Positions 1 to 46,500 of a DNA stretch of 46,500 bases are shown here, one piece after another (the stretch's first letter is position 1; the number at the start of each line of letters is the position of its first letter). Both the position numbers and the translations under genes were made by a program. Location of the stretch: assembly GCA_009602725.1 (NCBI GenBank), contig WELB01000067.1, forward strand, positions 309,830 through 356,329. The letters run 5' to 3'. The DNA comes from Spirogloea muscicola. Lineage: Eukaryota > Streptophyta > Zygnematophyceae > Spirogloeales > Spirogloeaceae. The notes under the pieces were generated by a model. It did not search any database. It was not told the origin of the DNA and saw only the letters and a list, made by a program, of their open reading frames with translations.

Positions 1-681
1 CCCTGCCATCCCTGCTCGCTCGCCGCAAGAGACGCGCCTCGCCGCCCCCCGCCCCAAACCACCTCCCTCTTCCCCCCGAACCGCCGCCTGCCCCGCCAGA
101 TCCACCGCCTGCCGCTTCCCCCGCCTCCGAGGAGGGAGGGAGGGAGGAGGGAGGGAGCTCCCCCCCTCCCTTCTGGCGGCTGGCTGCCCTTCAGCCTCCC
201 AACCTCGTGCACTATCTTCTGCCCCACTGGCCTCCCAATTGGTTTCATGCTCCCCGCGCGCCTTCTGTCCCGCAGCCCTCAGTGCACTCCGCCTCCTCTG
301 TGCTCCTTCGTAGTTACTGAGCGGGTCACCTTAGCAGCAGGTGATGTAAATCCGTCGGTCTCTGCTTGCCTATATACTTGGCCACTCAGGCCCTCCGACA
401 CTTGATATAAACTTCATTTCCTCCTCCCCGAGAGCCTACCAAGCAGCCCGAGGAAGGAGGGAAGGGAGGGAGGTAGCCACCCCCCCCCCCCTCTCCCGGC
501 AGCCGCTCCTCGAGGCGGCGCCTCCAAGAGCCCAAATTGCGCTCCCCCACTCGTCCTCCCCCGTAAGCCCACCAAGCCGCTGTTCATCCCAAAGCACGCC
601 CTCTGAGCGCCCACCACCGCCTCTCTCCGTCGCCTCCTGCCTCCGGGAGAGCAGCAGCCGGCCTTCGCCGCTGCCGCCGCC
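1..681 (+). other. Upstream region and putative 5' UTR of the purine permease gene
   Basis: There is no convincing open reading frame. The region is strongly C/T-rich on the + strand, with long CCCTCC/CCGCC tracts, as in GC-rich algal promoters and 5' UTRs. A dispersed-repeat tail lies at about 319-415 (listed separately). The start codon context at 682 is GCCGCCATGG, a strong Kozak-like context. The transcription start cannot be placed. Confidence 0.5.
319..415 (+). repeat. ACTGAG-tail repeat copy upstream of the permease gene
   Basis: The block starts at GTTACTGAGCGGGTCA and runs through AGCAGGTGATGTA and TACTTGGCCAC to GGCCCTCC. It aligns over about 95 bases with the block at 43445-43545, differing by scattered substitutions and small gaps. 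Related copies lie at 20928-21030 (+) and, inverted, at 15793-15890, 41650-41800 and 42235-42330. In several other copies the block follows decayed LINE-type coding sequence, so it is probably a LINE 3' tail. This copy contains a TATATA stretch at about 370. Confidence 0.75.
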
Positions 682-3600
682 ATGGTGTCCGCCAACCCCG
701 CCGTGCTGCTGGACGACTTCTTCCAGATCAAGAAACGCGGCTCCACCATCCTTACAGAGCTGCGGTGAGCTTGACGAGCCCCTGCTCCGTAGGCGAGCGC
801 GTCAATGCCGGCGCCCATATAGGACCTGGGCCAAGCCAGGCCGCTCGCTGAGATGGGGATATGGTGGAGGTGGGCTCGGAGAGGCTTGCCTTGCCATGTC
901 CGTCGTGAAAGAGTTGCAGGTCCCGGGCGAACCCTCACTACCCCAAAGCTGAGCTTCTCTTGTCTCCTGCAGCGCCGGCTTTACGCTCTTCATCACATCC
1001 GTGTACATTCTCGCTCTCAACCCCGCCATCCTGTCCGGTGGAGGCCTCAACAAGGTCTCGTCCTGCACCCTCCCGCTACTCTTACTCGTCGCCTGCTACG
1101 TGTGTCATAGCATCTACGTAGTGGGACGCACTGAGAGGCGAAGGCATCGCCAGTATTGCCAATGCCCTCGTGGTTTTTGCATGCTACTGTCTCGTCTCTG
1201 CGAGGGCCGCCGCTGATACAGAAGGATGTGCTTCTTCTGATGGCTGCAGACATTTGCTGCAGTCATTTGCTTGTGCTGCTGCAGGGTCCTTGCAGCGCTC
1301 GACTGCCTTGTCCGCGCCACAGTTATCTATGCTGGTCTCTGAGTCTCGTCCCCTGCGTGCTCCTTTTCCAGGAAGATGTCCTGCTGGCAACGGCCATCTC
1401 GACTGGAATCGCAACGGGCATCATGGGCCTGCTCGCCAACTACCCCTGGGTAGTTTCTGTGCAGCTAGGTGAGGCCACCTCGGGCTGTCCTTGCTTCCGC
1501 TCTAACAACTTGCTTGCAGCCTCATGTTTGCTCACCAAGCATCATCTGACATCTCGTCAAGCCTCCTTGTTACTAATAGGGTCTCTAACTGCTTCTTGCT
1601 TGCTCTTACTGCCTATCAACAACCAGGTACAAATGTTTTCTTCGTCTACAATGTGATCAAGCCAACAAGCACCGATGCCAACTGCGCGGCGCTGGGGCAG
1701 CCCATTCCGCCACCCAATCCGGATGGCACATCCCCGGGATGCTTCGACGTGCAGATTCCCTACCAAAAGGTTAGTCTGTCCATCCCCAACATGGTCACTC
1801 CTCCATAGATAATAGAACATTCTCACCTCTGAGAAGTGTCAATTTCAGAGTGCCGACGATCGGAGTCTTCATTGCAAGCCCGCATTTCAAAAGTTTTCGC
1901 TGTGTCTGCTGCTAATATGCATCAGCCTGTTGACCTGTGGCTGACAGGTGCTCGCTGCAACTTTCCTTGAGGGCGTCATTTTCCTGGGAATTGCAGTCTG
2001 CGGCTTCCGGTCGTCTCTTATGGCCCTCATCCCCAAGACCATCCTCATGGCGGGTGCTGCTGGTATATGCACTTTCCATTTTGCACAGCTTCCTCCATCA
2101 TCAATGAAAACAGATGTTCTTGCCCAGCTGGTGTGTTATCTGCTGACTGAATCATGATGTCATAGTTTCCTGGTACCAGCTACAATAAACAAGCAGAACC
2201 TTCCTGCACATTTACAGCTAGCTTGCATCTTCTAGGAATTTGAACATGATGCGTGGGCTCAGACTGCCAGTTCAAGATGAAGGCCTTCAACAAAGCGCCC
2301 TGTTCGCTGCAGGTATTGGCCTGTTCATCGCATTTGTGGGCATGAAGGACATGGGCGTGAGCGTGCAGAATTCGCCCCCGACGCTTGTACAATTCAATCA
2401 CGTGGACTGGAACAAGTGCTTCCTGGACGACAATGGTGCTCCACGCTGTTGCTGGCTATCCCTTGCTGGCCTCGTTGTCACTGGCATCCTGACAGTGTAC
2501 ATGATTCCGGGCTCTCTCATCATCGGTCAGCCTCAAAGCTCTACTCCTTGACATGATGTAGCATTTCTGCAATATACCCCTTGGATAAATGCCCTTTGCC
2601 TATTGGTGTGGAAGTCAGTGACTCAGAAGCTTTCAGGACTTTTCAACTTAAGCAATGCCTCCTTTGAATGTCTGCTCTCTGCACATCTGCATTGTGACCA
2701 CTGGTAATGTACTAGGGTCCTGATTATACCTGCCGTTTGCTGCTGTGTTTGGCAGGCATTTTCTTTGTGACTTTCATTTCGTGGATCAAATTTAATAGCA
2801 CTGCACCTAAGTACACACACATCCCCAAGTTCCACGAATCAGCTGGCAGCTTGAGCTTTGCCTGGGGTCACAGGACCGGCAAGCTTATTGAGGCCATGAT
2901 CACATTCCTGTACCTCGACTTCATCGGCAGCTGCATCACCTTCTATTCCATGGGCACCATGATGGACATCATTGATGAGGAGACTGGCATGCTCCCCAAC
3001 ACCAACAAGGTGAGTCAGCCTACAGTCTGAGGTGGCTTGCTAGTCACCTAAGTTGGACTAGCATTTTTGACCATGTGAGGATGGCCTTTATTATTGATCA
3101 CATTGCAGATAGTTGTACGGTGAAGTTTGCGGATCTCTTGTATATATCAGAAGAGAAAGTGGTAATGAGCTGCTCAAATGTTACCAGAGTACCTAGACAG
3201 AGTGAGGCTGCAGTAGGCAGGAGCAGCTTCAAGAAAGAACTGAGCAGAACTGATTGTTCTGCTGCAGGGTTTTGTGGCTGATGCTGTGGGCACCATGATG
3301 GGCGGCCTCCTGGGCTCTTCCTGCCTTACCACTTACGTGGAATCTGCATCTGCTGTCAAGGAGGGCGGTCGCACAGGCCTCACAGCCGTCGTCTGCTCAG
3401 TTGCCTTCTTTCTTATGTGCTTCCTCTCGCCCATTTTTGCGGGGCCCATTCCAGACATTGCGCTGGGGCCTATCCTGGTCATCGTCGGTGTCCTCATCTT
3501 CAACGATGCCATTGTCCAGCTTGACTGGAAGGACCTCACCGAGGCTGTGCCCGCATTTCTGGCCATCATCGTGCAACCCTTCACCAACAACATCGCATAC

Positions 3601-3855
3601 GGAGCCATTGCTGGCATCGGCGCGTACATCATTGCCAAGGGCGTGACGTACCAGCTGCACCCTCATCAGAAGAAGTGGCCGGGGTACGCCGCGTGCACCG
3701 CGTGGCTGGAGAAGCAGAATGCCAAGTCCATGAAGATGGACATGGAGAAGTGGGGCGGCGGCGAGCCGCCTGAGTACGAGGGCGCGCCTGTCAAGAAGGG
3801 CCCGCCACAACCCATCGTTGAGCCGACCGGCACCACTCCCGCACCCATAGCGTAA
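682..3855 (+). CDS. AZG-type adenine/guanine permease (AzgA family, NCS2 superfamily), 8 exons, 524 aa
   Basis: Model: 682-764, 973-1054, 1372-1468, 1627-1769, 1948-2062, 2313-2525, 2756-3009, 3268-3855. All introns are GT-AG and all phases agree, giving 524 aa, close to plant AZG length. The family imports adenine and guanine by proton symport at the plasma membrane and has 14 membrane segments. Visible motifs are NPAILSGGGL in the first helix, GLLANYP and GTNVFFVYNV in the substrate region, LEGVIF and GIGLFIAFVGM, then GFVADAVGTMMGG followed by TTYVESASAVKEGGRTGLTA in exon 8, the strongest signature. A Cys-containing loop after GTNVFF and another near residues 190-205 are longer than I expect in plants. 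The C-terminus is hydrophilic and Pro-rich. The start is chosen for its Kozak context and correct family N-terminus. Exon boundaries are inferred; family assignment is firm. Confidence 0.93.
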
Positions 3856-5011
3856 TATACAGTCGGCCCCATCAGTGAGATTGACAAAGAGAAGCCATCG
3901 GCCCTGCCCTCCCTCCTTGTAGCATGACTAGGTCCCTTAGTAGCGAGCACTCTCCAGAGTAGCCACCACTCTTGCGGCGGCTGCCTTTTGCTCTTGAGCA
4001 AGTGATGCCCAGCCAGTTTCAGAGGCATTGGAGCATTTTGGCTGCACATTGACCCTTGTCACACGACCAACAAGCCCACCATCGGTGACAACCGTCAATC
4101 TGCATGCTTTATCGCCAGCAAGCCTCCGTCAAGGTGCTGCTCTGGCAAGTTGCCAAGCCTCCGAGCCTCAGGCTCGGGTCCAGTGTAATGCTTAGAAAGG
4201 ACTGGGCGACAGTCCGGTCGGACGGTGTCTTTTCAGGCGCAAGCACACACTGTGCAGAAGCTGGTTATAGTTCCCAGCTTGTATATGGGATATAAGGTAG
4301 AGCTATAGAAGTCTTAGGAGAGATGGGCTCTAGATCTAGGTGCATACAAAAGCCTGCTCTTCAGGCGCAAGACCAATCATTGACCACTTAAGATATTAGA
4401 CCGTTGAAGCTCATGCCCAGCATCCGCCCTGTGGCACACAAGTCATAGGTTGGTGGAAGGTCAGCCTGCTGCATGTTCTATCTCTATTTCACAAGTGTGC
4501 TGCCATTGAAGTGAACACCAGTGTTCTATTTCTATTCTACACCCTAGTTGTAAGAGGGCTGCACTTTTGCTTCAATCTGCAACCTTAGACCTTAGTGCGT
4601 GCAGTACGAAGTTCATGCTGATGGCATGAAGTCAAAAGCCTAACTCATGCAAGGCATTGATGACATTACTCACTTCAACTTGAGCCTAGAAAAGGCGATG
4701 TCTGCTGACTGTGCAGTAGCAACAATGCCCCAGGAAAGTCGGCATTGGCTGCTCTCCAAATCGAGCAATCTGCTAGTAACTGCAAATTGTGGAGTTCCAG
4801 ATTCATGCCAGCAACTACATGTGCAACTTGCATGAGAGGATGTCCAGGAGCTGGATGTGCTGCAATGACTAGAGATGCATACGAGCAAGCCATCCGTCCA
4901 GAATAACCAGATTGATGTAGGGACTCACATCCAAGCTGCTCTGCTGTCTCGAGCTCAATAGAAATGCTTTTGGCTGCTCTCCTCTAGCTCCCAGCTCCTT
5001 CATCTCAGTGT
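3856..5011. other. Convergent intergenic region (3' UTRs)
   Basis: The region lies between the stop codons of the convergent permease and poly(A) polymerase genes. No coding exon is recognised. A TGTAA motif, the usual chlorophyte polyadenylation signal, occurs at about 4184 on the + strand and could serve the permease. The segment GCGCAAG preceded by TTTTCAG or TCTTCAG occurs twice (about 4229 and 4358) without further structure. Confidence 0.4.
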
Positions 5012-8000
5012 TCATGAGGCGGCAATGCTCGGCAGGATCTTGGCAAGCAGGCGGACTGACGCAACCATCGTAGCCAACTCTGTGAGATGGCTATTCAGCA
5101 CTGCATACGCGTCCGCACAGGCCTGGAGATCACCGAACCAAAACAGCTCTGTCACAAGAATGAGGGTACTGCCGGTCTGTATATCATAAAGATGATCCTG
5201 CGAAACCACCTGCAGCAACGCCTTACTCGCTCATAAAGGTGGACCAGAAGTACAGCAACGACTGCCGAGATACAGAGCCACAAGAGCGGCAGAGGCGACC
5301 TTGGTGCACTGGAGTACACGGAAGCAGTTGCGCCCCACATTGTTTGAGATGTCCAGAGGGTCCTCGATACATAGTGGATCGATGCTGGCACAGGCAAATG
5401 CGCAAGCGGAAAAGATGTGTAACAGACAACAACAACAAAACCATAAGTGTGAATCATCTGGCCTTCCAGCGGGCGGAAGAGGCTGGCAAGAAGCCGACAA
5501 GCTGTCAAGCCAAGTCAGACAATTCATGACAAATGAGTAATTTCTGATTCCTCAAAGCTCTGCCTGTTACTCTCTGGGTGTATACCTGTACACGTGGCTT
5601 CTCTCAACGTACATGCCCCCTCCCCGGATGCTGACGCTCACTCTCCTCGGGTCAAACACGCAGCTGCACAATTGCAACAATACCTTGTGCTCTGGTTGAG
5701 AGACAATATGACCAGTAAGTGAAGCAACAATGGGCTACAACTCAAAAGCTGTGCTGGATTCTATGGATGCAAATTCCACATATGTCATAGTTGGCATGAC
5801 AGGCAATGTCCAATGCAGATGCAGTGACTCCAGGTATGCAGGGGAATTGATATTTTGGCAGCCACAGCGTGATCCCCAGACTGGGACAGATCAGACCGCG
5901 TGACGTGAATTCACTACATTAGGTTGGCTATTGTGCCGACACATGAATAGGATCGAACATTACCCAAAGAAGTGCAGGAAGTCCATGAGAAGGCTACCCA
6001 AGCTCTGCAGGACGAAGTTGCAAGTGCTTCATGCACTTGCACACACAGGAAGATTGCTGTACAGCTGCTAAAGTGTACAGCAGAGCACATTCTGCAACAG
6101 CCTCATATGGGTGACTCATAGTGACAAAGCTCTATAGCTGCTAGCGCCAACAACAAAAGTACTGGTCATGTGATACTAATCTTCTGGGAGCAGAGGTTCA
6201 ATTGTAGCCAGGTTCAACAACTCCGCATCCAGGCAATTTTGATAAGATAACTCGAAGCGAGGAAAGTCGCTTATGATTGGCTGTGGTGTTTGCATTACCT
6301 GGGAGGGCAGATTGCTCTTCACGTGCTGCTGGTGCTGAAGAAATCGCGTGATAAGCAGCACCTAATTACAGGAAAAGAGAATCTGTCAACCCTCACTGTT
6401 CACAAACTCTTTCTGCAACATTTTACTAGTTTACGACCAGCATGATGTGTAGGTTGCCAACGACTATTGCAGGCGAACCAGCACTACACAGCGTCCCGGG
6501 GAAGAGGACTTTGGGCTGCCGACCAACAACTGTGTTAGTTTGTACAACAAAATTGGAGATACTGTACGTTTCACAACGCGCGACCAATGTCAAAGGTCCA
6601 GGCAATTGGGCAGATCAGTGGCATTTAGATTGCTGTAGAGGCTGACCGTAAGGAGGATTTGTCATCACTCATGATCAGTGTTTGTGTAAGTCACCTGATG
6701 CAACAATAACATCACTCTGGCTTTACGGACTCTCACAGCAAGAGTACATCAGGGGGGCTCGATACCTATGGCTTAAAAACCAGGCTTTCTGAGACAAAAT
6801 ACTGCGTTACTATTTCTGCATTGCTAGTGCTTGGATCGTTGGACGTCACCAAGCAGTAGGAACTCAAGCCGCCTGTGTAGGGATGGTCCAGGCTGCGGTC
6901 GGTCAGGAATTGCTTCAGCACCAACGCCAGGGGGATGATCGCTGGGAACTCCCCACAGAGCTCTCTCACCTGTAAGCATGATGCAAGCTAGGTCTCTCAG
7001 GAGAAGCTAGCTTGAGGCTCACAGCCCGCGAATCACGCTTTCACAACTAGTTTTGGAAGGCTGGGCAGAGAATGTGACAGGATAGGAACTAAGATAGTGC
7101 AGAGATGCAGCTCCAAGCTGATGGCACATGCTGCCATTTGGCAGCAACTGCTGGCTATGAAGATATTGGCTGAATTAGCACAACAAGCATGTGAGGCGGC
7201 ATAAGAATTCATGTGAATAGCGTAAACATTATAATATAACATTGAATGCTTCAAGTGGGGTTCTTGGTCTTCACGTACAAGCTCCGCGGTGCGAAGACCC
7301 GTGTGCGAGGGCCCCTCAAAGCTCACATCCATGCGGACGAGCATTCTACTCTCTGGCCCACCCCAGCTCATCTGGGTGCTTGACCCATCTCCAGCAACTC
7401 CGCAGAGCTTTGGTGGCAGAAGCCCTCCAAGACTTGTTCCAGAGGCAGTAGACTCTGGAATTTGAGCAACAAGCTTGAGTATGGGAACCTGCATGCATGC
7501 AGGCCTGTCAAGAGTGGCAAGTGCAGGCAACGAGAGGTCCACAATCGAGTATCCGTGTACGTCAAGGGCTTGATATGTGTGAGAAAGATACAGTATTGGC
7601 AATACAAGTTCACCTAAGCAAAAGCTATTGCAGAAGGCCTACCAGGAAGCATGGGTGATCCCTGAGCTGGGCCGTGTCACGGACTAATGAACTCCTGGCA
7701 ATGAGGATCCCACAGTAGGATCGCACAGTATGCAGCTACAAGCATTGTGCCGCCAGTCACTCACAGCAGTATTCTCGATGATCTTGATGGAGTCGCTTTT
7801 GACCCAATCCTGGTCTGCGAGGTACCTTGCTGCATGCTGCTAGATGCACAACCTTAAATCAATGTGCTCGAAGGCAAAAGCTCACCAAAAGAATAGATAC
7901 TCAGCCCAACACAACCAAGTGCATTATCTGTAGAGCTTTGAAAAAGGTCACTCCAGTCAACTCTGGAGAGCTTACCTGGAGGCAGGTCTCCTTGATCCCA

Positions 8001-11000
8001 TTGCGACCCTCCAAAATGCCAGCCTCCTTGATTGGTTCCTGCAGGAGGCATGCAAGAACAGACTCTTGCAGTGCGTTACTTACAGCTGCTGTGTGCACGC
8101 TAGTAAAGAGAAGACTCCAGACAAGACTGGAGTGAATCAGAGTAACTATACATGGTTTGCCAGGCATATGACTGAAGTAGATGTGGTGAAACAAGAGATA
8201 GAGCAGAGAATTTTCACCTTCAGAAGACATCAACGGAGGTTTTTGGGGCATCCTCTAGATTCTACAGCCTACTGTCCTACATGCTGATAGATGTGTGTGT
8301 GTGTTTGATGAGGTCTGGTTTTACAGATGACTCCTGACTTACTGAACAGCAGCAGCTTCAGGCAACGAAATATACCAGGTTGCGGACAGGAGGCAGGCAG
8401 ACCACAATGTCAACATCCGATGTGGGGAGCGCAAGGCCCGTCGCGGTGGACCCAAAGCGCTTCACCCTGGACCGGGGCCAAAGCACCTGCAGCGCGCGCG
8501 CCAGTCGCTTGATGGCCGCCGCCTGACACGGCTTGCGAGCGTGCACCTCATTCGCAACCTGTCTCGCGCCAAACGATGATCCTTATCATGTAGTTGAGGA
8601 GCTGCCATCCAGTGGTGCAACAAGCCGAAGAAGTAGGGCAGGTGCTGGACCTTATAAACACAAAAGACATAAAGCATCACAGCAAAAGATGCAAACGAGT
8701 AGACCCTCCACGCTTTTCGTACTCCTGCACTTGGTGTGCAAGTATCTGGTACCTCCACACAGAAGGCCTCCATCTCCTGGTGGAGGTGACTCTCCAGGGC
8801 AACTGCAGCGGGTTGTGTTTGCCACGGCCGAATTGGCAGCTTCATGTCGGGCTGCATGAAAGCTCATCCACATGCTCACAACTGAACGGCCATCATGCTG
8901 ATGTTGTACATTGGTAAGAAGCACTTAAGTAGGGCCACAATGCTGTTCACAGGTCCCCTCCTCAATTGCTGCAATCTGTCCACTATTGTCCTGCACAGAA
9001 GTTACACTGTACAAGCAGCGTCCCACCCTAGTACTTTTAAAGTGCAACCTCAACAATCCGGTAAAGCTTCTATGGTGCTCTCACATAAGCCAAGTGCTTG
9101 TCGATCTTACGTGCTCTAGCGGCTCCAGAGAGAGTGGGGGTATCTGGGCCAGGGTTGGATGCAGTATCGTGACGCCCATGGGAGCCCCATGAAGCCGCCG
9201 CTTGATGGTGCGGACGGCCTTCTCGTGATCCCGGCTCACAAGGGCAGATGATATTGCTGCTGCCGCCTCCCAGTGCCGCGGGCTGACGGACATGCCGGAA
9301 AAGAAGCCGCACGGGTCAACAAGACATATGGCAAATGACACGCTTTGAGAAGAGAGCTCCTAGTCACGGTCTGATTGCTCGACTTTCAGATGTTCTTACA
9401 AGAAAACTGACTAATAGATGCACCAATATCGACTCGTTTTTCTACTGAGGAGATTGAGGAGGACAAGTGTACCTGGAGCTTCCTGATCGTGCAGTCTGGA
9501 AGCTCTTGCGACGTAAGGAGGCGCCGGAAACTGGCGAAGGTGGCGGCGGTGGAGGCGGAAGGGCTGGGGGAACACTGCGCAACACAGGGGAGGATGGCCG
9601 GTGCTTGCCGCACCGGTCACCCTCCCTCCTCCCTGCTGCCCCTCCGCCAGGCACAAGGACAGTGCGCCCACCTGCAACTGCCGCTGCATCCCACACATGC
9701 TTGGCCGAGGACTGTCGCGAAATGGGCGGCGTGGTGCTATATCTGAAGCTCCGCAGAAGACTGCCGCTGCCGTGGCTACCACCTCCGCCAGGAGCGTTGG
9801 CGACTGCCTGCACTGCCGGCAGCGTCCTAACCAATATCGGCCGCAGGCGTGGGTCATGCAGGATCGCGTCTCCGCCACCGCCGGCAGCCCGGCCATGGCT
9901 GCCGCCCTCTGATACCTTATGGTCCCCTTTCTCTGGCATGCACGCGGCACTTTCACCTCCACCTTCCATGCTGCCCTGCTCGACAGCACCGTCCATCTTG
10001 CTGTCGACGTCTGCATTGTCCTTGGTGACCGTGCTGTTCTGGGTAATGAAAGCCACAAGCTCGCCTGGCGGTGCGTAACCAAGGAGGTGGAGGTCGGCAG
10101 CTGCCACGGCCGGCAGAGGCGACGACGAGGCGGAGGGGTGCTCAGAGTGCAGCGGCGGCTGCGGGAGGAGGAGGGAGGCCGGGTGGAAGCCGCGGATGTC
10201 GTCCAGCACCGCGCCGGCGTCGGCCTCCCGCCGCGCCCACCAGCTCTCCTCAGAGCCCGCCGACGACGAGTAGGACGCTGGTAGCTCGGCCGGCACCCCC
10301 AGGTCCGCCGCCGTCCAGTACAGCACGCCGCCGCCGAAGATCTCGTGGTAGTCCCGGTCGTCGCCACAACTGTGCTGCCCATCCTCCTCGGCCTCACTGC
10401 TGGCCCGCTGGGCACCGCCATTGTGGGTCCCACCTCTGAAGTGCTCTGCGGCGGCGTAAGGACCGACGCCGAGCTCTGCATCGTTGTCCTGCCAGGGCAG
10501 CTCCAGCGCCTGGTCCCATGATGGGCTGCTGTTGCCCTCCAGCCTGTCAACCTCTTCGCCGTGAGGTGAATAACCTACGCAGCAGGGATGGTACAATAAA
10601 ATTGTCACTTTGAGTTGACATGATCAGATCTCAATAATAGCGTGTCGTGACTCGGCCTACGAGATCTGGAATCTCAGCTGATGTAAGGCGTAGGGACCTG
10701 TCAAAAATGATACGAAGGAGAATGCATTGGAAGTTGGGTTGAGGTCTGAAAGCAAGAGGTAGAGGTAAGATTTGTTTCCAGTCAATTTAAAGTACATCTT
10801 GACTCTACCCCCAGCTACACCATTACTTTGATGTATTTGCACTTAGGATTGTATGTTGAATACAGGACTCACACATTCCTCTAAGAGAATGATTCCAAGT
10901 CTGGCGTGCCAGGGCTCTAGTCATTCTGCTAAGTGGGTGACTCGACCCAAAAGAATGTCAACCTGTAAAGATTTAGATTGGATATTTTAGAGCAATAAGT

Positions 11001-14000
11001 ACGAACCAGAAGAGATCCCGCTGGCCACGAGTGTTGCACGCAGCTGCTGGTGGAGCCGGTCAGCATACGAGCACCTTGGCGAGTCTGGCAAGTCCTCCGC
11101 CACGGTCCTGCCGGCTGCCGGCAGAACTGGTGCAAATGCGACCACCGGGTGTGAGAAGGTGACCGGCCGGTGCGCCGATGAGCCCCAGAGTGGCCACTCA
11201 TGCCAGCCCTTTTGCTGGACTGGCGGCGACCAGGGCGGCAGCCGCGCTGGCGGCAGTTGGTCACGGGTCGGCATGGGCACCCTGCAAGCAATGCTGCCGG
11301 CAGGAACCTCAATGGGTGCAGACGGGGCCAGCGGCGGCTCTGACGGCAGCTGCGGCTGCGGCAGCACCAGGCTGATGGTTCCAATGCAGATGCCCTCCAG
11401 CGGCGGCTGCCACTTGGCAGCACCATCTCCCTCATGGCTGCCAGGCATTGCCAGGCCGTCGTTGTCCTTGGGCTTTTCTGTGGCACCTGCGCCACCGACA
11501 TCTGCCTCCTCTTGCCCGCCACTTTGGACTATGACACACTTGTCTTCGATAGCATCATCGCCGTCCTGAGCACCATCGTTGCTGACAGCAGCGGCGTCAC
11601 CAGGACAAAGGCAAGCTAAGTCATCACAGCCACAAGCATTTATGCTGTCGCTGCGGCGGGTCTCCAGCGCGCAGCACGCATCTCGTGCCTGCAGACAGGA
11701 ACAGGTCATCGACATTCTTAGTAAAGCCTCAGCATTTAGAGTCTGCATAATTGAGGTACTCATCAATGACAAGAACTTGCCTTTTGATGGTGCTTCGCCT
11801 GCAACAACACCGTGCTAGAGTTGAGGCCGCCGCAGCTATCGAGCCTGTGCTTCTGCTGCTGCCTGCCCTGATGATGGGTGGGCTGCCATAAGCCGCCATC
11901 TCCACTGCAGTCGACCCTGCCGCCGTTGTCGTTGCCAGTGGCAACCTCCGCTTTGTCAGCTTGTACTGCAGGCACTTCCAGCGGCTTGCTTGCCACCTGA
12001 TTGTCAAACTTGGCGTGCCTTGCAGGCTTGCCACCACCTTCATGCACAACTGCAGGCATCGTCTTGACGGCCTCCTTGACACCCTCGGCAGCGCTCTTCT
12101 GCAGTACATCTCGTTTCTTCCTCTGCTTGACCTTGGCCTTGCTCTTGCCGGCAGCCATGCCGCCCTTGCTGCTCCGGCCGGCGCATTCGACAGCGCCGCC
12201 AGCGGGCAGCAGCCCCAGGAGCTCGCAGAGCACCGCCTCCCGCCGAGCTCGGCCCAGCGTGTGCCGGATGCGGCCTGCCACGGCGCCGGCGCTCTCGCCG
12301 TCCCCACTGCCCAGCCGCTGCTCCCGGAGTGCGGCGCAGGAGGCCTCCCGCTGCCAGCCGTCTTTGCCTCTGCTGGCGGCGGCGGCGGCGGCGGCGGCAG
12401 CCACTTGGTGGCCATGCCGCAGGAGAGCTCCTGGGAAGTCCGACGAGGCAGCCTCCAGAAGCACCAGCAGCGCCGCCAGCCAGGGGGCAGCCGCAAACGT
12501 CGCGGCGGTGCCACGGTACTGCAGCTGCCAGCCGGGCTCCGCCGCCTCGTCGGCACTGCCGAGCAGCGCCAGGTCTGACTCGGCGAGCGGGCAAGTCGCA
12601 GGTGAGCCCCACCAGCGGTGCGGCCGCTGCGGCCGCCGCACTGGCAATGCTCGCGTAGGGGCTGTCCTGGCACGGACTCGTGCAGAGGCAGCCACACGGG
12701 CAGCATTCGCCTGTGGAGGTTCACGAGCAACTGTCATCAGTTTCCTTCTTGAGCAGCAGTCGACATCCATCCACACGGCTGGAAAACAACAACGTCAAGG
12801 TGTTGATAATGTCAAGTAAGAACCCGAGGGTGCTCAATATGTATAATGGTCAGTATATCTGCAACCTTCGCGCATTCAGAACTATTATATTCCAACGATA
12901 CTAAAACCTAAACCCCTAAAATCTTGAACCATAGTTCCTAAACCTAATCGTAAACCCTTGATATGGCTTGTCAGATATGATGCAAGTTGTATAGTGATGC
13001 AAGACCTCATAGAAAGAATGAGAGCTGAGATTCTTGGGTTGGGTTCTAAAGTCCAGGGTTTAGGGTTCAGGTTTAAGGTTGAGGTTTAGGGTTTAGGATT
13101 TTATGTACAGGTGTTCAAATGATGGCTATCTTCTTAGCCTCTTCTAATGTGGTTGCATGAAAGGCTGTTGGTATTACGGGAGACTCAGCTGTTCATTTCA
13201 TGTTGTTGATACCTCGTGTTTCGTGGCTGCGACGGCGGTGGCAGTCAAGGCGCGTCCGAGCGTGGCGCTGGGAAGCCCCGCGAGCCACCGCGCGAGCATG
13301 TCGTGCTCGTCCAGCCTCCGAGCAGCCGCCGCCGCCGCCGCCGCCGCCGCCCGAGAGTTGGCCGCCGCCGGCTCCTTGGCTCTCATCCTCGCCCGGCCAC
13401 GGCCGCCGCCGCTGGGCACGGCCCGGGGGACTGTGGCGGCCATCGCTGGGAGCGCGTCCCAGAGGCAGACCTCGAGCCGGCTGGCGACGAAGGCCGGCAA
13501 CGAGAACCAGCCGAGAGCTGGCAGCCACGGGGCCTCGCGCTGCCAGCCACTCGCTGCCGTGGGGCTCTGCGGAGGCTGCTGCAGGAGCTCGCCGCCTGCG
13601 AGGCCGTCGAGGAGCGCCAGGAGCGCGGCCGGGTCGGCCAGCAGCTCGCCGCCGAGCGCGAAGGCGTCGCCGCCGCGCAGCTCGACGCCCTGGAGGAGGC
13701 GCTGGCCGTCGTCGCCATGGTCCGGGAGGCGCGCCAGCAGGCCCCGGGCACGCCGGAAGAGGATGGTCGGCAACGGCGGCAATGCCGCGGCATTGCCGCC
13801 GCTGCCATTGCCGCCGCGACTGCCGCCGCCGTCATCAATCAGGAGGAAGGCGCCCGGGCCGTCGCGCCGGAGGCGCCGCCACATCCGGCGGACAACCGCC
13901 ACGAACGCCGCGTCCGCCGCCGCCAGCGCCTGCGCCCGCCCCGCGCCATCNGCCGCCGGCGGTTGCCGTTGCCGCGCCGCCGCGCGGCTGTACACGCCCG

Positions 14001-14043
14001 CGTGGTCCGCCAGTGCGTCCCGCAGCCGCTGAGCCGACTCCAT
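5012..14043 (-). CDS. Non-canonical poly(A) polymerase / nucleotidyltransferase, MEE44 (At4g00060) type, 16 exons, about 1613 aa
   Basis: Model, 5' to 3' on the minus strand: 14043-13213, 12710-11781, 11688-11007, 10574-9473, 9282-9111, 8851-8753, 8558-8376, 8038-7976, 7836-7765, 7488-7279, 6969-6850, 6361-6299, 6004-5964, 5663-5586, 5384-5300, 5122-5012. Phases agree throughout. The catalytic nucleotidyltransferase domain has the FGS (about 1307-1309) and DVD (1320-1322) motifs, followed by EPIKEAGILEGRNGIKETCL, then a likely third carboxylate in RMDVSF. The PAP/OAS1 substrate-binding domain includes LALVLKQFL, GGLSSYCL, LLITRFLQH, LLMDFLHFFG and NNVGRNCFRV. The roughly 1230-residue N-terminal region is Ala/Gly-rich, but the conserved points SRLEV, VLYW, ARSGSSSPRHW and PSSPV match my memory of plant MEE44. 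Such enzymes tail nuclear or other RNAs. Intron 2 appears to be GC-AG. Residue 31 of the protein is unknown (N at 13951). Exon 2 start is the least certain boundary. Confidence 0.88.
12375..12398. repeat. GGC triplet microsatellite in a coding exon
   Basis: About eight GGC units lie in exon 2 of the poly(A) polymerase gene and encode poly-Ala on the minus strand. A comparable run (GCC units) lies at 13326-13350 in exon 1 and also encodes Ala. Both are in frame, so length changes would only alter linker length. Confidence 0.9.
12901..13100. repeat. Degenerate telomere-like tract in intron 1 of the poly(A) polymerase gene
   Basis: The left part (12901-12960) is CCTAAACCC-like, while the right part (13030-13100) is AGGGTTTAGGGTTCAGG-like. 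The two strands of the TTTAGGG repeat thus face each other across about 70 bases of unrelated sequence. Units are degenerate. The tract lies wholly within intron 1 (12711-13212). Confidence 0.85.
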
Positions 14044-14065
14044 GGAGCCCCTCCGGCAGGGGTAA

Positions 14066-14142
14066 GGTATTAGGGTTAGGGTTAGGGTTCAGGGGTCATG
14101 GTCGAGGTTTAGGGCTCAGAATTCAGGGTTTAAGGTCGAAAT
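14066..14142 (+). repeat. Telomere-like tract just upstream of the poly(A) polymerase start codon
   Basis: Two perfect TTAGGG steps (AGGGTTAGGGTTAGGGTTC) are followed by degenerate GTTTAGGG, CAGGGTTTAAGG units. The tract begins about 23 bases upstream of the ATG at 14043, so it would lie in the 5' UTR or core promoter of that gene. Confidence 0.85.
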
Positions 14143-14640
14143 TGCAGCGCAACACCCTCCTGGGAGTGCCGTCTTGTAAGGCCGCACTGGCGCCGTCGCA
14201 ACACCGTGGCCAAGCGCGGCCGGCCATGGCTGCCCCTGCTCGTGTGGGCACATCTTGCCTGCTGTGCGAGTTCGACCACAGGCTTTGTCGTGGCGGTGGC
14301 TCTCATGCATGCACTGCAGCACTGCCAAGACTTCACGCCTCTCCTTGCAACTCACTCCATCTGGGCGGGGCACGCCTCACTTACGATGACGCTTAGTTTG
14401 CCCTTCTTCATGGTTGTGGCAAATGCTCGACTTAACACACTTGACCCACCGACCCTGCCCCTTCCCCTCTCCTTTCCCCTTCACTTTTTGTGGCGCCATT
14501 CTTGAATCACCTTCGCCTGAACAATGTACTGGCTTGGCTTGGCCTCAGTTGCATTATATGCGCGCCGCGCGCTTCCTCCCCTCTTCTTCTCTCCATAGGT
14601 CCACTTCTGTGTTGTACTCGGGAAATTTGCTAGTCTGAGG
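14143..14640. other. Intergenic, no gene recognised
   Basis: Several open frames exist on both strands, but none has recognisable domains or supported splice structure. The + strand becomes pyrimidine-rich toward 14640. Confidence 0.4.
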
Positions 14641-14649
14641 ATATGCACT

Positions 14650-14800
14650 ATGCGAGGATGTGCTTCCAGCTGAGGTGGGCAGCATATTGCCGGCAGCATA
14701 TTTGTCGTTCTTGCGCCACTGTGTTTCTTCTCTGTTTTCAGCCTGCCTTGCTCTCACAAGTGCTTGCTCTTACGCCCTCTACTGGAAGAGTCTCTCTCTC
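14650..14800 (+). mobile_element. LINE-type C-terminal relic plus tail fragment
   Basis: The frame reads LPAAYLSFLR at about 14670-14720, matching LPAAYLSFLRQ in the inverted relic at 15880-16010. The following CGCCCTCTACTGGAAGAG box (about 14773) recurs at 21060-21100 (inverted), 38153-38270 (both orientations) and 45233. Only a short, degraded segment remains. Confidence 0.55.
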
Positions 14801-15120
14801 AACTTCTCGTGTTTCTGGTCTGCAACTCTCTCAATTTCTTTGCTCTTGCTTGCACTCGCTTACTCCTGGTCTTTTCTTCTCCAGCTAATTCTTCTTCTTT
14901 AATCAGAAAATCTTATCGTTCTAGCGCTTTACTTCTGACATGGTTGCTTCTTCTGGAAAAGCCAATACTCGTCGATCTGTAAATGCAGATATCAAAGAGT
15001 TTTGGGCCCACAGCTTCTTTTTGACATCACTTCTCCAGCGGCGAGACTCACATGATTCACTATTGAAGATTTTTCTTTCTCACGCCACGCCATTGTCCGC
15101 CGCTTCCATGGGGAGCCGGT

Positions 15121-15440
15121 GGACTCCCATGCAGCAGGTGTACCGAATGCGCTTGGCCGTCTCGCTGCAGAGGTCTATGGCCCGCGCGCTGCACCTGCGT
15201 GTGGCAGAGCCCTCGCTGCTGCCTCTGGCTCTGGCCAGGGGGCCCGCTTCCAGGAACCCAGTCTCTCTGACCTGAGGCTGCTTGGCAGGGGTTACTGAGT
15301 GCTTCGTAGCTGCTTCGTTTCTTTTTTGTGCTTGTTGTTTTTCGTACTTCCCTTGGCCCCTTCTCGTCTTTTATCCATTCTTTTTTGGGCTGGCTTTTTC
15401 CAGCCCGTCTTGAATGGGCGAGCCTTTCATCGTTGAGCCA
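15121..15440 (+). mobile_element. LINE-type 3' end: C-terminal coding end, tail and GGGCTGG hairpin
   Basis: The frame encodes QVYRMRLAVSLQRSMARALH near 15140-15200 and ends at a TGA near 15273. The DNA that follows (GGCTGCTTGGCAGGGGTTACTGAGTGCTTCG) matches, inverted, 46015-46060. At 15388-15425 a GGGCTGGCTTTTTCCAGCCC hairpin is followed by GAATGGGCGAGCC. The ordering of coding end, ACTGAG tail and hairpin recurs elsewhere in the window and suggests a shared 3' end structure. Confidence 0.7.
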
Positions 15441-15797
15441 CTCACGCGCTGCGATGCCCCACTGGACCAGAAGTGGTGGGCATCCACAACCTCCTCCGTG
15501 ATGCTCTGGCAGGTTGATGCGCGACGCCGGGTACCGTGCGGTCGTGGAAGTGAACATCATGCCTATCACCACGGATGCCCAGAGACGTCATCATCGCCGC
15601 ACACTTGACATTGTGGGCGTGCAACCTGGTGGAGGACCACGGGCTTTGGTCGATGTTTTGCTTATGGAGGCCTATAAAGGTCCAGCATCGACACACATCG
15701 CTGGCCACGCAGTGGGCAGTGCTGAACAAAGAAAGGTGCAGCACTACTCCGATTACCCCCGATGTGATCAGCTCTTGCCAATGGCAAGCACATCTTA
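15438..15797 (+). pseudogene. Frameshifted C-terminal fragment of a LINE-type retrotransposon protein
   Basis: Translation begins in one frame with HALRCP...GIHNLLRDALA, then shifts by +1 into LMRDAGYRAVVEVNIMP, PGGGPRALVDV and HYSDYP. The fragment at 46215-46500 encodes SHDLLRDGMQG, EAGFKVAVENSFIMP and PGGGPRIIAD, while 27815-28124 (-) continues with KYSDHP. The spacing between these blocks is similar, so this is a diverged, broken relative. In algal and plant LINEs this kind of region follows the reverse transcriptase domain; that assignment is from memory. No reverse transcriptase or endonuclease domain is present in the window. Confidence 0.7.
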
Positions 15798-16018
15798 AGA
15801 CGGACATCACCTATAGAAGATTGACCCGCTCAGTAATCACGGGTCAATACGTAATGGGCGCTAATCGATGCCTGAATACTAGATGGCAGATACGAAGCCC
15901 TTCTGCCACCAACTAGAGCTGGCCCAGCTTTCTGGTGCAAAACATTAGCCTGAGCACGCTGCAAACAGGCCGAAACTCGTTGTCGCAAGAACGACAGATA
16001 TGCAGCTGGCAAGCCCAT
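15790..16018 (-). mobile_element. Inverted LINE-type 3' end relic
   Basis: On the minus strand the frame reads AAYLSFLRQRVSACLQRAQA and then a KAGPAL segment, related to RMRLAVSLQRSMARALHLRAGRAL in other copies. It is followed by GTATTCAGGCATCGATTAGC and a TGACCCGTGATTACTGAGCGGGTCA imperfect hairpin, then GGTGATGTCC. The same series appears inverted at 41650-42010. It abuts the + strand fragment at 15438-15797, making a tail-to-tail pair. Confidence 0.7.
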
Positions 16019-16121
16019 CTCAGCCGGGAAAAAATCTGCATGTCGTGTGTAGCCTAGGTTGGCTATGTTTTGAAGGAGAGGAAGGAAACGAGGACCTAAG
16101 CAGTCAAAGATGTCGATTGCC

Positions 16122-16150
16122 GTTGTTGGTTGTTGTTGTTGTTGTTGTTG
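16122..16150. repeat. GTT microsatellite
   Basis: An almost perfect run of GTT lies at the end of a minus-strand Copia fragment. On the minus strand it follows the codons for a SSKKQ..VA.S motif, exactly where the RNase H sequence should continue, so it appears to have expanded in or replaced that part of the element. Confidence 0.9.
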
Positions 16151-16915
16151 ACCATGCGACTATGGCTTGTTTCTTGCTGCTCCAGAAATCAGCTCCCCCA
16201 TCATCAAAATGAAGTAGCCAGTAGTTGACCATCTGCTGTCTAGGTCACCAGCCCAGTCAGAAGTAGCATATTCATGTCAACATTCGATTGGAACTCATCT
16301 GACGTTGACGAAGAAGGATGTCGATAGACAACATTCACAAGCACACGCCCCTTCAAATATCTCAAGATATGTTCAACAGCTATCAATGTAACCATTCAGG
16401 GTTAGACATAGATTGACTGACGTGACTTACGGCTACTGCTATGTCTGGACGAGTTCCTAAAGTGAAGCTTAATATCAGGATATTTCATTAATCTCCCTAC
16501 TGCTTGTCTATAAGGTATGGATATCATCTCCATCAGCTCCTTCTCGGTCTAAGGGCAGTATTTCTAGTAAGCTGCACGCCTGTGTCCAAAAGTGTGGAAA
16601 GTAGATTGCAGTCCTGCATGGAGAACTTCTCAAGCACAGACCGTATATATTGAGTCTCGTAATGATTCATTATAATATTCATATCATATATAGAGATAAG
16701 AACACCCACATGTGCTTTGGCTTATTTAAGATTGCAAACCTGAACCAGATTGTTATCATCTACAATGAAAAAGTTAACATGACCTTTCGTTTTTCCTTCG
16801 ACCAGATATGTTGTATGTTGAATGATTCCAATAGTTCTGGATCGAACTATCAACAATTCCGTAGAATTATCGTGTATTTGATACGAACGAAGGCCAAATG
16901 GCCAAGATATGGCAG
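16150..16915 (-). mobile_element. Decayed Copia-type (Ty1/Copia) reverse transcriptase to RNase H fragment
   Basis: In minus-strand frames with stops and shifts I read VEGKTKGHVNFFIVDDNN (active-site region with V-D-D), QYIRSVLEKFSMQDCN, LGTRPDIAVAVSHVSQSMSNP and ADFWSSKKQAIVAWS. In Copia elements these correspond to the YVDD box, the connection region, the LGTRPDI.YAV..VS..M..P block and the start of RNase H (SWSSKKQ). The many stops show it is dead. It ends at the GTT microsatellite. Confidence 0.85.
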
Positions 16916-16929
16916 CTACACACAAACGG

Positions 16930-17195
16930 GCAATATGGCTCCGCGACTACTGCTGGAACTCGGTCTATATCAATCGTCAACAACAATATACACAGATTCA
17001 CAAGGCAGTGTTGCACTGATCGCCAATCCAATCTTCCACATACGTACCAAGCATATCGACGTTTTGTCAGAGAGCATGTACAACAGATTGTAGTATGTAC
17101 CTAGAATCGTACTACAGCATTTCAGGTGGCGGACATGCTTACCAAAGCAACTCCCAAAGTCAGACTCTCCCCCTTGGAGAGTTGGGCCAGGACAC
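16930..17195 (+). mobile_element. Copia-type RNase H C-terminal fragment, forward arm of an inverted repeat
   Basis: The frame encodes LLLELGLYQSSTTIYTDSQG, then SVALIANPIFHIRTKHIDV, a frameshift, RFVREHVQQIV and, in another frame, FQVADMLTKATPKVR. These match the Copia RNase H end (IYTDNQGA..L..NP..H.RTKHIDVRYHFVRE...VADILTKALP). The same DNA occurs inverted at 17220-17465. Confidence 0.88.
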
Positions 17196-17219
17196 CTGCC
17201 TGTGCTCTACAACAACTGA

Positions 17220-17465
17220 ATTTGATTTGGGGAAGAGCTTTGGTAAGGATGTCCGCCACCTGAACTGCTGGAGTGTATTACTTGGTACATACTACCAAGT
17301 ATTTGTAGATGCTCTCTGAAGAACGTGATATTTAATATAATTGGTGCGTGAGTGGAAGATTCAATTGGCAATTAGTGCAAGACTGCCTTGTGAAACCAGA
17401 ATCAGAATCGTTGTAGGAGGTTGATGGAACCGAGTTCCAGCAGTACTCGTCGGAGCCATATTGCT
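17220..17465 (-). mobile_element. Copia-type RNase H C-terminal fragment, reverse arm of an inverted repeat
   Basis: The reverse complement begins ATATGGCTCCGACGAGTACTGC, parallel to 16933 onward, and ends in the sequence for FQVADILTKALPQ (about 17230-17270). It parallels the forward arm for about 230 bases with many substitutions and small deletions. The centre between the two arms is about 17165-17220. Confidence 0.85.
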
Positions 17466-17926
17466 TCCTCTGCAAGAGTGCGTAGCTGCCATCTACTCTG
17501 CTTCAGTTGGCAATGTGACTGAGGCTGGTTTCGGGGAGAGGCTGCTTCTCCTTTTGCTGATGGATCTAGTGCACCCATTTTCCTTCATCCCCCTCCCTTG
17601 TACGCACTCTCCCCCTCTCCTCAGCGGATGGCGACCATTTCTCTGGCCAGATCCTCCCTTAATTCCATCCCACTTTCCTCCAAGTAAGCCGAGGCCTAGT
17701 GCCAACTTAATAGTAGTTTCGTGACGATTTACGACCTTTGAAAATAGACATCCAAAGCCTTCTTCGATGATTGCCAATAATAACAGGCTTCATGAGAGAA
17801 AGGTGAGCGAGATGCTCCCATCTCAACGCCCAAGAGTTACTCGACCTCGTTAAAATCCTTCAAACTTCTATACAAAGTTATGGGCTTGAGGCCTGACCAG
17901 TTGCACAATGTGTGCAGTACACTACC
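17466..17926. other. Intergenic / 3' region of the SAL1-type gene, nothing recognised
   Basis: No domain or repeat family member was recognised. The 3' UTR of the minus-strand phosphatase gene should lie here. Confidence 0.4.
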
Positions 17927-20886
17927 TCAGGCGACACTGCGGTCACTTTCACATGGCGGCCCTAATGTAGATGCCTCGGGACCAGCAGCCATGCTGGTGC
18001 GGAGCTTCACCAAGACCTCTGCGTGCAAAGAACCATTGGTGATGACGACACCGCCGCCGCCTGCATGGAATGTGTGGCCGCCTCTGCCAAAGCAGAGTGC
18101 GTCACCCTTGAAGTCTGTGACCTGCGACACCCTGGAAGCATTCAATGTTCAGGACGCTCTTGCAAGTACAGCAAGACAAGAAGGAAAAATAAGTTAGCGA
18201 CGACATACAACCGTGACTTGTGCCTTGCAAGCTGGGAGCAGAGGAAGAGGCAAGCATACCTGGCCGCCTCCTTCCGTGACACAGATGACCCCAGCAGCAT
18301 GGTCCCACACCTAAAGGCCCAAAGTTGGTGAAACACAAGTTTAACTTTAGAATGTGCGAAGCAATCAGTGATCTGTGCAGAAACATGCAGGATCAACATT
18401 CACAATGAGCTTGTGCATACAATGTGGATGTCACCTTAAGCTCCGGGGACTCGAGTGGGTGCTGGACAAAGACGGACGCGGCCCCGCAGCTCACAGCGGC
18501 GTACTTGCACAGGCTGCTTACACACAGTTGTGTGTGCTTTAGAAGACCCTTCCAACAAATGGCTGCTCCATGCTTATACCATGTTACTCATATATACTAC
18601 TACATTAGAGCTTGCGACCATTACAGTGTCTTAAAGCTGCCAGAACGTTGGACCCTGCCATGGTGCACGATGCGGCTGATAAAGACACGTCTCTTTAGGA
18701 AGCCGGCAAGCTAAATGCACCTTCCGCAGCAGATGGGCAGCTGCAGCGCCTCCCACGCCGCTGGCCCACAACAGTCCACGGGTTCTGCTGCCATTGTCCG
18801 GGCCAGCGGCAGCTCCGACCAGGTCTCATGGTCGGAGATGCAGAAGACCGCCGCCCGCAGGCTCTCCTTGACGTCCACGTGCAGCCTGTGCCGGAGCGCC
18901 TCCGACTTCCGCTCATCCGCAGGGTCTTTACCTTCTTCAGCTACGCCTGGGAACTGCAGCGGCTCAGCCCAGGTGCCGTCGCCAAGGCTGGCCGATATGA
19001 TGCACCCCCCGGCACTGGAAGCTGGAGTCGCCGGCCCACTTGAAGCTCCGGCAGACGTGGCACGTGGGCAGGGGCGGCCATGCTCATCCACCACCATATT
19101 TGGGCAGCCCAATACGCCGACAACCGCAGCACCATCCTCAACTAGTGCCAGGCCAACCTGTCAAGAGAGTGCCAAGAGGTGCAGGCCAGCCCAGGCAAGA
19201 TGCAGAGGCCCAACCTCTGGTCAGAAAGTACGACAGTCAACGTCAGTCAAGCTCTACTGATCTGATAGGACTAGATGGACAAGAACCACATCTGTAGCCC
19301 AGTTCTCCTCAAACTCATGGACTGCATTCCAGACAAGCTAGATGCAAGCTGGCCTTCAGTGCTACTGTGAGATGGAGGAATAAGTATGCACGGCAAAGTA
19401 TACCACATACTGCGAGTCGCCTCCCCGCAAGAAGCCACGGGTGCCATCAATTGGGTCAAGAACCTGCATCATGAAAGTAGCAAGCAATCAACAGGCAAGA
19501 GAACAAGATCCAGCCTATGTGGTGAATGCTCTTCATCAATATTGTCCTTGTGGACATGGGCTGTGTCAGGATTGGCGGCCGAGCGGCGGCGTACCCAGTA
19601 GCTGGCTGCGTGCTCCTTGGCGCCGCCCCTGTCAATAGCTGCAAGCAAGGATTCTGTACTAATTTCCTGAAGCTCCAAGCGCACGTGCTCTGCCACAGCT
19701 CTCCTTATCCTTTCAACAAGAGGACTCTTGTCCTCCCAGGAAGCTGATGCAGCATCCGAGCGGCTGCCACCGGTGTGCATGGTGCGGGCGGCACTTTCCG
19801 CCCGCAGCTGACTAGCATCCTCTTCGCCCACCAGCCGCAGCTCAGGGAAGTCATGCTCAAGTTCTGCTTTGCATGGTTCCTTTAAGTAAGTAAACATACT
19901 CAGAAACTGACATAAATTTTGACATCAAGAGCATTAAGCCTGATACCTGCAAGCTGGGAGCTACGTGGCATGAAGCGATAAACCATGACATGCGCGAACT
20001 GCCCAGCACACTTGATAGACAGTGTGCTGCATTCTCATCAAACCTCTTGGGAAATGAATCACTTAGCATCACAGAGCGCTCGGCTTCGGCTGGCGAGCCA
20101 AAAGAAGCTCAATGCCCAAGTGCATGCTCCAAAACGCAGTGGCAACGGGGGCCTCGATGCTGAGGACGCACGGGTGCTCGCTGGAACCCACCAAGAGCAA
20201 TCAGGGCCTGCACTCCAAAGTCTGCCACCGTGACGGGCGTCCGGTCGCTCTTCTCCAGGCAGCCGCTGCCGTTAGCGCCACCACCAATATTTCCATTGTT
20301 TCCGGCATTCCCGCGGAGCTCGGCGTCGACCTGTGTCGCAGCACCAGCAGCCATCCATCGTCCATGTCAGAATGTAGCAACCATTTTATCTGCCGCTTTC
20401 GGCTGTATACTATTTGTACATTACTATTCGTTTCTGCTATATGACTTTTATATATTTCTGTTTGCTTAGGCTAGAGAGTAGGCGCTTGACGAGGGCCCAG
20501 GCCAAGCCCCAGTACTTGGATGGACAGGCATGACCGGCCTCCCGGAAAGCCGTGCAAAAGGCTAGGAAAGGCTTGGAAAGGCCACGGAAAGCTATGGAAA
20601 GGCTTGCGATGGCTTCCTACATGGCTTGCGAAGGCCCGGAGCTCCGTCTCACCGAGCGGCAGAGCCGGCAGGCGCGGCGCACGGCGGCCACGGCCGCGTC
20701 GCGCTGCCGGGCCCGGCGGCTGGCGGCGCGGCGCCGGCGGCGGCGGGCGCGCCGGAGGCCCCCGGAGCGCGGCCGCCATGGAGGGGAGGGCCTGCCCACG
20801 GGAGTGACGGAGAAACGGCATGGAAAGGCTGGGTGGCGTACATGGGCAGACCCTGTCTTGCCTTGGTCTCTTGCAGGCTGCCCCAC
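17927..20886 (-). CDS. SAL1: 3'(2'),5'-bisphosphate nucleotidase (SAL1/FRY1/HAL2 type), 8 exons, about 489 aa
   Basis: Model on the minus strand: 20886-20653, 20330-20192, 19866-19595, 19463-19404, 19157-18721, 18516-18435, 18310-18260, 18121-17927; phases agree. The enzyme removes the 3'-phosphate of PAP (3'-phosphoadenosine 5'-phosphate), a by-product of sulfation and a plastid stress signal. Metal-binding motifs of the Li+-sensitive phosphatase superfamily are all present: DRTPVTVAD (about 107-115), GEED (138-141), DPIDGT (218-223) and WDHAAG (410-415). Exon 1 carries a roughly 60-residue Arg/Ser/Pro-rich stretch before the family's first helix (QRDAAVAAVRRACRLC), consistent with an organelle transit peptide as for dual-targeted plant SAL1. 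Exon 1 start is the least certain point; exon 5 contains a long variable insertion after CPNM. An acceptor inside GCAAAG|CAG was chosen for exon 3 because it alone restores family spacing. Confidence 0.88.
20530..20612. repeat. Degenerate GGAAAGGC tandem tract in SAL1-type intron 1
   Basis: Units resembling (T/A)GGAAAGGC(TT) repeat about seven times with interruptions. The tract lies within the first intron of the minus-strand gene. Confidence 0.6.
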
Positions 20887-20927
20887 TGGAGTCGTTTGCT
20901 CCAGCCCTACTTAGCGACCTTTATGTG

Positions 20928-21110
20928 TTGACCCATAGTTACTGAGCGGGTCAATTTGCAGTCGGAAATGTACGTATCAGATTTTGCTTGCCTTTGTACT
21001 TGGCCATCTTGGCCTTCCATTGTCCCAAAATACACGAAAGTTGCCCCTAATAGGAGGAGTAGAGGGCTTCTTCCAGTAGAGGGCGGTGGCCAGCCCAGAA
21101 AAAGGGATGA
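20928..21110 (+). repeat. ACTGAG-tail repeat copy upstream of the SAL1-type gene
   Basis: The block starts GTTGACCCATAGTTACTGAGCGGGTCA, whose TGACCC/GGGTCA ends can pair, and continues with GCTTGCCTTTGTACTTGGCC as in the copies at 319 and 43445. An inverted piece at 21058-21105 carries CTTCCAGTAGAGGGCGGTGGCCAGCCCAG, the reverse of the box found at 14773 and 38240. The tail begins about 40 bases upstream of the proposed SAL1 start codon. Confidence 0.75.
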
Positions 21111-21319
21111 ATAGAGTTCGAAGTGGCCAGAAAAGCGCTGAAGCACACAGCGACTCAAGTAACATGAGCCGTGACCCAAGGTTCAGAGACAGAAAGGCGC
21201 TCTGCCACAAGGCTGAGTGATTCTCAGATTAATTTGAAGTCCTTTGCAGTCACTTTCTTTGCATTCTTGAAAGCCATTCAAAGGCTAAGGATCAGGTGGC
21301 CAGTAAGCAGAATAACTAT

Positions 21320-21382
21320 TGGATCCTCACTGTTCCGTGTCCTATTGACTGCTGGATCCTCACTGTTCCGTGTCCTATTGAC
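21320..21382. repeat. Two 30-bp direct repeats with a 33-bp period
   Basis: The unit TGGATCCTCACTGTTCCGTG followed by TCCTATTGAC occurs at 21320-21349 and 21353-21382, apparently identical, separated by three bases. It lies downstream of the PPR gene stop codon. Confidence 0.9.
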
Positions 21383-21537
21383 CATATGCCAGTGGTACGG
21401 ATTCTGTCGGAAAATTGCACAAGCGTGGGACTGTAGAAAGGCCACGGCCTATGGTCTAATGCTGTACAGGTTTATGCCGACATTAAGTGCCTGTGCTGCG
21501 TGCAATGTACGTACTAAGGAGCGGTTGCCTCTTGCCA

Positions 21538-24500
21538 CTACCTGCCACTCGGGGCGTAGGAAGACCCCAGCCAGCCCTTCTTCCAGCCCTGTATTCGCAC
21601 ACCGCACCAGGCGCCATGGGAGGCCGTGCGCCGCGGCACTGGCCTTGTGCCCATCTTTGCCGCATCCTCCGCGGTACTGTCCTGCATCCGACCACTGCCG
21701 TTTGTCTGCGGATTCCTTGAGCGTATCGAACCCAGCTCCTCATCTCTGCGGCGGCGGGCTGCACGGGCAGCAAGCAGAGCTACAGCAGGGTCCGCCGCCA
21801 GAAGGCTGCAGTCCTCCACAACAGCCCAGAGGCCAAGGCGGAAGGCCTGGCGCGCAATGGCTGCGCACACTTCCGCTACCGCCTCGTCACTGCCAAGCAG
21901 CGGGAGTACCTCCATAGCCTTGGAGACATCCTTCGGTGTGCCGCTTCTCAGCAGTGCCTTAATCAGGGCCCGACAGACGGACATACGGCTGCCCTCACAG
22001 ACCAGGTGCAACCACTGGATCACTGTTGAAGCATCATTCGTGCTGAATCTACTGGGCTGCTCCACGCCACTGGCGTGCAGCCAGACTGTTGCCGGCACTT
22101 TGACCCCTTGTGCGGCTAGGTGTTGAAGGTAACGCAGTGACGCCTCAACGCCTGAGGAAGGGCCAACATTGAACGCCTGCAGGCGCCGCTGCAAAAGCTC
22201 CGTAGCTGGGCCGTGCTCGTGATATGATAGGATACGCAGGATTTTGTCCACAATGCTTGCCTACAAGATGATGAGCAGTAAGATGGTCAGTCAATAGCAT
22301 GAGACGCAGGATGTTCAACAAGTTTCAATAGCTGCTTGTTTGACATGACACAGGAGTTATTGAACCTGAAGCTGCGTCATTGCTGCTAACCTGCAGCAAG
22401 CATATCCCCGGCATAATCACGAATGTGCAATGAGAACCCCTGAAGACATGACCCTGACCAAACATCAAGACCATGTATAGCTCTATGGGCCACATAGGCT
22501 CTACAATAAGATACTAACAGCATGTTGAGTGCAGCAATATTACCTGCCCATTATCCATGAGGCGGTTGATGAGCCAAGCCTGACGCCGAGCGTCAGGCAG
22601 GTATCCCTGGCTCGCCATGTGATGGAAGGTTGTTGCAGCTTCCGGCCACCGTGCGCAGCGAACACAAGCGCCCAGCATTGCTTCATACGTGTACCTGTCC
22701 GGCTCCAGCAGGCCATGCTCTCCCCTTCCAGAATACAGTGCAGGTGAAATGCAGCCTTTGCTGATTACCCTGAAGAGTTCTTCTGCTTCCACAAAGCGAC
22801 CGGCCCGGCCATAGACGCCGAGCATGACGTTGCAAGCCCCGATGTTGACCCCAGCAGCACCGTACCGCATGAGCTCAAAGATGCAGGCGGCATCGCTGCT
22901 GTGCCCACTTGCGCTGCAAGCCTGCATCAGGCCGCTGAGAGACTGTACGAGGGGCTTTGCTCCATCTAATGCTGCCGTTGCCTCCACCTGCACATTGCCA
23001 TGTCTAGAGATGTCAGACAATTTTGTGCAGCTCTTTCCTTTCGACAGCGACTATGTGCCTGGCATTTAATGGACAATGATTTAGCACCCCTACCGTCAGG
23101 ATATGGAAAAGCAGCAGGCACCACCAAGTACGTCAATAAAATCACATCTCTGTCAGATTCCAAGCTTAGAGAATGCATGGGATGAAGGATCTGGATCAGA
23201 TAAACAAGTCTTTCAAAAGCAGCAGCCAAGGTGACAGAGATGGAGGAAATTTTTTGGACAAAGCCTGCTCATCGACATACATGCAGGCATCAGTCAATTC
23301 AATTTATCAACACATAAATGTTAGCCTCCTCTGGCCAGGTTGAGCTCTGCTCATTGCCCACTTTCTTACCTGTTTGACAGCGTCCTGCCACCTCCCAACC
23401 GAGCACAGCGCGCAGGCCACGTGGTAGTAAGCACTGGCTGGTGGCACGAGGCCGCACTCCTCCATCTTCGTCAGGATGGCTTGAGCTTCCTCTACTCTCC
23501 CGGCTTTTGCCAGGCCAGCCAAAGTAGCTGGACAACCCAAACAAAAGTCTAGACAGAGACAGCTTGCCATATCACACAACTTCGAGCTATAGTAAGGTTT
23601 ATGCTGAGGCAAGGATACTGACTTCCAAATTCAGCTACCACTGTGCGGAAACAGTACAAAGCTAAGGCCTTGAAGGAGCTGGAAGGACAAAGCCTCTTTA
23701 CCAATATAAGTACGTGATGTCAGCTTGAAGCCGCACTCTGACATCCGTTTGGCCATCTGCTGAGCAGCCTCAATCTTGCCAGCTCTCATGTATACCTGCA
23801 TGCACAGAAAGCACTAGTTCTTTCACTAAATCCTCCTACAAACTTTGTTCATCCTATACAGGGCTTAGTAAAAGCATTCATTCCTGTCATGGCTTTATTG
23901 TGAATGATGAGTAAACTTACACTTGTGTGTACCTTACGCCTGACTAGATAGAGAGTTGAACATGGAGTACGCAGATAGTAGCAATGCCACTAGAAACAGA
24001 TGGCATGGCATGCCTCAAGCACTGTATGTGGTAAGAGAGCAAGCAGACGTCCAAGCTGGGGCAGGGATGGCCATGCAAGAGCCAACCTCAATTGCAAGAC
24101 CATACGTTGCTGCATTTGGAGTATGCTTGCCTCTTTCCATCTCCGCAAACACCCAGTCCACCAACTGCCATCTGCTGCAGCTGGTACATGCATTGAGCAC
24201 CTGAAGCAACAAGCTCTGGAGCTTATCAACTGCATGACAGACCTGTGAAAAATGGAGAAATGCTAGCACAATGAAGAAGAAACTGTCAGTGTGTTCGACG
24301 GCCTCAAGGCCATAGTAGAAGGCTGTCAGCCTTGTGGGCCAGACTGAGCCCTGTGAGCACCCGCCCAGGGTGACCACCATCTCTGGATCCGTCAAGAGAC
24401 GAGTGGCCGCATCCTGATCATCCAATTCATGGTGGTTCGAAGATTGCAATTATGCAGCAAATTACTTCCAGGATGTGATGAAGGCCATAGTCAATTCGTG

Positions 24501-26786
24501 GCCATCAACAGTGCACGAAGTATAGTGAGTGTATGCAGATATGATGTGCTCTGCACAGGTGTCTTACAGCATTGTACACAACAACGTCAGGCTGCAAGGT
24601 AGTCTGCTGGCAATGAGACTGCTTGGAATTTGCCGGCTGGCCTTGAGACTCGCCACGCAGTTCTTCCATGACCTGCTCCAGGGCAAATGAGCCGTCAAGA
24701 CCATCCGTCCAGGAGAGGAACATCAATAATTCTGGGATTATGTGGAGGCTCGTTGTACCTTATGTGAAACAATGTGAAGGCAATGCAAAGTCCCATATGC
24801 TAGAGCTGGTAGAGGGGCCAAGGACCTCAAGGAGATCGTCCAGACAGCCCGCCTGGCCGAGCGCCACCGCGAGGGCGTGATATGCAGGCAGGTCTGGCCA
24901 CGCTCTCGGATGATCCTGTGCACATGATAAACCCGTTGTCTTTGGAGTTTCTCCTTAACATAGAATTCTATCATCCATATCTAGAAAAATATCAGATGCA
25001 CGCTCAAGAGTCACCGAAGGGATTCATGGTTCACCTTCATACAGTTGATATGCGGGGAAAAAGGTGCAATCTTTCTTAACTCTTTATGATGGTTGCAAGG
25101 GCCTGCTTTGATCATGCCAATTGACCATTTCCATGCAACGTGCTTAATGCTTTAGCACAGGGGACAGCCAGATCTTACTAGCATCGAGCGGAACACCTGG
25201 AGGGCCTCAGCGGGCCGCCTCGCCTGACCCAGAGCGGCCACCAGCGACGTGCAGACACCCCTGAATACAGCAACAAAGCCATCATAAAGTGGCCAAGCTA
25301 AGGTCTGACAAGATACCACTCTAGATTATGCCTGTACTGACATCAGCATCATGATCTTTCATGATTGGCTTCAAGACTCCGGCGATCGTGATCAGGCTCC
25401 TTGCTGTAATACAAGTACCCCTGGGATCTTGCTGAAGCCTAGTACCTGTCGATGGAGGAGAGAGGACCCCTGCCACCATGAAGCCAGGCTACGAAACCCA
25501 TGGCCGTCCGCCAGCGGCCTGCCTCAGCGAGGCGCTTCACTGTCCAGGCGCAACGAGCGGGCGTCATCTCGAGCCCTGCCGCCTCCACCTCCCCGTTGAA
25601 GGTGTGGCCATCCTTGGCCTGCGGGAGGTTGGCAAGCCTGTAGGACGACATACAAAGGCAAACGACTGAGTGAAATGAACACCGCAGCCCAAACCGAGTG
25701 CCTGTTAACTACCACGCTCTCTGAGGTTAGGATTACGAGTTAGGGATTAGGATTCGGGTTTGGGGCTTAGGGTCAAGTACAAGCAATGCGAACAGCAGGT
25801 GACCCTTGGCTTCACCCTGCATCTTAAGAACATTCTAATCCTTGACTTATAGTGCCATGCACCAAGTGCCATGCACCATGCTATGCCCTGAAATTTCTTA
25901 CTCCAGCACCAGCTTTTCCGCATGCCATGCATATGACGCTGGACTTGAGGACCAAGGAAGCTGCTAGATTGGCAGTCAAGTTTGCCACTTCGTACTGGGG
26001 AAAATATGACCAGATGAGACCAGGGTCATGACGCTTTGGAGCGCAGCGAAGATCCATTTGACAAGGCGAGAGAATTGTCGGTGCACAGAGCTGCATGGTC
26101 GAGCTTGCCTGCTGTGGTACCGTAGACCAGAGGTGCTGCAAAGCCAGCCTCATCATTGAGCATTACTGTTTACAGCGCTTAGTGCACAGCCTGAAACCCC
26201 CGTCCCTGAGATGAATCTCGAGATGCTGACCTCTACACCTTCCCTGGTATTACGTCCTAAATGCTCTACTAACTGTATTCTCAATCCAGGGTTCTGGACC
26301 CGGAAACCCTAGACCCTAAGCGCTGAAATCCATACCCTAACCCTAAACCCCTGAATTCTAAACAGTAATCCCCTAAACCCTGACCTCTCACCCCTAATCG
26401 CTTTGCGCTACACTATAACCCCTAAATCTCCTGAACTCTAAACCCTAAAGTCCTAAACCCCCAAACCTCAATCCTAACCTTAAGGCCTTCATTTGAAAGT
26501 TACGGTGCCCGATGATAAGCCCGATGCCACACTGCTGCTGAGGACGAGGCACTCGCCTGGCGACGAGGTCGGCAAGCGCCCGCTCCGCCACCTCGGCCTC
26601 GTTCGCAGCTCCGTCGCTGACCCTGGTGGGAGGAGTGGCCGGTGCCGGAGCCGCGGCGTACTTGGCGACCAGAGCGGCGAGGCCGGGGGGCTCCTCGGGC
26701 GGGCGCAACCGTCGCAGCGCCGCGGCGCGGCGGCCGTCCTCGGAGGGGCCTTTGCCACGCGGCTTCGACGGCGGCGGCGGTGGCGG
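21538..26786 (-). CDS. Pentatricopeptide repeat protein, chloroplast DG1/EMB2279-like, at least 743 aa, 5' end in assembly gap
   Basis: Model on the minus strand: (gap)26786-26557, 25637-25446, 25260-25179, 24915-24826, 24672-24568, 24200-24087, 23795-23702, 23527-23370, 22987-22544, 22260-21538. Phases agree. P-type PPR motifs are clear: YHALAVALGQAGCLDDLLE, DVVVYNAVLNACTSCSRW, VYMRAGKIEAAQQMAKRM, TLAGLAKAGRVEEAQAIL, ACALCSVGRWQDAVK and CNVMLGVYGRAGRFVEAEEL, with PDRYTYEAMLGACVRC after them. The ACALC..GRWQDA and IFELM...NIGACNVML stretches match my memory of Arabidopsis EMB2279 and DG1, which act in chloroplast RNA metabolism. The N-terminal exon is Pro/Lys-rich and then Ala-rich, and runs into the gap, so start and targeting peptide are unseen. 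The first intron uses a GC-AG donor (CAG|GCGAGT); the exon d donor (GTCCTT) is weak. The last 40 residues look unusual and may hide a further intron. Confidence 0.87.
25725..25778 (+). repeat. Telomere-like tract in PPR intron 1 (G-rich strand forward)
   Basis: Degenerate GTTAGGGATTAGGATTCGGGTTTGGGGCTTAGGG units within the first PPR intron (25638-26556). Confidence 0.7.
26283..26480 (-). repeat. Telomere-like tract in PPR intron 1 (C-rich strand forward)
   Basis: Degenerate CCCTAAACCC units fill about 200 bases, including CCATACCCTAACCCTAAACC. The tract lies in the same intron as the oppositely oriented tract at 25725-25778 and ends about 75 bases from the PPR exon at 26557. Confidence 0.85.
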
Positions 26787-27476
26787 NNNNNNNNNNNNNN
26801 NNNNNNNNNNNNNNNNNNNNNNNNNNNNNNNNNNNNNNNNNNNNNNNNNNNNNNNNNNNNNNNNNNNNNNNNNNNNNNNNNNNNNNNNNNNNNNNNNNNN
26901 NNNNNNNNNNNNNNNNNNNNNNNNNNNNNNNNNNNNNNNNNNNNNNNNNNNNNNNNNNNNNNNNNNNNNNNNNNNNNNNNNNNNNNNNNNNNNNNNNNNN
27001 NNNNNNNNNNNNNNNNNNNNNNNNNNNNNNNNNNNNNNNNNNNNNNNNNNNNNNNNNNNNNNNNNNNNNNNNNNNNNNNNNNNNNNNNNNNNNNNNNNNN
27101 NNNNNNNNNNNNNNNNNNNNNNNNNNNNNNNNNNNNNNNNNNNNNNNNNNNNNNNNNNNNNNNNNNNNNNNNNNNNNNNNNNNNNNNNNNNNNNNNNNNN
27201 NNNNNNNNNNNNNNNNNNNNNNNNNNNNNNNNNNNNNNNNNNNNNNNNNNNNNNNNNNNNNNNNNNNNNNNNNNNNNNNNNNNNNNNNNNNNNNNNNNNN
27301 NNNNNNNNNNNNNNNNNNNNNNNNNNNNNNNNNNNNNNNNNNNNNNNNNNNNNNNNNNNNNNNNNNNNNNNNNNNNNNNNNNNNNNNNNNNNNNNNNNNN
27401 NNNNNNNNNNNNNNNNNNNNNNNNNNNNNNNNNNNNNNNNNNNNNNNNNNNNNNNNNNNNNNNNNNNNNNNNNNNN
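26787..27476. other. Assembly gap (690 N)
   Basis: A continuous run of N. The left edge is in a coding GGC/CCG run of the PPR gene; the right edge is within a LINE tail repeat. The first PPR coding exon and promoter are probably missing here. Confidence 1.
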
Positions 27477-28190
27477 AGGAGTCGGAGTGCTAAGGACTGA
27501 GACAGCAGTAAGCGAACTCTCAGTAACCTCTCGTCAGTAGATGCAAATCTGAGTAGCTAGCAGGCGGAAAGACGTCGCCCTGACGGAAGCCGGAGGCCGC
27601 CGCCAGAGCGCGGCCTGCGCGCAAGTGGACCGCAAAAGCTAGGGACCGCTGCAAAGAGACGGCCAGGCGCATCCGGAAAACTTGGGCGAGGGACCCGGCG
27701 ACATGGAAGCCAGGCTGCTCGCCCTGCTGCCCGTGGCGGCGGGCCGCTGCTCGCCGCGTTAGGCGGTGAAGTAGGTCCAGCCATTTGGCGCCAAAGACGC
27801 CGTGTACATCGACGGCGAGTGAAGCGATACCGCAAGGCGCATGCGGAAGACTTGGGCGAGCGAACCGGCGGCGTTGAAGCCGGGCATCGCCCCTGGCAGA
27901 CCCGGCCGCCGGTCTATGGCCTGGCGGGCAAACCGCTGAAGGAGATCCAGCCAGCGGCTGCCGAAAGCCCCGTGTACATCCATCGCCAGGGCCGCGAATT
28001 CATCACCAACCGGGTGATCAGAATATTTTCGCTCCTTGCCCCGGGCCGCCAGGCCGACCGCGAGCCCTGCAAACGACGCCGATCTGGTGGGATTGGCGGA
28101 GTCAATGCAGTCAGTTGTCACCACATCGGCGAGGATGGGGGGACCGCCGCCTGGCGACTAGGTCGGCGCGTCGTGTATGGGGCTGGCCGT
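27477..28190 (-). mobile_element. LINE-type 3' end with an internal partial duplication
   Basis: On the minus strand, a fragment carrying QLGADGQPHTRRADLVA (28130-28190) is shifted out of frame by a small deletion, then the frame resumes: VVTTDCIDSANPTRSASFAG, RKYSDHPVGDEFAALAMDV, WLDLLQRFARQAIDRRPG and GSLAQVFRMRLAVSLH (to about 27818). A second copy of the last part then follows, from VDVHGVFGAKWLDLLHRLTRR to GSLAQVFRMRLAVSLQRS, HLRAGRALAAASGFRQGDVF and a stop near 27560. The remaining 27477-27560 is a 3' tail that matches, inverted, 45600-45690. The upper part continues the protein found at 46215-46500. Confidence 0.8.
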
Positions 28191-28317
28191 CCGCGCCCAG
28201 CTGGTGTGGAAGGCCAGCCCACCGCGCCCTCCATTCATTCCTTTGTTCATTCTCTTTCTGTGGTGGCCAATCACAGCCGAAAACAAAAAAAAAAAACAAT
28301 TCACAGCCACCACCCTC

Positions 28318-28475
28318 AACTGGAAAGAAGTGGCTTTCCCAATGGGGGCAAGGGCTGTGAGAAGCCAGCCCGAAAAGAATTGACAAGGTTCGAAGGGGCC
28401 AAATTACGAGCAAAGCAGCGACTGCGGGGCCTGAAGAGGCTATGGCAGAACGGTGGAGGATGGACCAATGGACCA
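28318..28475 (-). repeat. Long dispersed repeat with GGGCTGGCTTCTCACAGCCC hairpin
   Basis: The reverse complement matches 44935-45075 over about 145 bases at roughly 90 percent by eye. It runs from CCGTTCTGCCATAGCCTCTT through TTGGCCCCTTCGAACCTTGT to the perfect inverted repeat GGGCTG/CAGCCC (28352-28371 in + coordinates) and CCCATTGGGAAAGCCACTTC. The right half also matches 30650-30745. Confidence 0.85.
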
Positions 28476-28900
28476 ATACTGGAAGGGCTGCCTCTTTCTT
28501 TCCTTTCAGCGCCTTCTCTCCTTTCTTCTTTTCTTTCGGGCTGGCCTCTCGCAGCCACTTCTCCTCGCAGCCATTGCCTTGCACTGGTTGAGAAACAGAA
28601 AGAGAGCCCTTCCAGACCTTGTCCATGCCTACGGGCTGGCTTCTCACAGCCACTGCTGTCAATTTGGAAGAGCCGTTTCTCAGAAAAAGACCTGTTGCAA
28701 ACCGTCATGCTCACATGAGGCCGAATGGGCCAGCCATCATCGCTGACGTCTGCTTCCGGGGGGCTGCGTGACGTTGACAGCATGACGGCATGAGGGCGGC
28801 CGGCCAGCTGGGACACGCGTCGCACTTTTCACACATGCTCACGCTTTCTGTTGCCTTGCAAGGCTTGCATTTGTCCACACTTTCGATCACCCGCCCTGGC
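28476..28900 (+). repeat. Forward hairpin repeats
   Basis: Two forward units: CGGGCTGGCCTCTCGCAGCC at about 28539 and CGGGCTGGCTTCTCACAGCC at about 28633, the latter followed by ACTGCTGTCAATTTGGAAG, which recurs at 43143-43165. No gene was recognised in this interval. Confidence 0.65.
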
Positions 28901-28982
28901 CGTACACGGACTGGGCGGGGGGGTTTTCGGGTTAGGTGGGCGGTCCCGTGTGCACGTGTGCGCGAGGGCAGCGCGGTGGGGG

Positions 28983-29019
28983 TGACGTCAGGGCAGGGGT
29001 CACCGTCCCGCTGACGTCA
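28983..29019. promoter_or_regulatory. Two TGACGTCA palindromes 29 bases apart
   Basis: The bZIP/CRE-type palindrome TGACGTCA occurs at 28983-28990 and 29012-29019, with a related GTGACGTTGAC near 28768. No gene start is near, so function is unknown and chance within a GC-rich repeat is possible. Confidence 0.35.
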
Positions 29020-29234
29020 GGTCAGCGGGGCTGCAGGGAAGCCAACCCCCGCGCTCCCGTGACGGGGGCTGACACGGGTTGATTGCCTGTGTTACCGATA
29101 ATTTTAGTCAGTAATGGCCGGCGAGGCGGAGGCTTGGGAGGTGGTTAAGCAAACCGCAGTTTTTGAGCGACCCCCAAGTGCCAAGTGCCAAGTGCGCCGG
29201 GCCACGCTGAGGTATGCAAGAAGAAAGCGCGGCC

Positions 29235-29870
29235 AGATTGACTGGTGGCTGTGAGAGGCCAGCCCAAAGGAATGGACAAGGTCTGAAAGAGCCGGAGTGC
29301 TAAGAGCGCGCTCGAGCGAGACCGCCAGCCTCACGCGAAGTACCTGGGCGAGGGAGCCGGCAGAAGAGAAAGGGCTCGCCCATTGAAAACAGGGGCTGGA
29401 AAAGCCAAAAGAGGACGAACAAACTACGAGAAGGGATGCAAGAAGGGCGCAGCGCAGCGGCGCCGGGAGGGCAACTCAGGACCTCACTCTTCCTCCTTCC
29501 TCCTATTACAATTCCAATGCGAGGCCAGCCCAAAAGAAAGGACGATGTATCTAGAAGAAAAAAGAAGTGACCAGTAGAAGTTCTTTCTAGAGCACATGAA
29601 AGAAGCTCCTCCAAAAGGGGCGATGTCTGTCAAGCTTTGGGCTGGCCCTTTGCACCCCTGAAATCTTTGGATGGCTGTGAAAGTAAGGTAAGCTCGACCA
29701 AAGAAAGTGGAGCGAGGAGCTGTAAAAAGCAGCCCGAAATTTAGGACAAGGTCTGGGCGTGCCGGACAGCGGAGAGCTGTGAAAGGCCAGCCCAGAGACA
29801 AACAGGTCTTCAAGAGTAAGAGGGAGCGGCCAGCCCAGAAAAAGGAGAACAAAGGACGACGGAAGTCCAG
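29235..29870 (-). repeat. Cluster of inverted hairpin repeats with a LINE C-terminal relic
   Basis: Minus-strand hairpin units lie at about 29245-29270, 29370-29405, 29520-29540, 29718-29745, 29767-29800 and 29828-29850, and one forward unit near 29642. At 29290-29350 (-) the frame reads GSLAQVLRVRLAVSLER, directly followed by the tail TTTCAGACCTTGTCCATTCC and a GGGCTGG hairpin. No intact gene is present. Confidence 0.7.
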
Positions 29871-30440
29871 AGCACGTACGCGGATGCTCGTTCGCTCGCC
29901 GGTCTGAAATGAGAGCCCCCGCCTGGTGGCCGCCTGACGTGAGCACCCAGGCTGGCGCCCTCCTGCCCGTTCGGGGGCCTCGTGACGGCGAGCGTGCGTG
30001 TCGGTTAAGCCACCGCCGCCGCGGGAAGCGGGGCGGCACCGATCCCCATGTACCACAGATTCTTTGTGCCTTGATCGGCACGGCTCCCCCCCATTTGCAG
30101 CTGGCCTTCTCTCACACGGGCACGGGGGCGGGGCCGGCGGGCGCGCGACCCGGGCGGTGGGCTTCCACCACGTAAGTGGATCTCACCACATGCCGCGGAA
30201 AGCGGGATGAGAGGCAAATGCATGAGCGAAAGAGAAGAAAGCTCCTCCATTTCCCGCAGCCGCTCACCTACCGATGTGCGCGCATTCACTACTCCAGGCT
30301 TTCATTTGTAACGGGCTGACCATTTCTCGTTCTTCACAAGGGTGCGAGCCCGAAAAGGAAATGACAAGGTCCGAAGGGCCGATCTGCTCGCCACCAGGCA
30401 GAGATGCTCGCCGGCTCCGACTCCTCCAGTCTTTTGCCAG
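29871..30440. other. No gene recognised
   Basis: Open frames exist on both strands but none shows a domain or consistent splice structure. The GC-rich stretch 29925-30180 is flanked by repeat clusters. Confidence 0.35.
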
Positions 30441-30860
30441 CCCCTCTTCTTAATTCTTTTCGGGCTGGCTTCTCACAGCCCTTGCCCCCATTGGGAGAGC
30501 CGCTGCTTCTTCTCTATGGGCGAGCACTTTCTTTTGAGCTGGCCTTTCCCAATTCTTTTCGGGCTGGCTTCTCACAGCCCTTGCCCCCATTGGGAGAGCC
30601 ACTCTATTTCCCAGCCCAAAAGAAACTACCTACCCTCCGACTCCTTCAGACGCTGCTTAGCTCGTAGTTTGGCCCCTTCGAACCTTGTCAATTCTTTTCG
30701 GGCTGGCTTCTCACAGCCCTTGCCCCCATTGGGAGAGCCACTTCTTCAGACCTTGTCAATTCTTTTCGGGCTGGCTTCTCACAGCCCTTGCCCCCTTTGG
30801 GAGAGCCACTTCTTCTATTCTTTTGGGCTGGCCTCTCCCAGCCACCAGTTAATCTGGCCG
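30440..30860 (+). repeat. Array of five hairpin units in direct orientation
   Basis: GGGCTGGCTTCTCACAGCCC occurs at 30462-30481, 30561-30580, 30700-30719 and 30768-30787, with a variant GGGCTGGCCTCTCCCAGCC at 30825-30843. Most are followed by TTGCCCCCATTGGGAGAGCC. Spacing varies (99, 139, 68 and 57 bases), so this is serial insertion or local duplication rather than a regular satellite. The unit at 30700 carries the longer upstream part CTGCTTAGCTCGTAGTTTGG. Confidence 0.9.
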
Positions 30861-31009
30861 CGCTTGCTTTTTCTGGTGGCGAGCACTTCCCTTCTTTCTT
30901 CTCCCTTCTTGAACACTTACACCCACTTTTACCAATGTATTTAAGATAAGCGCACTGTTCGAGGAACAGCCCTCGCAAAGTAAGGCGCTGTTTGCAAGAG
31001 GCCAGCCTT

Positions 31010-31490
31010 ATCGTAACAGTGTCGCCCAGCTGTCATTTCACGATACGCCCCAAAAGCGAGTGGGCAGCAACGGGAGCGACGACGGGAGCGGTGAAGTAGC
31101 GCCATCTAGAAATTGCACTTTCACAAAATAAGGCAATGGCTGCGAGAGGCCAGCCCAAGAGGAATGCACTGGGCTGACGCCCCAACGGCCCGCTCATGGA
31201 CGGTCGGCCTGTGACGGGAAAACGTCCCGCAGGCCGCTAAGCTCAACCACTCTTAAGTGCCGCAAGAAGCTGAGCAGATTGATATCAATTAGGCCTTTGA
31301 ATTTCTCCCACCCTCCTCGCTCCACCCCCAACCCCAACCCCCCTCCCCGCCTGCCGGTAACAGCACAGTACAGGCGCCTCTCCTTCGGCCGGCAGCCGGC
31401 CACCCCCTCCCCCTCCTGTCTGCAGGCCGCCCTCCCCCCCCACCTCCCTCGCCTCCTCCTGCGAGCCGCCTCTTGCTCCTCCATCGCCAT

Positions 31491-31521
<31 letters not shown>

Positions 31522-31642
31522 GCAGCCGGCGCCGCATCGGCGGCCTCATCGCTCGCTCTCTGCGGGGAGTACGACGGACTTCCATCTGCCGTCGCATCTG
31601 AGCGCAGCCGTCGCGGCCCAATCTGGCGCAGCGCCGCAAGTG
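31010..31642 (+). other. Upstream region of the membrane protein gene
   Basis: It begins with an inverted hairpin remnant at about 31138-31165 and becomes C-rich, with a GCC run at 31496-31525. The run is open in several frames, so an upstream coding start cannot be excluded. Confidence 0.4.
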
Positions 31643-34173
31643 ATGGTCCACTGGCCGCGGCGGTGGAGGCGCGCCGCCTCCCGCAGCGCCGCCGCCACCG
31701 CACCGACGAAGAAGAAGGCGCCGCCGCTGCCGCCGCCGGCAGCGCAGTCGTCCTTCTCGGCGGCGCCGTTCGTGTACCTGGCCGCCGGTGCGGCCGCGCC
31801 CGCGCTGCTGCGCTTCGTGCCGGAGGAGTACAGCCGCGAGGCGTCATCAGCGGTGCTGCCGCCGCCGCCGCAGCTCCTGCCCTCCTCCGATGGCGAGCTC
31901 TCGCCCGCCGGCGGCCAGCCCCCGCTGCTGGAGGCCCCCGCCTTCGGCGCTGGCGGCGGCAAGAAGCGCGCCGGCGGGCTGCGGCTGAGCATGGTTGTGC
32001 ACCACGTCGTCATGGCCGTCGTGCCGGCGCCGGCGCTAGTGCCGACGGCGGCGGCGGGAGGTGGCGGCGGCTGCTCCTGCCTCGTCTCACGGCTGCTGCG
32101 CAGTAGGCCCCCCCAGCAGGCGACCATTGCAGTGGCAGTGCTCAGTGGCCTGCTCGCCATGGCAGCCTTCGCCAGCACCGACAGAGGCCTTGGCAGCGGC
32201 GGCGCCGGCAGGGCCACGATGCGGCTCACCTCCATGCTTCTGGCCGCTGCTTTCCTCACCATCCTGGCCTTCTGGCTGTCCCTGTGGGCGCTGGCTGCCC
32301 GGCGGCAGCACCGGCAATTTGGCGACAGGCCTTTGACAGCAGCGCCGCCACCAGCGGCAGCGTCGACCAAGGCGGACGACGACGAGGACCGCAAGCTTGC
32401 GACACTCTCGCACGTCAACGTGGCCTCCTCCCATGAGCTCGCAGGGACTCGCGGCGGCCGCCACAGCCGCGACAGTGAAGCACCTTCTGTGTACGTCTGC
32501 CGCAGCTTGCCCATCAGCCCGCTGATGCAGCCGGTGGCAGCCATTAGAGGGGTCGACGCCGGCGGCAGCCACGCCAGCGGTGGCAATGCTGGCAATCAGC
32601 TGGGCGGCAGCGTGAGCGCCTCGCTGCCCTCGTCCCCGACAACAGGCGGCTGCCTGTCTTGGCAGCGCAGTGCCGCGTCGTACTCGCGTAGCTATGACCG
32701 GCCCCTGCTGCGGCCCGTAACGCCGCCGCCGCTCAGCCTCGCCGGCTCGCCTCCGTCTCAAGCCGCCGTAGCCGCAGCCGCTGAGGACAACGCCTCTGGC
32801 TCCAGCAGCAGCCTCTCTGACAACACCGGTGAGACTCATCACAGCTAGCACGGCTCGGCCATGGCTTATCAAGTTGCAAATTTTTTTTCTCAATCTTGCG
32901 TCTTGCTTGATAGTTTTCAATCTTGCATTGACCTTAATGTTGCTAACCCATTCGGGCCTGTTCACCTGTTTCGCTGCAGATAACGTGCCGGAGCTCGCGG
33001 CATCCTCGGCCACTGTGGCGCTGTCCGCGATGGAGAACGCAGCCACTGGGGCGGTGGACATGCCCCCCAATGTCCTCGTTCGAACGAGCTCGGAGCCGGA
33101 TGTCCATCGGACGCCGGTCAAGAGGCACCACCGCGGCTTCCGGCGGCTCTTCCGGCCGTCGTTGAGGGCCGCGCTAGACGTCGCAGACCGGTCAGCATCA
33201 CCGAGGTCCTCCATAGCGGCAGCTGCCACAGCCAGTGCCGCTGCTGGTAGCGGGGGCGAGTCGTTGCTGCCTTCGTCGCCGATGGCAACACGCAGTGCAC
33301 CCAGCAGTCCGGCAGTGCGGCGTTGGAGCCGCCATGCGGCGGCTGCTGCCGCTGCTGGGCCGCCGCCAGCAACGGCGTGCGTTGCTACGCACTTCTACCA
33401 GAGCCGGAGGGCAGCAGCGGCTGTCGCGGCATCAGCAGAGGAGCTTGCATCGCCGATGGCAATGGGTGGCGAGCGCCGCCACTCGGTGGCATCAGCGGTG
33501 ACTCGACTCCAGGAAGGCTTCGTGCTGCCAGCCGCCTGCTCTGCAGCATCACCATCTGCAGTCTCAGCCGAGAGTCCTGCTGCAGCTCCTGTCACGGCCG
33601 CCGCTGCGGAGCCCCCGCCGAGGCAGAGCCGGAGCGGCATGGCGTTGGCGCTCACGCTGGTCGTCGTGCTCAGCGCCCTCTTCCTCGGCCGCATCCCGGC
33701 AGTCGCTGCTGCCGTGTGCGTCATCGTGCTCGCCAGCCGGGTGCGGGGTGCGGAGCCGCTGTCATCGTCGCCACCGCCAGCAGAGGGCGACGTCGCTCCC
33801 TCCCCGGAGCAACGGCAGCTGCTCGCCGGTCCTGACGGTGCCGCCACTGGCGCAGGCCGAGGCAGGCGGCGGCTCCAGGCTGTCCCCGAGGGCCACCATA
33901 GCGAGGGCAGCAACCTGCAGAGCCGCTTCCGGTCTCCAATCGCTGACATCCTGCAGCACAGGTACTACCTCCTTGCAGCGCGACCATCGTCTTCGCTGCT
34001 TCGCCAGCCGCCATGTAGTGGCACCTGTCCTCCTGCCACAGCTCGTCCTGACCTTGGTTTGCCTGTGCAGCCACACCACGGACCCATCAAAGCAGGCGGT
34101 GCTGGCCGGCCTGCTCAGCCGCGAACAGCATGGACCTGCTGCCGGCCCTGCTGCAGCCGCATACCTGCGGTAG
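31643..34173 (+). CDS. Ala/Ser-rich membrane protein of unknown function, 3 exons, about 756 aa
   Basis: Model: 31643-32828, 32980-33961, 34071-34173, with GT-AG introns and consistent phases. I do not recognise the family with confidence. Hydrophobic segments lie near residues 160-180 (ATIAVAVLSGLLAMAAFAS), 197-220 (MLLAAAFLTILAFWLSLWAL) and 615-650 (MALALTLVVVLSALFLGRIP onward). The segment between is Ser/Pro/Ala-rich and probably disordered, with RTSSEPDVHRTPVKRHHRGF as a basic patch. The end reads DPSKQAVLAGLLSRE. Some plant membrane proteins end in a similar (S/D)P..K..V..GLL.R motif, which is only a hint. Reading through the second intron instead gives a different, less natural C-terminus stopping at 34199. 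The start is the first ATG in the frame after the C-rich leader and is uncertain. Confidence 0.65.
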
Positions 34174-34807
34174 CTGGCGATGTGGCTGGCTGCAGCTGAC
34201 AGCCTCCTCCCTCCCTCCTCTTTGTCTTTTGGCTCCCTCCATCTTCTCCTGCCCTCCCTCATCTGTCCCTCCACGTCCTGCCTCCCTTACCCCTCCTCTC
34301 CCCCCCTCCATGCAAATCATTCCCTGTACTCCCGATCACTATACTTGCAAGTGGCCAAGCAAAGAGTTTGGCCATTGCAGACCTGTCTCACTATTTTACT
34401 CATTGTATCTAGCAGCGCAGTGCCAACCCTTGTGCCTGTATGCCCATTTTTTGTGGCAATAAGCATTCTTTACCCCAGTCCTTTGCCTCTCATTTGCGTA
34501 CCAAAATTTGGACATGTCCGTGCATGGCAAAAATCACGTGCATCCGTTCATGAGTGGAGGACCCTTGCACTGCAAGTCACTTTGGCTAATTACAAGCACC
34601 CAGCACAGCAACGCCGACCAGGCAATCCACGCTCATCTGATTTGCAATACTGAAGTGTCTGTGGTGCGTACCCCGTGGAAGCTACTGATAACAAGAAAGT
34701 TGGTGAGACAAGGAATATGGCACTGATGTGATTGACAGATGTTGATACAAGGCGGCTACTGCATCTAGTCTGGTCCTAAGAGAAGAAGATTATGAGCAAC
34801 CAGCAAC
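34174..34807. other. Convergent intergenic region
   Basis: It lies between the stop codons of the membrane protein gene and the AP-3 mu gene. The left part is pyrimidine-rich. TTACA at about 34590 is a TGTAA polyadenylation-like signal on the minus strand, 215 bases beyond the AP-3 mu stop. No exon was recognised. Confidence 0.4.
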
Positions 34808-37577
34808 TCAGAGCCGGACCTCGTAGTGGCAAGCAGTGGTACTGTGAAAGCTCTTGGCAGGGTGATGTGGTGCGGTGCTCGCTCCGCGGCCGCCAACGTG
34901 GAGCCGCTCGATGTGCACGCCCGACAGCGACGCGCCCGGCACGCGAAACTCCACGGCAATTGCTGGTGGGAAAGTTGGTGGCGCTGCATTGGGCGCCAGG
35001 CGCAGCACCGCCGCCATCGATGGCACACCCTCCTTGGGCAGCGTGCCGAGGCGCCATGTGCAGACCTGGAAGGCAACCATGGTTTACTTCAGGCAAACGG
35101 ACTGATAACAATTCTCACTGACTGCTAGTACAGTGGCCGTCTAGCTGCAGCTTGAATGGGACTTGATTGCTTGCCCGCTGCGCCGCACCTTGGTCAGAGG
35201 GTCGAAGTTGGCAGCGCCGTGCGTAGTCGAGAGGTCGGCCGCCACGACGGCAGTGTGGGCAAACGGGACGCGCACGACAATGCCATCGGGACTGGCAGCA
35301 GCGGCGGCGCCCTTGCGCCCCATCGTGCCCCGTGAGCCGACGATGACAGACAAGTGGCCGTCGCCCCCAGCCTCGAACCTCAGCTGGGGCTTGACGTACA
35401 GCGGCGGCGCGCTGGCCAGCCGCCGGACCCTAGCAAGGAGCGGCACGGTAGACCAAGTCGTTGCTATGGACTGTTGTCAGCCCAGCTTCATGGCAAGGTT
35501 CTGCAGAGCAGGATTGTGTACTTTTGATCTTCAGCGCCGCTGCCGCTGAAGTTGTACTTTATCTCCAACTATTGAAGTCCAGGCCAAAGCAAATCCTCTC
35601 AACAAAGCATCAACCTGCACTAATCTCACAATTAGAACCTGGGTCTACTTGACTTGTAGCTTGTGAATCACCTGTATGTCATGAGCTTGAAGGTGCCGTC
35701 GGGTGGGACAAATGAGAGGCGGCGATCAGCCTCCCAGGCGCGGAAGCGCACGCAGGGGTGGAAGGCGACGTCGTCGAGCAGGCGTGGCTGGGTGAAGGCC
35801 AGCGTCACCTCCGGCACGCCCGACAGGCGCGACGTGCACCGCACCTCGCCGACTGCTTCACACCGCAGCAGAGCGCCGTCCCTGCGACCATGGGAAGTGG
35901 GCCTGCTGCGTCAGCTTGGATTTCACTATTGAGGACTAGCCCAAGCAAAGACATATGACATTGATTCTGATTGTGTTGAGTTTGACTTGATTGTTGCACC
36001 TGCCAAAGACAGCATCGAGGCGGTCGTGCAGGTCAGCTTGAATGTCATTGGCGGCACGACGAACGCCCGCGCTGCGCCAGGGGACCATGGATGCTGCGGC
36101 CTCAGGGAGCGCGACAGCTGCCGCCGCACTCCCACCACTGCCGGTGACCACGCTGATGACGCGCGACATCAAGGTTGGCGGCGGCACAATCTCCTGCAGA
36201 ATGCTCAAGGAGCCATCTTCCTTAGTACGTCAACATGGACAAGTAGTGTTGTGGCTTGCAAGATCATACATACAGAGTTAAGGATTACGCATGACAGCCA
36301 GAGATCCGAAGAGATTGAAGTACATGCTGGAATTCCAGATGATTGAGATGACCTTCAGGACGTTGGGCTCGGTGGTGAGAGGATAGCCGGCGTCGACCAT
36401 CTCATCAAGGAGTTGGTAGAGAGTGGCATAGTGGTCGCGCAGCAGGTCGTCATTGAGGCCGCCGAGGTACTCCGTCACCACGTCTGCAATGCGGCGCAGA
36501 AACTGCAAGGAAGCGGCGCAGAGCTTGGAAAGGCCGCAGTAGCCCCTAACATGTTGCAAAGGCCAAGATGGCGCTTCACAGACCAAAGTGTGCCGTTTCT
36601 TATGTTGGTTAACAGTGTTGTGATCAGCAAATGAGCTTCCCAGGGCTAAGATATGTTTGATTGAGTAAGAAATTTTGGAACTAGACTTGATATGGAAGGC
36701 TCCAAGGCTTACAGGTAGGCCAAAAATCTCGTTCACATGCTAAGCGGTACACAGCAATATGACTGTCGAGTGCGCAGTGGGCTCAATGTTGGGTTCGCTT
36801 GCCTCGAGTACGAGCAGCGGTGGCATCTCGGCGCGAGAGGTCGCCAGGAAGGAGAGCGGGCCACGCTCAAGGTGCGCTACGTAGTAGCGCGGCGACACGA
36901 CCACCGCTGAGAGCTGCGCGCAGCTTACGGCGGCCCAAGATGCGCAACGGTCACGACTGCCACGTCTGGCCTTGGGAGGCATAAATTTAGAGCTAAAATC
37001 TCTATTCAAGCCCAGGCCCTCATACAAAACCTGAGCAGTCTGGGTGCGCTCATCGCTTGCAACTGCAAGCTTGTTGGATGTCTTGCTGGCCTGTGTCAAC
37101 AGAGGCTGCGGCGGAACAGGCTAAGGTGGTAGGAGCTCCCACTCACTTGGGCTCATGGGCTCTTGGCCATGGCGAGCTTGTGCGGCCTCAATGGGTCCCG
37201 GAGGTGCGGGCTCTTACGGGCTCTGGAGGGAGCAGCAGCTGCTGCTACTCCTGCTAACTGTGACTGTATAAAGTTAACCCAGTCTTTCGACCAATTTTCA
37301 ATTGCAACTTAACGTCTAACCCTGAACCTGAAGGTCTAGCGGTGGTTGTCACCTCACTGGGAGGCCCGAGGCCGGAGAACCAGGCGCACACGGCTCGCTC
37401 GATTGGCGGCCCGCCGCACTGCTTCTCAAGCAGCACCTCCCTGCGCTCATCGGCAGCACCGCAGCAAGCGTAACAGTCAATGAGGCGGCCAGCAAATTAG
37501 CTGCGCCGCAGCTGCAGGAGCTCTCCACCTTTCTGGCCATACCCGCCGTCGCCGATGATGAAGATGGCCTGGATCAT
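34808..37577 (-). CDS. AP3M: AP-3 adaptor complex medium (mu) subunit, 8 exons, 428 aa
   Basis: Model on the minus strand: 37577-37543, 37440-37353, 36913-36803, 36502-36353, 36193-36000, 35881-35672, 35429-35189, 35065-34808. Phases agree and the length is close to the usual 415 aa. The N-terminal longin-like domain reads MIQAIFIIGDGGEVLLEKQC, ERAVCAWF, MPPLLVLEFLRRIADVVTEY and LLDEMVDAGYPLTTEPNVL. The C-terminal mu homology domain reads WRSAGVRRAANDI, LDAVFGRDGALLRCEAVGEV, FHPCVRFRAWEADRRLSFVP, PPLYVKPQL and ends VEFRVPGASLSGVHIERL. AP-3 sorts membrane cargo from Golgi/endosomes to vacuole-type compartments, with mu reading tyrosine-based signals. The intron after exon 3 has a GC donor (GAG|GCAAGC). 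Exon 1 is only 35 bases, so automated prediction may miss it. Confidence 0.93.
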
Positions 37578-38000
37578 GGCGCCCCAACTGGCGCTGGCAG
37601 GCCGACGGCAACACCTTGACGGCTGTATCACGTTAGGTTTTGTGGGCTCCTCGTGGGCTCCTCAGGCTGTCGTCGGCTGCTGAAGGCAGCTTCCAAGCAG
37701 CTGCGGCCATGGCCCTTTGCATCGGCGGGCTTGGCTTCCAGGTGCGAAGCAGCTACCACCGCGCAGCCGTCACACCGCCGCCAAGGCAGCCATCGCTGAC
37801 CACAGAGCCTTGTGGCTTCGACTTCCGGGGCCAGCCACGCCGCGGCTGGCCCCAGCGCCGGAGCCGAGGGGAAGGCAACTGGGGGTTGTGAGCAGGGGTA
37901 CCAATTGGGTACAAACTGGGTACAAATGGGTCCAGGGGTACAAATTACGCACAAATGAACGCTCATTTCTACCAGTGGAAACGAAGGGGGTGAGCTGTGT
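37578..38000. other. Upstream region of AP-3 mu; no gene recognised
   Basis: GC-rich with short open frames lacking domains. It contains the GGGTACAAA tandem tract at 37896-37946. Confidence 0.4.
37896..37946 (+). repeat. Degenerate GGGTACAAA tandem repeat
   Basis: Four or five units of about 11-14 bases, such as TTGGGTACAAAC, TGGGTACAAAT and AGGGGTACAAAT, in 51 bases. Confidence 0.75.
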
Positions 38001-38004
38001 TCAT

Positions 38005-38145
38005 TCTTTTCTGGGCTGGCTTTTTCCAGCCCCTATCCTCAATGGGCGAGCCCTTCACTCTGTGTTGCTGGGGCCGGCCTTTCACAGCCATCGGCCCCAT
38101 ATTCATCTCTGTTGGGCTTGGCCCTTCACAGCCATTGCTTACATC
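38005..38145 (+). repeat. Hairpin repeat units
   Basis: CTGGGCTGGCTTTTTCCAGCCCC near 38010 is followed by TCAATGGGCGAGCCCTTC. A further GGCCGGCCTTTCACAGCC and GGGCTTGGCCCTTCACAGCC follow, related but degraded. Confidence 0.75.
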
Positions 38146-38147
38146 TA

Positions 38148-38290
38148 AAGAGAGATGGACTCTTCCAGGAGAGGGCGATGGCTGTGGTTGGCCAGCGGCT
38201 CATGGCCCACGCCTTGCACTTGCGTGCTGGCCATGCTCTAGCCACCGCCCTCTCCTGGAAGCGTCTTTCCCCTAGCTGCACCCCCTGGCT
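38148..38290 (+). mobile_element. LINE C-terminal relic enclosed in a large imperfect palindrome
   Basis: The left arm begins CTCTTCCAGGAGAGGGCGATGGCT and the right arm is GCCACCGCCCTCTCCTGGAAGCG, pairing over about 35 bases with few mismatches. The loop codes for LMAHALHLRAGHALA, the same C-terminal LINE motif as ARALHLRAGRAL elsewhere. Confidence 0.75.
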
Positions 38291-38479
38291 TTCGTCAGGA
38301 GGATTGCTTTCCAACTGCTAGTCTTACAGATTTGCGGCTCCTCACTCAAGAGGAGCCGCAAGATGACTAAGTAACTCCTCCGACCGGGCAAGCTCTGAAG
38401 GGATGAAGCGATGAACAAAGTTAGAAGGGGCCAGTAAACGAGAAGGGACCACTAAACAGCACACAGCGATTCGATTGGC

Positions 38480-38560
38480 CACTAGGTGCTCAATATCCCC
38501 TGTTGAGCAGCCGCAGGTCAGAGAAACTGATCTCCGGGTACATTCAAAGAGCCATTTCTT
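38480..38560 (-). repeat. Inverted LINE tail fragment
   Basis: GTGCTCAATATCCCCTGTTGAGCAGCCGCAGGTCAGAGAAACT matches 46025-46070 (CACTCAGTAACCCCTGCTAAGCAGCCTCAGGTCAGAGAAACT) and, inverted, 15265-15310. Confidence 0.75.
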
Positions 38561-39319
38561 TCTATTTTTAGTGAAACCAAAGGCTATGCCGTTGGAGGCA
38601 GGCGACAGTGGTTGACTCGATCAACAAGTCGATTACAGATCAAGAATTTGGGGTCATCCGGGTGGCTATGAGGAGTTTTTGTTGGCTGTGGAAGCCTCAC
38701 TGGGCATGTCGTTCGGTTTACTGTCGTAGTAGCAGCAGCGGCGGCAGTAGTGGTAGCGACGATGCGGGGGCCGAAGCAGATGCGGAGCTGGGTCACACCG
38801 CGTGCTGGTCGGGCGGCTCTCAGCGGTTCATGAGGCAGCGCCGTCGTGAGCCGTCGAGCGTCGCGGAAGCGACCCCGCGCCAGTGCCCGGTGGATCGATT
38901 GGCTCCCTGCCGGCATGATAGGAGAGCGTGACCCGAAACCAAATGATCTAGCCATAGACAGGTTGAAGAGAGTTCTGACGAGCCTTGGAGGACAGAACAC
39001 ACGGTATGTGGCTAAAGCCAACCGGAAGACAGGCTGATGTGCCCCGCTGCTTGTCGCAACATCCCATATCGGTGCACCATGGCCGTTTGCCCACGTCTGT
39101 GCTGTCGCTGCTGCTGTTGTTGCACTAGCTGGGGCCAGGCGCGGCTGCTTCTCTCGGCGTGCAGCTTGTGACCTGCAGCTTGTGAGTGTCCTCCTTTTGC
39201 AGCAGCAACGTAGCACGCAATCCGACAGTGTCATGGCCACGTGCCTCCTTTGCTCCACTGCAGGGGCCACGACGACTGCCGCTGCAATTGCCACTTGTCC
39301 ATTGAACGGTGCGACGGGT
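38561..39319. other. No gene supported
   Basis: A 236-codon minus-strand open frame (38584-39294) has no recognisable domain, low-complexity Ala/Thr runs and no supported splice partners. It could include an exon of an unknown gene. Confidence 0.35.
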
Positions 39320-39392
39320 TTCGGTTTTAGGGTTTAGGGTTTAGGGTTTAAGGGTTTAGGAGTTTAGAGGTTCAGGGTTTAGGGTTTAGGTG
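39320..39392 (+). repeat. Interstitial telomere-like tract
   Basis: Three near-perfect TTTAGGG units in a row (GTTTTAGGGTTTAGGGTTTA) are followed by degenerate AAGGGTTTAGGAGTTTAGAGG units and GGGTTTAGGGTTTAGG. Confidence 0.92.
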
Positions 39393-39546
39393 GCATGGGC
39401 CGTCTGCTCGTGATTGATGGCGGCCCCTCTCAGGCCTCTAAGAGGCCTGCCGCATTCTCACCACTGGCTGCTGCTACCTTTCCTGCCCCTGAGCTGCCCG
39501 CGCACTAGCCATGGTTGGTGCAGGGCAGCCCGCACCTTGTGCAGGC

Positions 39547-39783
39547 TCACCTCACCTTGCAGCCTGGCATCAGACGGTGATTCTGGAAGTGCACCAGGTG
39601 CGTCCCAGCAAGCTGGTGCTGAGGGCCGCACTTGCTCGTGAGCTCTGATTTGGGCGTCTGCATCAGCGCCTGCGCCCAATTGACGACCTGCGAGCAGCGG
39701 TCGAGGCCGCCAATGTCAGCTGTGCCCAATTTTGCGACAACGCCACTCATACTTGACGACTCGCTCACGGCCAGTGCTCGCTA
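39547..39783 (-). other. Candidate coding exon of an unrecognised gene
   Basis: On the minus strand an acceptor (GTTGTAGCTAG) near 39784 and a donor (GCAAG|GTGAGG) near 39547 bracket an open frame of about 78 codons. It includes VVAKLGTADIGGLDRCSQVV, NWAQALMQTPKSELT and GPQHQLAGTHLVHFQNHRL. The composition is protein-like rather than repeat-like. I could not find convincing partner exons in 38.6-40.9 kb and do not know the family. Confidence 0.4.
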
Positions 39784-40937
39784 GCTACAACCTCAAGAGT
39801 GGCCCGCCACCCACTTGGTATGTCCTGGGCCATCGATCCCACTGCCACCCTCAAATGGTCGGTTGTGCCACGTGATTGCGCCTCGAGATGATCATTGCAT
39901 GCTTGCCAACTATGAGAGAGGTGAATAGTAAGGCAGTGAACCGCGCAATGCATTGTTAAAGACTCCTGCAGTTGGGCGCAGGCTGAGGCGAACGACCTCA
40001 TTATCGTTACGCACTTGATGTGGCTGCTGACTTCACCGAGCGGCCAGCCGAGTTGCACTCTGGGTGCGGACCGGGATATAGTGACGTATGCTCTTTCAAG
40101 TCAGTTGGGCTTGCACTCGAGGATCTTTTCAGTGCTGCACTTATTCGTGGCAAGTTTTGCAAACTGTCGACTAACAACTCTTTGGTGCCTTTTAGCACTG
40201 GCACGACTGCTGACTGAAAGACTGGCCACCGCTGATAGAAATCACCTCCTGCCCACCAATGCTTTGACGCACTGGCACACGGTGTCTCCTTGCTCGGAAT
40301 ATTTTCAGCGCACACAGTTGAGCTTCTTCTTCAAATAGTTGGAGCTATATTCACACCTTCACATGCTTTTCCTTTTTACACCTTCACATATGTTTCCTTG
40401 CATATATGAAGCCTCGCCCAAGATGATGAAGCTAAACTCCATCCTGGCCGAATCTCTATTTGTTGAGCGATCTGTGGAACCCATAACGTAAGAATCCATG
40501 CTGCATCTTGAACGCCTGGCTACCATATGGCATGACTTGCATGGACCAATGCCTGAAGGCGACAAAACAATTACATTGTTGTACAACGTTGCAAGTCATG
40601 ACCAAATTCATGGAAGTCGATACTGAAAGGAAGATTCTGTCAATGGCGAGCTTGACGAATGAAATTCAATGTAGCTGTCAAGGAAGAATGAAGGGGACGA
40701 AGCGGGCAAGCCCACAAGGAGACCACTGCTACCTTGGCAGCTGCGGCAGGAGTAGCGGCTGCTGCCGCAACAAACGGCGGCAGTGGCTGAGATGGTGATG
40801 GTGAAGCTGCCCTGCTGCATACAGGTACATCGCATGTGTTTGCTGCATGCAAGAACAGCGCCAGCAGCAGCGGCTATCCTGGCAGCGGCACTGCTTTCAC
40901 GACAGCAGTGGCTAGGCAGGATTGCGAGGTGCCACGT
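39784..40937. other. No gene supported
   Basis: Short open frames only. A possible minus-strand exon at about 40743-40822 (acceptor TGTATGCAG, donor CAAG|GTAGCA) is too short to judge. A CAG/CTG-rich patch lies at 40860-40915. Confidence 0.35.
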
Positions 40938-41426
40938 TCACACCGCCATGGGTGAGGCGCGGCGCGGCGTCACTTCCGCAATCGGGGCCATCATCGGGCG
41001 ACGGCGGCCCGAAGCGGCCGCGGCGGCGGCGGCTCTGCCACTGCATGCCGCGCAGGAGAAGAGGCTGCGCCGCTGCCGCTGCCCAGGCACGTTGCCGCCA
41101 CCACCGCAGGCTCCGCAGTACACGGCGCCGCAGCCGAAGCAGAAGGCCCGGCAAGCAGTGCAGGCCGCCGAGCCGCAGGCGTCGCAGCCCGACAGGCAGT
41201 AGCTGCACAGCTCCGGCGCGCCGTCCGTAGTGGCGGCGCAGCAGGTGCAGGGCCGCAGCCCAGGGCTAGGCAGCTGGCAGCGGCCGCAGGCAGCCATGGC
41301 AGCGGCCTCCTCCTGCGCCTGCAGCGGTGCGCCAGGAGAACGACCATGGCGGCCCAATACAGTTGGGATGTGAATGGGCTGTAGACGGAATCTGAACGAC
41401 ATGGAAGTGGAGTCCACATCGACCAT
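40938..41426 (-). CDS. Siva-like cysteine-rich protein, about 162 aa
   Basis: A single open frame reads MVDVDSTSMSF at its start and has a Cys-rich zinc-binding-like core at roughly residues 43-130. Visible Cys pairs are CGRC, CTCC, CSYC, CDAC, CTAC, CFGC, CGAC and CAAC. The order ALCG..CR.CFGCG.VYC...C followed by an F.C..C pair resembles the C-terminal Cys-rich domain of Siva (CD27-binding, apoptosis-regulating in animals), for which plant and algal relatives of unknown function exist. This assignment is from memory and moderate. The frame stays open upstream to an ATG at 41714, but that part overlaps an inverted ACTGAG-tail repeat and contains an unknown base at 41572, so the internal ATG at 41426 is preferred. 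The tail after residue 130 is Ala/Arg-rich. Confidence 0.6.
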   Translation of the reverse strand: MVDVDSTSMSFRFRLQPIHIPTVLGRHGRSPGAPLQAQEEAAAMAACGRCQLPSPGLRPCTCCAATTDGAPELCSYCLSGCDACGSAACTACRAFCFGCGAVYCGACGGGGNVPGQRQRRSLFSCAACSGRAAAAAAASGRRRPMMAPIAEVTPRRASPMAV

Positions 41427-41639
41427 GGCTGGCGAGCGGGGCGCATGGCGTGTGCGGAGGCCTTGAGGCGCGCACCTGGGCGGAGCCCTGCAGGGCGGCG
41501 GCGCGCACCGGCCGCATGGCGGCGGGCGATGGGGGTGGAGGCGCCCGCCTGGCCTGCGAGCCCGACGCGGANGCGGCGGCGGCGGCAAGGCGGCGGCCGA
41601 CTGGCGGGCTTCTGGGGGGAGGGAGGGAGGGAATAAGCG

Positions 41640-42020
41640 TGCATTGGGAAAGAAGGGTAGGCCAAAGTCGGCCACGTACAATACGAAGTGCACCTGTTGG
41701 CGTGCATTACCCACTCACTGCTCAATTGGACCAGCTCAGCGACCACGGGTCAGCACATAGAGGTGGCTGATCGATGCCTGAATACCGGATGTCAAGTCGT
41801 AAATCGCAAGCCTTACGCCACCGATCTAGAAGTGGCTCTCCCAATGGGCAAAGAAAAGCCAGCTCGGAAAGAACTGACAAAGGTTCGAAGGGGCCAAATG
41901 AACGTCTAGAAGCTCGCCCAGCTTCTCTGGCGCAAAGGTGAGCCTGAGCACGTTGCAAACAGGCCGACACACGGCATCGCCAGAACGAACAGACATGTAG
42001 CTGGCAAGCCCATCTCGAAG
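41640..42020 (-). mobile_element. Inverted LINE-type 3' end upstream of the Siva-like gene
   Basis: Reading the minus strand: the relic GLASYMS/RVSACLQRAQA (about 41945-42015), an interposed hairpin unit (41826-41905, GGGCTGG-type with TTCGAACCTTTGTCA), GGTATTCAGGCATCGATCAGC, TGCTGACCCGTGGTCGCTGAG, and GTACGTGGCC near 41670. It parallels 15790-16018. The tail ends about 220 bases upstream of the Siva-like ATG. Confidence 0.72.
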
Positions 42021-42234
42021 CACGTCTGTGCGTCGTGCATACAAATGCATAGCCAAAATTGAGCAATTTTCTCGAGGAGGTTGTGACATCGACGACCTAT
42101 GCAGCCAGGTGGCTTGGGAGGAGGGAGGGAGGGGCGGGGGTGAGAACCCGTAGTCTGCCAAGTGGACCCCCTTCGCCCGGTTGGCCGGACGGAGGAGGGA
42201 GGAACAAGAAACTAGCGTAATTGTGAATTGAACG

Positions 42235-42345
42235 GCCAAAGAAGGCCGAGTACATCGGCAAGTACATCTGATGACGGAGATCACCCACTGCAAATGGTAA
42301 ATGACGCGCTCAGTAAATCACGGGTCAGCAAGTCAGGAGAGAAGT
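42235..42345 (-). repeat. Inverted ACTGAG-tail repeat copy
   Basis: The reverse complement contains TGACCCGTGATTTACTGAGCGCGTCA, GTGATCTCCGTCATCAGATGTACTTGCCGATGTACTCGGCC, related to the copies at 319 and 43445. Confidence 0.75.
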
Positions 42346-42700
42346 GCTCGCCCATAGAGAAGAGGGGCTGGCAAAGCCAGCCCAAAAAAGAATGGACAAC
42401 GTCCAAAGCCAAAGAAAGAGGAGCCGGAAAAAGGCCTACAGTACAAAACACTGCAGGAACACAGACGAGAAAGGAGTAGAGGCCCGCCCAACGAAGAGAG
42501 TCGACTAGGGAAAAGGCCAGACCAATCAAGTAAGCTTCCCTCCGCATCGTCTACGTGTCTTGTAGTGTTTTGTGGTGTAGTCCTTCTTCCGGCTCTCTTT
42601 CTTTGGCTTTGGACATTGTCCATTCCTTTTAGGGCTGGCTTTGCCAGCCCCTCTTCTCTATGCGCGAGCACTTCTTCTTGATCAAAGGTCGGTACTTAAT
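42340..42700. repeat. Facing hairpin repeats
   Basis: An inverted unit at 42345-42400 (GTGCTCGCCCATAGAGAAGAGGGGCTGGCAAAGCCAGCCC) faces a forward unit at 42628-42675 (GGGCTGGCTTTGCCAGCCCCTCTTCTCTATGCGCGAGCACTTC). The flanks also mirror each other (GTCCAAAGCCAAAGAAAGAG versus CTCTTTCTTTGGCTTTGGAC), giving arms of about 75-100 bases. A similar forward unit with the same flank lies at 44150-44260, and an inverted one at 45760-45860. Confidence 0.85.
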
Positions 42701-42999
42701 TCCTGGAAGGAAAGGTGGCCAGCCCACGTGATAGCCCGTCGGCCAAGCCCTGCGATCGCCACGTGGCGAGCGCGGCTCCATCCTCTGCGGGTCGTGGTGG
42801 GAGGGGGGCGGCACGCGGGGAAGGATGGGGGAGGTGGATCGCTCCGCAGAGGCTGCTGTCGAGGAGGGCGGCCAACGCCCCAGTCCAGCGCGGCGCTCCC
42901 CTTGTCCTTTTTGTCTTGTCTCTTCCGTTTTTTGTCGGGCCTTTCGTCAATGCCTTTTTGGGCCTCGGGAGAGCCCAATTTCTCCTTTTTGTCCGCACT

Positions 43000-43260
43000 T
43001 GTCCACCCTTTGGGCTGGCCTTTCCTGCTGACTAGAGGATACTGAGAGCCTCCTTGATGACGTCTTAGCGCGTAGTATCTTGCTTCTTGCACCATCCGGC
43101 CCTTTCAGACCTTGTCCATTCTTTTGGGCTGGCTTCTCACAGCTACTGCTGTCAATCTGGAAGCGCTTTTTGTGTTTTCCCATCCCAGCCCCTACCCTCT
43201 GTGGGCGAGCAATTTCTGTCTCCCTTTGAGAAGAAAGGGCTCGCCCATTTGAGAGAGCAC
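43000..43260 (+). repeat. Hairpin repeats with a LINE tail
   Basis: GACTAGAGGATACTGAGAG (about 43031) resembles GACTAGAGGTTTCTGAGAG at 45629. Forward units lie at about 43010, 43122-43142 and 43185-43215 (CAGCCCCTACCCTCTGTGGGCGAGC), and an inverted CTCGCCCATTTGAG box lies near 43238. Confidence 0.8.
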
Positions 43261-43384
43261 TCTCTTTGTCTCCCCCTCCCCGTTTGCAGCGGCTTGCACG
43301 GCGAGCCATCGATCGTCGGCAGGGTGAGCTGCCTGGCATTGATGCCGCCGGGTCGCTTGCCTAGGTGTGCCCGTATGCGGCTTC

Positions 43385-43795
43385 AATCTCCTTCCTTGCC
43401 AATTGCTGTCCGGTATTTGGGCATCATTTAGCGATTTCTATGTGCTGACTCGTGGTTATTGAGCAAGTCAGCTTAACAGCAGGTGATGTACATCTGTCTG
43501 CTTACCTTCGTACTTGGCCACATCGGCCCTCCATCACTTTATGCACACTCCACCCCTTCCTCCATCGCCTGGCTCTGCATGTCGATGCCGGCCGACGTAG
43601 TCGGGCGGGTAGCTTAGGGTGGTATTCTAGCGTCCCGCAAGCCATCGTTGCATGCTATAGAATGCGGCTTCCTTTGAATTTACAGCGCTCCCAGGCACTT
43701 GCGATACACCAGCGTGCTGGGCGTGCATTAGCCCAGGCTAATGTCGTGCCCGGCCTTATAGCGCCCACTACGCGTCGTCCACACCTGGAACTCCC
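43385..43795 (+). mobile_element. LINE-type tail followed by a second C-terminal relic
   Basis: CCGGTATTTGGGCATCATTTAGCG and GCTGACTCGTGGTTATTGAGCAAGTCAGC (43440-43470) begin the tail, whose GCTGACT/AGTCAGC ends are complementary; it runs to about 43545. A second fragment codes for RMRLPLNLQRSQALAIHQRA and GRALAQA at about 43660-43740. The order (tail first) shows two copies in series. Confidence 0.75.
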
Positions 43796-44149
43796 CATAC
43801 AGACCAAAACTCTACCTGACTTGCAGCAGCCTGCCCTGCATGGCCTCACTACCAGGTCAGCAGGCATGCAAAGAATGTGGCAAGAAGCATCACCACATCT
43901 TGTGACCGACGGCGGAGAGAGGCCATCTCTCTGCAAGTCCCTCGTTGGAGAAAGAACCTAGCGCCGCCGCCTCCGCAGCCGCCGGCAAGGGTTGGCAAGG
44001 GTTTGGCGCGCGCCGCGCAGGTTGACGCTCCAGGCCAGGTTGGCCAGGGACCGAGGCGGTGAGAGATCCCCGGCGGGGTTGACCACGCAGCGGCGCAGGA
44101 GGCGCACGCGAGTGTGAGGGACGCGAGGAGATAGCTTGTGATCCTTTTG

Positions 44150-44262
44150 TAGTGTAGTGTAGTCCTTCTTCGACACCTCTTCTCTTTGGCTTTGGACATT
44201 GTCCATTCTTTTTGGGCTGGCTTTGCCAGCCACTCTTCTCTATGGGTGAGCCCTTTCTTCTG
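44150..44262 (+). repeat. Hairpin repeat unit with flank
   Basis: TTCTCTTTGGCTTTGGACATTGTCCATTC is followed by TTTTTGGGCTGGCTTTGCCAGCC and CTCTATGGGTGAGCCCTTTC, the same arrangement as 42590-42675. Confidence 0.85.
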
Positions 44263-44660
44263 ATCAGAAGATCTGATCCGCCTTGTGACTTATACGGGTT
44301 GTACCCTACCCAGCGAGTCACCCCATGGGTTACCCCCGCTGAGGTTCCCTATACCACTTTCCCACCTGAGATATCCGACCAGGGTTAGCCCTGCTCGGTT
44401 CCGCCCAATCGCCCTCTAGCCGACGCTACGACGACGTCACGCGCCCGGGCATGACACTAATGGCTTCCGTGGTGGTGGTTTGGCTCCTCGGCTTAGCTGG
44501 TCAGATATGCATGTGCTCACTCGGGGATATTAAGTGTCCCCCTTAGCTAGCTCATTACCCCGTAACAGGGCATCTGTAAGGCTAGAATTGGCCTCACTGT
44601 CAATCTCATGCGAACACCGCGCCTTCTTCCAACCCATCGCCCTCTACTGGATGATTTCTT
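44263..44660. other. Unassigned block unlike the surrounding repeats
   Basis: It begins with the palindrome GATCAGAAGATCTGATC (44265-44281) and contains CGAGTCACCCCATGGGTTACCC, TAGCTAGCTCATTACCCCGTAACAGGG and no open frame of note. No other copy in the window was seen. It may be part of a terminal repeat or other element. Confidence 0.4.
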
Positions 44661-44679
44661 CTTATAATGGTTCCTAGGC

Positions 44680-44800
44680 TCACGCAGTGCACTTGCGGGC
44701 AGGCCATGCGATAGCTGCTGCTTCTGCGTCTCGTCGGGGTGCCTCTTTTCCAGCTCCGACTTAGGGCTGCTGACTCGGGGTTACTGAGCTCCTAGTCACT
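44680..44800 (+). mobile_element. LINE-type C-terminal end
   Basis: The frame reads AHAVHLRAGHAIAAASASRR, then GASFPAPT and a TAG stop at about 44760, followed by GCTGCTGACTCGGGGTTACTGAGC. It parallels HLRAGRALAAASGFRQGDVF at 27560-27620 (-). Confidence 0.75.
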
Positions 44801-44859
44801 GTAGTCTCTTGCATAGCAGTGTGATTTGGCGCCTTTCAGCCATTTGAACCTTGTTCATT

Positions 44860-45110
44860 CTTTCTGGGCTGGCCATTCACACGGGCAGCTAGTCTGTCGG
44901 ATTTGAGGCTCCTCACTCGTAACTACTGAGTGGTTCATCCTCCCCCGTTCTGCCATAGCCTCTTCAGGCCCCTTAGTAGCTGCTTAGCTCGTACTTTGGC
45001 CCCTTCGAACCTTGTCAATACTTTTCGGGCTGGCTTCTCACAGCCCTTGCCCTCATTGGGAAAGCCACTTCTTCATTCACAGACCCCGCCCCCTCTGGAA
45101 GAGCTCACTT
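44860..45110 (+). repeat. Long dispersed repeat with hairpins
   Basis: CTCACTCGTAACTACTGAGTGGTTCATCC (44912) is a tail variant with CTCACTC..GAGTG complementarity. The part 44935-45075 matches 28318-28475 inverted and includes GGGCTGGCTTCTCACAGCCC at 45027-45046. Another hairpin lies at about 44868. Confidence 0.85.
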
Positions 45111-45199
45111 CTTCCTTGTCCTTCCCTTTTTCCCCTGTACCAGTGGCCTTTTGGAACGCTGTGCGCTTTAAGCGCTTTTCTGGCCCCCTCGAAATGTGT

Positions 45200-45690
45200 T
45201 CGTTCTTTCTCTGGGCTGGCCGATCACAGCCTTGCCCTATACTGGAAGAGTTTTTCTCTGTCTTGTTTCATGTGGAGTACTTTCGTGCTCTTTGCGCCTT
45301 CCGGTCCTTTCAGGAGAGCAGGCCGATCTCAATGCGGCAGGCTCTCTCGCCCAGGTCTTTCATGCGCCTGTCAGTATTGCTGCAGCGGTCAATGGCACAC
45401 GCGCTTCATCTGCGTGCTGGTCGCGCTGTGGCTGGCAGCCTCTGGCAGCCTCTGTCCACTCTTTTTGGACTGGCCTTTTCCCAGCCCCTACCTCTGTAGG
45501 CGAGCACTTTCTGTGGCTATAGATAGGGAGAAGGGCTCGCCCATAGAGGATAGAAAGTGCTCGCCCTGAGCACTTCTTCCTGGGCGACGTCTTTCCGCCT
45601 GCTAGCTATTCAGATTCGCATCTACTGACTAGAGGTTTCTGAGAGTCCGCTTGCTGCTGTCTCAGTCCTTAGCACTCCAGCTCCTTCAGA
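45200..45690 (+). mobile_element. LINE-type 3' end with hairpins
   Basis: A hairpin at about 45215 and TATACTGGAAGAG at 45236 precede a coding relic (LNAAGSLAQVF, then shifted SVLLQRSMAHALHLRAGRA, 45330-45425). Then come GGACTGGCCTTTTCCCAGCC with GTAGGCGAGCAC (45467-45508), inverted CTCGCCC boxes (45533-45570), GGGCGACGTCTTTCCGCCTGC and the tail with GACTAGAGGTTTCTGAGAG to 45690. The last 110 bases match 27480-27590 inverted. Confidence 0.8.
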
Positions 45691-45960
45691 CCTTGTCTAT
45701 TCCTTTGGGCTGGCCTCTCCCAGCCACCAGTTAATCTGGCCGCGCTTGCTGTTCCTGAGAGAAGGGGGGGCTAGCAAAGCCAGCCCAAAAAACGAATGGA
45801 CAATGTTCACATCCGAAGAAAAGGGTGCCGAAAAACAACTACACTACAAAACACGAGATGATGCAGAGGGAAGCTCAGTACCCGCGAGTGAGCAACATCA
45901 AGTCAGAGAGATAGAGGATAGGGGGCTGGGAAAGGCCAGCCCAAAAACGAACGAACACAA
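45690..45960. repeat. Facing hairpin repeats
   Basis: The forward unit CTTTGGGCTGGCCTCTCCCAGCC (45706-45725) shares CACCAGTTAATCTGGCCGCGCTTGCT with 30845-30870. An inverted unit follows at 45768-45790 (GGGGCTAGCAAAGCCAGCCC) and another at about 45920-45945. Confidence 0.8.
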
Positions 45961-46004
45961 ATCGAGAGGGGGCCAGGGGAAGCACTAGGAAAAGCAAGCA
46001 CAAA

Positions 46005-46130
46005 AAGAGATTAAGCAGCCACGAAGCACTCAGTAACCCCTGCTAAGCAGCCTCAGGTCAGAGAAACTTGGCTCCCGGAAGCGGGTCCCCTGGCCAGGGC
46101 CAGAAAGAAGAGAGCAGCGAGGGCTCGTCC
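46005..46130 (-). mobile_element. Inverted LINE tail and coding end
   Basis: The reverse complement matches 15195-15320 (+): TGGCCAGGGG, CGCTTCC, TCTGACCTGAGGCTGC, AGGGGTTACTGAGTGCTTCG. In one frame it ends PSFSDLRLLSRGY and stop. Confidence 0.8.
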
Positions 46131-46204
46131 GGCACGCAGGTGATATAGATATCCTCAATGAGCGGGCCCTTCTTTGTATAGATATGCGGTCCACCGGCTC
46201 TTGG

Positions 46205-46500
46205 GCCTCCTCCCTCCCTGCCTCGTGGGCGTCACTCAATGCGAGTGCGGTGCCCGTCACGCTGATCCTGCGGAGCTGGCCGCCCACATGCTCCGTTGCG
46301 CACACGGGGGCGAGCGGACCGCTTCCCACGACCTCCTGCGCGATGGTATGCAGGGGGTGTTTTCGGAGGCTGGCTTCAAGGTCGCGGTGGAGAACTCCTT
46401 CATCATGCCCATCCAGCTGGGCGCGGACGGCCAGCCCCATACGCGACGCGCCGACCTGGTCGCCATCCCGCCCGGCGGCGGTCCCCGCATCATCGCTGAT
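46205..46500 (+). mobile_element. LINE-type retrotransposon protein, C-terminal region, cut by the window end
   Basis: An open frame to the window end reads TQCECGARHADPAELAAHML, RCAHGGERTASHD, LLRDGMQGVFSEAGFKVAVE, NSFIMPIQLGADG, RRADLVAIPPGGGPRIIAD. The CEC...H...H..C arrangement looks like a zinc knuckle or finger ahead of the RRAD block. This is the best-preserved copy. The expected continuation (DVVTTDCIDSAN) lies beyond the window but is present in the copy at 27815-28124 (-). Assignment to post-reverse-transcriptase sequence of a LINE is from memory. Confidence 0.7.

Follow-up and report, generated by a model that had tools for sequence, protein, structure and literature searches.

Hairpin repeats of Spirogloea muscicola as the conserved 3' termini of related non-LTR retrotransposons

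Hairpin repeats and LINE remnants in the window

We analyzed a stretch of 46,500 nucleotides from Spirogloea muscicola (contig WELB01000067.1, positions 309,830 to 356,329), here called the window. Its features are listed below with coordinates, strand and, in parentheses, the basis of the assignment (CM, covariance model). The tail-type labels A to G are our own.

15281..15428, +, type C 3' end, hairpin 15387 (89% to C; CM E=4.5e-10)
27477..28204, -, decayed LINE copy with an ORF C-terminal remnant at 28204-27548 and a type D 3' part at 27580-27477, reaching an N gap (over 388 nt, 83.5% to the L051 frame; 92% to D)
28325..28467, -, type A LINE 3' end, hairpin 28352-28371 (96.5% to reference A; CM E=7e-13)
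28633..28676, +, type E tail hairpin (CM E=5e-10; the sequence is a row of that model)
29222..29304, -, type D LINE 3' end (92.8% to D; CM E=2.3e-11)
30446..30509, +, type A tail fragment, hairpin 30462-30481 (CM and reference match)
30550..30603, +, type A tail fragment, hairpin 30561-30580 (CM and reference match)
30647..30747, +, type A 3' end, hairpin 30700-30719, the first of two tail-to-tail tandem units with period 68 (reference match)
30744..30815, +, type A tail, hairpin 30768-30787, second tandem unit (reference match)
30814..30871, +, type D tail, GGGCTGGCCTCTCCCAGCCACCAGTTAATCTGGCC (96.6% to D; CM E=1.6e-10)
37995..38059, +, type C tail, hairpin 38013 (97% to C; CM E=1.4e-15)
42341..42426, -, type B 3' end (class II of the preliminary description), hairpin GGGCTGGCTTTGCCAGCCCC (CM E=3.7e-16; 91% to L051)
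42579..42674, +, type B 3' end, inverted relative to the 42341..42426 copy (CM and reference match)
43025..43168, +, type E 3' end, hairpin 43126 (70% to D; CM E=3.7e-10)
44146..44252, +, type B 3' end (CM and reference match)
44840..44882, +, split target element, 5' half ..CCTTGTTCATTCTTTCTGGGCTGGCCATTCACA (junction reading)
44881..45074, +, 5'-truncated type A LINE 3' end with the ORF end ..RLLTRNY-stop, then the 3' UTR, the hairpin 45027-45046 and the tail ..CACTTCTTC (94% to type A reference 522-715; duplication ATTCACA, both junctions, empty-site search)
45075..45122, +, split target element, 3' half ATTCACAGACCCC..CTCTGGAAGAGCTCACTTC (joined halves match 42 genomic places, 81-96%)
45213..45256, +, type I tail, GGGCTGGCCGATCACAGCC (CM E=1.6e-8; the sequence is a row of that model)
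45541..45755, +, type D 3' end, hairpin 45707-45726 (CM E=1.6e-10; this is the D reference)
45760..45917, -, type B 3' end (78% to L051; CM E=1.2e-6)
45911..46047, -, type C 3' end (82% to C; CM E=3.3e-7)
46162..46500, +, LINE ORF fragment: CxCx12Hx3C finger and start of an RLE-like motif (RRADLVAI..IIAD), into an N gap (85% to L051 over 46186-46500; matched by 150 of 150 scored genome candidates, these being 150 of 4760 from a first look)

A preliminary description of this DNA had proposed a dispersed hairpin family, and the family proved to be present and nonrandom. The pattern GGGCTG-N8-CAGCCC, with up to 2 mismatches, was found 27 times in the window, compared with 7.04 +/- 2.43 times in 100 shuffles, which always stayed below 27. 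In the 153-Mb genome, GGGCTGGC-N3-8-CAGCC gave 27,877 matches versus 10 for a reversed control pattern. A covariance model of the copies, which had been suggested as a check, was searched in the window and gave 37 matches at E<=0.1, 29 of them at E<=0.01; it was built from 20 tails, with two rows taken from the window itself. A few of the weaker matches were tail fragments and not whole hairpins. When 11 of the start coordinates given earlier were compared, 6 were exact (28352 on the minus strand, 30462, 30561, 30700, 30768 and 45027) and 5 were off by 1 to 4 bases (true starts 15387, 38013, 42632, 44214 and 45707). The two regions said to hold the family are both real clusters, but matches at 15387 and 21063 lay outside the range given for them. 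Likewise, the two classes are real, but we distinguish at least seven tail types.

The arms had been described as often compensated. This claim fails because covariation was absent from the stem. The core GGCTG/CAGCC barely varied, and RNAalifold found 0 of its 5 pairs changed on both sides. In a 7-bp helix, only the outermost pair was changed on both sides, in one sequence, a result equaled by 317 of 500 shuffles; the covariation score of this helix was 0.044, versus 0.040 in shuffles, in a stem that varies so little that the power of the test is low. The classes differ mainly at G7, and the difference is not compensation, because the G7 letter is constant while its partner is C or A. The excess of paired stem substitutions on which the earlier reading had been staked was thus not seen. 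The stem is conserved as sequence; an RNA structure is not demonstrated by it, covariation being absent.

Conserved LINE 3' end and its open reading frame

Rather than a hairpin family in its own right, the repeat is the conserved ~60-nt 3' terminus of related non-LTR retrotransposons. The tail consists of (C)CTTGTCCATTCTTTT, the hairpin GGGCTGG..CAGCC and then ..ATGGGCGAGC.CTTCTTC; the conserved upstream CTTGTCCATTCTTTT and downstream GGGCGAGC noticed before were found again, as pieces of this longer unit. Tails were spread over many contigs, and the 3'-terminal stem-loop was conserved across related tail types. In the 21 pairs formed by 7 sequences, z was 3.0 to 13.3 for the tail and -1.4 to 3.4 for the upstream 3' UTR. 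A selected structure had been suggested, and the hairpin is kept across tail types whose upstream 3' UTRs can barely be aligned, which supports selection, acting on the sequence no less than on the structure.

An ORF end, ..LLTRGY-stop, was located upstream of the hairpin; a scan for a stop-codon-like motif plus hairpin returned 97 rows, some of them antisense or off-register. In one copy, L051, a 1386-codon open frame has its stop 90 nt before the hairpin GGGCTGGCTTTGCCAGCCCC, and an RT ORF is thus joined to the repeat. This frame contains RVT_1 at 660-886 (Pfam, E 2.4e-13) with YADD at 820, N-terminal C2H2-like fingers at 168 and 346 and, toward the C terminus, CxCx12Hx3C (a CCHC finger) at 1156 and a RAD..D RLE-like motif at 1225-1242. 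A Pfam scan of the 1386 aa of this copy at E<=1 found RVT_1 only, and APE was absent. PDB sequence searches with the LINE protein gave no match, and the predicted structure of a 113-aa fragment from the window was unusable for fold searches (mean pLDDT of 47). The element is probably of the RLE type, a placement drawn from motifs in one copy and not from profile, PDB or fold matches.

The LINE was reached through its C-terminal fragment because the regions downstream of RVT_1 hits gave no convincing tail; in 20 of them, a loose pattern gave five weak matches. One of the two loci cut from the best genome RVT_1 hits (L027) read as an LTR-type element with an integrase-like region and was rejected. 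An Rfam scan gave no match. No description of the element was found in a literature search whose scope did not extend to subscription papers and Repbase.

Nearly all of the copies read were 5'-truncated and shared a fixed 3' end. For type A, 79 of 84 tail ends taken from fetched DNA could be aligned to the 715-nt reference, and their 5' starts ranged from 1 to 683; the 5' ends were ragged, several of them within the ORF, and copies from many contigs stopped at the same 3' place, so that the copy boundaries are consistent. Target-site duplications of at least 7 nt, with no tail letter allowed into the repeat, were present in 18 of 72 copies whose 5' flank was usable, versus a mean of 2.5 and a maximum of 7 after shuffling. 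A looser count, which let in up to 3 tail letters and included 7 copies without a usable 5' flank, gave flanking repeats of 7 to 12 nt in 25 of 79 (200 re-pairings: mean 3.3, maximum 8). Pyrimidines and C at the targets were tallied in the stricter set. In this modest sample, the duplicated targets tended to start with pyrimidines and to follow C, the preceding base being C in 13 of 18 (background 0.32). The hairpin loop itself supplies such a context (TGGC|YTTYCACAGCC). The type A sites that were read were not one fixed host sequence. The earlier view of the repeats as mobilized and not random debris is borne out by the single 3' boundary, the ragged 5' ends and the duplications, except that the unit is the LINE 3' end and not a hairpin element.

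Insertions into older tails

Within the window, the hairpin at 44866 is interrupted by the copy at 44881-45074. Empty sites that are still intact were found in other places, and the rejoined 76-nt empty site matched 42 positions in the genome. Two-sided insertions were found 9 times inside a hairpin and 2 times at the hairpin 5' border. Another locus spanned the join in 10 of these 11 (8 of the 9 in-hairpin cases) and was gap-free within 10 nt of the join in 7, of which 6 were in-hairpin. At L075, no spanning relative was present, and at L077, the single spanning relative had 4 gaps near the join. The 9 in-hairpin cases had a duplication of at least 7 nt (4 cases), one of 4 to 5 nt (4 cases) or none (1 case). 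Filler or a gap was present at the junction in three in-hairpin cases. Nested insertions shared the orientation of the older tail; a regex flagged 2 of 79 as antisense in-hairpin insertions, both read as sense type B/C on inspection, and none was left with these simple patterns.

Tail-to-hairpin-arm junctions numbered 140 (for 51,815 genomic arm words), versus 15 (for 38,277 words) when a tail word ~30 nt upstream was used, a 6.9-fold rate. Among 100 listed arm junctions, 49 were CTTCTTC|TCACAGCC, and these could be tail tandems produced by slippage or template jumping. No hairpin was present in 52 of 84 flanks, a set including 20 loci picked for a hairpin-like flank. In one listing, 7 of 21 hairpin-like flanks were confirmed from the 5' side and 14 were not. 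The P value for 6 hits was 4e-8 at the mean hairpin density and 3e-4 at five times that density, calculated with a sample size of 101 for a listing that holds 100. Part of the apparent preference for hairpins comes from insertion into TE-rich regions, and the targeting of hairpins is a preference at most. In this modest sample, new copies seem to enter the loops of older tails, in the same orientation, at a rate above that expected from hairpin density.

Relation to known elements and proposed mechanism

An APE endonuclease is an L1 trait. Unlike Zepp, which is assigned to L1 and, in Coccomyxa, makes up a single cluster on each chromosome, the present element has tails on many contigs, no APE domain found by Pfam in one copy and the 3' hairpin loop as its preferred site. 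Self-nesting as such has a precedent in these algal LINEs, since new copies of Zepp/ZeppL of green algae insert into existing copies and the resulting arrays consist largely of 3' ends (PMC8226300, PMC3446292), similarly to the nested insertions into own copies seen here. RLE-type elements have one ORF with N-terminal zinc finger(s), a central RT and a C-terminal CCHC finger plus RLE (PMC4640811, PMC10499050), and the L051 frame shows the same motif order as R2, NeSL/Utopia, R4, HERO and CRE. Such LINEs are known chiefly for their site specificity (PMC4640811). Unlike R2-type elements, the present one, placed by motifs and not by an RT tree, had no single fixed host target in the type A sites read, a very high copy number and a preference for its own tail. 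Dualen/RandI is a chlorophyte LINE group with RLE (PMC4640811, PMC8226300); unlike Dualen, which also encodes APE (PMC4640811), the 1386-codon frame had no APE by Pfam. UnaL2 and plant LINEs have a conserved 3' end with a hairpin and then short 3' repeats (PMC3747384), and the tails described here resemble this stringent type, with a conserved 3'-terminal stem-loop followed by short repeats, here TTC. Unlike the plant LINE hairpin with its compensatory changes, the present one is conserved in sequence, with no such changes to speak of.

We put the probability that the hairpin repeats are 3' termini of non-LTR retrotransposons at about 0.9, taking the tail, the RT template and the self-targeting model as one explanation. 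The element RNA would end in the conserved ~60-nt tail, which its own RT would recognize as template; the RLE domain would make the nick, and the UUC end of the RNA may help it to settle on the target. Several clustered copies in the window may be nested insertions into earlier tails, as shown for one of them. More tentatively, one stem-loop might do two jobs, serving as RNA to mark the template for its own RT and as DNA, double-stranded or extruded, as the preferred landing site; each insertion would then plant the next target, building nested safe havens genome-wide.

Other readings of the hairpin were weighed. It might be preserved because it directs 3'-end processing or termination of the LINE transcript, and not as an RT template tag. 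In every tail type read, it sits close to the 3' end beside a T-rich run, and it is conserved in sequence rather than structure, both of which suit such a signal; however, the conserved unit reaches the copied 3' end, as expected for a template tag like the 43-nt 3' UTR core used by the R2 RT (PMC10499050), and we regard such a processing signal as unlikely. A MITE or SINE, as a nonautonomous element of its own that hitchhikes on the LINE, is very improbable. Many copies are short, and Chlamydomonas LINEs (L1-1_CR and RandI) share tails with SINEs of the SINEX families (PMC3747384); but truncation explains the short copies. A MITE or other DNA transposon is disfavored because it needs both ends fixed, with terminal inverted repeats, and a SINE because it needs a constant 5' head with a Pol III promoter, whereas the 5' ends, in type A, were ragged and partly inside the ORF, and a tRNA scan of the window found no tRNA gene. 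Decayed debris with chance palindromes, which the many degenerate copies might suggest, was already refuted by the genomic and window counts.

The insertions into hairpins could also be only apparent, arising by recombination, slippage or template jumping between tails, with no target preference. Tail-to-tail tandems do exist (window 30647-30815), nearly half of the listed arm junctions fall exactly at one microhomology site, and two-thirds of the hairpin-like flanks in one listing were unconfirmed from the 5' side. We consider this origin rather improbable, since the 9 in-hairpin cases have hairpin halves at both ends, 8 of them with a 4- to 10-nt repeat, and since most joins were spanned by another locus, generally gap-free nearby, and the window case had its many empty-site matches.

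With the repeats read as LINE 3' termini, the "hairpin family" becomes a tractable LINE system with ~28,000 hairpin matches in 153 Mb, several tail types and one terminal motif, in which tail-in-tail insertions give the relative order of events. LINE tails explain much of the repeat clustering in the window, and annotators should be cautioned against taking such hairpins for small-RNA genes or regulatory elements. If the element is of the RLE type, it appears to have adopted its own tail as a favored target, and the coupling between target choice and template recognition becomes directly testable.

Hairpins and the 3' ends of LINEs

The abundance of the hairpin in the window, proposed in the preliminary description, was borne out. 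GGGCTG..CAGCCC, with up to 2 mismatches, matched 27 times versus 7.04 ± 2.43 in shuffled sequences (0 of 100 shuffles reached 27), and a covariance model built from 20 tails gave 29 matches at E ≤ 0.01, 2 of them its own rows. Of the start coordinates compared, six were exact and five were shifted by 1 to 4 bases. Across the genome (153,112,186 bases, 471 contigs), GGGCTGGC-N3-8-CAGCC matched 14,039 + 13,838 times and the reversed pattern 6 + 4 times.

A 150-nt query round the copy at 45027 gave 2275 candidates and, with 40 scored, at least 47 matches. In 20 stretches fetched with flanks, similarity was lost abruptly past ..GGGAGAGCCACTTCTTC, in agreement with the common copy boundary looked for earlier, and extended variable distances on the opposite side. 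Longer copies reached into an open reading frame (ORF) with the final codons ..ALAAASGFRQGDSLPAASLSDVRLLTRNY-stop, and the ACTCG..TACTGA motif upstream of many hairpins is the stop codon of this LINE ORF. Three longer regions were fetched (L051 to L053), and L051 alone had an unbroken frame, of 1386 codons, ending 90 nt before a hairpin of type B (class II). At E ≤ 1, Pfam found no domain in this frame besides RVT_1 (positions 660 to 886, E 2.4e-13). A motif search found YADD at 820, C2H2-like fingers at 168 and 346, CxCx12Hx3C at 1156, and RAD..D at 1225 to 1242. Neither profile and PDB searches nor fold prediction gave support for a restriction-like endonuclease (RLE) in the LINE protein, so the RLE assignment stays putative, at the level of motifs from one copy.

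Among the genome's best RVT_1 matches, one (L027, G000:C170:276821-277303) belonged to an LTR-type element, whose long open frame includes a region resembling an integrase. Six RVT_1 matches tied at the top score in the genome, which suggests recent copies. The genome also encodes chlorophyll a/b-binding proteins (at least 68 matches among 100 scored candidates); one of these had 49 PDB matches at E ≤ 1e-80, nearly all named chlorophyll a-b binding/LHC and presumably from land plants and green algae. These proteins mark the host as a photosynthetic eukaryote, and the green lineage is its probable placement.

Features of the window (forward-strand coordinates)
3244-3855: permease exon, xanthine/uracil type (PF00860, E 2e-10)
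13055-13101 and 39316-39390: interstitial tandem repeats of a degenerate TTTAGGG type, which we take to be plant/algal telomere-like; 84% matches in the second array
21320-21382: perfect tandem duplication, 33-bp unit
30647-30815: type A tail-to-tail tandem pair, period 68
42341-42674: two inverted type B tails, arms of 81 nt, 95% complementary, 174 nt apart
44881-45074: type A copy
46162-46500: piece of LINE ORF (at least 150 matches; 150 scored of 4760 candidates)

Conservation of the terminal unit

Seven tails, two of type B and one each of types A, C, D, F, and G, were compared in 21 pairs. Their upstream 3' untranslated regions (UTRs) barely aligned (z, -1.4 to 3.4), and their terminal 62 nt did align (z, 3.0 to 13.3). 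The hairpin thus belongs to a conserved terminal 62-nt unit. The preliminary description had held that changes in the stem arms were often compensated, which was not confirmed. In 20 tails, pairs C4-G17 and T5-A16 were invariant, and RNAalifold found 0 of 5 pairs changed on both sides. When a 7-bp helix was considered, one pair had a both-side change, in one sequence, which was not above shuffles; nor was the covariation score. In the hairpin register, 87% of cells were paired versus 33 to 62% in slid registers, as expected where the structure was read off the same sequences. Therefore, selection on the tail is visible on the sequence, with a secondary structure that is plausible rather than proven. 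By analogy to R2 and to stringent LINE tails, as treated in the available text of PMC3747384, the tail may act as an RNA template tag; for R2, the available text of PMC10499050 describes a 43-nt 3' UTR core on which reverse transcription was no less efficient than on all 248 nt.

Copying and insertion into older hairpins

All fetched DNA contained 84 distinct type A tail ends. Of these, 79 matched the type A reference, a 715-nt sequence that is itself among the 79, and 5 did not. The 5' starts of the 79 copies ranged from 1 to 683 of 715 nt. Direct repeats of 7 to 12 nt, with up to 3 tail letters allowed in, flanked 25 of the 79, versus a mean of 3.3 and a maximum of 8 in 200 trials with randomly re-paired 5' and 3' flanks. 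A stricter count, without tail letters and without the 7 copies lacking a usable 5' flank, gave 18 of 72 versus a mean of 2.5 and a maximum of 7. A fixed 3' end, truncation, and target duplications are marks of target-primed reverse transcription. The base preceding the duplication was C at 13 of the 18 sites (C makes up 0.32 of 5' flanks), and 64 of the 90 leading duplicated bases (five per site) were pyrimidines. The hairpin loop (TGGC/TTCTCACAGCC and variants) offers a pyrimidine-rich site of the kind used elsewhere by the element.

Exact type A tails occurred 1298 times genome-wide, and the flanks of 100 listed among them were examined. Judged by eye, 21 started with, or just before, the hairpin of another tail. 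The 5' side was inspected for the 20 fetched of these, for L017, and for 20 of the remaining 79. At least 6 of the 100 insertions (L075, L076, L077, L078, L082, and L083) were confirmed from both sides as lying inside a hairpin, L076 being read from the table, and L089 lay at a hairpin's 5' border. No such confirmation was obtained for 14 of the 21, in which the 5' flank had no matching hairpin, had N, or was unmappable. Hairpin density predicts 0.18% per insertion, giving P = 4e-8 for 6, or 3e-4 at a local density five times the mean (both with n = 101).

Eleven joins from all fetched loci, L076 not among them, were tested, nine in hairpins and two at a border. Another locus spanned the join in 10 of the 11, L075 being the exception. 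The best spanning alignment was gap-free within 10 nt of the join in 7 of 11 (6 of 9 in hairpins); two joins had one gap there, and L077 had four. Duplications within hairpins were at least 7 nt in four of the nine and 4 to 5 nt in another four, with none in L077; the junctions of L075, L078, and L083 contained filler or were gapped. All nine shared the orientation of the target hairpin, and no antisense in-hairpin insertion was left after a pattern search of the 79 copies. The window's own type A copy, at 44881-45074, interrupts GGGCTGGCCATTCACA/GACCCC and is flanked by the duplication ATTCACA. At least 42 matches covered the joined site (615 candidates, 40 scored), 40 at 86 to 96% identity and two at 81 to 83%.

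The hairpin word CACAGCC, which the genome contains 51,815 times, followed tails within 8 nt in 140 cases. The positional control CCTTGTC (38,277 genomic words), located some 30 nt farther upstream in these tails, did so in 15; the rates differed 6.9-fold. However, a single string, CTTCTTC/TCACAGCC, accounted for 49 of 100 listed CACAGCC junctions, which tandem slippage could also have made, and 52 of 84 type A flanks were without any hairpin. A preference for the hairpins of older tails is therefore likely but loose. Tail-to-tail type A tandems also occur outside the window, e.g., at L076, and contigs C3 and C6 each have 112 nt between two type A tail-pattern matches. Such tandems suggest template jumping or slippage at CTTC.

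Relation to known elements

In searches confined to open-access papers, we found no earlier description of the element. In the available text of PMC10499050 and PMC4640811, R2 and Utopia have the order N-terminal zinc finger, reverse transcriptase, CCHC, and RLE. The L051 frame has the same motif order, its RLE being by motif only, and placement of the element in an RLE clade would not be firm. Because no APE was found in the one frame scanned, in which it differs from Zepp, the element is not filed as Zepp. It would work as an R2-type LINE whose RNA carries a terminal tag, and it shares nesting within its own copies with Zepp, as treated in the available text of PMC8226300 and PMC3446292.
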